Translations under genes and position numbers: made by a program | Shown: positions 1 to 64,000 of the stretch, in pieces | Numbering within the stretch: the stretch's first letter is position 1 | Layout of the letters: the number at the start of each line of letters is the position of its first letter | Source: Cloeon dipterum | Lineage: Eukaryota > Arthropoda > Insecta > Ephemeroptera > Baetidae | NCBI RefSeq assembly: GCF_949628265.1 | Contig: NC_088788.1 | Span: 1,426,001-1,490,000, forward strand | Direction of reading: 5' to 3' | Length of the DNA stretch: 64,000 nucleotides | Notes under the pieces: model-generated | Told to the model about the DNA's origin: nothing | The model's input: the letters and a program-made list of their open reading frames with translations, nothing else | The model's database searches: none

Positions 1-385
1 GGAATTGGAAAATAAGTAATTATCATCATTTTCTCGGCGGCTAAAGCGTAAAGGCTGGTTCCTCGTGCATTTTAGCGACTGCTTTCCACGGCTCGAAAGC
101 TGAAATATGGAAATATTGAGGCCGTGCGCGCAGCGTTTGGCCGGATGGAACTTCCGCCTTTTCCGCTTTTGCGTCAAACCATATCAGAGTTATGCTGGGA
201 CCTGATTTTTCGATTTCACCGCTGCGAAAATCTATAATATAATATGACAGTTGTATTTGAACGAATTTTAAGAAAATTTACGTGGTAAATTGCAATAAAA
301 TAGATGTGAAAATTTAATTTCAGGTCAGCATTCAAAAAATTCGGCAAGATCTTTCAATTAAATTAAAGTTGAAGCCAAAATTAAC
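1..385. other. Upstream flank, no gene seen
   Basis: No convincing coding exon is visible on either strand. The first 240 bases are relatively GC-rich and may be the promoter or 5' end of a gene lying to the left. The rest is AT-rich spacer running into the first MITE-like repeat. Confidence 0.4.
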
Positions 386-690
386 CTTAAAGACCGTCTT
401 TTATGAAGATTCTGACCACACCAATCGATTCCTGAGGGTCGAATTAGGTATACTGGATGTTTTTCCGTTAAAAAAGTCCAGCGCGATGTGAGAACTTATT
501 TTTCCCGCCAAAACAATATGAATGCGAGATTTGCGCATGCGTCAGGGCTGGTTTGAGCACTTGCAGAGAGACCGCCTGTACGATCAAATCCAGCCAGCTC
601 TGACGCATGCGCATTTCTCACATTTGTATTGTTTTGGCGGGAAATAATTTCGCAAAAATTCCATATTTTGTTTCCGCTAAAAGTGAAGAA
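386..690. repeat. Foldback MITE-like element, copy 1 (right arm decayed)
   Basis: Left arm starts with TTAAAGACCGTC, runs through CCTGAGGGTCGAATTAGG and CCCGCCAAAACAATATG, and folds back on the complementary TTGTTTTGGCGGGAAA near 630-650. The outer part of the right arm is degraded. It lies just upstream of the ELMO start codon, so it may be part of that promoter region. Copies 2 and 3 lie in ELMO introns. No protein is encoded. Confidence 0.7.
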
Positions 691-826
691 AAAAACACAG
701 CTATATCTGAGTTTGGCAAAGGAGTCACTCCCGTGAGTTGTCTCATGCTATACAGAGATAACGAAAGCTTATCTTTCAGAGCGCACACAAACACACACAT
801 GACGAACGGGGAGCAGTCGCGAGAGG

Positions 827-3800
827 ATGGACGAGTCGTCGGCGGTTCGGACGGTGGACGTGGTGTCGGTGGGCATCGAGATCAACAATGTCACGCACCT
901 GCACAAAATCAACCAACGAGAGACGTTGCAGGAGGTCATTGACCAGCTGAAATTCAACCTCGGCCTTCCGAAGGGCCAAATGTACGCGTTGCAGTTTGAC
1001 AAACGCAACTGCTACGTTAACGAGAGCAACAGGTGAACAAAATTATTTAAAAAAAAAAATATTAATTTTTATTTTTGGGAAAAGACATCTTATTAAGGAT
1101 GGAGACGTTTGCCACCTGGTTTACTCGCCCGAGGTGCTGGTTTCCACGATTCTGGGCCGCCTGAACGAGCGCTGGGCCATGGCAAAACTGCTCGACTTCG
1201 TGGGCGACGCCTCTCTGGTCCAGCAGCTTGAGCTGCAGGACGGCATCTCCAAACTGGTCACCATCCTGCAGGACGATGATCTTCTACCGGAGGTCAAAGA
1301 GCTCGCTTTTCAAGTGAGGTGGAAATTTCAAATATAAAATAATAAAGTTTTATGTTTTTTTTAATCTCTATTTGAAGGTGGTAGCCGAATTGTTCAAACA
1401 AGATAAGGTTCCTGTAGAATGGATGAAAGGCCGTCTTCTCAATAGGGTATAAAATCAATTTTTCTATTAAAAGACCGTCTTTGACGAACTTTCTGAGCCC
1501 ACCAATCGATTCCTGAGGGTCGAATTAGGTTAAATGGATGTTTTTTCCGTTAAAAAAGTGCAGCGCGACGTGCGAATTTTTTTCCCGCCAAAACAATTTG
1601 AATGCGAGATGTGCGCATGCGTCAGAGCTGATTTGAGCACTTGCAGAGAGACCGCCTGTACGAATGACTTCTTTGTCAAGCTCTGACGCATGCGCACTTC
1701 TCGCATTTACATTGTTTTGGCGGGAAAAAAGTTCGCACGTTGCGCTGCACGTTTTGTTCGGAAAAAACATCCTTTTTACCTAATTCGACCCTCAGGAATC
1801 GTTTGGTGGGCTCAGAAACTTCGTTAAAGACCTTCTTTAACGACTTTTATTATCATTCAGGTAAGAATCCAAGTTTCGGGCGAGTTCAAATCATCAGACA
1901 AGACGCTGGCCGCGTGTCTGCGAATTTCGCTCGCACTTCTGGACGAGACGGGACGCCAGGCGGACGGAGAACAACAAGTCATCCTGGACAAGATCGTGTC
2001 CCACCTGGAGAGCGGGTCGCAGGAGGTCGTGGAGGCGGCCCTTGCCCTGTTGAACAAGCGCACTGCGTCGGAGGCGATTGAGAGGCGGAGTTTGCTCAGG
2101 GCGCGCGACCTGCTGGCCACTCGCTTGCAGGCGGCCGTCTGGCCAATCGACGCCCATTTTCAACAGCAGCTAACTGTTTTTCAGGTAAATTTAAGGAGAG
2201 TTAAAAGATCTCACTAAAAAATTGAAAAAATAAATGAAATTCATCAATTTTAATTTAAAAATAAAATTGTTTATTTAACTTTGAATAGTTCTTTATGCAC
2301 TGACTAGAATTATTATAAGTCTCTTTTTTCCCTAAACCGAGAATTTCCCAATAAAAAAACCAAATTAATAAATAAAAACCCCTCAGTCACGCCTCACGTC
2401 TCGTTTGGTGCGGAAATTCGAGTGTCCCGCGAACGAGAGCGACGCCAAAGTGCGGCGCCGCCTGAGCACCCTGACGGCGACGAATGCGCCGAGCAAGGAC
2501 AAGTTCGCGGAGACGACCCTTCGTCTGCTGGCCGAGTCGATGGATCAGGGTCAGGGCAACTACCAACCCAATCTGCTGTTGATCGACTGCCTGACGCACA
2601 GCGTCCGGCTCCAGCTGCACCAACTGTCCGACGACCTGCTGAAGCACCAACCCTTCCTCCACCTTTGCGAACAACTAATCAGATTACTGGTAAAATAGAT
2701 GTTTTTTCTAAGGAATAAGGCTGATTTTCTGTCAGTTGGAAAATCTAGGCCTGTTGTCCAAGGAGACGCAAATGTTCCATCCAATCCTCTTCTGCGACCG
2801 AGCCTTCGAGGAAATGTTCTGCGCGTGCGTCCGCGCCCTCAACAAGACGTGCAAGGAGATGCGAGCTAAGGGTGAAGATGTGCCGAAAATCCTCACGGTT
2901 CATGGGAAAAAAATGCAAATGGCACTCAGGGAAACGCCTTTGATACCCGAAAAGTTTGAGGAGGCGATAAATAAAATTTCTTACAACCAGGTATTTTCAA
3001 AAAGACCGTATTTGACGAAGTTTCTGAGCCCATCAATCGATTCCTGAGGGTCGAGTTAGGTAAAATTGATATTTTTCTCGACCAAAAAGGTGCAGCGCAA
3101 CGTGCGAACTTTTTTCCCGCCAAAACAATATGAATGCGAGAACTGCGCATGCGTGAGAGCTGGTTTGCGCATTTGCAGAGAGACCGCTTCTGTACGAATG
3201 ACTTCTTTGTCACAACCAGCCAGCTCCCACGCAAGCGCACGTCTTGCAAATACGTAATTGTTTTGGCGGGAAAAAAAGTTCGCACATCGCGCTGCACCTT
3301 TTTGGTCGGGAAAAATATCAATTTTACCTAATTCGACCCTCAGGAATCAATTGGCGCGATCAGAAAATTCGTCAAAGACGGTCTTTAACAATTATTTTTA
3401 AATAAAAAAGGTGTGGGAGGCTTGGTTGGACGAAAACGAAGCGCAGCAGGAGCGAGCCTTCCGGCAGAAAGCGTCTTTTCTGGAGTTGCGCGAGGAGCTG
3501 CGGCCGCAGTACGAGGACATGGTCAAGATGCAGAGGCTCAGGGTCATGACCGCGGGCTGCAACCTCAGGAGATACGCCTCCAAAGTTCACAACTCACTCG
3601 TCCACGTAAATGAAATCGCCCTATTAATTAAAAATTAAAATGTAATAATTAAAATTCAGAGGAGCAATAAGGAGCGCGTGGTCAACATGAAATACAACGC
3701 GAATGGAAAGAGTTTCGTCATCGCTGACCCTGAGGAGGGCACTTTCAAAATCCACAAATCGCAGATCAAAAATGTCCTCACGGGACACAATTGTCCCCAT

Positions 3801-4218
3801 GCCAAACAACGGTATTTAATCAAGACAATTATTTAATTTTTAAAATTAATTTTCATTTGCAGAGGGTCTAAAATCAGTCCTGAACTAGCCCTGTCCATCA
3901 ATCTCACCAATGCCGATGTTGAATTCATTAATTTGAGCGCGAACAGTGCCAAAGAGCTGGATTACTGGAGCGACGGCATTAGAGCTTTGATGGGTATATT
4001 TTTTTTTTAATAAATCTAAATAAATAATTTCGTCCTGCTTATTTTCAGGTCAAAGCATGGTGAGCACGAGCTATAACAGCGAATTGCAGGACTTGCTGGA
4101 CATGCACCTTAAAATTCACTTTCTTGGAATGGAAAATGTAGAATTTCCCGACGGTCCTGCCCCGCCTGTTCCAGAGACTCCCTCTTTCACCAATCAACTG
4201 GACATCAATGCATTTTAA
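827..4218 (+). CDS. ELMO / CED-12 family engulfment and cell-motility protein
   Basis: ELMO proteins bind DOCK-family proteins to form a two-part Rac exchange factor that acts at the membrane in engulfment and cell migration. Exons: 827-1032, 1085-1313, 1378-1446, 1861-2184, 2387-2689, 2736-2990, 3411-3605, 3660-3811, 3863-3993, 4049-4218. All phases agree and give 677 aa (human ELMO1 has 727). Order: N-terminal Ras-binding/armadillo region (about residues 1-270), an ELMO-domain core (about 400-460) with HPILFCDRAFEEMFCACVR, which matches HPMFFTHDRSFEEFFCICI of ELMO1, then a split PH domain (about 540-640) with GHNCPHAKQR against GKDCPHMKEK, and a short proline motif PAPPVPETP before the stop (PPPIPKEP in ELMO1). 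Divergence from vertebrate ELMO is high in the armadillo part. The ATG at 827 is the first in frame and puts the Ras-binding region at the N terminus. Three MITE-like copies lie in or just before the gene. Confidence 0.9.
1466..1842. repeat. Foldback MITE-like element, copy 2 (ELMO intron 3)
   Basis: Nearly the whole 375 bp is one long inverted repeat. The left end reads AAAGACCGTCTTTGACGAA and the right end CGTTAAAGACCTTCTTTAA; the inner arms carry TTTCCCGCCAAAACAAT and ATTGTTTTGGCGGGAAA. TTAA is found at both ends. There is no open frame of its own. It fills most of ELMO intron 3 and ends about 20 bp before the exon 4 acceptor. Confidence 0.8.
2999..3391. repeat. Foldback MITE-like element, copy 3 (ELMO intron 6)
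   Basis: Third copy of the same long-arm inverted repeat, from AAAGACCGTATTTGACGAA to GTCAAAGACGGTCTTTAAC. It starts about 10 bp after the exon 6 donor and ends about 20 bp before the exon 7 acceptor, so it is nearly the whole intron. Confidence 0.8.
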
Positions 4219-4273
4219 ATTGCACTATAATAGAAATTTATTTTAAATTCAAACTAGCAATCTTTTCCTTCTC

Positions 4274-4279
4274 AATAAA
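4274..4279 (+). terminator. ELMO poly(A) signal
   Basis: AATAAA 56 bp after the ELMO stop codon. The convergent UNC-50 gene ends only about 240 bp further on. Confidence 0.7.
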
Positions 4280-4518
4280 GAGGTATTTAAAAAAATATTT
4301 TCCGTATTTTCCAAGAGTAAAACAAAGAATTATCTCAGTTAATACTCAAAATTTTAATTAAAGCGCGTCTCTTTCAAATTGTAAGCACAAGTTAACACAG
4401 TATAACATATGAATTGAATGAAAGTGCAATTTCCGTTGTCACTAAATCACTGCACTGCTGCACGCCAGTCTTCTCTGCCGTATTGCTATTTTCACAGTCA
4501 CTTCATGTGTAGTGGCAA

Positions 4519-6724
4519 TTAGAGCACCCGGTAGTGGTAAAAGTTCATCACTGCGGTGCTGACATTCATGGTCAGTGCCAGAGAACACACGTAGAAGAAT
4601 ATCAAGCCAGTCAACGGGTACAGCAGCGCTTTCGTGCCCTGCAGAATTGGCAGACCTGCGAAAATTTAATTTTTAATTAATTTGTTCATTCAGTCGGTCG
4701 TCTTCGAATAGGCTTACAGTTGTAGCCGAGGAAAGTGATGTAGATGTAGTATCCCACCGCCAGCAAGTAGAGGGTGTTGCCGAAGAATAGGGACACGAAC
4801 CAAGGCTGGGCTATGAAAACTGAAATTCATTCCGAAAATTAGGATTTTTTTATACATTTATTATTATTTGTGGCCCACCGTGGTAAAAGAGGAGCAGGAC
4901 GACGTGCAGAATGAACAGGACGGGGAAGAAGGCGTTCAGGTGGACGTCAAAGGCGTAGCCCCACTCAACGTCTTGGTCTCTGCACGCAGGCTTCAGCAAC
5001 CACCGGTTTGTTACGTACCTGAAATTTTTTCAATTAAACTCTTTTGAAAAATCGGTCGTGACCTGAGGAAGGTAGATAACCGGCAAGGGTGAATTATCGT
5101 TGCCAAATGTACTCGAAATTACTAAAAAAGGCATAAAAAAATCTGCCTCGGAGCGCATCTCAGGTCGGGGTACCCTGAAAAAGGTCGTCAGGGTACCCCA
5201 GGTCAAAGCCCCGTCCGAGACCTGTCTGATGAGCGGTCATGGCCCATGATCGGACAAACGGCCGAATTTTAATAAAAATAAAACCATTTTTTGAAATTTT
5301 CGGCTTTTCCCAAAACAATTGTATAAATTCTAAAAATGGTCCCATCTTGGAAAATCGAACACGGGTGGATGCTCCTCGCCAAGGGGCATCGGTTGGTGCC
5401 AGAATCATTACTCTCTGGTCCATATAGACAAAGGTACTAATTAAAAATTACTGAAAAAATATTAAAAATAAGCTTCGGAGCGGATCTCAGGTTGGGTTTC
5501 CCTGGAAAAGGTCATCAGGGGCAAAGCCCCGTCCGAGACCTGTCTGATAAGGGATCGAGGTCGATGCTCGGATAAACGGCCAAATTTAAATAAAAAAAAA
5601 CATTTTTTAAAAATTTCGGCTTTTCCGAAATATTGGCTGAAGAAATTCGTAAAAATTCGAAAGATGGTCCGATTTTGAAAAATCAAACACGGGCAGACGC
5701 GTCTCACCAAGGGGCATCGATTGGTACTCGAATCGGTGCCGTTGGACCCATAGGGCCCCGCCTGGGCCCCGAAAACCAAAATTTGAAATGTCCCAAATCG
5801 CGTTTTTTTGACTTAAAAAATATATAACTCGGCTCCTATGGGGCGTAGAGTAGATAACCAAAGTTTATCAGACTCGCCGTGAAATTTCGCGTATTTTAGG
5901 CCCTTTTGCCGCCTCCGTCCGCCCCCACCACAGCTAACACCCCCAAAATCTACGCTATTTTAAAGTTTTCGGTTTTATTTTTTTTTTAAATTCACCTATG
6001 GGCCAGATTCAGTTACTGACTAAAAAAATACGCCTCCCTGCGACGAAACGCGTCGATTTCTTGGTTTTCACGCCAAAATTCGCAACTTTGCTGATTTTTT
6101 AACACAGGAAGATTCGGTCAAGAGGCCAATGGGCCGAAATTTACACAAAAATTACCAGAGGGCGGTGGCGACCACGAGGCCCACTCCGATGCAGTCGACC
6201 AGCACGACATACAGGAAGAATTTGAGGAATCCAAGGACGCCTAATCTTAACACCACAGCAAAACCAATGGAGGAAACTGCAATTATTATAAATCAATTAG
6301 TTTCCTTGTGATCAAAACATTCAACTAATTTTTACTTAAAAGCCAAAGGGCGAGGAGAACTAGGAAGGCAGGGTCGTCCCTGGCAAACTGAGCTTTGGTT
6401 TCTGAAACGAACGATTTTATTTTTATAAAATTTAATCTGGAACGTTTCGGAAAGCCTTACGTTTTCTATAGTGGAAATTTCTGTACACCTTTTGCGGCGA
6501 AACAAAGAGGTAAATCATTTGCCAAAAGGCGAACTCAAAATCCATTTGTTCGAAGCGAAGTATCCTCCTCAGGTACTTGTACCTTTTGGCAGCTGCACTC
6601 GTGCAATCCATCCTGCAATTACAAAAAATATTAATAAATTTTCTGTTTCCATTTTGAAAAGAATCAGTCACCTGCAAAATATTGGTAAAGGCAACGATTC
6701 CTGGGAGTCACTGCGAGCAAACAT
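4519..6724 (-). CDS. unc-50: UNC-50 homologue, Golgi/inner-membrane multi-pass protein
   Basis: UNC-50 family proteins are polytopic membrane proteins of the Golgi region, needed in worms for assembly and trafficking of certain nicotinic receptors. Exons in genomic order, transcribed right to left: 4519-4655, 4718-4819, 4879-5018, 6156-6276, 6336-6401, 6461-6612, 6672-6724. All phases match and the product is 256 aa (human UNC50: 259). Diagnostic blocks are AKRYKYLRRILRFEQMDFEF, VYRNFHYRKQTKAQFARDDP, DVEWGYAFDVHLNAFFPVL, AVGYYIYITFLGYN and a C-terminal FYHYRVL (FYKYRVK in human). Hydrophobic stretches fit the usual five membrane spans. The start at 6724 lies in a short first coding exon beginning MFARSDSQE; a second ATG at 6611 would still keep the conserved core. 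The third intron holds two diverged repeat copies. Confidence 0.93.
5108..5430. repeat. Hairpin-bearing dispersed repeat, copy A
   Basis: Lies in the large UNC-50 intron. It carries a strong stem-loop at 5165-5200, GGGGTACCCTGA paired with TCAGGGTACCCC around a loop AAAAGGTCG, then the shared blocks GCCCCGTCCGAGACC and TCGGCTTTTCC. It is followed directly by copy B. No protein is encoded and the family was not recognised. Confidence 0.6.
5431..5870. repeat. Hairpin-bearing dispersed repeat, copy B
   Basis: Diverged tandem neighbour of copy A. Shared blocks include AAGCCCCGTCCGAGACCTGT, TTTCGGCTTTTCC and CCAAGGGGCATCG, in the same order and spacing. The stem of the hairpin is weaker here. It extends about 80 bp beyond the part shared with copy A. 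Confidence 0.55.
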
Positions 6725-7320
6725 GTTGGTCAGAGCACCTGAACCTGGCAGCAAAAATTAAAATTAAATAAATGGGCGTGTAAAACGAAATTAAAAGTCA
6801 GTCTCGTGCAAACAGCTGACTGGGATTTTAAATAATAAATCTGTTATTTCACCATGAATGCGTCAAATTATGAATTAAATCTGTTTGTTTGAATTGTTTT
6901 TGTTGTGCGCACTCAATAATTGTTACAGAAAGATCGCCCGATTAGGAAAACAATAATAGAAAAGAATGTGGCACTTTACCAAAAATTTTGTTTCACCCTT
7001 TGTGGCGATTACTTTCGCTGCTTGAATTCCTGGAGTGTGAAGAAGGGTGGATCAATTTGCAAGGAGTATAATGTCATCGAAACCTGGTCTGAATCAGCAC
7101 AACAATTTCGTTTTACGAGATTGATGATAACTCTGCACTTCTTGCGTTGTCGTTTCGTGTACATGCGAGCTTCCAAGACTGGCCGCCAGGCCGATCACGT
7201 CACATGATCGCATTTAAACCAATTTCGCGCGAAAGCCACGTTTGTAGGGGTTCACGTTATATTGAGCAATCGGTCTCAAATTTTCTGTGATTCTCTTATT
7301 TTATATTAAAAAAAAAAGAT
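6725..7320. other. UNC-50 upstream region
   Basis: Likely 5' UTR and promoter of UNC-50 on the - strand. Near 7190-7212 there is CACGTCACATG, which resembles E-box/CRE-type sites. The open frame over 6920-7207 on the + strand matches nothing I recognise and is not called. Confidence 0.35.
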
Positions 7321-7329
7321 TTTTAATCA

Positions 7330-7930
7330 TAAAATAAAGTATTTAGTACATAACATCTTGCAAGAAAATTATTTTGATTTAAAATTTCTCTTAAAAGTAG
7401 CGTCCTCGTGGAAATACGGATCCAACCAGTGGACCAGCGTTGACGGTTTTTCTTGATGAAAACAAAAACTAGACGACGCGAAGGGTGAGCTTGCCGGCCG
7501 CGACCTGGCAGCAAGGTCAGCCAAACAACCTGAAGGAACAAGTTTGAAAATTGCATGCATCTCACCGTCACGCGAGCTTTTGCAAAACGTGCAGCAAAAT
7601 ATACGTTTTCGCGTGCCAGGTGCGCCAGTAAACCTTCCTTTCGATCATAAATTTTTCAAAAGGTAATGCATGATGCAGGGAAAACCAACTCCAGCTCCAT
7701 CCTGTCCGAACGTCGCTTGCGAAACCACTTTGTTTCACGAATGGTGCAGTGCATCATTCGTGCCATATTTTTGCAGTCTGCGCTGTTCACCAAAGTGACG
7801 CAAAACGGAAAATGCACATCAACCTGTCAAGTATCTCTCTGTTTATTATCATTTTTCACTGCGTCGCAGTATAAATTTCAGATCCAGGGGAAGGGAGGGG
7901 ACAATGCTGACAATAATGCATCACAATCGT
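7330..7930 (+). pseudogene. Decayed C-type lectin fragment
   Basis: Translations in shifting frames recover lectin-like pieces: WKYGSNQWTSVDGFS, GQPNN and ENCMHL, then a second block with PAPP and SCPNVAC. These match neither the order nor the detail of the LOL genes, so this is a relic of a related lectin gene. Similar pieces recur at 22.9-23.3, 34.8-35.0 and 42.8-43.2 kb, which suggests the relic was copied along with the array unit. Confidence 0.55.
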
Positions 7931-8024
7931 GAGAATAGGTGGAACATTTCTGTTCCACACTTCACACTGAAACCTCCAATCGCTCTGGTCTAACGGAAGA
8001 ACAAGATACAAGATAGAAGCCAAA
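7905..8024 (+). promoter_or_regulatory. Class A upstream block of LOL1
   Basis: Shares GACAATAATGCATCAC, GTGGAACATTTCTGTT and CGCTCTGGTCTAACGGAAG with the regions upstream of LOL4, LOL5 and LOL6. The ATG follows in the context AGCCAAAATGAGG. No TATA box is obvious at a normal distance from the ATG. Confidence 0.5.
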
Positions 8025-11000
8025 ATGAGGATTTTGGTGCATTTATCGATAGTATTAGTGCTGATAACTGTGATGTATCAGGTGAGCCCTGACATGACCC
8101 TGATGTCAGTTTGCAAACAATTGCCAAATTTGTCAAGTTTGGAGTCGTTTTACTGGGTTTTGACCCACCGGAGCTCAAATTTTGTTACGAATATTTTTCA
8201 CAACATAAGAAAATAATGTTTTTGGAAAGTTTTGCATGCCAAATTTTACTATATAGACAATTTTAAACGATTTTATAAGGTTTTGACATATTTAAGTGTG
8301 GTTTAAGAAGCCTAAAGTTGCATTTTTCGTGCTCATTTGATAGCCCCACAATGATCTGAAGCTTAGAAAAGAAAGTCAATCGTCTAAAACTCACAGCCCT
8401 CTATAGATGTCGTGATGTTGTCTGTTAATAAACCAATTTTAAAAATATTCAGTTCGTTCATTGCGGCGGTAGAAATTCTCAACAAAGAAAACGTTTTCTT
8501 TCAAAAGGTCAGGATTTTTTTTTAAAAAAAGTTTTCAATAAATAATCAGGTCAATGTTTAGGAAACCTGAAGCACTCGAGAAGAAATCAAATAATCAAGT
8601 GTTGTGGAGGTTCGAAATGTTCGGCATCTTTTATGCGTAAACCAAAACGACGTACGAGTGATTTCAAAACGAACACCACTCAGTATGAATTAATTGTGAA
8701 TAAACGGCACGAAGCAAACTATTTAATTATTTTTATTTTAGAGAATATTTACAAACAGCTGTAACCAAAATCGACAGCATCGATTATGAAAATAAGGCCA
8801 TCTCTGAGTCTGATTCAACCCCTTCTGAACCAAACCAAAATCCCATTGACACAGAAACATCTTCCTCTGATCAAGGCATCGCGTCCTCTGACACCACCAT
8901 CACAACAGCTAAACCAATAAATGTAGGCACAAATCTATTAGTAGAGATCTTTCATTCTTAAATAATAATTGTTTTTAGGATGCTTGCGAACAGTCTCGAT
9001 GCGCAACCTTCACGTTCATCGCAAACCAGGTTTCAATTAATCCTTCTTAAGAATTAAAATAAATGAGATCAACTTCCTTATTTTTATTAACAAATTATAA
9101 ATAATTGTTTAATTGAAATAGCACTCCACAATAGTACACGCTATATATCGACACAATTAACACACTGGCATTAAATTTATTCAGGGCGAATCATCAGTGA
9201 TCAGCGCAAGCACGAGTAAGAGAAAATTTATGCCATTGAAGAGTAGCCTAAATTTTTGCTTTTTAAATTTAGGCAAGATAATTGTTAAAAACGGAATGAC
9301 GTTTCTGTTTTCGTCAGCAGCAGCGACTCAAGTTGACGCGGCAAAAAACTGCTTCTCGCGCAATTTGAATTTAATTTCTGTGCAGGACGCCTTGAAAATG
9401 AATCTTGTTCAAAAATTGCTTCAGGGTACGTGTTTTTTTCATTTCATTTTTATTTTATTTTTATAACGATTGAAAGATTTTGGCGCTGATTCTGCCGTCT
9501 GGACGATTGGCTCCAACGAAGGCAACATGTCTTGCCAAAATTACGATTTGAGTTTCGCCTGGTGCAACCCGAAAAGAGAAATTATCCTTCCCGCGATCAT
9601 GCAGGAAATGAAGAGTTTGGAAATCGTTCAAAAAGGACTCACAACGTCCATGCTTAACGGGGCTGCCGTCTTGAAAACGTCAGATTCTAATTCACTGTTT
9701 CCTTTTTTGTGCGAGGTAAAGACACTCGATTAATTTTTTAAATTAATTTGTAAAATTAACACATTTAAATTTTAAATAAGCCAAAAGATGATTTTCAAGA
9801 CTCTTGCCTCGCTCTTAAGTGCAACAAAGACGTATGCTTCGTATTAATTCTGAAGTGTATCCATTAATTTATTTTTGAATTTATAGAGCACATTATTTGA
9901 CGCAAACGGGAATGTTAAGGGTAAATCATGAATCCTAGAAAAACCTAATTTTAACTCGGAAATAATGAAAAAAATAATATTCAAATCGCGAATTTATTTA
10001 AGAATGGCTACTCCTATAAATAGGCAATTAACAATTAAAACGGGCTAAACCGAAAAACATTTGGCAGCTATTGTTAAATTAATGCACAATCCTCTTTGAG
10101 CTAATTTATTCCCTTAATTTATTTATATTCAGATGGACAAAAGTATGGGAAATGGACACGCACCTGCGACAAATTGTACCTTTTCTCTGGCAAGCTTGTT
10201 AGTGTTAAATATCTGATAATTTTTGCAAAAACAATGATAAATTCCTTTTAATTCGCCTCAAAGGGCACTTGGCAGCAGAATTGGGACCTATGCTGCAGAT
10301 TAGGAATGCGCCCGATTTGGTTTAGCTCTGCATCCGACTTTGAATGTTTAAGCAACTCGACTAAAGCGAACTGGACGCTAAACTGGAATTATTGGACGGC
10401 GGGACGCGCGATGGGCACCTGGGGAAGGTGGGCCTGGTGCCCAGGAGCCGTGATCCTGCCCGACTCGCTTTCCTGGGCTCCGGGGCAACCGGACAATAAT
10501 CAGACCAACGAGAATTGCCTGCATTTGCAAGTGACGAAAAATTCGAGCGGAATACTTTTGTCGGACCGGAATTGCAGCCACAAATACGTCATCGCTTGCC
10601 AGGTGACATGAACGTTTTCTGTGTGTGAATTTGTTTGGAATTAGGATGTTTTAAGGGCGACGCGATGATGGCGTCCGACTGCAACAAGCCAAACTGTCCA
10701 ATGGAGTGTTTTAAAAATGCAAGATTTTTCTTGTCTTTTAGGCTCATTTTTTAAAAATATTTTTAAAACGTCATAGGAATCGATTTTCACAAACGGAACA
10801 TTAAATGGTTTGTGATTTGAGCCTAAATTTACTGAAAATTGTTTGAGCTTCTATTTAAGATCTGTTTGTTCACGGCCAGTGGAATGCCGGTTGTGGAAAG
10901 GATTTTCTGTTTTCGGCAGCAGCGGTGAGTTTTAATTTAAATATATATATTTTCTCTTTTAAAAACTATAACGATTAGTTGGATTGGTTGGGCGCGTGGA

Positions 11001-13077
11001 ATTATTGCTGCTCTATTGGAATGAAACTGGCCTCGATTGAGGCTCTAGAGGAATTGAGTTGTCTCACGAACATGGTTGCGAAATATCCCAAAGCAGGTAG
11101 AATAATGAGATATTTCCAATTAAAATGAATTTGACACTTTGATAAACTCTTTTATCAGTCTACCCTGATCAATGTGGAAAGGATTTCTGGACATCTGGCA
11201 CAAACCGCGGTTGTCCAGGCGCTCACTTCTGGTGTTCTGACGACGAAAAATTAAACAAGGAGGAAATAGCCAACTGGAAAAACGGGCAAATGCCCTCGGA
11301 GAGTGCTGATCAGTGCATTTTTATTAATTTGTCAAATTCGACTTTGAATGAGACTTATTTGGGCACTGATTCTTGTACCAAGCAAAAACAGTTTCTCTGT
11401 GAAGTGATATTTTACAATTTTTTTTTATTCCACATTTTAATGTTTTTCGTTTCTATGTCTCTCAGGCCTTGCAACCGGGCAATAAATCGGTGCAAATCGC
11501 GCGCTCTTGCTCGGAAATTTGGAATGTGACTGAAAATGAAGTGAATGATATAATTATGAATCCAAGCGGCGACGTCGTCAACCAAAGACGCAATCTCAAA
11601 GTGCGGCTACGCAAATTAATTTGAGTTATTTTTAAAATCCTGTCTTTTTTGCTTCGCAGTGTTATCTAAGGTGCTGCGGCAAAAAAGGACACGTTGTAAA
11701 TATATTTCTTGAGTTCCCTTTTTTAAAATCAAATTAAATCTGATTATGGAAAAGATAAAAACCGGGTCGCTAGTGACGGATGAAATTTTGCGCAACTTGG
11801 AAGACTTGACGGCCGACGACCCGCAAGCCATGCAGGATGGCTTTCAAAATTTTGATTCCTGCACTTCCATTCGTAAGCTTATTACATGTGCAGAACACAA
11901 TTTCAAATCATTATTTTTTTGCAGAGTCCACCGACGAGTGCCACCTGATGGCCCAGATGTTCCAGTGTGGAAAGAAAAATGATCCAGACCTTACTTTAGA
12001 ACTCGTAACTGCCATCAAAGGAGACGCCACTGTGACTTTTAGAATTCTATTCATACAGAATTTTATCTTTTACTTTGTATTGATCAGGTTTCAGTAACTG
12101 CTGCAGGGGGAATTAAAACCGGCTATAGAGTATGTCCTGTGTATCCAGCAGCAAGTTGTGTACCAAATGTAATCTTGCTAATTTTAGACTAATTTACTGT
12201 AAGATTAACTAATGTTGATCTTGTAGCAAACATATATCGATGAACTTAAAAACACGGGATCATGTAATCAATTTACTTTTCTTTAACCAGACTCATTATA
12301 ATTTTAAATTTTAATATTGAGATAATGGACAATCAAAGTATTTATCATAACTAAATATATTTTAATTGTAAATTATGTTAAAAATTGGATTCCCCGTCTT
12401 TTTAATAATCTCAACTGGTCCATATCCATCTTTTCTTTTCATCAGAATAATATGTATAAAAATATTCATCGGGATTGTATTAAAAAAATATGTTTCGCGT
12501 TCACGGCAAAATTTAAATGAAAGATCTAATTTTTATTTCAGCATTGGGGGGAGGTGTCATGACATCATCGACTGGCAAAAAATACTTTATGAAATATGTC
12601 TTTTATGAAGGAATTGTAAGTGATTCAAAATTCAAACAGTAAATAAACGCATTAAAATAATGTTATTTTTCTAATTTTAGAACGCCGCTCAAGCAGAAGC
12701 AATCTACTGCTGTGCTCTTGGCAGCCACCTTGTCACTTTCGAAAGCTTAGACGATTTCAACGCTTTTATGCAAAGCTGGCAAGGTGAAAAATTCTCCTGA
12801 CATTTTGTTGATCAATTGGGAGCTGGAACGAATTAATATTATAGATGGTACACAACACTCTGCTATCCTTGGACCGACCTTCGACAACGGCGACGGCACC
12901 GACAGCTGGTGCTTGAACTTTAAAAAGATGCCTGTAGGAATGATCAAAGATGTCAACAAATTTTATCGCAACCAACTGTGGAACTCGACTATATTCTTCG
13001 GGCAAGCCTTAGACTTATACTCAGTTGCAAACGGAGGTGGGGCTCACCGAGTTATATGTGGCCCACTTCCCTACTAA
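8025..13077 (+). CDS. LOL1: secreted CTLD x3 - OBP - CTLD fusion protein (intact)
   Basis: Best-resolved copy: 26 exons with every phase matching, 940 aa. Exons: 8025-8081, 8453-8507, 8562-8682, 8742-8922, 8979-9029, 9185-9215, 9273-9425, 9477-9715, 9781-9831, 9887-9920, 10133-10197, 10264-10602, 10656-10718, 10777-10807, 10860-10924, 10979-11096, 11159-11403, 11466-11600, 11660-11695, 11755-11872, 11925-12031, 12088-12168, 12227-12263, 12542-12615, 12681-12783, 12845-13077. Residues: 1-19 signal peptide; 20-77 basic with CCGGSKC; 78-138 short Ser/Thr-rich; 166-296 CTLD1; 347-459 CTLD2 with GQPDN; 513-633 CTLD3; 634-765 OBP; 830-940 CTLD4 ending CGPLPY. Three-exon leaders lie before each CTLD. 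The mucin-like part is the shortest of the CTLD1-bearing genes. Role is inferred: secreted sugar- and ligand-binding protein. Confidence 0.88.
11466..12031 (+). other. OBP (PBP/GOBP-like) domain of LOL1
   Basis: Four exons. Cysteine pattern C-X30-C-X3-C-X42-C-X8-C-X8-C, the classic six-cysteine OBP spacing. Landmarks: SCSEIWNVTENEV at helix 1, CYLRCCGKKGHV with the CX3C pair plus one extra Cys, NFDSC, and DECHLMAQMFQCGKKNDPD, which resembles the CWK..DP end of free OBPs. It has no signal peptide, ATG or poly(A) site of its own. The cassette starts and ends in phase 0. In other insects OBPs carry small hydrophobic ligands in sensory lymph or body fluids. Confidence 0.85.
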
Positions 13078-13079
13078 TT

Positions 13080-14150
13080 TATCTCAATTTTGATCAAATT
13101 ATTCCAATCGTAGAAAACTTTTTCGATAATAATTGGATTCTAGACATTTTTCTATTATACGTGTGATTGATTTTGTGTTTGGTATAATATGATGTTTTGT
13201 TGCTTTTCAACAATATAAAAAATAGCTGTGTTCCTTATAATTACAGCTGCGGTTGTTGTTTGTATGACACAGATTATGTTTCAACTTAATTATAATTATT
13301 TTATGACTTTCATTTTGAGTCCTACCAAGATATGTTGTTTACTCTAATTCAAGTTTGAATGAATATAAATAAAGAACAAAATATTTTTGTTTGATTGCAA
13401 AAATTGGTCAATTATTAAAACACAAATGTCAGGGTAAAATAATCTAGCTGATGAATTTAGCATTATTCACGGCTATTATGTGCGTGTGAGGCGCGACCAG
13501 CGGCATGGCTCATTATGAATTATGAAATCACGCAGATTGTAGTGTGATATGGAACTAAAATATTTTAGAATACCCCAATTAGAATAGAATTTTGTAGTTT
13601 ACATTAATGGCGTTAACACAAAGACACTCCTGAACCACGGCGGAGTAAAAATGGCGAATTACAATAATAATAATTGTGCTTAAATCCTGGCGAAATCCAT
13701 TTTTCATCATGCAAACATTAGAATATACCGAGGACCGGATAATTGCAGCTTATCCACGTTTGCTCTTAACCGCGATTGATCGTGTCATCTACAGAAGAAG
13801 TTTCCGAAAAACACACATCAACCCTCTCACATTTGACCGGTTTTTAAACTGGACAAATGTTACTTGCTGTCCCGAACAGGAACACAACCCTGGCCTCCTA
13901 TATATATGAGGCAAAATAACTACTGTCATATTATTTGTATTATATATGATTTTCCAAATAAAGCCGATCGCTTTATATTGCCGTTGAATGAATTTTTTGG
14001 AAAATATTATTACGCATTGGGAAAAGTAATGGAAAAATTGGTGCTTCCAATTACGGGATGCAACAAAATAATAATAATATACTATATTCGTATATTCTGA
14101 TTATTCTAATATTTTTAATAAGAACTCTACAACGCCCATTTTTTGATCAC
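13080..14150. other. LOL1 3' UTR and spacer
   Basis: AATAAA at 13368-13373 is the likely LOL1 poly(A) signal. The block near 13480 with GCGCGACCAGCGGC is shared with the 3' flanks of LOL5 and LOL6. The rest is AT-rich with no supported gene. Confidence 0.5.
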
Positions 14151-14285
14151 AAAATTGTTCGGGAACACAGTACAGTATGACACCAATAGTTCGTCACACA
14201 TATAGCAGGACGTTCAGAGTTTCGCACTTCATACTGAAAACTGCCACTGTTTTAACAGCAGCTCTTTTTCAACATACAAGTCAAA
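14150..14285 (+). promoter_or_regulatory. Class B upstream block of LOL2
   Basis: Contains GTCACACATATAGCAGGA, then a TTTCGCACTTCAT start-like stretch about 25 bp on. The same block lies before LOL3 and LOL7, and it is unlike class A. CATATAG is a possible weak TATA box. Confidence 0.5.
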
Positions 14286-17200
14286 ATGAGGATTTTGGTG
14301 CTTTCAACAATCATATCAGTGCTAATAATTGTGAATTATCAGGTGAGCCTATTGATTAGAACAATTATTTTCTGGGTAAAATGTAAATATACGTTGTGAG
14401 ATGTGGTCATAGTGAATGTACCAAATTTATAAAATTTAGTTCGTACTTTGCGGCGGAAGAAGTCCTCAATTAAGAAAACGTTTAAATCCAAAAGGTCAGG
14501 GTTTGATCTAAAAAAGGGTTTGGTTTTGAAATACAAACTGGTCTCACGTTTAGAAAACCTGAAGCACTCGAGACGACCTTATATAATCAAGTGTTGTGGA
14601 GGTTCAAAATGTTCGGCATCTTTTATGCGTAATCCACTGCGACGTACGAGTGTATTCAAAACGAACACCACTCACCTTGAAACATCCAAAACTCAGTATG
14701 AATACCTTGTGAATGAGAAAAATGAAGCAATCTATTTAATATTATATTGATTTTCAGAGGTCTTTTTCAAACAACTAAAGCCACAGATTTCCGCAGTGCT
14801 TTAGAGCACACAAATTATGAAAATACGACAATCTCTGAAATTGATACAACCGTCTTCAAATCAAACACGGCCTTCTCTAAATCAGATACTTCCCCCTCTG
14901 AACCAAAACAAAATCCCATTGACACAGAAACCTTTTCCTCTACTCAAGGCATCACGTCATCAGAGACTACCGCCACGATTTTAAAAAGTGACACGACTAA
15001 ATTTATTGCACCTTGTACGTAAATTAAATTTACGAACCACGAATATATTTCTGACGTATTCAACAGCTCGGACGAAAGCAGAATCAACCACAGACTCACC
15101 TACAAGCACCTCACCAGCAGCAGAAGCGAAAACAACCCTGACCACTGCTGCGACAACCACAAATTTGGTCAACCCAACTGCAACATATTCCACCACCACC
15201 ACCACAACCACAACAACAGCTAAACTAATAAATGTAGGATCAAATTTATTTGCAGAAAGGCTTTTTTTAAATAAAAAAAAAAACGGTTTTTAGCTCGCTT
15301 GCGAACAGTCTCGGTGCGCAAACTTCACCTTCATCGCAAATCAGGTTTCAAATCTTTAAAAAAATTCAAAGAAGCGTTTAATCGAAATAGCACTTCCATA
15401 ATAAAACGTTATGTATATATCCACAAATTTAACACGTATTTATTCAGGGCGTATCATCAGTGATCAGCGCAAGCACGAGTAAGAGGAAAATTCTACCTTT
15501 GATGGTTTCTAAAATTTTGTACTTTTGAAATCAGGCAAGCTAATTATTAGAAACGGAATGACGTTTCTGTTTTCATCTGCAGCAGCGACTCAAGTTGACG
15601 CGGCAAAGAACTGCTTTTCGCGCAATTTGAATTTAATTTCTGTGCAGGACGTCTTGAAAATGAATCTTGTTCAAAAATTGCTTCAAGGTGTGTATTTTTC
15701 ATTTCATTTTTATTTTATTTTTATAACGATTCAAAGATTTTGGCGCTGCTTCTACCGTCTGGACGAGTGGCTCGAACGAAGGCAACATGTCGTGCCAAAA
15801 TTACGATTTGAGTTTCGCTTGGTGCAACCAAAAAAGAGAAAACGTCATTCCAGCGATCAAGCAAAAAATTAACAGTTTGGAAATTGTTCAAAAAGGACTC
15901 ACGGCGTCCATGCTTAACGGGGCTGCCGTCTTGAAAACGTCAGATTCTAATTCACTGTTTCCTTTTTTGTGCGAGGTAAAGACACTCGATTAATTTTTAA
16001 AATTAATATATTTTTGAAAAACTGATAAATTAGCCAAAAGGTGATTTTCAAGACTCTTGCCTCGCTCTTAAGTGCAACAAAGTCGTATGTTTCGTATTAA
16101 TTCCGACGTGTATCCATTAATTTATTTTGGAATTTATAGAGCACATTCTTTGACGCAAACGGGAATATTAAGGGTAAATTGTGAACCTAGAAAATAACGT
16201 ATTTTATAAAAGAAAAAAAATGAAAAATGTTAAATATAAAATTTATGTTACATTGGCTACTCCTACAAATATAGTAAATTAATAATAACGATCTAAATCG
16301 AATAACTTTTTGCAGCTATTATATAAAAAATTAATGCACAATCCTTTTTTAGCTAATTTATTCCCTTAAATTATATATATTCAGATGGAGAAAAGTATGA
16401 GAAATGGACACGCACCTGCGACATATTGTTCCTTTTTTCTGGCAAGCTTGTTAGTGTAAAATATTTGTTTTTATTGCAAAAATAATAATAAATTCTTTAT
16501 AAATCCTCAAAGGGCACTTGGCAGCAAAATTGGGACTTTTGTTGCAGATTAGGAATGCATCCTATTTGGTTTAGCTCTGCGTCCGATTTCGAGTGTTTGA
16601 GCAACATAACCAAAGCGAACTGGACGCTAAACTATAATTATTGGACGGCGGGACGCGCGATGGGCACCTGGGGAAGGTGGGCCTGGTGTCCAGGGGCCAT
16701 CGACCTGCCCGACTCTCTTTCGTGGGCTCCGGGACAACCGGACAATAATCAGACCAACGAGAATTGCCTTCATTTGCAAGTGACGAAAAATGCGAGCGGA
16801 ATAATTTTGTCAGACCGGAACTGCAGCCTCAAGTACGTCATGGCTTGCCAGGTGGGACGACATTTTTCTGTCCACGTTAATGTATTTTGCTAACATAAAA
16901 ATTCTGGATGGTTTCAAGGGTGACGCGTTGATGGCGTCCAATTGCAACAAGCCAAACTGTCCGAAGGAGTGTAGTAGAAATGCAAGATTTTCCTTGTCTA
17001 AATTAGGGCTCATATTTTTAAAAATATTTTTAAAACGTCATAGGAATCGATTTTCAAAAATGGCGTATTAAATGGTTAGTGATTTGAGCCAAATTTGAGT
17101 AAAAATAAATTAGAGCTTCGTCTTTTAGATCTATTTATTCACGGCCAGTGGAATGCCGGTTGTGGCAAAGATTATCTGTTTTCATCTCCTACTGTGAATT

Positions 17201-19336
17201 TTTATTTTAAATTTTATATTTTCTGTTTTATAAATTATAACGATTAGTTGGATTGGTTGGGCGCGTGGAATTATTGCTGCTCCATTGGAATGAAACTGGC
17301 CTCGATTGAGGCTCTTGAGGAATTGAGTTGTCTCACGAATATGGTTGCGAAATATCCCAGAGCAGGTAGAATTAGAATAATGATAATTCCAACCATTGAA
17401 ACGAGTATTTGAATTTCAAACTTTTATGAACTCTTTTATCAGTCTACCCTGATCAATGTGGAAGGGATTTCTGGACATCTGGCACAAATAGAGGTTGTCC
17501 AGGAGCTCACGTTTGGTGTTCTGACGACGAAAAATTAAACAAGGAGGAAATAGCAAACTGGAAAAACGGGAAAATGCCCTCGGAGAGTGCTGATCAGTGC
17601 ATTTTCATTAATTTGTCAAATTCAACTTTGAGTGAGACCTATTTAGGTGCTGACTCTTGTAACAAGCAAAAACAGTTTCTCTGTGAAGTGATATTTTACA
17701 ATTTTTTTTTATTCCACATTTTAATGTTTGTCGTTTCTGTGTCTTCAGGCCTTGCAACCGGGAAATAAATCGGTTCAAATCGCGCGCTCTTGCTCGGAAA
17801 TTTGGAATGTGACAGAAAATGAAGTGAATGATATTATCATGAATCCAAGCGGCGACGTCGTCAACCAAACACGCAATCTCAAAGTGCGGCTACGCAAATT
17901 TTTTAAATCGTGTCTATATTTTTGCTTCGCAGTGTTATCTAAGGTGCTGCGGGAAAAAGGGGAACGTGGTAAATATATTTCTTGAGTTTACTTTTTACAA
18001 ATCAAATTATATCTGATTATGGAAAAGATAAAAAACGGGTCACTGGTGACGGATGAAATTTTGCGCAACTTGGAGGACTTGACGGCCGATGACCCGCAAG
18101 CAATGCAGAATAGCTTTGAAAAATTTGATTCCTGCACTTCCATTCGTAAGCATTATTTGTGCAAACACAATTGCAAATTATTATTTTTTGCAGAGTCCAC
18201 TGACGAATGCAACACGATGGCCCAGATGTTCCAATGTGGAAAGAAAAATGATCCAGACCTGACTTTCGGTCTCGTAACTGCCATCAAAGGAGACGCCACT
18301 GTGATTTTTAGATTTCTATATTGAGACAGAATTATATATTTTAATTTGTATTCGCCAGGTTTCAGTAACTGCTACAGGGGGAATTAAAACCGGCAATAGA
18401 GTATGTCCTCTTTATCTAGCAGCAAGTTGTGTACCAAACGTAATCTTACTAAATTTAGACTAATTTACGGTAAGATTTACTAATATTTTTCTTGTAGCAA
18501 GCAAATATTGATGAACTAAAAACCACGGGAAAATGTAATCAATTTACTTTTCTTTCATCAGACGTATAATTTTAAGTTTTGATATTGCGACAATGGAAAG
18601 TCAAAGTTTTTATCATAATTAAATATATTTTAATTTTAAATTATATTAAAAGGTTCCCCGTCTTTGTAATAATCTCTCAATTGGTACATATACATACATT
18701 TTCTTTACATCAGAATATTTTATATATATTAAAGGATTTATCGTGATTGTATTAAAAAATATATGTTTCCCGCTCAGGGCAAAATTGAAATGTAACGTCA
18801 AACTGTTATTTCAGCTTTGGGGGGAGGAGTCTTGTTACCATCGAATGGCAAAAAATACTTTATGAAATATATCTTAGGAATTGTAAGTAATTCGGAAATT
18901 AAATAAATGCATCAAAATAACATTATTTTTCTAAATTTAGATGGACTTTCAAGCAGAAGCAGACTACTGCTGCAAACTTGGCAGCCACCTTGCAATTTTC
19001 GAAAGCTTAGCGGATTTCAACGCTTTTATGCCTAGCTGGCAAGGTAAAAAATTCTCTTGACATATTGTTGATCAATTCGGAGCTGGAACGAATATCACAG
19101 ATGCTAACGGCGACTTGACTTTCATTGGAGCGACTTTCGACAACGGCGATGGCACCGACAGCTGGTGCTTGAACTTTAAGAAGCTGCCAGCAGGATTGAT
19201 CACAGATATCAACACATTTTATCGCAACCAGCAGTGGAACTCGACTTTTCTATTTTTGAATCATAACGGTGCATTAAGAATAGTTCCGACAGGAATTGGG
19301 GCTCACCGAGTTTTATGTGGCCCACTTCCCTACTAA
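14286..19336 (+). CDS. LOL2: CTLD x3 - OBP - CTLD fusion protein (intact)
   Basis: Same exon plan as LOL1, with an extra Ser/Thr-rich exon (15067-15233), so the product is roughly 1,000 aa or slightly more. Signal peptide MRILVLSTIISVLIIVNYQ. The N-terminal segment carries the KCCGGSKC motif. Domains: CTLD1 15536-15975, CTLD2 16513-16851, CTLD3 17248-17687, OBP 17749-18300, CTLD4 18941-19336 (intron-containing spans). CTLD2 keeps GQPDN and ENCLHL. The OBP has the standard six cysteines and the subtype CNTMAQMFQC; its second exon ends GKKGNV rather than GKKGHV. No stop or frameshift was found in the exons read. Poly(A) signal AATAAA at 19618-19623. Confidence 0.85.
17749..18300 (+). other. OBP domain of LOL2
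   Basis: Four-exon cassette as in LOL1, phase 0 at both ends. Six OBP cysteines plus the extra Cys after CX3C. The subtype fits the DPD group (CGKKNDPD) shared with LOL1, LOL4 and LOL6. Confidence 0.82.
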
Positions 19337-19639
19337 TTTATCTGAATTTTGATTAAATTATTCCAATCGTAGAAAACCTTTTCGATAATTATTGGATTCT
19401 AGACATTTTTCTATTATATGTGTGATTGATTTTGTGTTTGGTATTATATGATGTTTTTTTGCTTGGCAACAAAATAATAAAAAAATGCTGAGTGCCTTAA
19501 AATTACAACTGTTTGTTGTTTGTATGACACGGATTATGTTTCAACATAATTTAAATGATTTTATGACTTTCATTTTGAGTCCTACCAAGAAATGTTGTTT
19601 ACTGTAATTCTAGTTTGAATAAATATAAATATAGAACAA

Positions 19640-21110
19640 GCGCTTCGCACTTGAATTCGGGGTCGGGGGCGAACTCGGATTCGCCCCCAAACCCGATCGC
19701 GGGCGGCGACCACCAGGCGGGGGCGCGCTGGAAACGCCGAGAAAACCGGCGCGGGGGCGACATCGTGGCGGTCACCCTGAGAAAGGTCGCCGTGGTGGTT
19801 GGGGGGTTGTGCGCCCCGGCGAGACGCTTCCGGGGAGGGTTCGCGCGCGAAAATCGCTTCACCGGTCCAATTGTTAGACGGCAAAAACCGAGGCGCTCCG
19901 TTCGAGGGTTACAGGTCGGGGGACCCTGAGAAAGGTCGGCCGGTTGCGTCAGGTTAAAGTGCTTGGTGAGCACTTTCGAATGAGGGCTCGTGGTCGACGC
20001 TGCGGCGAATACTCGAATTTTGGCAAAATAATGAATTAAAATGTGTCTTCGCGCTGGGCGAAACGCTGCACCACTCGCGAGACTTCAAAACGCACTTTTA
20101 TGCACTCTTAGTGAGACGAAGGAAGCGAAATGAATCGTTGCCGCCGGTTAAATGGCGTAGTAAAAGTGCTCAGGGTGGGCTACCTGATGAAGGTTGGTGG
20201 TTTGAAATGTGGGTAGCCACCGCAATGCAGCGTCAAACATGCTAAAAAAAACGCCAAAAACGCAATTAAATTCGGCCTGGGAATCGATCTCTCAGGTCGG
20301 GGGACCCTGAGAAAGGTCGTTTGGGCCCACCAGGTTAAAGTGCTCGGCGGGCACTTTCGAATGAGGGTTCGCGGTCGACGCTGCGGCGAATACTCGAATT
20401 TTGGCAAAAATCAAACCTCCTGCCGTGCACGCGTTTTGCACACCAAAAACCGAAAATCCGTTATAAAATAAATTTGGGCAGAGCTAGACAGCTGAAAATT
20501 CGGTTTCAGACACGCGCGCACGCACTCGTGTGTGTCCGATGGTCAAATTCGATGTTCAGCGCCCGGCGGCTCCACGGCGCCGCCGCGCGTATTCTCAGCC
20601 TGGCCATTATTTGCGTGCACGGCAAAACGCGGATTTTCAATGCTCCGCCGTAATTCGCCTATGGCCCGGATTTCCGCCAAAATCGGTTTGCAGGCACTGT
20701 TCGCCGATTAGAAGGGTATAGTATAGCAGTCGCGGCCGAAAACATTTTTTGCTGCCCGAAAACCCGAATTCAAATTCCCATGTTAAGCTTATGGGAGGCG
20801 AAAAACCCGAAAAACCGTTCCGCGCCGCGCGCCAAATGCTACTCCTCCGCGGTTGTTCATCCGATCAGGTCGTATTTGGTCTTAAAATGTTCGCAGATAA
20901 ATTACCCATCGCTTCTAGAGCGTTTTGCAAGAAATCTTGCTCAGGACCGGAGATATACCTGCCGAAAGGTACTCAGGGAACAAATGAGCAAATTTGCCCG
21001 TTTAATATCTTTTTCGCTATGGGGCGGAAAAACAGGGGAAAAAATAGACTCGTCTTGACCTCCCTTAGGTAGCCAAAGGGTTTTGAGGGTGATCTAGCCT
21101 CATCATCCCT
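19640..21110. repeat. GC-rich repeat island between LOL2 and LOL3
   Basis: Abruptly GC- and CpG-rich in an AT-rich array. It holds two close copies of one block (about 19905-20030 and 20286-20412): CAGGTCGGGGGACCCTGAGA, then AAAGGTCG, GCACTTTCGAATGAGGG and GGTCGACGCTGCGGCGAA. Weaker versions of the CCTGA-AAAGGT motif sit at 19771 and 20171. The layout resembles the repeats in the UNC-50 intron. Long open frames here run in several directions at once, as expected from GC-rich sequence, and resemble no protein I know. Confidence 0.6.
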
Positions 21111-21480
21111 CTTCCACCCCGCGTATCGCAGCGTAACGATAAAAATCACTTTTGTTATTTCTGCAACTTATTTCCAAAACTTTATTTGAAAAACTACCCC
21201 AAACTACCTCTTTTACCTCTTATAGAGAGTGACAAAATTAAATATAAAATAGACAAAACAGAAATTTCGTTGATTTTTACCAGTAAAAAATATCACCGAG
21301 AAAGTAGAAAGGCTAATGGGGGTTGGTATGCGATCCAGTTAACCCCCAGAAACCTATCAGCTATCTAGAGGAGGTAGAAACGATATACAGTTTTGGCAAT
21401 AGGGTTTCAAGTAAGGAGACACACCTCACCATTTGAAAAGCATTCTAATTTCGCAGCCACTTTTTTCCCAGAGTCAATTG
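21110..21480. other. Spacer, nothing recognised
   Basis: AT-rich sequence between the GC-rich island and the protease-like fragment. No coding, RNA or repeat feature could be supported. Confidence 0.3.
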
Positions 21481-21489
21481 TGGCTTCAA

Positions 21490-22163
21490 CTGAATCCTAA
21501 GGAATTGAGTTCATGCATTGGCAGCGAGCGTCGTGCACCCGAATAGTATGGACATGGAAAAGATCGCATGTAAAACCGTCTCAAACAAATCATCATCCGT
21601 CTGCCATCTTGGTCTAGGCGCTCACAAACCCATGAAAGACGCAAAGCAACCGTCTCTAGCTGGGAACGCACCTCAAATGGTACCAAAAATTTTTTTGTGT
21701 TTACCAGAAGACAAAATTTTAATTCCCAACTTGCATGTTAAGATGAGACCTCTAACGCTGATCAGCTTATCTTCACGGACGTCATCGTCCAGGAAAAAAC
21801 ATTTTGTCTACGATTCTACCCTGAAGTGAGCACTGGAAGGACAATGTGCACGTACGACACAAACGGATCTGGCATTTGCAGTGTACGCTTTATTCGCTTA
21901 TTTTTTGTCGCTCCTTAAAATTAATTTACAAATTTTAGCAAGAGGGACACGCCGGCGACCCCCTCACCATCACTGAATCGGACGGAGTGGAGACCCAAAT
22001 TGGAATCGCCAGCTTTGGTCCATCCTCTGATGTAGATGGCTGCGAAACGGAATATCCTAACAGTTCACCTTGGCTGGATCTATTTTTTGTCTGGATCAGT
22101 CGATATCCGCCCTTAAAACCGTTATATGGAATAAATCAAATAATCTGCATTTCAAACTTTTGA
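21490..22163 (+). pseudogene. Chymotrypsin-like serine protease homologue, 3' fragment, catalytic Ser lost
   Basis: Two exons at the 3' end join in phase: about 21742-21882 (FCLRFYPEVSTGRTMCTYD, NGSGIC) and 21939-22163 (QEGHAGDPLTI, then IGIASFG, GCETEYP, WLDLFFVWIS). This is the S195 region and C terminus of an S1-family protease, but the usual GDSGGPL reads GHAGDPL, so the catalytic serine is replaced. Upstream, 21490-21680 has ALAASVVHPNS and LGAHKP, which may be what is left of the His57 region, again without the histidine. The junction between the two parts does not keep frame. AATAAA at 22182 marks a 3' end. It is either a relic or the tail of a non-catalytic clip-type homologue. Confidence 0.55.
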
Positions 22164-22189
22164 CTTTCTAACTGCTTCTAAAATAAAGA

Positions 22190-22940
22190 GCAAAAAATAT
22201 AGCTGTTGCTCTAAATTCCGTGTGGCAAGTCTCGTGATTTTTTAACCGTCCATTTTATCATTTAAAATTGAGATATAAAACATTATAATTGTTTAACAAA
22301 CGTCATAATGTAGTAATTTGTGATTATAAGCTCTAATATTTTTAAAGAGACTTGCCGAAACAATAATAGGCCCTTATTTCCAATTGGTATAATTGACAAA
22401 AAGTAGCTGATTTTTGAAAAACCTGTCAATTCGATCACATCGTCTTTCAGAACAGCAAAAATGATATAAATTTAACCCAATTTTAATGCTAATGATAATT
22501 ATGTGACTTTTATTCTTATTACCAAAAATCTTATTAAATTATTAATTTACAGACTCCAAGCATGCGTTCATTTTAGGTAAACAAGTTGCCGCAGGAAGGC
22601 AATAAACCAAACACATACTTTCATATTAAAATCTCGCCGTGTCGCGTACGCCTTGCATTGGGAGGGAAACTGTGCCGCTGAACAGTCGTTCAGTGCGGGT
22701 TGCATAACATTCAAGGTTTTATACGTGCATAATTCGTCTTTTTCGTTGATTATTTTCTGTGAGTAGCACACAAAAATGGGCTCACAATTCAGAAGTATTG
22801 CAAGCTCATTGCATATAATTAAATTATTTCCTGCAGAAATTCTAACATAAAAAATATAAATCAAGTAATAGCATTCATATTCCAGAGCAGCGGTAAAGGA
22901 GGTAAAAATTGCAATAACTTGAGATGCATAATTATATCAG
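22190..22940. repeat. Array-unit intergenic block (copy 1)
   Basis: From about 22410 it matches 41905-42540, and in part 29100-29400. Shared pieces include GGGAGGGAAACTGTGCCGC, GTGAGTAG and CACAAAAATGG, TTCCTGCAGAAATTCTA and CAGAGCAGCGGTAAAGG. The block ends in what looks like the 5' end of a different secreted-protein gene (see 29400). It was copied together with the lectin genes. Confidence 0.6.
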
Positions 22941-22959
22941 GGCGTGGAACCTTGACCCT

Positions 22960-23640
22960 TGTCCTTGTCGTCGCGGCCACAGGTATGCCATTTCATCTCA
23001 GGTTTTTGACCAGGCTTGACCACAATATTTTAGCAGATTTCTATTCCTTTCGTCGAGATCTGTCAGACAACCTGAACAAGTCTGAAAATTGCATGCACCT
23101 CAACGTCACGAGCGTCACCAACATTAACGTTTCCACGTTTTCACGTGCCAGTAACTTGCTTTCAATTATGTATATATTTTTTAAAAATATAATGATGCAG
23201 TGACCGCCAACACCAGCTCCGCCATGTTCGTGTCCTCCATCCTGTCCGAACGTCACTTACTTGCGAAATCATTTTGTTTCACGAATGGTCCATATTTTTG
23301 CAGTCCCTGCGCTGTTCACCAATGCGACTAAAAAGGGAAAAGTCGGCCAGTGATTATTATTAAATTTTTAGTGACTATCTTATAAATAAGGATTTATCTT
23401 AATTTTATTGTGAATAAATTTCGGCATCCAAATTACCACTCACAGTTAAATTTGAAACTTTTATTCCGGATTTAATAGGGGAAAGTGTCATGTACAGATA
23501 ATGGACGCCACTGGATATTCATTGGACCGACTTTCGACAGCTGGTGCTTGAACTTCAAGAAGCTGCCAGCAGGATTGATCACAGACATCGATTTATTTTA
23601 TCGAACAAAACACAAATAACTTTTGAGTACAAAACCCTGG
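22960..23640 (+). pseudogene. Decayed lectin fragments, including a CTLD4-like exon
   Basis: Near 22950 a hydrophobic signal-like stretch reads LTLVLVVAATG. At 23070-23110 NKSENCMHLNVTSVT is a CTLD remnant, and at 23205-23330 a Cys/Pro-rich block recurs. At 23488-23620 there is a shrunken copy of the last LOL exon (FIGPTF, then SWCLNFKKLPAGLITDID) that lacks the NGDGTD loop and the CGP.PY end. No usable gene remains. Confidence 0.6.
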
Positions 23641-23849
23641 TCGGTGCACGGCTCAGCTCATACAATAAAGGAAAAAATGATGGAAGGAAAGCTTAAATTT
23701 TATGTATTTCTACCGCATCGTAAATCGAGCTTGAAATTTAAGTAGCAAATCTACTGACATATTTTTCATAATTTACATATAGATAGACACCCGCTCAATA
23801 TTTTCGAAATGCTAATACGCATCACGAAAAGAAGTGAAAAATTGGTCGT

Positions 23850-24074
23850 TCCAATTAATGCGTTATGCAACACCAAATAACAATATTCTTTCACTGACTT
23901 TTTGAATGGAGCTTTCCAACGTCCATAATTTGGCTCAAAAAGGTTTGGGGAAAACACTTTGTGACATCAACAGTCCGTCACACACATAGCAGGAAGTTCG
24001 GAGTTTCACAATTCATGCTGAAAACTTCTGCCTCTGTCTGAACAAACAGCTCTTTTACAACGTAGAAAGTCAAA
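23850..24074 (+). promoter_or_regulatory. Class B upstream block of LOL3
   Basis: Shares TTCCAATTAATGCGT, AACACTTTGTGACATCAAC, GTCACACACATAGCAGGAAG and CATGCTGAAAACTTC with LOL7 and, less fully, LOL2. Confidence 0.5.
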
Positions 24075-27000
24075 ATGAGGGTTTTGGTGCTTTCAACGAT
24101 CATATCAGTGCTAATAATTGTGAATTTTCAGGTGAAAGTTTTGATGGATATGTAATTATGTTGTGATCTTGTCTAAATTAGAAAAATTTTAAAATTTAGT
24201 TCGTTCTTTGCGGCGGTAGAAGTCCTCAATTACGGAAACGTTTACTTTCAAAAGGTAAAAAAGGATAATAATTAATCTGGTCAAATGTTTAGAAAACCTG
24301 AAGCATTCGAGACGACCTTTTATTATCAAGTGTTGCGGAGGTTCGAAATGTTCGGCATCTTTTATGCGCAAACCACCGCGACGTTCGAGCGATTTGAACA
24401 CGAATAACACTTCAATCCTTAAAAAAGCCAGCACTCCGTATGAATATTATGAGAATGAGAAGCACGAAGCAAACTTATTTAATATTATTTTTATTTTAGA
24501 GGACATTTTCAAACAGCTGAAACCAAAATCGACAGCATCGATTATGAAAATAAGGCTATCTCTGAGTCGGATAGAACCTCCTCTGAACCAAACCAAAATC
24601 CCATTGAAACAGAAACAATTTCCTCTAATCAAGGCATCACGTCATCAGAGACTACCGCCACGACTTCTCAAAGTGACACAACAAAATTTATTGCGGAAAA
24701 TACACCTTGTATGTCGACGAAATTTACGAACCACGAATATTTCTGACGTATTCAACAGCTGAGAAGAAAGCAGAATCAACCACAAATCCACCTACAAGCA
24801 TCTCACCAGCAGCAGAAGCGAAAACAACCCTGACCACAGCTGCGGCAACCACAAATTTGGTAACCACCACCCCAAGAGCTGCAACCACGACCACTACCAC
24901 CTCGACATCAACAACTACGACCGCTAAACCAATAAATGCAGGCTCAAATTTATTAGCAGAGATGATTTTTAAAATTAAAATTGGTTTTTAGCTAGCTTGT
25001 GAACTGTCTCGGTGCGAAAACTTCACTTTCATCGCAAACCAGGTTTTATTTTAATCATTTTAAGAATTTAAAAACGTGAAATCAACTCTTCAAACCTTAA
25101 TTTTATTTAAAAATTTCAAATAACTGTTGAAATATTGAAAATTCATAAATACTATATATAACACACAAAATTAACTCGTTTTGCACAAAATTTATTCAGA
25201 GCGTATCATCAGTGATCAGCGCAAGCACGAGTAAGAGGAAAATTATAAATACCGCCGGAGATGCCTTGATTTTTGCCCTTTGTATTTAGGCAAGCAAATT
25301 ATTAGAAACGGAATGACGTTTCTGTTTTCGTCAGCAGTAGCGACTCAAGTTGACGCGGCCAGGAACTGCTTCTCGCGCAATTTGAATTTAGTTTCTGTGC
25401 AAGACGCGCTAAAAATGAGTATTATTCAAAAATTGCTTACGGGTATGTTTTAATTTTATTCATTTCTTTATATAAATTGTTTTCAAACGATTTAAAGATG
25501 TTGGCACTGCTTCTGCCGTCTGGACGATTGGCTCCAACGAAGGCAACATGTCGTGCCAAAATTACAATTTGAGTTTCGCCTGGTGCAACCAAAAAAGAGA
25601 AATCGTCCTTCCCGCGATCATGCAGGAAATGAACAGTTTGGAAATTGTTCAAAAAGGACTCACGGCGTCCATGATTAACGGTGCTGCCGTCTTGAAAACG
25701 TCAGATTCTAATTCACTGTTTCCTTATTTTTGCGAGGTAAAGACACTCGATTAATTGGTTAAATTAGTATATATTTAAAAACTGATAAATTAGCCAAAAG
25801 ACGATTTTCAAGACTCTTGCCTCCCATTGAAGTGCAACAAAGACGTAATTATATGTTTCGTATTAATTCTGACGTGTATCCATTAATTAATTTTCGAATT
25901 TATAGAGCGCATTATTTGACGCAATCGGGAATGTTAAGGGTAAATCGTGAAACCTAGAAAAATTCTTATTTTAACTTTATTTTAAGACGGGGAAAAGTAT
26001 GGGAAATGGACACGCACCTGCGACACATTGTACCTTTTCTCTAACAAGCTTGTTAGTATTAAATATGTTATGATTTTATTAAAAATAAATACAAAATTCA
26101 ATCCTCTAAAGGGCACTTGGCAGCGGAGTTGGGACCTTTGCTGCAGTTTAGGCATGAAACCAATATCGTTTAGCTCGGCGGCCGACTTCGAGTGTTTGAG
26201 CAACACGACTAAAGCGAACTGGACGCTAAACTGGAATTATTGGTCGGCTGGACGCGCAATGGGCACTTAAGGAAAGTGGGCCTGGTGTCCAGGGGCCGTC
26301 AACCTTCCCGACTCGCTTTCGTGGGCTCCGGGGCAACCGGACAATAATCAGCCCGATGAGAATTGCCTTCATTTGCAAGTGACGAAAAATTCGAGCGGTG
26401 TACGTTTGTCAGACCGAAACTGCAGCCATAAATACGTCATGGCTTGCCAGGTGGAATCAATGTTTTATGTTTGTGAATTTGTTGAGATTTAAGATGTTTT
26501 AAGGGCGACGCGATGATGGCGTCAAATTGCAACAAGCCAAACTGTCCGATGGAGTGCAGTAAAAATGCAAGATCTGTTTTTCCTTTAAAATCTTTTTTTA
26601 ACAATATTTAAAACATAATAGGAATCATTTTTCACAAAGGGAATAATTAAAGGTTAGTGATTTGAGCCTAAATTTAGTGAAAATTGTTTAGTCTTCTCTT
26701 TCAGATCTATTTGTTCACGGCCAGTGGAATGCCGGTTGTGGCAAGGATTATCTGTTTTCGGCTGCAACTGTGAATTTTAATTTAAAAATTTATATCTTCT
26801 CTTTAAAAAATAATAACGATTAGTTGGATTGGTTGGGTGCGTGGAATTATTGCTGCTCCATTGGAATGAAACTGGCATCGATTGAAGCTCTAGAGGAATT
26901 GAGTTGTCTTACGAACATGGTTGCGAAATATCCCAGAGCGGGTAAAATATTGATATTTCCAATTCAAATGAATTTGACACTTTTTTAAACTCCTATCAGT

Positions 27001-28772
27001 CTACCCTGATCAATGTGGAAAGGATTTCTGGACATCTGGCACAAACCGCGGCTGTCCAGGAGCACACTTCTGGTGTTCAGAGAATGAAAAATTGAACAAG
27101 GAAGAACTAGGAAACTGGAAAAACGGGCAAATGCCCTCGGAGAGTGCTGATCAGTGCATTTTCATTAATTTGTCAAATTCGACTTTGAGTGAGACTTATT
27201 TGGGCGCTGATTCTTGTACCGAACAAAAGCCATTTCTTTGCGAAGTGATATTTTATTTCTATATTTTTCCACTCTAATGTGTTTTTTGTGTCTTTCAGGT
27301 CTTGCAACCGGGCAATAAATCTTTGCAAATCGAACGCACTTGCAAGGAAATTTGGGGCGTGACAGACAGTGAAGTGATTGATATAATCATGAATCCAAGC
27401 GGCGACGTTGTCAACCAAAGACGCAATCTCAAAGTGCGGCTAAACAAAATAATTTGAATAATTTTCAAATTCGTAAATTTTGCTTCGCAGTGTTATATAA
27501 GGTGCTGCGGGAAAAAAGGACACGTTGTAAATATATTTCTTGAGTTCGCTTTTTAAAAATCGAATTAAATCTGATTATGGAAAAGATAAAAAGTGGGTCA
27601 CTGGTGACGGAACAAATTTTGCGCAGCTTGGAGGATTTGACGGCCGACGACCCGCAAGAAATGCAGAATGGCTTTGGAAACTTTGATTCCTGCGCTTCCA
27701 TTCGTAAAAGCTTTTCTATGCCATTAACATAATTGAAGCGCAAAATCTTTCACAGAGTCTACTGACGAATGCAACACGACGGCCCAGGTGTTCGGGTGTG
27801 GCAAGAAAAATGCTCCAGATCTGACTTTAGGACTCGTCACTGCCAACAAAGGAGACGCCACTGTGATTTTTAGAACTAACTTTCATACTGAATTAAATCT
27901 TTGAACTTTGTATTGATCAGGTTTTAGTAACTGCCACAGGGGGAATTCAAACCCCCGGGAGAGTGTGTCCTCTGTATCCAGCAGCAAGTTGTGTACCAAA
28001 TGTAATCTTACTAAATTTAGACAAATTTACAGTAAGATTAACTAATGTTGTTCTTGCAGCAAGCAAATATCGATGAACTTAAAAACACGGGATCATGTAA
28101 TCAATTTTCTTTTCTTTCATCTGGAGCATCATTTTAAGTTTTAATATTGAGACAATCGAAAATCAAAGTATTTTTCATAATTAAATATCTTTTAATTAAA
28201 TTATATTAAAAGGTGGATTCCCCGTCAAAAATATGTGTTTCCCGCTCACGGCAAAAGTTCAATGAATAAAGGTGTAACTTTTATTCCAGCATTGGGGGGA
28301 GGTGTCATGGCAACGTTGAATGGAAAAAAATACTTTATGAAATACGTCTATTATGAGGGAATTGTAAGTAATTGAAACAGTAAATAAATGCCTCGAAATA
28401 ACAATATTTTTTTTCTAACTTTAGACCGACGCTCAAGCAGAAGCAAACTACTGCTGCAAACTTGGCAGCCACCTTGCCATCTTCGAAAGCTTAGCGGATT
28501 TCAAAGATTTTGGGACACTTTGGCAAGGTATCACGGATTATTCAGGCCACGTGGCTTACATTGGGCCGACTTTCGACAACGGCGATGGCACCGACAGCTG
28601 GTGCTTGACCTTTAAGAGGCTGCCAGCAGGATTGATCACAGACATCAACTCATTTTATCGCAACCAGCAGTGGAACTCGACTACAATTTTCTTGAGGCAA
28701 GGCGCTGGATTAGAAATTTTTCCAAAAGGAAGTGGGGCTCACCGAGTTTTGTGTGGTCCAATTCCTTACTAA
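24075..28772 (+). pseudogene. LOL3: CTLD x3 - OBP - CTLD gene with a stop in CTLD2
   Basis: Signal peptide MRVLVLSTIISVLIIVNFQ and the full plan: Ser/Thr segments, CTLD1 25290-25736, CTLD2 26112-26450, CTLD3 26824-27244, OBP 27299-27862, CTLD4 28425-28772. In CTLD2 the codons read GGC ACT TAA GGA where the other six copies have a Thr or Ile followed by TGG, so a conserved Trp is now a stop (26268-26270). All other exons read stay open, so the loss is recent or the stop is polymorphic. The intron that splits CTLD4 in the other genes is gone: TGGCAAGGTATCACGGAT reads straight through in frame. Poly(A) signal at 29049-29054. Called as a pseudogene with reserve. Confidence 0.75.
27299..27862 (+). 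other. OBP domain of LOL3
   Basis: Same four-exon cassette and six cysteines. Belongs to the second OBP subtype, with CNTTAQVFGCGKKNAPD, shared with LOL5 and LOL7. It lies downstream of the LOL3 stop codon, so it would not be made from a full-length message. Confidence 0.8.
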
Positions 28773-28774
28773 AG

Positions 28775-29400
28775 TATCAGAATTTTGATCAAATTATTGC
28801 AATCGTAGAAAGTATTTGGATTCTAGACATGTGTGATTGATTTTATGTTTGATATAATATGGAGTTTTTTTTGCTTGCCAACAAAATAATAAAAAGTAGC
28901 TGTTGTGTCTTATAATTATAGCTGCACGGTTGTTATTTGTATGACATCATTGATGTTTTTTTAATTAATTTTTTTGTGAAGTAAAATTTGTAAAAATATG
29001 CGGGCAGGAATAAAGGAGCTTCAATTTTTGTACCGTTTTATATAGACAAATAAAGATAACTAAATAAACAAATTGGTCAATTAATAAAATCACAAATTTT
29101 AGGGTAAAAAATCTAGCTGTTGCATAACATTCAAGGTTTTAATAAGGCATAAATAATAATGCATCCATTCGTTTTTTTTCGTTGATTTTTCTTTGTGAGT
29201 AGTACACAAAAATGGGTCCAGAATAATGCAGAAGTATCGCCAGCTCATTACATATAATTATTTCCTGCGGAAATTCTAACATAAAAAATATAAAAGAGCA
29301 TTCTTATTCCAGAGCAGCGGTAAAGGCGGTAAAAATTGCAATAACTTGAGATGCATAATTCTATCAGGGCGCGGAAGGAAGATTAAGTTAAATCACTCCA
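28775..29400. repeat. LOL3 3' flank and array-unit intergenic block (copy 2)
   Basis: The LOL3 3' UTR is followed from about 29110 by a shorter copy of the block at 22.4-22.9 kb and 42.0-42.5 kb, with TTGCATAACATTCAAGG, GTGAGTAGTACAC and CAGAGCAGCGGTAAAGG. Confidence 0.5.
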
Positions 29401-29407
29401 CCGCCGG

Positions 29408-29500
29408 AATGAAAACGGTCATGGCCTTGACCCTTGTCCTTGTCGCGACGATCCAGAATTTCATAAATTCCCAGCAATGTTAAATAATGACTGGGCGAAG
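29408..29500 (+). pseudogene. Orphan signal-peptide exon of another secreted-protein family
   Basis: Starting at the ATG near 29409 the frame reads MKTVMALTLVLVATIQNF, then INSQQC and a stop. It is a good signal peptide but is followed by no recognisable body. The matching sites at 22.94 and 42.54 kb have lost the frame or the ATG. This is probably the 5' end of the decayed lectin whose later exons appear at 22.96-23.3 and 42.8-43.2 kb. Confidence 0.4.
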
Positions 29501-29719
29501 AGAAATTAATTGCAAAGACCGTGCTATGCTAATAAAATACCATTATCACGGACATCACTTTCCAATATGTTTTCATCTTGAAACTTGTAATAAATGTAAA
29601 TTTACATAGTGTAATTCGAAATTAGCTAGCATGCATCACCTCTATTAGACTGTGACAAAAAACCTATGACTCTTTCAAAAGGCCGCCTAAAAAAAGGTTG
29701 TAATATTTCCTTGTTTATA

Positions 29720-30113
29720 TAGGTTCCCTGCTCTAATTTGGAAGCATTTAACTATTTCTGTTTACGTCCTGGGCTTTCATACTGCAAACAATTAAAATTC
29801 ATTTATATTATAAAGTGTGACGCGCGGTATTCCATTAAGATAAATTCAATGCAGCGAGTTCGGTTAGAAATTTAAAAAACCCTTTACCTCATGGGGATAG
29901 AAGAGCGCCTCATTAAAATTCCTGCCACAGCCTTGAGCCAGGTGCTTATTATTTGAAAAATTGGAAATTCTGTGTGTATGTGTGGGGGGACGCTGATGGC
30001 AATCATGCGTCACAGACGTGTCGGTGGAAAATTGGAAATTTCTGTTTCACTTTTTTAATGAAACCTATCGCTCTCTATTCTAACGGAAGCTGCAATGCAA
30101 CGTTGAAGCGAAA
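29720..30113 (+). promoter_or_regulatory. Class A upstream block of LOL4
   Basis: About 390 bp conserved before LOL4, LOL5 and LOL6. It starts at GGTTCCCTGCTCTAATTTGG and includes ATTCCATTAAGATAAATTCA, ACCCTTTACCTCATGGGG, a TG-rich run and a CRE-like GCGTCACAGACGTG. Confidence 0.55.
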
Positions 30114-33100
30114 ATGAGGATTTTGGTGCTTTTATCGATAGTGTCAGCGCTAATAATTGTGAAGTTTCAGGTGAGTCTTTTAATTGTGTTGAAAATAATT
30201 TATAAATAAAATGTTTTCGTGATGTTGTCTGTTAATAAACCAATTTTAAAAATATTCAGTTCGTTCTTTGCGGCGGTAAAAATCCTGGTTATCTTTCAAA
30301 AGGTCAGGATTCTTTTGAAAAAGTTTTTTTTTTTCAATAAATAACCAGGTCAAACGTTTAGAAAACCTGAAGAACTCGAGACGAATTTATATAATCAAGT
30401 GTTGTGGAGGTTCGAAATGTTCGGCATCTTTTACGCGTAAACCGACGCGACGTTCGAGTGCTTTCGAATCGAATAACACCCAGCAGCACATTAAAACATT
30501 CACCACTCAGTATATGAATTCGTGCAGCACGAAGCAAACTATTTAATATTATTTTCATTTAAGAGGACATTTTGAAACAGCCGAAACCGAAAATGAGAGG
30601 AGGGAATATGAAAATAAGGCTGAAACAACCCCCTCTGAACCAAACCAAAATTATCCCATTGCGACAGAAACAATTTCCTCTGATCAAGGCATCCCGTCCT
30701 CTGAGACAAAATATCCTAAAAGCACCTCTCCAGCAGCAGAAGCGAAAACAACCCTGACCACAGCTGCGAAAGTAGATAGACATTTGATTAATATTTAAAA
30801 TTAATATATATTAAAAAATTAAATTAGCGTAAAGACGATTTTCAAGACTCTTGCCTTCCTCTTAAGTGCAACAAAGACGTATGTGTCGTATTTATTTTGA
30901 CGCATCCATTATTTATATTCGAATTTATAGAGCACAGTGTTTGATGCAAATGGAAAAATTAAAGGTAAAATGTTAAACATGTGGAGAATGGATAAAAATC
31001 TATATATTAAGTGGTGAATTTATTTTTTAATTGAGTCTACAATAGCTACTCCCAGAGGCAATTATTAATAAAATGAATAAAAACAGAATAACATTATTTG
31101 GTGCTATTGTAAAATCAATTAAAATTCTAATTCTAGCTTTTTACAAAATAAAGCATTCTCTTAAATTCAGATGGAGAAAAGTACGGAAAGTGGACGCGCA
31201 CTTGCGACAAATCGTACCTTTTCTCTAACAAGCTTGTTAGTATTAAATTTTTAATATGTTTCATTAAAAATAAATAATTAATTAACTCCTCATAAAGGGA
31301 ACTTGGCAGCAGAATTGGGACTTTTGTTGCAGTTTGGGCATGCACCCGATATCGTTTAGCTCGGCGGCCGACTTTGAGTGTTTAGGCAAGACGACTAAAG
31401 CGAAGTGGACGCAAAACTGGAATTATTGGACGGCGGGACGCGCAATGGGCATCTGGGGTCAGTGGGCTTGGTGTCCAGGGGCCATCGACCTGCCCGACTC
31501 GCTTTCCTGGGCTCCTGGGCAACCGGACAATTATCAGAAAAACGAGAATTGCCTTCATTTGCAAGTGACCAAAAATGCGAGCGGAATAATTTTGTCAGAC
31601 CGGAATTGCAGCCATAAGTACGTCATGGCTTGCCAGGTGGGATCGCTGTTTTCTGTCCACGTTAATGTATATTGACAGCTAACATACAAATTCTGCATGG
31701 TTTTCAGGGCGACGCGTTGATGGCGCCCGACTGCAACAAACCAAAATGTCCGATGGAGTGTATTAAAAATGCAAGATTTTTCTTATCTTTAGGACTAATT
31801 TTTTTTACAATGTATTTAAAACGTCATAGGAATTGATTTTCACAAACGGAACGTTAACTGGTTTGTGATTTGATCCTAAAATTAGTGAAAATTGTTTGAT
31901 CTTCTCTTTCAGATCTGTTTGTTCACGGCCAGTGGAATGCCGGTTGTGGCAAGGATTATCTGTTTTCGAAAACAACTGTAATTTTTATTTTGAAATTAAA
32001 AATTTCTATTTATTAATATATTTTAATTAGCTGGATTGGTTCGGCGCTTGGAAATATTGCTGCTCAATTGGAATGAAATTGGCATCGATTGAAGCTCTAG
32101 AGGAATTAAGCTGTCTTACGAAAATGGTTGCGAAATATCCCGAAGCAGGTAGAATAGCGATATTTCCAATTAAAATGAATTTGACACTTTTATAAACTCT
32201 TATCTCAGTCTACCCTGATCAATGTGGAAAGGATTTCTGGACATCTGGAACCAACCGCGGTTGTCCAGGCTCTCACTTCTGGTGTTCTGACGACGAAAAA
32301 TTGAACAAGGAGGAAATAGCCAACTGGAAAAACGGGCAAATGCCCTCGGAGAGTTCTGATCAGTGCATTTTTATTAATTTGTCAAATGCGACTTTAAAAG
32401 AGACTTATTTGGGCGCTGACTCTTGTTCCAAGCAAAAACCGTTTCTTTGCGAGGTGATATTTTAATTCTATTTTTTTCCACTCCACTCCAATGTGCGTTT
32501 TTGCGTCTTTTCAGGCCTTGAAACCGGGCAATAAATCAATGCAAATCTCGCGCAGTTGCAGGGAAATTTGGGGTGTGAAAGAGAGTGAAGTGAATAGCAT
32601 AATCATGAATCCAAGCGGAAACGTCCTCAAACAAAGACGCAATCTGAAAGTGCGGCTACGCAAATTAATTGGAGTAATTTTTAAAATATTTAATATATTT
32701 TCGCTTCGCAGTGTTATATAAGGTGCTGCGGGAAAAAAGGACACGTTGTAAATATATTTCTTGAGTTCCCTTTTTAAAAATCAAATTAAATCTGATTATG
32801 GAAAAGATAAAAACCGGGTCGCTGGTGACGGATGAAATTTTGCGCAATATAGAGGACTTGACGTCCGACGACCCACAAGAAATGCAAAATGGCTTTGAAA
32901 ACTTTGATTCCTGCACTTCCATCCGTTAGCTTTTTATAAGTGCAAACTCTATTGCAAAGCATAATTTTTTGCAGAGTCTACTGACGAGTGCCACACGATG
33001 GCCCAGATGTTCCAGTGTGGCAAGAAAAATGATCCAGACCTGACTTTAGGTCTCGTAACTGCCATCAAAGGAGACGCCACTGTGATTTTTAGAATTAATC

Positions 33101-34010
33101 TTCATACTGAATTAAATCTTTTAACTTTGTATTGATCAGGTTTTAGAAACTGCCACAGGGGGAATTAAAACCAGCGATAGATTGTGTCCTTTGCCTACAG
33201 CAGCAAGTTGTGTACCAAATGTAATCTTAATAAATTTAAGACTAATTTACAAAAAATGATAAACTAATCTCGTTCTTGCAGCAAGCAAATATTGATGAAC
33301 TTAAAAACACGGGATCATGTAATGATTGATAAATTTTCTTTTCGCCGATAAGCCTTAATTCAAAGTTAAATATTGAGATAGTAGAGAAAATTGAATTATT
33401 TTACCATTTTGGATAATTATTCCCCAACAATATTAATAATTTCAATAGAAATACAAAAAAATCACTCAGGTCGTATTTTTATTTCAGCATTAGGAGGAAA
33501 TATGACGACAGCCTCGAATGGCAAAAAATACTTTACAACACTTAACACAGCAGGAATTGTAAGTAATTCTATCAGTTAATAAATGTATCTAAACATTATT
33601 TCTATTTAAATTCAGAGCGACATTCAAGCAGAAGACTCCTGCTGCAAACTTGGCAGCCACCTTGCCATCTTCGAAAGCCCAGCGGATTTAGACGCTTTTT
33701 TGCAAAGCTGGCAACGTAAAAAAGATCGATACATTATTTCGTTTGTCAATTGGGAGCTGGAACAAATATTGCAGAAAATGGTGGCTACAAATTTTTCATT
33801 GGATCAACTTTCGACAACGGTGATGGCACCGACAGTTGGTGCTTGAACTTCAAGAAGCTGCCGACAGGATTGATCACAGACATCAACTCATTTTATCGCT
33901 ACGATCAGTTGACCACGACTAAAATTTACTTGAAGAAAACCCCCGGATTAGAATTAGGTGCAAAAAAAGACGTGGTTAAAGGATTAATATGTGGCCCACT
34001 TCCCTACTAG
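30114..34010 (+). CDS. LOL4: CTLD x2 - OBP - CTLD fusion protein (CTLD1 absent)
   Basis: Signal peptide MRILVLLSIVSALIIVKFQ, a shortened basic segment, KCCGGSKC, then one Ser/Thr-rich exon ending TTLTTAAK at a donor GTAGAT. The next exon is the leader of CTLD2 (RKDDFQDSCLPLKCNKD), so CTLD1 and its leader are missing. The frame is kept because both ends of the lost block are phase 0. Domains: CTLD2 31298-31636, CTLD3 32031-32453, OBP 32516-33081, CTLD4 33616-34010. CTLD4 differs most from its siblings near the end (YDQLTTTKIYLKK and KGLICGPLPY). No stop or frameshift was seen. Product roughly 780-800 aa. No clean AATAAA was seen close downstream. Confidence 0.83.
32516..33081 (+). other. OBP domain of LOL4
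   Basis: Standard cassette. Helix 1 differs from the others (SCREIWGVKESEVNSII) and the subtype end reads CHTMAQMFQCGKKNDPD. Six cysteines are kept. Confidence 0.82.
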
Positions 34011-34770
34011 AGTATTTCTTTCGTAGAAGTCATTATTATTTTGTGTGTTGGTTATGGTGTTTTTTTTTGTTTGCGAACAAAATAATCAAAAACAGCTGTC
34101 TCAAATTACAGCTATAGCTGATGGATGTTTGACACCGTTCAAGTTTCATCATATATTTTGAGACCGAGTGTCCTATACCAAGAAATGTTGTACACTCGAA
34201 TTCCAGTTTGAAGTTTGAACAAATATAAAAATAGGACAAAATGTTTTTGTCTGAATGCATAGAAATTTTTAGGCGTGACCAGAGGCATGCGACTTTTTCT
34301 TTTCAACCTTTTCTCCCACCATCACCTGCTTAATTCAACCCCTCTATGCGGAAGCTAGCTGGGAGGAGGTCATTGTAAGCTTGTTATTTCCCCACTAGAA
34401 TTTATTTAGTCACCACCTCCTTGCGCCCTGAGGCGGAGAGGTGATGATCATATTCTGTAGAGATTCGCCCAAAACGCGAGTTTCCTTAATAAATAATTTA
34501 AAAGTGCAATAAATTGAGTTGTATGATTAATGTCGAGATTGGCCTCACGTGAGATCAACTTATCAATAATTAGTCTACCTTTGCAATCGCCCTTCTGGCG
34601 GTGGTGGAGACTCGAGGACACGGGGCTACCCTGACGGCCCATTCGGCAACAGGGGTTTCTGTGTGTCTTTATAATTACAGCTGGTTGTTATTTATATGAT
34701 GATTTTTCGACATAGTGTGAACTATAATTTTGAGTACTGCTACCTAATGTTGTATACTCTATTCACATTT
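34011..34770. other. LOL4 3' flank with an unrelated insert
   Basis: Sequence like the other LOL 3' flanks (AACAAAATAATCAAAAACAG, CTACACTCGAATTCCAGTTT) is interrupted at about 34270-34655 by a stretch with higher GC that is absent from the other flanks. The flank resumes at TGTCTTTATAATTACAGCTG. The insert has no supported gene. Confidence 0.45.
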
Positions 34771-34779
34771 TTTAAAAAA

Positions 34780-35000
34780 TAACGATGCAGCGAGCGCCAA
34801 CACCAGGTCCTCCGCCATGTTCGTGTCCTCCATCCTGTCCGAACGTCGCTTTTGCGAAATCATTTTGATTCTCGAATGCGGTACATCAAACGTGCCATAA
34901 TTTTGCAGTCTGCGCTGTTCCCCGATGTGACAAAAAAAACGGGAAAGTCGAGTATCTCTCTGTTTAAATTTTCCATTTTGCATTGCGTCTCAATATAAAT
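34780..35000 (+). pseudogene. Decayed lectin fragment
   Basis: Matches 23205-23340 and 43005-43120: GCGCCAACACCAGGTCCTCC, TGTCCGAACGTCGCTT and TTTGCAGTCTGCGCTGTTC. No intact exon remains. Confidence 0.45.
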
Positions 35001-35261
35001 TTCACATCAAGTGATTGCGGTACAGCAATAATGGCCGCTTATATACGTTTTCAGCTAATAGCATCGTTTTATCTAGCATTATTTTGAGCATCACACATTA
35101 CATGAAATAAAAAATTATCAAATAATCATCCAGATATGGTTCAATTTGGCGGCGCAGTTCCTCTAACTGATTTTTGATTTTGCATCACATTCAAACATTG
35201 CAAACCAATAATACACAACATTTAATTAATTTAATTAGAAATGTTCTTCTTTTATGTGCTC

Positions 35262-35684
35262 CAGGTTCCCTGCTCTAATTTGGAAGCATTTAACTATTGC
35301 TGTTTACGTCCTGGGCTTTCATTCTGCCAATAATTAAAATTCATTTAAATTATAAAGTTTGAGACGCGCGGTATTCCATTAAGATAAATTCAATGCAGCG
35401 CTATGATCAGAAATTTAAAAACCCTTTACCTCATGGGGGATAGAAGAATTGGAATAAAAAATTAACACCAAATACGAAGAGCGCCTCATTAAAATTCCTG
35501 CCACAGCTTTGAGCCAGGTGCTTATATTGTGTGAAAAATTGGGCAATCTGTGTGTGCGTGTGGGGGACGCTGATGGCAATGATGCGTCACAGACGTGTAG
35601 GTGGAAAATTTCTGTTTCACACTTTCTACTGAAACCTATCGCTCTGTTGTAACGGAAGCTGCTATACAACATATAGACACCAAA
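35262..35684 (+). promoter_or_regulatory. Class A upstream block of LOL5
   Basis: Close copy of the blocks before LOL4 and LOL6, from GGTTCCCTGCTCTAATTTGG to the ATG, including GATGCGTCACAGACGTG and TGGAAAATTTCTGTTTCAC. Confidence 0.55.
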
Positions 35685-38600
35685 ATGAGGATTTTGGTGC
35701 TTTTATCGATAGCATTAGTGCTGATAATTGTGAGGCATCAGGTGAGCCTTTTAATTCTATTGCAAATTATTTATTAATAAAATGTTGTCGTGATGTTGTC
35801 TGTTAATATACCAATTTTAATTTTGAAATATTTAGTTCGTTCTTTGCGGCGGTAGAAGTCCTCAACATACAAAACGTTTTCATCCAAGAGGTCAGATTTT
35901 TATTCTGAAAAAGGGTTTTGACAGACAAACTGGTCTAACGTTTAGAAAACCTGAAGCACTTGAGACGATCTTTTATAATCAAGTGTTGTGGAGGTTCAAA
36001 ATGTTCGTCATCTTTTATGCGCAAACCACTGCGACGTTCGAGCGATTTGAAAACGAATAACACCACTATCCTTAAAAAAGCTAGCACTCCGTATGAATAT
36101 TTTGTGAATGAGAAGCACGAAGCAAACTGTTTAATATTATTTTCATTTTAGAGCACATTTTCAAACAGCTGTAACCAAAAATGAGAGGAGGGATTATGAA
36201 AATAAAGCTGAAACAACCCCCTCTGAACAAAACCAAAATTATCCCATTGAAACAGAAACATCTTCCTCTGATCAAGGCATCGCGTCCTCTGAGACTGCCA
36301 ATTCGGAATTGATTACCGCCACCATTTTAAAAAGTGACACAACTCAATTAATTTCGGAAAATGCACGTTGTACGTCGACTAAATTTACGAACCACGAATA
36401 TTTCTGACGTATTCAACAGCTGAGAAGAAAGCAGAATCTACCACAGAATATCCTACAAGCACCTCACCAGCAGCAGAAGCGAAAACAACCCTGACCACAG
36501 CTGCGACAACGACAAATTTGTTAACCACCATCCCCGCCACCATCTCCACAATCGCAACCCAAACCACCACCGCAACCACAACCATCACTACAACGACAAC
36601 TACCACAAAGGCGACAACCACCACGACCACGACCACCTCGACATCAACAACAACGACAGCTAAACCAATAAATGTAGCCTCAAATTTATAACAAGAGATG
36701 ATTTTTAAAATTAAAAATTGGTTTTTAGCAAGCGTGCGAACAGTCTCGGTGCGCAAACTTCACGTTCATCGCAAACCAGGTTTTATTTAAATCATTTTAA
36801 GAATTTAAAACATGAGATCAACTATTCAAACCTAAATTTTATGTAAAATTTCAAATATTGAAAATACATAAATACTGTATATAACACACAAAATTAACTC
36901 GTTTTGTACAAAATTTATTCAGGGCGTATCATCAGTGATCAGCGCAAGCACGAGTAAGAGGGAAATTATGTCGTTTACTATGGTTAAAATTTCCCCTTAA
37001 AATTCAGGCAAGCTAATTGTTAGAAACGGAATTACGTTTCTCTTTTCGTCAGCAGTAGCGACCCAAGTCGACGCGGCAAAGAACTGCTTCTTGCGCAATT
37101 TGAATTTAATTTCCGTGCAGGACGCCTTGAAAATGAATCTTGTTCAAAAATTGCTTCAGGGTACGTGTTTTTTTCATTTCATTTTTATTTTATTTTTATA
37201 ACGATTGAAAGATTTTGGCGCTGATTCTGCCGTCTTGACGATTGGCTCCAACGAAGGCAACATGTCGTGCCAAAATTACGAATTGAGTTTCGCCTGGTGC
37301 AACCAGAAAAGAGAAATCGTCCTTCCCGCGATCATGCAAGAAATGAACAGTTTGGAAATTGTTCAAAAAGGACTCACAGCGTGCATGCTTAACGGGGCTG
37401 CCGTCTTAAAAACGTCAGATTCTAATTCATTATTTCCTTTTTTGTGCGAGGTAAAGACACTTGATTAATTGGTTAAATTAATATATTTAAAAACTGATAA
37501 ATTAGCCAAAAGATGATTTTCAAGACTCTTGCCTCGCTCTTAAGTGCAACAAAGACGTAATCATATGTTTCGTATTAATTGTGACGTGTATCCATTAATA
37601 TATTTTCGAATTTATAGAGCACATTGTTTGATGCAAACGGGAATATTAAAGGTAAAATGTAAAACATTTGGAGAATGAAACAATTCTATATTTATTACGT
37701 GGAGAATTTATTTTTTAATTGAGTCTACAATAGCTACTCCCAGAGGCAATTATCAATAAAATTAATAAAAATTGAATAACATTATTTGGTGCTATTATAA
37801 AATCAATTAAAATTCTAATTCTAGTTTTTTTCCTTTATATTCAGATGGAGAAAAGTACGGAAAGTGGACGCGCACCTGCGACAAATCGTACCTTTTCACT
37901 AACAAGCTTGTTAGTATTTAATTCTTTTAATATGTTTAATTAAAAATAAATAATTAATTAATTCCTTATAAAGGGAACTTGGCAGCAGAGTTGGGACCTT
38001 TGCTGCAGTTTAGGCATGCGCCCGATTTGGTTTAGCTCTGCATCCGACTTTGAATGTTTAAGCAACTCGACCAAAGCGAACTGGACGCTAAACTGGAATT
38101 ATTGGACGGCGGGACGCGCAATGGGCACCTGGGGAAGGTGGGCCTGGTGCCCGGGTGCCTTCATCTTGCCCGACTCGCTTTCTTGGGCTCCGGGGCAACC
38201 GGACAATAATCAGCCCGATGAGAATTGTCTGCATTTGCAAGTGACCAAAAATGCGAGCGGTACACTTTTGTCAGACCGGAACTGCAGCCATAAGTACGTC
38301 ATCGCTTGCCAGGTGGAATTAATGTTTTCTGTCTGTGAATTTGTTGAGATTTAGGATGTTTTAAGGGTGACGCGTTGATGGCGTCCAATTGCAACAAGCC
38401 GAACTGTCCGATGGAGTGCAGTAGAAATGCAAGAGCTGTTTTTCCTTTAAAATCTTTATTTTTAACAATATTTAAAACATAATAGGAATCATTTTTCACA
38501 AAGGGAATAATTAAAGGTTAGTGATTTGAGCCTCAATTTAGTGAAAATTTTTCTTCTTCTCTTCCAGATCTGTTTGTTCACGGCCAGTGGAATGCCGGTT

Positions 38601-40724
38601 GTGGAAAGGATTATCTCTTTTCGGCTGCAACGGTGAATTTTAAAATTTATATTTACTGTTTTAAAAATGATAACGATTAGTTGGATTGGTTGGGTGCGTG
38701 GAATTATTGTTGCTCCGTTGGAATGAAATTGGCATCGATTGAGGCTCTTGAGGAATTGAGTTGTCTCACGAATATGGTTGCGAAATATCCCAGAGCGGGT
38801 AGAATAATGATATTTCCAATTAAAATGAATTTGACACATTTATAAACTCTTTTATCAGTCTACCCTGATCAATGTGGACGCGATTTCTGGACATCTGGCA
38901 CCAACTGCGGTTGTCCAGGCTCTCACTTCTGGTGTTCCGAGAATGAAAAATTGAACAAGGAAGAAATAGCCAACTGGAAAAACGGGAAAATGCCCTCGGA
39001 GAGTGCTGATCAGTGCATTTTTATTAATTTGTCAAATACGACTTTAAAAGAGACTTATTTGGGCGCTGACTCTTGTACCAAGCAAAAACCATTTCTTTGC
39101 GAAGTGATATTTCAATTCTATTTTTTTTTCCACTCCAATGTGTTTTTTGTGTCTTTCAGGTCTTGCAACCAGGCAATAAATCAATGCAAATCGAACGCAA
39201 TTGCAAGGAAATTTGGGGCGTGACAGACAGTGAAGTGATTGATATTATCATGAATCCGAGCGGCGACGTCGTCAACCAAAGACGCAATCTCAAAGTGCGG
39301 CTAAAAAAATTAATTTGTATAATTTTAATTTTCAAATTCGTAAATTTTTCTTCACAGTGTTATCTAAGGTGCTGCGGGAAAAAGGGACACGTTGTAAATA
39401 TATTTCTCGAGTTCAATTTTTTAAAATCAAATTAAATCTGATTATGGAAAAGATAAAAAGTGGATCACTGGTGACGGATCAAATTTTGCGCAACTTAGAG
39501 GATTTGACGGCCGACGACCCGCAAGCCATGCAGAATGGTTTTGGAAACTTCGATTCCTGCGCTTCCTTTCGTAAGCTTTTCTATGCCATTAACATAATTG
39601 AAGCGCAAAATCTTTCACAGAGTCCACTGACGAATGCAACACGACGGCCCAGGTGTTCGGGTGTGGCAAGAAAAATGCACCAGACCTGACAATCGGACTC
39701 GTCACTGCCAACAAAGGAGACGCCACTGTGACCTTTTTAAAACTATCTTCATACTTAACTATATTTTTTAATTTGTACTCGCCAGGTTTCAGTAACTGCT
39801 ACAGGGGGAATTAAAACCACCGGGAGAGTGTGTCCTCTGTATCCAAGTTGTGTTCCAAATGTAATCTTGCAAACTTTAAACAAATTTACAGTAAGATTGA
39901 CTAATGTTGTTCTTGCAGCAAGCAAATATTGATGAACTTAAAAACACGGGATCATGTAATCAATTTACTTCTGTTTCGTCAGACGCATAATTTTAAGTTT
40001 AATATTGAGATGATGGAAAATCAAAGTGTTTATCATAATTAAATAGAATTTTAATTGTAAATTACATTAAAAGGCCGATTCTCCGTCAGTTTTGATCCAT
40101 TATACATATTTTCTTTTCGTCAGAATATCATATATATAAAAGGATTTATCGTGATTGTATTAAAATGTATTCAAATGAAAGATCTAATTTTCATTTCAGC
40201 ATTGGGGGGATATGTCATGACATCATCGACTGGCAAAAAATACTTTATGAAATATGTCGCTTCTGAAGGAACTGTCAGTAATTCAAATAGTAAATAAATG
40301 CATAAAAATAACATTATCTAAATTTAGACCGAAGCTCAAGCGGAAGCAAACTACTGCTGCAAACTTGGCAGCCACCTTGCAATTTTCGAAAGCTTAGCGG
40401 ATTTCATCGCTTTTAGGCAACTCTGGCAAGGTAAAAATATCCTGTTGACATTTTGTTTATCAATTGGGAGCCTGAACAAATATTACAGATGGTTCAGGCC
40501 ACTTGACTTACATTGGACCGACCTTCGACAACGGCGATGGCACCGACAGCTGGTGCTTGAACTTTAAGAGGTTACCAGCAGGAATGATCACAGATATCGA
40601 CAAATATTATCGCAACCAGCCGTGGAACTCGACTAAAATTGTGTTGTTTCAAAGCTCTGGATTAGAAATATTTCCAAAAGAAAGCGGGGCTCACCGAGTT
40701 TTATGTGGCCCAATTCCCTACTAA
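35685..40724 (+). CDS. LOL5: CTLD x3 - OBP - CTLD fusion protein (intact)
   Basis: Signal peptide MRILVLLSIALVLIIVRHQ. The Ser/Thr-rich region has two exons, the second with a long Thr tract before TTAKPIN, so it is likely heavily O-glycosylated. Domains: CTLD1 37008-37450, CTLD2 37974-38312, CTLD3 38681-39103, OBP 39160-39727, CTLD4 40329-40724. In CTLD1 the Trp of the WTIG motif seen in its siblings is Leu (VLTIGSNEG) and a Cys replaces Ser in LTACMLNG. CTLD2 keeps GQPDN and ENCLHL. No stop or frameshift was found. Product of about 1,000 aa or slightly more. Confidence 0.85.
39160..39727 (+). other. OBP domain of LOL5
   Basis: Standard four-exon cassette, second subtype (CNTTAQVFGCGKKNAPD). 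Helix 1 reads NCKEIWGVTDSEVIDII, as in LOL3. Confidence 0.82.
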
Positions 40725-41380
40725 TTTATCCGAATTTTGATTAAATTATTCCAATCGTAGAAAATATTTGATTGATTTTGTGTTTGGTATAATATGATGG
40801 TGTTTTTTTGCTTGTCAACAAAATAATAAAATATGTATAGCTGTTGTGTCTAATAATTACAACTGGTTGTTGTTTGTAAGACACAGGTCATATTTCAAAA
40901 TGCACGGCTATCTGCACGTAGAGCGCGACCAGCGGCTCATATTTATGTCTTTGACAAAATGCGTTCGTTTTACAGGAACGTCGGGTTTTATAATGCGTTA
41001 GCACACATGCAGTTCCTTTTTAAAGAAATGGTTCAGGGACCATTGGCTCGCTGCAGGTAAAAGCAGAGAGAATATCTAGAAAAGTTTGAAAAATGGTTTT
41101 GACCTGCCTGAACGATGGCAGTGGAAAAAATTGAAATGATATTGTACTTTGCCTTTGGCGATCTTCATATATACAATTAATCACTTCAGTAAGGCGAAAT
41201 AATTAATTATGACCGTCGTGATTTTATCTATTCACGCGTTTGCCCTAAACCACATAGAGAGAACACACACATCTCAAGAGAATTTTTTAATTTGTAAACT
41301 AAACAAACCACATCTAACTTTTGAGCACAAAGAACAGGCACAAAATCCTGGCCTGTGCACGGTTCAGCTCATACAATAAA
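40725..41380. repeat. LOL5 3' flank, shared with LOL6
   Basis: From about 40900 to 41330 it closely matches 49160-49560. Shared pieces: TAGAGCGCGACCAGCGGCTC, GACGTAATGCGTTCG-like text, ATTATGACCGTCGTGATTTT and CATAGAGAGAA. This marks one edge of the duplicated unit. No gene is seen. Confidence 0.55.
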
Positions 41381-41384
41381 GGAA

Positions 41385-41560
41385 AAGAAAGCTCAGGCCC
41401 TCTGGTATTGACGAGGTATCTTTGCAAGCAGTCCAAAACGCTGGGGATCATTTTGTTAAATTAATTATTTGCTCTGCGTTGAATGATTCGATTAAATCTG
41501 CCTCCTTTCCCGCTCTAATTTAAGGATGTCGAAAACTAAAGCGTTAAGTAAGGCCAGGAT
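41385..41560 (+). mobile_element. Short non-LTR-type reverse-transcriptase relic
   Basis: The frame beginning near 41393 reads RPSGIDEVSLQAVQNAGDHF, then VKLIICSALNDSIKSASFP. This fits the early fingers block of LINE-type reverse transcriptases (GxDGIS...L...FP..WK). Only this one block is visible, with no endonuclease, no tail and no flanking duplication. Confidence 0.4.
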
Positions 41561-41904
41561 ACTTCACTTCCATAACTGGCGATTGGAGCTAGTTAATAAA
41601 AAATACACTGACATCAGTTTATGCAAAACCATAATCAGCGGGGGCCAGATTCGTGCGACGCGCAGATATTGCGTCTGGTGGAGTATGGCGCGAAAAACGG
41701 TCACGTGAAGCAAGTTTTGGTCAATATTGTGACTTGTATAATTTGCATTGCTCTTAACAAATTGTGTCTTTTGGATCGTAAAAACAAACTCATTGACACT
41801 CGTACGGCAATCCAAAGAGAATTTTTGTTTCCCACATTCACACTTCACACGCCATCTTGGATCTGCGCAGTGCGATCCAATTTTATTGCACATCTGAACC
41901 CCGC

Positions 41905-42545
41905 TCGATTTTTGAAGAACCTGTGAATTCGATCATTTCGGCTTTCAAAACAGCAAAAATTAAATAAATTGAACCCTATTTGAATGCTAATTGATTGACA
42001 GCAAATCTGCGATAATTATGTTAATCAAAATATGATTTTTTCTTATCCATTTTCTTGTTAAAATATTACTTGCAACCCTAAAAAAAACAAGAAATGCCGT
42101 TCATTTTCACCAAACGTATATTTAAATTTCGCCTTGAATCGGGAGGGAAACTGTGCCGCTGAACAGTCTTTCCGTGCGGGTTGCATAGCATTCAAGGGTT
42201 TAAAACCGTGCATAAATAACAATGCATCCATTCGTTTTTTTTTCGTTGATTTTTCTCTGTGAGTAGTACACAAAAATGGATTCAGAATTCAGAAGTATCG
42301 CAAGCTCATCACATTTAATTAAAATATTTCCTGCAGAAATTCTAGCATAAAAAACATAAAAGTAATATTTTTAATAGATCATTACGCAAAAATTGAATGG
42401 AGATGCGTAAATGCTGCAGGAAATCTTGCAATTTAAATTTTATTATTCCAGAGCAGCGGTAAAGGAGGCCTTGGCCAGTAAAAATTGCAATATCAGGGCG
42501 TGGAAGGAAGATTTAAGTTAAATCCCTCCAACGCCGGAATGAAGA
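41905..42545. repeat. Array-unit intergenic block (copy 3)
   Basis: Matches 22410-22950 with the same landmarks (GGGAGGGAAACTGTGCCGC, TTCGTTGATTTTTCT, CAGAGCAGCGGTAAAGGAGG). It ends in a broken form of the MKT signal exon. Confidence 0.55.
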
Positions 42546-42779
42546 CGTTGGAATAGAAGTTGAAATTTTTCCACGTTTATGCCTATGGTTTTACGCCGTT
42601 GGCAATTAACAAATCAATCAATCAATTAAAAATTGCGTGACCAATGGCAAAAAATGAATAACCGACCGAAACGAAAAACTGTAACGACGTTGTCACTGTG
42701 CCACGCACTTATAGTTTTTTGACACGTTTGTCACTCAAAAGGGTGAAATCTAAATTTTAACCATAATAGAGCTTGCAAG

Positions 42780-43150
42780 AAAATTAATTTGATTTTTTCA
42801 AATTTCTCGCACATGTAGATTCCTCGTGGAAATGCGGATCCAAATACTGGACCAGCGTTGACGGTTTTTTCGTGGTGCAACCAAAAACTAGGAGCTTGCC
42901 GGCCGCGACCTGCTGGGAGAAACAACCACTGACAAAACGTGCAGCAAAATACGCGTTTCGGCGTGCCAGTAAACTTCTTTTCGATCATTTTTAAAAAATA
43001 ATAGATGCAGGAACCGCCAAAACCACGTTCGCCTCCGTCCTGTTCGAACATCGCTTGCGAAATCATTTGTTTCACGAATGGTCCATATTTTTGCAGTCAG
43101 CGCTGTGACCAAAAACGAAAAATTTGGCCAGTACCTGTTGTTTATTACCA
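42780..43150 (+). pseudogene. Decayed lectin fragment
   Basis: Recovers WKCGSKYWTSVDGF and FSWCNQK in different frames, then the Cys/Pro block with SPPSCSN. Same relic as at 7.3 and 22.9 kb. Confidence 0.5.
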
Positions 43151-43424
43151 TTTTGCACTGCGTCGCAATGTAAATTTCACATCAAGTGATTGCGGTACAA
43201 CAAAAATCGCCGCTTATACGTTTTCAGCTAATAGCATCGTTTTACCTAGCATTATTTTGAGCATCGCAAATTACATGAAATGGAATAACCAAAAAATCAT
43301 CCAGATATTTGGCGGCGCAGTTCCTCTAACTAATTTTTGATTTTGCATCACATTCAAACATTGCAAACCAATAATACACAACATTTAATTAATTTAATTA
43401 TAAATATTCTTCTTTTATATGCTC

Positions 43425-43850
43425 CAGAGGTTCCCTGCTCTAATTTGGAAGCATTTAACTATTGTTGTTTAGTTCCTCTGGGCTTTCATTCTGCCAATAA
43501 TTAAAATTCATCTAAATTATAAAGTTTGAGACGTGCAGTATTCCATTAAGATATATTCAATGCAGCGCTATGATCAGAAATTTAAAAACCCTTTACCTCA
43601 TGGGGGATAAAAGAATTGGAATAAAAATTAACACCGAATACGAAGAGCGCCTCATTCAAATTCCTGCCACAATTTTGAGCCAGGTGCTTATTGTTTGAAA
43701 AATTGGGCAATCTGTGTGTGTGTGGGGGGGGGGGACGCTGATGACAATGATGCGTCACAGACGCGTAGGTGGAAAATTTCTGTTTCACTCTTTCTACTGA
43801 AACCTATCGCTCTGGTCTAACGGAAGCTGTTATGCAACATAGAAGCCAAA
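43425..43850 (+). promoter_or_regulatory. Class A upstream block of LOL6
   Basis: Shares the 400-bp block with LOL4 and LOL5. A (TG)n tract running into a run of about ten G lies at 43711-43733. CRE-like GATGCGTCACAGACGCG follows. Confidence 0.55.
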
Positions 43851-46800
43851 ATGAGGATCTTGGTGCTTTTATCGATTGTATCAGTGCTAATAATTGTGAA
43901 GTATCAGGTGAGCCTTTTAATTATGTTCAAATTAATTTATGGATAAAAAGTTATCATGATATTGTCTGTTCATAAACCAATTTTAAAAACATTTAGTTCG
44001 TTCTTTGCGGCAGTAAAAATTTTCGTTTTCTTTCAAAAGGTCAGGATTCTTTTGAAAAGGTTTTCAATATATAATCAGGTCAATGTTTAGAAAACCTGAA
44101 GCACTCATCGAAACGAATTTATATAATCAAGTGTTGTGGAGGTTCGAAATGTTCGGCATCTTTTATGCGCAAACCAACGCGACGTTCGAGTGTTTTTAAA
44201 ACGAACACCAATAAGCAGCACCTTAAAACATCCACAACTCAGTATGAATTCTTTGTGAATAAACATCACGAAGAAGCAAACTATTTAACTATTTTTATTT
44301 TAGAGGACATTTTCAAACAGCTGTAACCAAAAATGAAAACATGGATTATGAAAATAAGGCTGATACAACCCCCTCTGAACCAAACCAAAATTATCCCATT
44401 GAAACAGAAACATCTTCCTCTGATCAAGGCATCACGTCCTCTGAGACTACCAATTCGGAATTGAACACCGCCACGATTTTAAAAAGTGACACGACTAAAA
44501 TTATTGCGGAAAATTCACGTTGTACGTCGACTAAATTTACAAACCACGAATATTTCTGATGTATTCAACAGCTGAGAAGAAAGCAGAATCTACCACAGAA
44601 TATCCTACAAGGACCTCACCAGCAGCAGAAGCGAAAACAATCCTGACCACAGCTGCCACAACGACAAATTCGGGCACCACAACTGCAACATATTCCACCA
44701 CCACAACCCAAACCACCACCAGAACCACAACCATCACTACAACGACAACTACCACAAAAGCGACAACCACATCCACCACCACCTCGACATCAACAACTAC
44801 GACAGCTAAACCAATAAATGTAGGCTCAAATTTATTAGCAGAGATGATATTTAAAATTAAAAATTGGTTTTTAGCTGGCTTGTGAACTGTCTCGGTGCGC
44901 AAACTTCACTTTCGTCAAAAACCAGCAGGTTTTTATTTTAATCCTCTTAATATAATTTTACAAACATGAGATCAACTGTTCAATTTTTATTTTTAATTAG
45001 AAATTTCAAACATGAGTACAATTAATTATTGCCATGCGAAAACGGTAATTAACACGTTTCGTACTATACATTATTCAGAGCGAATCATCAGTGATCAGCG
45101 GAAGCACGAGTAAGAGGAAAATTATGCCATTTACGATAATTAAAATTTTCCCCTTTGAATTCAGGCAAGCTAATTGTTAGAAACGGAATGACGTTTCTCT
45201 TCTCGTCAGCAGCAGTGAGCCAAATTGAAGCGGCCAAGAACTGCTTTTCGCGCAGTTTGAATTTAATTTCTGTGCAAGACGCGCTAAAAATGAGTCTTAT
45301 TCAAAAATTGCTTCAAGGTGCGAGATTTAATTTCATTATTTTTAATTTTGTCTCGACGAGATTTAAAGATGTTGGCACTGCTTCTGCCGTCTGGACAATT
45401 GGCTCGAACGAAGGTAACATGTCGTGCCAAAATTACGATTTGAGTTTCGCCTGGTGCAACCCGAAAAGAGAAATCGTTCTTCCAGCGATCATGCAGAACA
45501 TGAACAGTTTGGAAATTATTCAAAAAGGACTGACGACGTCAATGCTTAACGGTGCTGCCGTCTTGAAAACGTCAGATTCTAATTCATTATTTCCTTTTTT
45601 GTGTGAGGTAAAGACACTTGATTAATTGGTTAAATTAATATATATTTAAAAACTGATAAATTAGCCAAAAGGTGATTTTCAAGACTCTTGCCTTCCCCTT
45701 AAGTGCAACAAAGACGTATGTTTCGTATTAATTTTGACACATTCATTTATTTCTACATTCAAATGTATAGAGCACATTGTTCGACGCAAATGGGAATGTT
45801 AAGGGTAAAACGTGAAACCTGCAAAACTCGAAAAAAATTAAACATCCAAAGTTGTAACTTATTTTACAATGGCTTCTCCAATTGACAATTACCAAAAAGG
45901 ATTTAATTATAGATTATCATTTGAGAGATAATAAAAATAAATAAATAATAATCTTAATTTTGTGCATAACAAAATTGTTTTAAATTCAGACGGAGAAAAG
46001 TATGGGAAGTGGACGCGTACCTGTGACAAATTGTACCTCTTCTCTAACAAGCTTGTTAGTATTAAATTTTTAACATGTTTAATTAAAAATAAATAATTAA
46101 TTAATTCCTTATAAAGGGCACTTGGCAGCAGAGTTGGGACCTTTGCTGCAGTTTAGGCATGAAACCAATATCGTTTAACTCGGCGTCCGATTTCGAGTGT
46201 TTGAGCAACTCGACGAAAGCAAACTGGACGCTAAACTATAATTATTGGACGGCGGGACGCGCAATGGGCACCTGGGGTAAGTGGGCCTGGTGCCCAGGAG
46301 CCGTCAACCTGCCCGACTCGCTTTCCTGGGCTCCGGGGCAACCGGACAATAATCAGAAAAACGAGAATTGCCTTCATTTGCAAGTGATGAAAAATTCGAG
46401 CGGTACACTTTTATCAGACCAGAACTGCAGCCACAAGTACGTCATGGCTTGCCAGGTGGGACGACATTTTTCTGTCCACGTTAATGTATTGACAGCCAAC
46501 ATACAAATTCTGCATGGTTTTCAGGGCGACGCGTTGATGGCGTCCGACTGCAACAAGCCAAACTGTCCAATGGAGTGTTTTAAAAATGCAAGATTTTTCT
46601 TGTCCTTATTAGGACTAATTTTTTAATAATATATATATTTCAAACGTCATAGGAATTGATTTTCAAAAATGGCATATTAAATGGTTAGTGATTTTAGCCT
46701 AAATTTAGTGAAAATTGTCTGATATTCTCTTACAGATTTGTTTGTTCACGGCCAGTGGAATGCCGGTTGTGGCAAGGATTATCTGTTTTCGAAAACAACT

Positions 46801-48831
46801 GTAATTTTTATTTTGGAATTAAAATTTTCTATTTAAAATTTAATGATGTTAAGCTGGATTGGTTGGGCGCGTGGAATTATTGCTGTTCCATTGGAATGAA
46901 ATTGGCATCGATTGAAGCTCTTGAGGAATTGAGTTGTCTTACGAATATGGTTGCGAAATATCCCAGAGCGGGTAAAATAATGATATTTCTAACCATAGTA
47001 ACGAGTATTTGAATTTTAAACTTTTAAAAACTTTTATCAGTCTACCCTGATCAATGTGGAAGGGATTTCTGGACATCTGGCACCAACCGCGGTTGTCCAG
47101 GAGTTCACTTCTGGTGTTCTGACGACGAAAAATTGAACAAGGAAGAAATAGCCAACTGGAAAAACGGGAAAATGCCCTCGGAGAGTGCTGATCAGTGCAT
47201 TTTTATTAATTTGTCAAATTCGACTTTGAGTGAGACCTATTTGGGCACTGATTCTTGTACCAAGCAAAAACAGTTTCTTTGTGAAGTGATATTTTACCAT
47301 TTTTTTTATTCCACATTTTAATGCTTGTCGTTTTTGTGTCTCTCAGGCATTGCAACCGGGCAATAAATCGGTGCAAATCGCGCGCTCTTGCTCAGAAATT
47401 TGGAATGTGACTGAAAATGAAGTGAATGATATAATTATGAATCCAAGCGGCGACGTCCTCAACCAAACACGCAATCTCAAAGTGCGGCTACGCAAATTAA
47501 TTGGAGTTATTTTTAAAATCCTGTCTTTTTTTGCTTCGCAGTGTTATATAAGGTGCTGCGGGAAAAAAGGACACGTTGTAAATATATTTCTTGAGTTCCC
47601 TTTTTAAAAATCAAATTTAATCTGAATATGGAAAAGATAAAAACCGGGTCACTGGTGACGGATGAAATTTTGCGCAACTTGGAGGACTTGACGGCCGACG
47701 ACCTGCAAGCCATGCAGGATGGCTTTGAAAACTTTGATTCCTGCACTTCCATTCGTTAGATTTTTACATGTGCAAATCACAATTTCAATTCATTATTTTT
47801 TGCAGAGTCCACTGACGAGTGTCACCTGATGGCCCAGATGTTCCAGTGTGGAAAGAAAAATGATCCAGACCTGACTTTAGGTCTCGTCACTGCCATCAAA
47901 GGAGACGCCACTGTGACTTTGAGAACTATCTGCATACACAATTATATCTTTTATCTTTTTACTCGCCAGGTTTCAGTAACTGCTACAGGGGGAATAAAAA
48001 CCAGCGGGAGATTATGTCCTCTGTATCCAAGTTGTGTTCCAAACGTAATCTTACTAAATTTAGACTAATTTACAATAAGATTAACTAATCTTGTTCTTGC
48101 AGCAAGCAAATATTGATGAACTTAAAAACACTGGATCATGTAAAGATTGATAAATTTTCTTTTCAGCGATAAGCCTTAATTCGAAGTTAAATATTGAGAT
48201 TGCAGAGAAAATTGAAATATTTTATCATTTTGGATAATTATTCTTCATTTATATTAATAATCTCAATAGAAATACAAAAAAATCACTCAGGTCGTATTTT
48301 TATTTCAGCATTAGGAGGAAATATGACGACAGCCTCGAATGGCAAAAAATACTTTATGATATATGTCTCAGGAATGGTGTGTAATTCAAACAGTAAGTAA
48401 AAATGCATCAAAATAATATTATTTTTCTAAATTTAGACCGACGCTCAAGCAGAAGCAGACTACTGCTGCAAACTTGGCAGCCACCTTGCCATCTTTGAAA
48501 GCTTAGCGGATTTCGACGCCTTAATGCAAAGCTGGCAAGGTAAAAACTCTCTTTAAATTTTGTTGATCAATTGGGAGCTGGAACGAATATCACAGATAAT
48601 TCAGGCCAATTGGGTTACATTGGGCCGACCTTCGACAACGGCGATGGCACCGACAGCTGGTGCTTGAACTTCAAGAAGCTGCCAGCAGGAATGATCACAG
48701 ACATCAACAAATATTATCGCAACCAGCAGTTCGCCACAACTCATATATTCGTGAGGCAAGGCGCTCGATTTGAAATATATATAAAAGGAACAATGGCTCA
48801 CCGAGTTTTGTGTGGCCCAATTCCCTACTAA
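43851..48831 (+). CDS. LOL6: CTLD x3 - OBP - CTLD fusion protein (intact)
   Basis: Signal peptide MRILVLLSIVSVLIIVKYQ. The second exon is shortened and the usual CGG is CGS. The mucin-like region is the longest of the seven, with two exons and a long Thr tract. Domains: CTLD1 45165-45607, CTLD2 46117-46455, CTLD3 46854-47285, OBP 47347-47912, CTLD4 48437-48831. The short intron inside CTLD1 is itself open in frame, so retention would add about 17 residues. CTLD2 keeps GQPDN, but its last disulfide region reads LSDQNC. No stop or frameshift was found. Poly(A) signal at 49068-49073. Confidence 0.85.
47347..47912 (+). other. OBP domain of LOL6
   Basis: Standard cassette, first subtype (CHLMAQMFQCGKKNDPD), nearly the same as LOL1 in both coding sequence and exon 18 flanks. 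Confidence 0.82.
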
Positions 48832-49720
48832 AGTATCTGAATTTTGATCAAATTATGACAATCGTAGAAAACATTTGATTGATTTTGTGTTTCGTATAAT
48901 ATGGTGTTTTTTTACTTCCAACAAAATAATAAAAATAGCTGTTGCGTCTAATAATTACAACTGGTTGTTGTTTGTATGACACAGATCATATTTGAAAATA
49001 TTTATGATGCTTTTGTGACGTAGTATTAACTATAATTTTGAGTCCTGCTCTAATAACAGTTTGAATTAATAAATAAATATATAACAAAATATTTTTGTTT
49101 GATTGCAAAAAAAAACAATCAGAGGGTTTTATAACGATTCTGCGGGCACACTTAACACATATTTGTGCACGGCTTTCTGTATGTAGAGCGCGACCAGCGG
49201 CTCATATTTATGTCTTTGACGAAATGCGTTCGTTTTACAGGAACGTCGGGTTTTAAAATGCGTTAACACACAGTCCCTTTTAAAGAAATTGTTCAGGGAT
49301 CATTGGCTCGCTGCAGGTAAAAGTAGAGAGAAAATTTAGACCTGCTTGAACGATGGCAGGGGAAAAAAATTGAAATAATATTGTACTTTATTGCCTTTGG
49401 CGATTGTCCTATACAATTAATCACTTCAGTAAGGCGAAATAATTAATTATGACCGTCGTGATTTTATCTATTCACGCGTTTGCCCTAAACCACATAGAGA
49501 GAAAACACACACATCTCAAGAGAATTTGCTAATTTGTAAACTAAACAAAACACAAATGCATGTGTGTGCGCAATAAGCAACGGCATAATATCTAAATCGA
49601 GCTTGAAATTTATGCAGCAAAACTACTGGAATATTTTTTTCATAATATACATATAAGACAATATATGTATATCGCATTTAAATCATTTTTTCAAAATTAT
49701 ATTACGCATCACGGAAAGTA
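48832..49720. repeat. LOL6 3' flank, shared with LOL5
   Basis: LOL6 3' UTR, then the same block as at 40.9-41.3 kb. From about 49600 it changes to the class B upstream sequence of LOL7. No gene is seen. Confidence 0.5.
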
Positions 49721-49955
49721 GTGAAAAATGGCCAGTCCAATTAATGCGTGATGCAACCCCAAATAATAATATTCTTTCACTGCGACTGGAACTTTCCAAC
49801 GTCCATATTATGGCTCGAAAATTATGGAGGGAAAACACTTTGTGACATCAACAGTTTGTCACACATATAGCAGGAAGTTCCGAGTTTCACAATTCATGCT
49901 GAAAACTTCTGCCTCTGTCTGAACAAACAGCTCTTTTACAACGTTGAAAGTCAAA
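49720..49955 (+). promoter_or_regulatory. Class B upstream block of LOL7
   Basis: Nearly the same as the block before LOL3: AACACTTTGTGACATCAAC, CACACATATAGCAGGAAG, TTTCACAATTCATGCTG and CAAACAGCTCTTTTACAACG. Confidence 0.55.
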
Positions 49956-52900
49956 ATGAGGGTTTTGGTGCTTTCGACGATCATATCAGTGCTAATAATT
50001 GTGAATTATCAGGTGAACGTTTTGATGGATATGTGATTATGTTGGGATCTGGTCTAAATTAGAAAAACTTTAAAATTTAGTTGGTTCTTTGCGGCGGTAG
50101 AAGTCCTCAATTACGGAAACGTTTACTTTCAAAAGGTAAAAAAGTATAATAAATAATCTGGTCAAATGTTTAGAAAACCTGAAGCATTCGAGACGACCTT
50201 TTATAATCAAGTGTTGTGGAGGTTCGAAATGTTCGTCATCTTTTAAGCATAAACCACCGCTACGTTCGAGCGATTTGAAAACGAATAACACTACTATCCT
50301 TAAAAAAGCCAGCACTCCGTATGAATAATCTGAATAATTTGTGAATGAGAAGCAAGAAGCAAACTATTTAATATTATTTTCATTTTAGAGAGCATTTTCA
50401 AACAGCTGAAACTAAAAATGAGAGCAGGGAATACGAAAATAGGGCTGATCCAACCCCCTCTGAACCAAACCAAAATTATCCCATTGCAACAGAAACAATT
50501 TCCTCTGATCAAGGCATTGCGTCCTCTGAGACAGAATATCCTAAAAGCACCTCTCCAGCAGCAGAAGCGAAAACTACCCTGACCACAGCTGCGAAAGTAG
50601 ATAGACATTTGACTAATATTTAAAATTAATATATAAAAAAATTAAATTAGCGTAAAGAAGATTTTCAAGACTCTTGCCTTCCTCTTAAGTGCAACAAAGA
50701 CGTATGTGTCGTATTTATTTTGACGCATCCAATATTTATATTCGAATTTATAGAGCACAGTGTTTGATGCAAATGGAAAAATCAAAGGTAAAATGTGAAA
50801 CATGTGGAGAATGGATAAAAATCTATGTTTATTACGTGGAGAATTTATTTTTTAATTGAGTCTACAATAGCTACTCCCAGAGGCAATTATCAATAAAATT
50901 AATAAAAACAGAATAACGTTTGGTGCTATTGTAAAATCAATTAAAATTCCGATTCTATTTTTTTTCCAAAAAAAGCATTCTCTATATATTCAGATGGAGA
51001 AAAGTACGGAAAGTGGACGCGCACCTGCGACAAATCGTACCTCTTCTCTAACAAGCTTGTTAGTATTAAATTTTTAATATGTTTCATTAAAAATAAAATA
51101 ATTAATTAATTAATTCCTTATAAAGGGAACTTGGCAGCAGAATTGGGACTTTTGTTGCAGTTTAGGAATGCACCCGATATGGTTTAACTCGGCATCCGAC
51201 TTTGAATGTTTAAGCAACTCGACCAAAGCGAACTGGACGCAAAACTGGAATTATTGGACGGCGGGACACGCAATGGGCACCTGGGGTCAGTGGGCTTGGT
51301 GTCCAGGGGCCGTCAACCTTCCCGACTCGCTTTCCTGGGCTCCGGGGCAACCGGACAACGCCCAGCAGCCTGACGAGAATTGCCTTCATTTGCAAGTGAC
51401 GAAAAATTCGAGCGGTGTAGTTTTGTCGGACCGGAATTGCAGCCATAAGTACATCATCGCTTGCCAGGTGGGATGATTTTTTTCTGTGTGTTGAGAGCAA
51501 ACATAAAAATTCTGGATGGTTTTAAGGGCGACGCAATGATGGCGTCCATCTGCAACAAGCCAAACTGTCCGATTGAGTGCAGTAGAAATGCAAGATCTGT
51601 TTTTCCTTTAAAATCTTTTTTTTTAACAATATTTAAAACATAATAGGAATCATTTTTCACAAAGGGAATAATTAAAGGTTAGTGATTTGAGCCTAAATTT
51701 AGTGAAAATTTTTCGATCTTGTCTTTCAGATCTGTTTGTCCACGGCCAGTGGAACGCCGGTTGTGGAAAGGATTATCTCTTTTCAGCTGCAACTGTGAAT
51801 TTTAAGTTTTATAGATTTTTTAATTTTTTTTAAATATCATAACGATTAGTTGGATTGGTTGGGCGCGTGGAATTATTGTTGCTCAGTTGGAATGAAACTG
51901 GCCTCGATTGAGGCTATTGAGGAATTGAGTTGTCTCACGAACATGGTTGCGAAATATCCCAAAGCGGGTAAAATATGATATTTCCAATTAAAATGAATTT
52001 GACACTTTTATAAACTCTCAACAGCTTACCCTGATCAATGTGGACGCGATTTCTGGACATCTGGCACCAACCGCGGTTGTCCTGGCTCTCACTTCTGGTG
52101 TTCTGACGACGAAAAATTGAACAAGGAGGAAATAGCCAACTGGAAAAACGGGATATTGCCCTCGGAGAGTGCTGATCAGTGCATTTTCATCAATTTGTCA
52201 AATTCAACTTTGAGTGAGACCTATTTGGGCGCTGCCTCTTGTACCGAGCAAAAACCGTTTCTTTGCGAGGTGATATTATTATGTATTCCTTTTACCATCA
52301 TGTAGTTTATTGTTTTTGTGTCTTTCAGGCCTTGCAACCGGGCAAAAAATCGATGCAAATCGAACGCACTTGCAAAGAAATTTGGAATGTGACAGACAAA
52401 GAAGTGAATGATATAATCATGAATCCAAGCGGCGACGTCGTCAACCAAAGACGCAATCTCAAAGTGATACTCCGCAAATGAATTGGAGTAATATATTTAA
52501 AATCGTGTCTATATTTTTGCTTCGCAGTGTTATTTAAGGTGCTGCGGGAAAAAAGGACACGTTGTAAATTTAATATATATTTCTTTAGTTCGCTTTTTAA
52601 AAATCGAATTAAATCTGATTATGGAAAAGATAAAAAGTGGGTCACTGGTGACGGATCAAATTTTGCGCAACTTGGAGGACTTGACGGCCGACGACCCGCA
52701 AGCAATGCAGAATGGCTTTCAAAACTTTGATTCCTGCGCTTCCTTGCGTAATCTTTTCTATGCCATTAACATAATTGAAGTTAAAAATCTTTTGCAGAGT
52801 CCACTGACGAATGCAACACGACGGCCCAGGTGTTCGGGTGTGGAAAGAAAAATGCACCAGACCTGACAATCGGAATCGTCACTGCCAACAAAGGAGACGC

Positions 52901-53948
52901 CACTGTGACCTTTTTAGAACTCAATTCAAACAGAATTTTATCTTTTAATTTGTGTTCGCTAGGTTTCAGTTACTGCTACAGGGGGAATTAAAACCAGCGG
53001 GAGATTATGTTCTGAGTATCCAGCAGCAAGTTGTGTACCAAATGTAATCTTCCTAAATTTAGACTAATTTACAGTAAAATTAACTAATGTTGTTCTTGCA
53101 GCAAGCAAATATCGATGAACTTAAAAACACGGGAAAATGTAATCAATTTAATTTCCTTTCTTGAGACGCATTATTATTTCAATTTTAAATATTGAGATAA
53201 AATGAACAATCAAAGTATTTATCACAATTTAATATATTTTAACTGTAAATTATATTAAAAGGTGGATACCCCATCATTTTAATAATCTCAATTATTGGTC
53301 CATATACATACAGTTACTTTTCATCAGAATTTTATATATTTATAATAATCATTTATCGTGATTTTAATAAAAAAATGTGTCCCGCTCACGGCAAAATTTA
53401 AATGAAAGGTCTAACATTTATTTCAGCATCGTTGGGAGTTCTCATGACATCATCGACTGGTAAAAAATATTTCAAGACACATTTACATGGACTTGTAAGA
53501 ATTTAGAACAGTAAATAAATGCATCAAAATAACATTATTTTTCTAAATTTAGACCGACGCTCAAGCAGAAGCACAATGCTGTGCTTTTGGCACTCACCTT
53601 GCCATTTTCGAAAGCTTAGAAGATTTCAAAGCTTTTGTGCAAAGCTGGCAAGGTAAAAAATTCTCCTGACATTTTGTTAATCAATTGGGAACTGGAACGA
53701 ATATTATCACAGATAATTCACGCTACTGGGTTTACATTGGGCCGACTTTCGACAACGGCGATGGCACCGACAGCTGGTGCTTGAACTTTAAGAGACTGCC
53801 AACAGGATTGATCACAGACATCAACACTTTTTATCGCAACCAGCAGTGGAGCCTTACTCATATATTCGTGAGGCAAGGCGCTGAATTAGAATTAGTCTCA
53901 AAAGAAGTTGGGGCTCACCATGTTTTATGTGGCCCACTTCCCTTCTAA
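49956..53948 (+). CDS. LOL7: CTLD x2 - OBP - CTLD fusion protein (CTLD1 absent)
   Basis: Signal peptide MRVLVLSTIISVLIIVNYQ and class B promoter as in LOL3, but from exon 4 on it resembles LOL4: one Ser/Thr exon ending TTLTTAAK at a GTAGAT donor, then RKEDFQDSCLPLKCNKD. CTLD1 and its leader are missing at the same junction as in LOL4. Domains: CTLD2 51126-51467 (one residue longer, GQPDNAQQPDENC), CTLD3 51850-52269, OBP 52329-52904, CTLD4 53553-53948, ending CGPLPF rather than PY. No stop or frameshift was found. Product roughly 790 aa. Poly(A) signal at 54162-54167. Confidence 0.83.
52329..52904 (+). other. OBP domain of LOL7
   Basis: Standard cassette, second subtype (CNTTAQVFGCGKKNAPD), although the gene shares the CTLD1 loss with LOL4, which carries the first subtype. 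Confidence 0.82.
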
Positions 53949-54239
53949 TTTATCTCAATTTTGATTAAATTATTCCAATCGTAGAAAATATTTGGATTTA
54001 TTTTGTGTTTGGTATAATGGTATTTTTTGCTCGGCAACAAAATAATAGAAAAAATAGCTGTGTGTCTTCATAATTGCAGCGGTTGTTGTTTGTATGACAT
54101 ATAGTGTGATATATAATGTAAAGTCCTACCAAGAAATGCTGTATACTCTAATTCAAGTTAGAATAAATAAATAAATATAGAAGAAAATATTTTTCTTTGA
54201 TTGCAAAAATTGGTTTATTATTAAATCACAAATGTCAGG

Positions 54240-54690
54240 GTAAATAATCCAGCTGATATCATCGCAGTATCAAAAAACCTCTTTAATCTAGTTCGGTGCT
54301 TTCCGCTTTCCCCTTTTCCCTAATTAATCAAGCAGGAATTCACCCGCCAGTTGCATTAGTTGCACCAGAGAGGCAGCACTGGGCAGCACGGCACCACCGT
54401 GTAATCCTTAAAACGTAAACAACACCACCAGCTGTCGGCCACGCCCACACTGCCGGACGCCGAATTCTCTTTCGTCGTAAAAAGGAAAAGTAAGTTAAAT
54501 TAGTGAATTTTATCGCTTTATAAACACTTTTTCGGATTTAATCACGGTCTTTTATTTTAATAATTCGACTTTTATGTATTTTGTTTACAATAACACGCAC
54601 AGACACGCATTTTTGTACCTTTGTTTACATTGTTTGAGCTGTGGAAAAGTGTTTTATGCATAAGTTTATTTTGTTGCAGGCACACAATAT
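54240..54690 (+). promoter_or_regulatory. NUDCD1 promoter and 5' UTR
   Basis: Sequence becomes more GC-rich near 54300-54480. A likely untranslated exon ends at AGGAAAA/GTAAGT near 54488, and the next acceptor TTGTTGCAG lies at 54671-54679, 18 bp before the ATG. Confidence 0.5.
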
Positions 54691-54697
54691 CGACATT

Positions 54698-57522
54698 ATG
54701 CTTTCTGAACTGAGTCCAGACTCATCTCTGCTGATGCCAGACTTTGATGGCTACAAGCTCAGTCTGGACAACGTGCCAATTTACACGCACCAACTCACCA
54801 CTGGTAAGAATAAATAAATAACCAGCGAAATTTGTTTAAATTAAATAACAATAACATGTTTGATTATCACATTATTTAACATAAATTCATTCATTTTGCA
54901 GGAGTGAGCCACCGTGAGCCGACCTCGCACCAGTTTTCCTTCGCGTTTGTCCGTTTGTTCGGACTGCACAACCACTTGCACGGCGATCCGTGCACCAAAG
55001 ACCAAGTCTTCTTGATCAACGACAATGGGGAAATTGTCAAACATCTCTGGAATAGTGACGTGAGTGGCGCACTCCTCTGTAAACACCTCTGAATTAAATG
55101 AGTTTAATCACAGAAGCGGCTATTTGAGAGCAGCGTGGTGGCCTCCACATCGACAGGCGCTGAATGCCGGGTGCTCAACCCTTCCCTCTGCCTGGACGCT
55201 CCGGGACATGCTGCTGCGATGACGGGCGGGGCTGATGGATTGCTCACTGTCTTTTTCACTGGAGACCGAACCACCAATGAAGAATGGAAGGTTTGTTTTC
55301 ACTCGGTTTTTTAGGAAAATAGTCGAATATTATTATACTGTTGTTTGGTGCAAAGTAGACGGTTTTTTGATACATGAATTTAGCCTCATTTAAGTGGAAT
55401 GATGGGGATTTTTTTAATTTTAAAAACTTGTCACCAAAATTGTCCCAAAATCCGATTTTTTGAATTTTATCGGATACGCCCCTTTTAAGAGCAAAGGAAA
55501 TTAATTGCTTCCAGGTGAGAAAATTATAAAAATTAAATAGTGAGAAGTTAAAAAATAGTACTTAAAGAGTCTTGAAAGTAATTTTTATTTTTTCAAATAT
55601 TGCAGATTTTCAAAAAGGGTGTCTGTTTGGTCTCATTAAAATTCACCAGTTGATAGAAGCGTTGAAAACTGCCTATAATAAATACCGAGTTACATTTTTC
55701 AGTTTTCACTTTAGTAATAAAAAGGTTTTAACAACAGCAAATTGCCAGCCTGAAAGTCAGCACGCCAGGAGTGGTCCGAAGCCTTTCTTTCGACCAGGAG
55801 AAAAACGAACTTCAAATTCTGGTCGAGTCTGTTGTGCTAAAAGACGCGTTTCCGGAACTGGAGTCGCTCAAAGAGGGCGAGGCAGCCACACTGATCCACT
55901 GGCTGAAAGTCAATCCGGAATTAGGTAAATTTTGCTCGATTTAATCCCCCTCATAGTCTGCTACAACAATAATTGTTTTTCAGGCAAAGGTGACGACTCG
56001 GTGGTGTTTCACAAGAAGATTTGTGTCCACGGCGTGGTTGAATACGTTGCACTGGAGGAGGGTGGACAGGCAATCTACATCTGCAGTGAAAAAGAGCCTG
56101 TCTACGCTTACGACTCTGTCAGGCCTTGCACGCCTACTCTTGAAAGAGTACTTCGTAAGTATTTTTTTATCTCTGGTTCAATGCAAACCTTTGAGCCGAT
56201 TTACTCAAAAAGATAAATTATTAGTTTCTTTTTTTATATCACAATTTTGTGAATTGCTAGGTGAGCCAATAGCTTACACGTGGAGCCAGACCGAAGAAAA
56301 TATCAGTGTGTCCTTCAATATACCGGCTGGAGTCGACAGCATAAACACAGAAGTGAAAGAGCAGAACCTGAAGGTGACCATTGCCAGTCCTTGCGGACAG
56401 TTTTCCAAGGAGGTCATCAATGGCACTTTGGTCCAAAGCGTTTTGCCCGAAATCGACACTAAAAATGTGGATGGAAGGTAAAAATTGTATCGTATTTTTC
56501 TTTGAAAAAATCTAATGAGTTTTATTGGTAGTGTTGAGTTGCGCCTGACAAAAACGGAAGCTGGCGTGGATTGGTTTGAATTTATTCGAAATGACCCTAA
56601 CGGAACCATGGCTGCGAACGAGGTGGACGTCGAGAAGGCGAATTCGTGTTTGGATAAATATACGTCAGAAAAGCAGGCAAAGGTAAGCGCGAGATGATTG
56701 CGTATTAAATAATTTTACTCACCCTAAAAGCAATTAATTTCCTTTGCTAATAAAGAGGGCGTAACCTGAAAAAAATCGAAAAATTGGATTTTCGGGCAAT
56801 TTTGGCCAGAAGAATATGTAAAAAAAATAGAAAATAAATTATTTTATTATTTTAAACAGGGACAATTGATATAATTTTAATTTTGTAGGACGCTGAAGGC
56901 TTGGGCCATGGATTCAACAACAGCCAGCTAGAAGAGTGCGACGAGTTGCCTGCCTCGAGCAAACTGCAGCGTCTGCCACTCGAATCGCATTCACCAAGCC
57001 ACATTGTGCTGCTGAGCAGTCAGCAGTGGCTGGGCAACAGCCGCACTCCGATTGCGGGTCAGCAGCCGACCCTGCTGCTCCGACACGACGTGGACGCGCT
57101 CGTCTGGCAGCCCGGCCATCACCTCGAGTCGCTCACCCAGCACCTGGCCACCTTTCCGGGCTTTGGCTACGTGCAGGCGTCCAAGACGAGTAAAAAATGG
57201 CTCGTGTGGCCGCCTGGCGCCTCCTGGGTGGCCGTTGTGGACACTCACCGCCATATTTACCTCTACCACCAGCCGCAACCTCTGCAGACGCAGCTGATTA
57301 ATAGGAAATCTGGTCAGTGGGAATGCTGGGAATGTTTTGATGGCGTAAATTTCATTAATTTTATTTGTTTTAGGTCAAAAAGTGAAGACTGTAGCTAAAC
57401 AGCAGGTGGTTGGCCTGCCTGACAACTCGGCCAGGGTCCTCGGCGTCTACCCTGAGGATGATAAACTTTTTGTTCTTCTCGCGAATAATTCCATTGTTGT
57501 CGTTCAAGTGAACCAAGCTTAA
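54698..57522 (+). CDS. NUDCD1: NudC domain-containing protein 1 (NUDCD1 / CML66 homologue)
   Basis: NudC-family proteins are co-chaperones that use a CS (p23-like) domain with Hsp90 and client proteins. Exons: 54698-54803, 54902-55059, 55114-55290, 55738-55924, 55984-56154, 56261-56477, 56532-56682, 56889-57312, 57374-57522. Phases agree; 579 aa (human 583). Matches to human run end to end: DFDGYKLSLDNVPIY (RFEGYKLSLEPLPCY), YTWSQTEENISVSFNIP at the start of the CS domain (about residues 270-360; YYWQQTEDDLTVTIRLP), LEECDE, LLRHDVDALVWQP, FGYVQASKTSKK, HIYLYHQPQP and VAKQQV near the C terminus. It is a single-copy conserved gene that marks the right edge of the lectin array. Poly(A) signal at 57537-57542. 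Confidence 0.93.
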
Positions 57523-57544
57523 ATTTACATTTTTTTAATAAATA

Positions 57545-58278
57545 TTCACAGACAGAGCTTTTAAATTAATCACGGTGGTGAATTAATTTCTATTAGAGAT
57601 CTCAGCCCGCGAACAGGGCTTAAAATTAAAAAATGCCGGAGGGAAAAAATGTCTTCGGACCTTCGGGCTTTTAACTTCTCGTTTAAAATATTATCGCCAG
57701 CCGCTGATACCTCTGTTCAGATCAGGGTCCTTTTAAAACGCCAATGGCAGCCATCTTTGCGCAGGGATTAAGTTTAAAAATTTTAAACTGCTGTTCATTT
57801 TAGTCAATTTTATTTAATTTCTCAAATAACTGGTGTTATTTCGAGCTTGGATCGGCCACATACTCACAGAATAAATAAATTTATTTTTGTAAAAATTTAA
57901 AAAATATTAAAAACTTCGTTCAATGAAAAAAAGAAACATCATACGTTTAAAATATTTTCAACCACTAACTTCCATCAAGCGTGCACGAGACGTACGCTTT
58001 CGTCGTGTTTTCAACGAACCGTCGAGCAAAAAAAATCTAGCGTGCTCGCCGACTGAATGAGCGCGCAGAAGGATCGCGGATGGAGCACGCACCCCTGCGG
58101 TGGAGGGGGTTGGTGGCCATGGTGACAAGTTGGAGCTTGCCTCTGAAGATGGCACGGTGGTAGTTTCGTTGGTGAAAACGGCAAAACAGACGGCGGCCAG
58201 TCGGACGCAACGCAAACAAGGATCGAGCGAGCGACGGACGGACCAGCCGTTGATGGTGACGAGTGCAGCGCCGGTGAC
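57545..58278. other. Spacer and 5' UTR of the PDZ gene
   Basis: AT-rich to about 57960, then GC-rich. The open frames on both strands at 57958-58446 look like by-products of GC-rich 5' UTR sequence and match nothing known. Confidence 0.4.
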
Positions 58279-58392
58279 ATGTCGGCGTCGACAACGGCGC
58301 CAGGCAGGCAGGTCGTGCTCAGGGGCGGCTCGCCCTGGGGCTTCCGCATGCACGGCGGCGCCGACACCACGCAGCCCCTGCGCATCTCGAGG
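58279..58392 (+). CDS. First coding exon of a PDZ-domain protein (partial)
   Basis: The frame MSASTTAPGRQVVLRGGSPW, continuing GFRMHGGADTTQPLRISR, ends at a strong donor GTGAGT in phase 0. PWGF is the carboxylate-binding loop of PDZ domains of the PDLIM/Zasp and synaptopodin-2 type, and GGAD..QPLRISR fits the next strand (GGKDF..PLTISR-like). PDZ-LIM proteins of this type bind alpha-actinin at Z-discs and actin structures. No following exon was found in the window, so either a long first intron runs past the right edge or the next exon was missed. Which family it is cannot be told from 38 residues. Confidence 0.6.
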
Positions 58393-60480
58393 GTGAGTGA
58401 CCGCCGAAACGTAATTATTGTTTTTCTTTTTATTGACCGCAAACACGTGCGTTTTAAAAGGCCTACGTGTTTTCGGTTGTAATTTAAATTGTATGCATGG
58501 CTTTATTCTGGGCCAATAAATTTATTTTGGAACAAATTTAATTTTAGATTTGGCTTGAATTAATTTGACAGTATTTTTTGCCTTTAGCCGGTTAATACTG
58601 TTTTTATTTTTAAATAAATTCTTTGTTCTATTGTGTCCTTCGCAGGGCTGTAAAAGTTTAAGTTATTTTAAGGGATTTTTATGGGGTAATATTTATTGAA
58701 CTGTGAATGTTTATTTGGAACCTGTTCGTTTGCGGCCGTCTGGCGAAAAATGCGAGATAGGGGCGCCACTCAACTGTCTGATCTAAATTTAGAGAGAATT
58801 GCAAGTAAGCAAATAGTAATGGGATAAGAACGATCAATAAACGTGCCGTTCAAATTGACACTAGAAGAAAAACAGATTTTCGTCAGCTCCAATAATTAAA
58901 AAGCTTCAAAGACTAAAAAATTTAAATAAAAAAATCGATCATCCGCTATGATAACATTTTAAAATAAATTTTTAATAAATTTCCAAATTTTTTATTTGAT
59001 TTTGCCAGCGCAGAGCGAATCGTTTAAGTCAAATGTGAACGCGAGCAGAGGTTGTATCGGTGGGTCAGATCAAAAGGAAAAGGGATGAGTGGCCCTTGTG
59101 ATCCTCCTAGTGGGGAGCATGACCACATCATCTGACCATCTGCTGCTTGGCGAACGATCAAGAAAAGTGGACTCGTATTTTTAGCATTGCATTCTCGGTA
59201 CCGCCGCTCCCACTTGAATGATGCGGACGCAAACCACTTACTTTGTTTTCTTTATTCATCCCTCTTTTTGCTCCAAATGGAATTTTTTCGCAATGCGCCA
59301 ATTTTCTCCAGATGCCCTGTTTTAAAAATAAATCTGAAATTGAGTCGAGTAGCAAACGGAAACAGTTTCAATGATTGATTTGCATGCGCGTGAAATAATT
59401 TACGATATTAAAACGCCTCTGCGAAGCAACTCCCTGTGCATAATTGCGCGCTCGAATGAAAAGTGGGCGCGCCAACCGACCAACAAAACGCTTTGAAAAG
59501 AGGGCAGTCCGCACATTTCAATGGCATTCAAACCGTCGACTTTCCAAATTAAATTTAAATAAAATTCCTGGTATTTGAGATTGAAATTTACAAAAACTAG
59601 AATTATTTTAACCTCTTGAAAAAATACCATCTTCTATGTTTTCTCAGAAAGTAGCAACACAATTTTTTTTCCTTTTTTGTGCTGTGTTATTTTTCAATTG
59701 ACGCGAGGTCCGTAATGAAAAGAAGCTCACATGTGTTCCAAATTTGACTCAGCGCCGAGATCAGATTTAAGCTGATTTTTTTTTATACACTTCCGTGGGT
59801 ACATAATTCGAGTTCTCTTTCTTCTTGTTGCCAGACTTTTTGGCTCTGCCAGCCAGCTGCGATGAGCTAATCGCTTTCAGAGTGCGTGTGTTTATTGCAC
59901 GCGACTTTTATGACGCGATGCACTCATCTGCATCAAGTGTAATGAACGGAATTAACTACACGCGCGTCAAACGGCAATAAACACGTTATGAATAAAATGA
60001 AAATATTGCGATGAAAATAATAAATATAACACCTTTGCCATCGTAAATGTTGCAGTAATTGAAAATTCAATAAATTTCTTGTTTCTCTTGCTCTTCTACA
60101 ATGTTTTGCTGCGAAAACTTATCGTATGCAAACAAGCAAGTGGCTTTGTTTGTCTTGTCAGCGTCTACTGACTATAATAAACAGCAGTGGATCGTGTTAC
60201 AAAATGCGTGTGTGCATCTCAGTAGCTTGTTCCGCTGCTGGCGGCTTTTTTGCTCTCATGTTGTTTTTGCGAGCAACGAACACAAGCCGAGCCATGATCG
60301 CCGATAATTGATATTTTCACTTCCAACAGGCAACCGCATTCATAAATCATCCAAGAGCTGTAATTACCAATTAATTCAATGAAATAATTATCGCTCGCCT
60401 CTCATTGCAAAAAACTTTGAAACTCTCAGCCACACGGACAATAATTAAAACTTTTTTATCATTTATTTTTTAAAGGTGAC
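58393..60480. other. Long gene-poor stretch, probably intron
   Basis: AT-rich, no supported exon, RNA or repeat. It is most simply the first intron of the PDZ gene. Confidence 0.4.
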
Positions 60481-60499
60481 TTGTGGATTATTATTCCTG

Positions 60500-61042
60500 C
60501 TGGGTTGCGATCTGTGTTGATTCCCGCCGGTCAGAAGTCAATTATGGCGTCGAAATTTATAATTTTTGAATATCCGCCCATTTTTAAGCTGCGCAGTAAA
60601 TTTGTGCGCATCTTAAGCATGCGCAGAATGTTCAGATTGCTTCTAAATATCATAGAGAGACCGAAACTCATCACTGCGCATGCGTAGCCCAAATTAAAAC
60701 CTTCTGCGCAGTCGTAATTCCCACCGGGGGGCCGGATGTGTTGGTTTTCCCGCCGGTCAGAAATCAATATGGCGTCGAAATAATGGAGGCCAATCAGGAG
60801 ACAGTCCAGCGGCCAATCAGAAGCGTCGAAAAAGAGGCGTGCCGACCTAATAATTTCATTCCCGCGAATTTTGTTGCATTTCCATTAGCCTGATATGCCT
60901 TCTAACGGTCGATTCACCAATTTCCGGGCTAATCAGCTGTTAGTAAAGAAAAAACAAGTGATTTTCGTGACAATTTTCATTTTCCCGCCGTATTCTACCA
61001 GAGACACCATGTTTGCACGTCGCGTGAATCCGGCCCCTGATG
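60500..61042. repeat. Unclassified repeat with CCCGCC direct repeats and GGGGCCGGAT ends
   Basis: A direct repeat, TTCCCGCCGGTCAGAA followed by ATGGCGTCGAAAT, occurs at about 60520 and 60748. The stretch from about 60724 (GGGGGCCGGATG) to 61040 (ATCCGGCCCC) has matching inverted ends about 315 bp apart, as in a small DNA transposon. Between the direct repeats there are several GCGCATGCG-type palindromes and two CCAATCAG boxes follow. No protein is encoded. Confidence 0.45.
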
Positions 61043-62739
61043 GTTTTTAATAAAAAATTAATTTTCAAAATTAAAATAAATTTATGTTTATTTAATTTTC
61101 AGAAATTCAATGGTCATTTTTAATAGTTTTTTGCTGTTTGTGATGCAACTGAAATCAGATTGAAAGCGAGGATGAAATTTTTGGGTGCAGACCTTGGCAG
61201 TGAGCGCGCAGACAGGCAGGAAAGGGCGTGTGTGCTCGGCATAAAACAGTGACAAGTCGGGAGTCCACCCATCATCCACTCTATCACGCTAATTAACTCG
61301 ACTATATGCCTAGCATGTGTGTCAGCCCAGTGCATGGACTCCTTTAAAAGGGCCAAATGCTTATTTACATTTTGGATGCACTTCAGTTTCTGGAACGTCC
61401 ATTTCTTCGAAGACATTAAGACACGGAATTTTATTTGTTTGTTTTCTCTGTTAACTCGAAGTTTTCAATAAGCTTGAGGGGAAGGTGTGAATGGATATTT
61501 TACGCCATAGAGACTATCGTGTTGTAATGAAAGTTGTGTAACTGTGGGCAAGTTTGAATCAAATTCCATCCTTTGTTGGAAATTGAATGAACCGCGCTCA
61601 CAAGAATTTTATTTTTCAATAAAAACTGAAATACTCTTAACATTTTAAGACTGTCTACGTGGAAAATAAAGTAATTAATTGGTGGAAAACACTATTATCT
61701 GAAATTCAGTGCTCCCAAAAAACAGCATTTTTCCGGGGAAAATGTTTTTTGCTTATTTTTCTGCAATTTTTCCGAAACACGTGCATTTTTATTGAAGATA
61801 AAAGACTGGTTGCATCAAAATACCAAAAATTTTACCATTTAATTTCGATCTAAAAACAAGTAGTGCATTTTTGCGCATCACAAAATACCCCGTTTAAATT
61901 ACTATAATATTATTTAAAAATTTAAAGCACCGTGAATTACGATTTTCATATTTCATCACGTGTAATTGAAAGTGAAGGTGCCATTAATCTCGATGATCAG
62001 TTGAGTTACGGCTGCTCATGTAAATCAGGCATTTCACGGCGTCAATTTGCATGCGAAATTAAGAGCGGAGGTGGATTTCACTTTGCTGCAGATTTATATC
62101 CGCGCAGACGTCACGAGTTTCAATGTCAAGTAGCTTCTTAATGGAGCGAGACGGCACGCACCACGCGATTAAAATAAAGTGCTCCAACTTGAACTTGAAG
62201 ATATGGAAACTTTTTCTTGCGTGAGTCATTTGACCATTAATTAATGCAAAAAAAGACTTCTGATACAATTTAAGAATGCTTTTACCCAATAAAAGAAATT
62301 CCAAGATGTTCTCTTTATGAAATAATTCGCTATTGTGTAATAATATTATACCTGAAAAACCTCTTGACCCTCACAAAAAGGCTGTCGAAACGCGAGTTGG
62401 TGGTAAAGCAATCAAGCAAGAAGCAAGAACGCGCGGCGCCCCTTTTTCCGATCAGCAGGTACACATTCCACCTTCAGCCGTGGAGGTTAATTTCTTTTTC
62501 TACCTGCAGGGGAACGAAGACGCCGTGTGTCGAGAGTTTGAGGAAACGTTAGTTGTTTACATGCGGCGCACACGTTTCGCTGACAATCGTTTTTTCGGAC
62601 GGTGTAGTGAGTCGGCGGCGGCGGCGTTGGCCAGTGGGAGTTAGTTTATCGCGCTGATAAAACGAACGGCCGCACTGAAATAATATATATTATGCTCGAG
62701 TGACCAGTCAAACGTACGTAGGCTGTCTGGACAACCAAC
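61043..62739. other. Gene-poor stretch, nothing recognised
   Basis: AT-rich to about 62380, then GC-richer with a GGCGGCGGCGGCG tract near 62615, which may be a promoter or 5' UTR. The open frame at 62333-62644 does not look like a protein. Confidence 0.3.
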
Positions 62740-62790
62740 ATGCTCAAGTTCTGCACGCGCAACAGACACTTTGGGGTCGACAACTCGCTG
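62740..62790 (+). CDS. Possible short first coding exon
   Basis: ATG after a GC-rich leader, reading MLKFCTRNRHFGVDNSL up to a GTAGGG donor in phase 0. It could be an alternative first exon of the PDZ gene or of an unseen gene to the right. There is no homology I recognise. Confidence 0.25.
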
Positions 62791-63070
62791 GTAGGGTTTT
62801 CCCTTTTTTATTATTATTCGTTTGTCGAGGACAAAAAATTGTAACTGTCGCGTGGATTAATTATTACAATTTCAACTGCGTATTTATTCGTTTTAATGTT
62901 TTCACTCGCGTTTGATGATGCAAAAGAGTTGATTAAATTTATTTTGTTGATGACGGTTGACGGCCGCACGCACGGGATGCAAAGTTTTGGACAACAGGGG
63001 GAAATTTTAATTTCCTCTTATTAATTGTTATCATCTAGACAATCAAAGGCACGTGGGAAAATCGGAAAAA

Positions 63071-63100
63071 TATATAAAAGCTCCCATTTTCCCATCAGAT
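63071..63100 (+). promoter_or_regulatory. TATA box and initiator of the right-edge gene
   Basis: TATATAAAAG at 63071-63080 and an initiator-like CATCAGAT about 25 bp on, then the ATG at 63132. This is the clearest core promoter in the window. Confidence 0.65.
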
Positions 63101-63131
63101 CTTACATTGACGCAAAAGCACAGCACGCCAG

Positions 63132-64000
63132 ATGAGAACTTTGCAGGTAGATGAATAATTACAGGGAAGAAATATATTTATTATAATTCGAGTAATTTCA
63201 ATAGGTTTGGCTCCTTGTACTTGTGGCCGTAATTGCCTTAAATTTCGATCCGGGAGAGGGAAAACCGGCCGTTAATAGTCCCAAAAAACAGGCTCCGGCC
63301 AAAAACAAAAATAATCAAAATGGTAACTTACGAAAAGGCAAAGAGCCCAGCAAACCGAAGGCAGCAAACAAGAAAAAGGTAATGGGCAAGCAGAAACCGC
63401 TAAAGGCCACCACTCCAGCCGCCAAGAAGAAGCAAACCACTAAAGCCACCACTACGACTAAGAAAAGAACCACAAAAAACATAAAAAATAACGTCACTCA
63501 ATTCAGAAGCTCAACAAAAGGGCTCACGCAGATCAGCACCACCAAAAATTCACCAAATGCAAACGTAGCAGCAGTGATGATTCCACTGCTCAAGCCAATG
63601 GCCGAGATTATCACAACTAAATCTCCGGCGACTACAGCTCCTTCGGTTTCCATCCTGAGCAGCAGCCTCTCCTTTTCTGAAACAGCGCCGACCACAAGTG
63701 GCGCAAGTTCTACCACTTCGTCTACAATTAGACAGTTGACTTCCACTCCAGAGATGCCAACTTCTTCCAGCACTACGTCAACTTTGAAGCCGACGGTTGT
63801 GGCAGTTCCTTTTACACTTCCGGTGTTTCTGGCAGTCAACGCAACAACAAAAGCTCCTGATTCCGTTGATACCAACTCCAACCCGACAACAACCTCAGTA
63901 CCAATAACAAGCACCTCCACTAATTTCGGAAATTATGTTAACACGACGGTCGAGGCTGTTCCGTATAAATTAGCAGTTGCATTTCCATTCTTCTTGTCTT
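63132..64000 (+). CDS. Secreted Lys-rich and Ser/Thr-rich mucin-like protein (cut by window edge)
   Basis: Exon 1 (63132-63146) encodes MRTLQ; exon 2 starts at 63205 in phase 0 and stays open to the end of the window. The joined N terminus MRTLQVWLLVLVAVIAL is a signal peptide. After it come about 85 residues rich in Lys, Ala, Asn and Gln (many KK/KKK clusters), then at least 160 residues rich in Ser, Thr and Pro, with likely O-glycosylation. No domain is visible yet. The plan (short signal exon, basic stretch, Thr-rich stretch) is like the N terminus of the LOL genes, so a lectin domain may follow, but that is inference. Confidence 0.7.

Follow-up and report, generated by a model that had tools for sequence, protein, structure and literature searches.

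The window, a stretch of 64,000 nucleotides of Cloeon dipterum DNA (contig NC_088788.1) analysed as a whole, holds a row of seven related genes at positions 8025–53948 of the forward strand, each of which could be rebuilt as a model with one frame. The encoded chains begin with a signal-peptide-like segment and a Ser/Thr-rich stalk, followed by three C-type lectin-like domains (CTLD1 to CTLD3), a four-exon block and a last lectin-like domain (CTLD4). The frame is open in six of the seven copies and the intact chains are 739–985 aa long: copy 1 (LOL1, 8025..13077, 25 exons) encodes 889 aa, copy 2 (14286..19336, 26 exons) 969 aa, copy 5 (35685..40724, 26 exons) 985 aa, copy 6 (43851..48831, 26 exons) 983 aa, and copies 4 (30114..34010) and 7 (49956..53948) 739 aa with 21 exons each. 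The seven tandem genes described in an earlier sequence-only reading are all present as copies, with these corrections: copies 4 and 7 lack exons 4–7 (CTLD1) and keep the frame nonetheless, and copy 3 (24075..28772, 25 exons) is interrupted in CTLD2 by one in-frame TAA (26268–26270). Exons 24 and 25 of copy 3 also run on without an intron. The 163 introns of all models end in AG without exception and begin with GT (155) or GC (8).

A decayed remnant of a further copy lies at 22949..23700 of the same strand. It contains a piece that resembles CTLD4 (23494–23700, E down to 4.7e-13) and a second, faint one that resembles CTLD2 (best E 0.008), and no match to an odorant-binding protein (OBP) was found in it.

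The model of copy 1 was built by reading the DNA, with four exons of the earlier reading known beforehand (11159–11403, 11466–11600, 11925–12031 and 12088–12168). These four recur in it; the 26 exons and 940 aa proposed for LOL1 become 25 and 889. Exon 1 (8025..8081) encodes the signal-peptide-like start, which is hydrophobic by hydropathy. Exons 2 and 3 (8573..8922) comprise a micro-exon of 26 nt (8573–8598), deduced from phase and from conservation among the copies, and the exon of the stalk (8742–8922). In copies 2, 3, 5 and 6 the stalk is longer and rich in Thr.

The OBP block

The sequence-only reading had placed an OBP block of four exons between CTLD3 and CTLD4, and such a block is found there in all seven copies, in frame and with AG acceptors and GT donors. 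In copy 1 it consists of exons 17–20 (11466..12031, forward strand) and its 131 residues are aa 584–714 of the rebuilt chain, instead of 634–765. The other blocks, located on the same strand from PF01395 matches and the gene models, are at 17749..18300 (copy 2), 27299..27862 (copy 3), 32515..33081 (copy 4), 39160..39727 (copy 5), 47347..47912 (copy 6) and 52329..52904 (copy 7). The introns on either side of the block are both in phase 0, which makes it a phase 0-0 exon module.

The Pfam family PBP_GOBP (PF01395) matches the isolated block of every copy (best E 1.9e-9), including copy 3, and the match covers nearly the full length of the OBP domain. When the intact chains are scanned whole, all six exceed the curated cut-off of 22 bits (29.0–37.4 bits), which bears out the assignment made from the letters. 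Each of them has a single PF01395 stretch and is not a dimer OBP. The best match of the block among solved sequences is PDB 4pt1, odorant-binding protein 1d (3.1e-6). Six of the 17 matches listed in the single-sequence PDB search are retroviral Gag or nucleocapsid proteins (E 0.047–1.5), and 27 of the 34 listed in the profile search are proteins other than OBPs, in most cases FimH (E 0.15 or worse). Viral contigs were searched with peptide patterns of the OBP block and none matched.

Six canonical cysteines, at block positions 15, 46, 50, 92, 101 and 110, are invariant in the seven copies, and a seventh directly follows the third. With the modelled donor of exon 18 the spacing is C-X30-C-X3-C-X41-C-X8-C-X8-C. 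An alternative donor 3 bases downstream scores higher in all seven copies and gives X42, so that this gap is either X41 or X42; the pattern given earlier had X42 at this place and agrees at all other gaps. Shuffling reproduces the cysteine pattern 3 times in 5000 for the block and 30 times in 2000 for the chain. That it is a chance pattern is ruled out by the matches to the PF01395 family, which are far beyond chance, the cysteines alone being weaker evidence. Judged from these sequence comparisons, the block is a member of the OBP family: a complete OBP domain, lacking the signal peptide only, placed between CTLD3 and CTLD4.

The end of the conserved 62-nt intron before exon 19 resembles the MEK stretch of OBPs. 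An exon 19 starting earlier, inside this intron, was considered and rejected, as inspection by eye revealed no donor of suitable phase.

Splicing and continuity of the chain

Intron 16–17, between CTLD3 and the block, measures 54–62 nt in the seven copies, and intron 20–21, on the other side, 56–58 nt. A gap of 54–62 bases in every copy is too close for a gene boundary. Ranked against all GT and AG of the window, the sites that join exons 16 and 17 score well (donors in the 80–95th percentile, acceptors in the 88–100th). Exon 19 scores poorly (acceptor 35–46th percentile, donor 7–15th), the donor of exon 17 is middling (60th percentile) in six of the seven copies, and the donor of exon 20 and the acceptor of exon 21 are average in several.

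The earlier claim, made for LOL1, that no start codon precedes the block holds in five of the seven copies, where no in-frame ATG was found ahead of exon 17; copies 4 and 7 have one inside the 16–17 intron, in forms unlike one another. The block has no signal peptide of its own and is not a free small secreted OBP. An in-frame ATG precedes exon 23 in four of the seven copies, and CTLD4 is therefore joined less securely than the rest.

The scan for poly(A) signals began at exon 16. It had been stated of LOL1 that none precedes the block. Neither AATAAA nor ATTAAA occurs in the 16–17 intron of any copy, and exon 16 contains ATTAAA in two copies. One of the two signals is found at most 400 nt past the stop in six of the seven copies, copy 4 having neither. 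AATAAA also lies inside exon 17 in six copies, and in all seven read-through of the exon 16 donor adds a short tail that stops right after CTLD3 or in the first exon of the block, which makes a shorter isoform without the OBP domain possible. The locus could then yield two products, namely a lectin ending in the retained intron 16 and polyadenylated in exon 17, and a long form with OBP and CTLD4. We consider this improbable, because the AATAAA of exon 17 codes for Asn-Lys and is expected wherever these residues are kept, it is missing in copy 7, and the splice sites between exons 16 and 17 score well. That lectin, OBP and lectin are separate neighbouring genes wrongly merged, for which the ATGs in the 16–17 intron (two copies) and before exon 23 (four copies) could be invoked, is very hard to believe and was dropped, since the 54–62 nt present in all seven copies leave no space for a terminator, a promoter and a signal-peptide exon, the phases fit along the whole chain and the splice evidence agrees.

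A single-chain fusion of lectin and OBP is thus very probable from the gene structure, which describes one transcript unit with an OBP-family domain within a multi-CTLD chain, as first proposed. The N-terminus is hydrophobic, and hydropathy reveals no second strongly hydrophobic stretch of 19 residues; the protein is probably secreted, in agreement with the same proposal.

The lectin-like domains and the selection acting on them

The EPN or QPD motif, together with an ND-type calcium-site motif, is the mark of sugar-binding C-type lectins. QPD is present in CTLD2 of all seven copies, with SD where ND is expected, and neither QPD nor EPN was found in CTLD1 (five copies), CTLD3 (seven) or CTLD4 (seven). 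This distribution does not sustain the proposed multipoint binding of glycans, and neither do CTLD1 and CTLD4, which are weak CTLDs.

CTLD3 (exons 14–16, 10860..11403 in copy 1, forward strand as for the domains below) reaches 26.0 bits against Lectin_C (PF00059; cut-off 22.6) and its profile matches mosGCTL-1 (1.6e-4). In whole chains, Lectin_C exceeds the cut-off alongside PF01395 in four of the six intact members (copies 1, 2, 4 and 7), and in these the lectin assignment made earlier is upheld; no Lectin_C match at E 0.01 or better was found in the chains of copies 5 and 6. CTLD2 (exons 10–11, 10133..10602) taken alone does not match Pfam Lectin_C at E up to 1 in any of six members. A profile of six copies of CTLD2 matches E-selectin (4.3e-7) and mosGCTL-1 (9.6e-6), and hhalign relates it to CTLD3 (E 1.5e-10). 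The similarity of CTLD1 (exons 6–7, 9273..9715) to CTLD3 is detected by hhalign (probability 80.9, E 1.3e-5, four of five copies), and the Pfam scan of the whole copy 1 chain, which at E up to 10 returned no family besides lectin and OBP, shows no separate match for CTLD1.

CTLD4 (exons 23–25, 12542..13077) is separated from the OBP block by linker exons 21–22 (12088..12263), which carry two cysteines in the gene model. It aligns with CTLD3 by hhalign (E 1.3e-4, probability 54.4), matches PF00059 at E up to 10 in two of seven copies (best 0.0057, none in copy 1) and weakly matches LY75 (0.038). On these comparisons, the resemblance of CTLD1 and CTLD4 to CTLDs is weak. Structure predictions of CTLD2 exon 11 and of exons 24–25 of copy 3 (CTLD4) were both of low confidence (pLDDT 42.7 and 47.2).

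The dN/dS ratio is 0.17 for CTLD2, 0.13 for CTLD3, 0.33 for the OBP block (bootstrap 0.23–0.49) and 0.82 for CTLD4, the last 36 columns of which reach 1.55 (1.00–2.67). The end of CTLD4 diversifies and the OBP block is under purifying selection. Among CTLD1, CTLD2, CTLD3 and the OBP block, the latter has the highest ratio. This value, the additional cysteine after the third and the two cysteines of the linker would suit a block that serves as a structural spacer, with its fold retained and its ligand binding lost; we find this unlikely, given that the six canonical cysteines are invariant and that dN/dS is far under 1.

The trees of the blocks disagree with one another, a pattern compatible with conversion or recombination among the copies.

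Proposed function and comparison with known systems

The account that we favour on balance is that of a secreted protein in which lectin and OBP are fused, most likely for defence. The chain would be exported from the cell; CTLD2 may bind a sugar of the galactose type with calcium, and a small hydrophobic molecule may be held by the OBP domain. CTLD4, which diverges fastest among the copies in its C-terminal part, could recognise a variable target. Acting together in the extracellular space, the domains would trap amphiphiles or particles that bear glycans. The defence-type recognition role, taken by itself, is tentative.

The same fusion could instead be a chemosensory carrier, the CTLDs and the mucin-like stalk anchoring the odorant-carrying domain in a sensory organ's surface coat rich in glycans (e.g., of gill or antenna). 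C. dipterum is reported to have 191 OBP genes, and 82 of 167 are expressed in gills, 25 of them being gill-specific (PMC7250882, in outline). Purifying selection on the OBP block also fits such a role, which we nevertheless regard as doubtful because the fast-changing part is CTLD4 and not the OBP block. A reproductive role (in seminal fluid, egg coat or mating plug), with CTLD4 diversifying for mate or sperm recognition, is less likely again: seminal OBPs occur in Drosophila (PMC10834028, in outline) and the ratio of 1.55 in the CTLD4 tail would agree with it, but tandem copies with turnover fit defence just as well.

Returning to the defence reading, a bolder and rather unlikely extension is that these genes encode pattern-recognition proteins of a class new among animals. 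One such molecule would read two chemical codes, a surface sugar through a lectin domain and a bound lipid through an OBP domain, and the class would have expanded by tandem duplication while its recognition tip changed fast; some of the OBPs in the very large counts reported for certain mayflies could then be such lectins instead of odorant carriers. OBPs are regarded mainly as free carriers and their gene counts are taken as a gauge of chemical sensing. If the fusion is true, the OBP fold serves as a module, a role beyond smell becomes testable, and counts based on domains may mix carriers with fusions. The counts in question are the 191 genes of C. dipterum (PMC7250882, in outline) and 10 in Parafronurus youi (PMC13205551).

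The block resembles classic insect OBPs (PF01395, e.g., 4pt1) in its six-cysteine pattern and in the nearly full-length domain match. Classic OBPs are free, small and secreted, whereas this one is embedded in chains of 739–985 aa, has no conserved start of its own and carries one extra cysteine after the third. Mannose-receptor-type proteins (e.g., LY75) are comparable in having several CTLDs in series; here, in contrast, an OBP is inserted and hydropathy gives no membrane-like segment.

An OBP-lectin fusion is undescribed in the titles and opening lines of abstracts of the open-licence literature, among the matches listed. Its combination of domains is unusual and, should transcripts bear it out, would couple sugar recognition to the carriage of oily molecules. 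Insect CTL-X lectins, which join a carbohydrate-recognition domain to other motifs (PMC8235521), and mosquito mosGCTL (PDB 9t9z) are likewise CTLD proteins; the present chains differ by having three or four CTLDs and an OBP, a partner unmentioned for CTL-X in the excerpted text of PMC8235521. The dimer or double-domain OBPs (Drosophila Obp83cd and Obp83ef, Nasonia, mosquito atypical OBPs), as outlined in PMC2258175 and PMC3428353, share with the mayfly genes the in-frame fusion of an OBP and the tandem cluster, but there the partner is a second OBP domain, whereas here the partners are lectin-like domains and a stalk.

The OBP block and its place in the chain

Exons 17-20, which lie between the third and fourth C-type lectin-like domains (CTLD3 and CTLD4) of the seven tandem genes, encode 131 aa (132 aa with an alternative donor). 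This block belongs to the odorant-binding protein (OBP) family in every copy, as the sequence-only reading had proposed: Pfam PBP_GOBP matches it in 7/7 copies (best E 1.9e-9) and, when full chains are searched, exceeds the curated cut-off in all six intact copies (29.0 to 37.4 bits versus 22), the alignments spanning profile positions 10-13 to 113 of 113. The six canonical OBP cysteines are unchanged in all seven copies. The best sequence match among solved structures is odorant-binding protein 1d (4pt1; E 3.1e-6 with a single sequence, 5.9e-6 with a profile). Among the 17 matches listed by the single-sequence structure-database search, 11 are OBPs (including AGAP005208-PA, which we take to be one) while the remaining 6 come from retroviral Gag or nucleocapsid chains and align over the CCGKKGH stretch of the block (E 0.047-1.5). 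Among the 34 listed by the profile search of solved structures, 7 are OBPs, including the best five; the other 27 are mostly FimH (E 0.15 or worse). The domain begins right after the CTLD3 exon and extends beyond the sixth cysteine, and thus resembles a complete mature OBP that lacks a signal peptide. To our knowledge, the OBP family is confined to hexapods.

Only 54-62 bases separate CTLD3 from the OBP block, and 56-58 bases separate the block from the following exon. In none of the seven copies is there room in such gaps for one gene to end and another to begin. The introns between exons 16 and 17 contain no AATAAA or ATTAAA in any copy; two of the seven have an in-frame ATG there, the two being dissimilar. 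The splice sites of this junction score well; the acceptor and donor of exon 19, inside the block, score poorly in all copies. Intron 18-19 (11693-11754 and equivalents) is 62 nt long in 6/7 copies and has a weak acceptor; its mean divergence is 8.8%, versus 12-33% in the 15 other introns compared. The OBP module is in phase 0 at entry and exit, as are those of CTLD2 (exons 9-11) and CTLD3 (exons 13-16), which is what exon shuffling would require.

Against a single chain, AATAAA occurs within exon 17 in six of the seven copies, and read-through of the exon-16 donor runs into stops, so that a short isoform may exist beside the long form. The intron in front of CTLD4, which is longer (169-288 bases) and holds in-frame ATGs in 4/7 copies, also counts against it.

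Gene models of the seven copies

The exons of copy 1 were placed by hand and their splice signals and phase were then checked; copies 2-7 were modelled by carrying these exons over along a DNA alignment, with manual corrections. Four exon coordinates of the sequence-only reading were already known when the models were rebuilt from DNA. The seven genes (8025-53948, + strand) comprise 170 exons and 163 introns, with AG at all 163 acceptors and GT (155) or GC (8) at the donors. Seven of the GC donors belong to the intron after exon 12 (10719-10776 and equivalents), which is GC-AG in every copy.

The predicted in-frame fusion in seven tandem genes holds for six of them, whose ATG-to-stop frames are open (copy 1, 889 aa; copy 2, 969; copy 4, 739; copy 5, 985; copy 6, 983; copy 7, 739), but copy 3 is interrupted by a single in-frame TAA within CTLD2 (26268-26270), which may be an assembly or sequencing error. 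Exons 4-7 (CTLD1) are missing from copies 4 and 7, where the stalk runs in frame into exon 8. In copy 3, exons 24 and 25 form one uninterrupted stretch (28425-28772), and the frame is kept. A decayed remnant of a further copy (22949-23700) includes a piece resembling CTLD4 and another that faintly resembles CTLD2, and nothing in it matches the OBP domain. Trees of the CTLD2, CTLD3, OBP and CTLD4 blocks (8025-53948) group the copies in differing pairs, a pattern that conversion or recombination among them would produce. Elsewhere in the window, exons at 1828-3047 resemble ELMO/CED-12, under the Pfam cut-off, and an exon at 55957-56478 encodes a CS domain (PF04969, 24 bits versus a cut-off of 21.3).

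Lectin-like domains, selection and possible function

CTLD3 exceeds the Pfam Lectin_C cut-off in four of the six intact chains; the chains of copies 5 and 6 give no match at E 0.01 or better. CTLD2 gives no Lectin_C match in 6/6 members when E up to 1 is allowed. In profile searches, however, it matches E-selectin (4.3e-7) and mosGCTL-1 (9.6e-6), and it aligns with CTLD3 (E 1.5e-10). CTLD4 is tentatively assigned from comparison with CTLD3 (E 1.3e-4) and weak matches, CTLD1 from the comparison with CTLD3 only (E 1.3e-5). A QPD motif is present in CTLD2 of all seven copies, with SD where ND is usual; CTLD1, CTLD3 and CTLD4 lack both EPN and QPD in every copy. Each chain therefore likely has at most one classical glycan site, and the glycan binding at several points proposed earlier is not borne out.

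Pooled pairwise dN/dS between copies (codon bootstrap; five copies for CTLD1, seven for the other blocks) is 0.27 for CTLD1 (0.17-0.45), 0.17 for CTLD2 (0.10-0.25), 0.13 for CTLD3 (0.08-0.21), 0.62 for the linker (0.25-1.53) and 0.82 for CTLD4 (0.59-1.14). The value of 0.33 for the OBP block (0.23-0.49; 0.31 leaving out copy 3) indicates that it is kept as protein. The last 36 columns of CTLD4, within its C-terminal part (12847-13074 in copy 1 and equivalents, + strand), reach 1.55 (1.00-2.67), a lead rather than a test because the subdivision was picked after the alignment was viewed and pairwise pooling counts shared changes repeatedly; the other three stretches give 0.84, 0.45 and 0.58. The C-terminal end of CTLD4 may thus be the varying part of the chain.

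Hydropathy shows a hydrophobic N-terminus and no further strongly hydrophobic stretch; each chain has 7-16 N-glycosylation sequons and 36-44 cysteines. The chain would be secreted, with CTLD2 as a putative galactose-type lectin site, the OBP domain offering a hydrophobic pocket and CTLD4 giving variable recognition. Tandem turnover, seen in the copy with a stop, the decayed remnant and the two copies that lack CTLD1, is compatible with defence or mate recognition, and so is a tip that diversifies. With modest confidence, we favour a defence-type capture protein; mate recognition also fits the turnover and the diversifying CTLD4 tip.

Comparison with known systems

Among the papers listed by searches of open-licence literature, some of which paired lectin with OBP, none describes an OBP-lectin fusion in its title or the opening of its abstract. 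For Cloeon dipterum 191 OBPs are reported (PMC7250882) and for Parafronurus youi 10 (PMC13205551); words starting "lectin" are absent from the main text of both papers, as they are from that of an OBP review (PMC8067015). Four OBPs, three of them fragmentary, are reported for the damselfly Calopteryx splendens, where OBP detection is described as difficult (PMC5381652). Insect lectins are classed as single-CRD, dual-CRD and CRD-plus-other (PMC8235521). In-frame OBP fusions have been described as dimer or double-domain OBPs (PMC2258175, PMC3428353), in which both parts are OBPs, whereas here an OBP is very probably joined to lectin-like domains.
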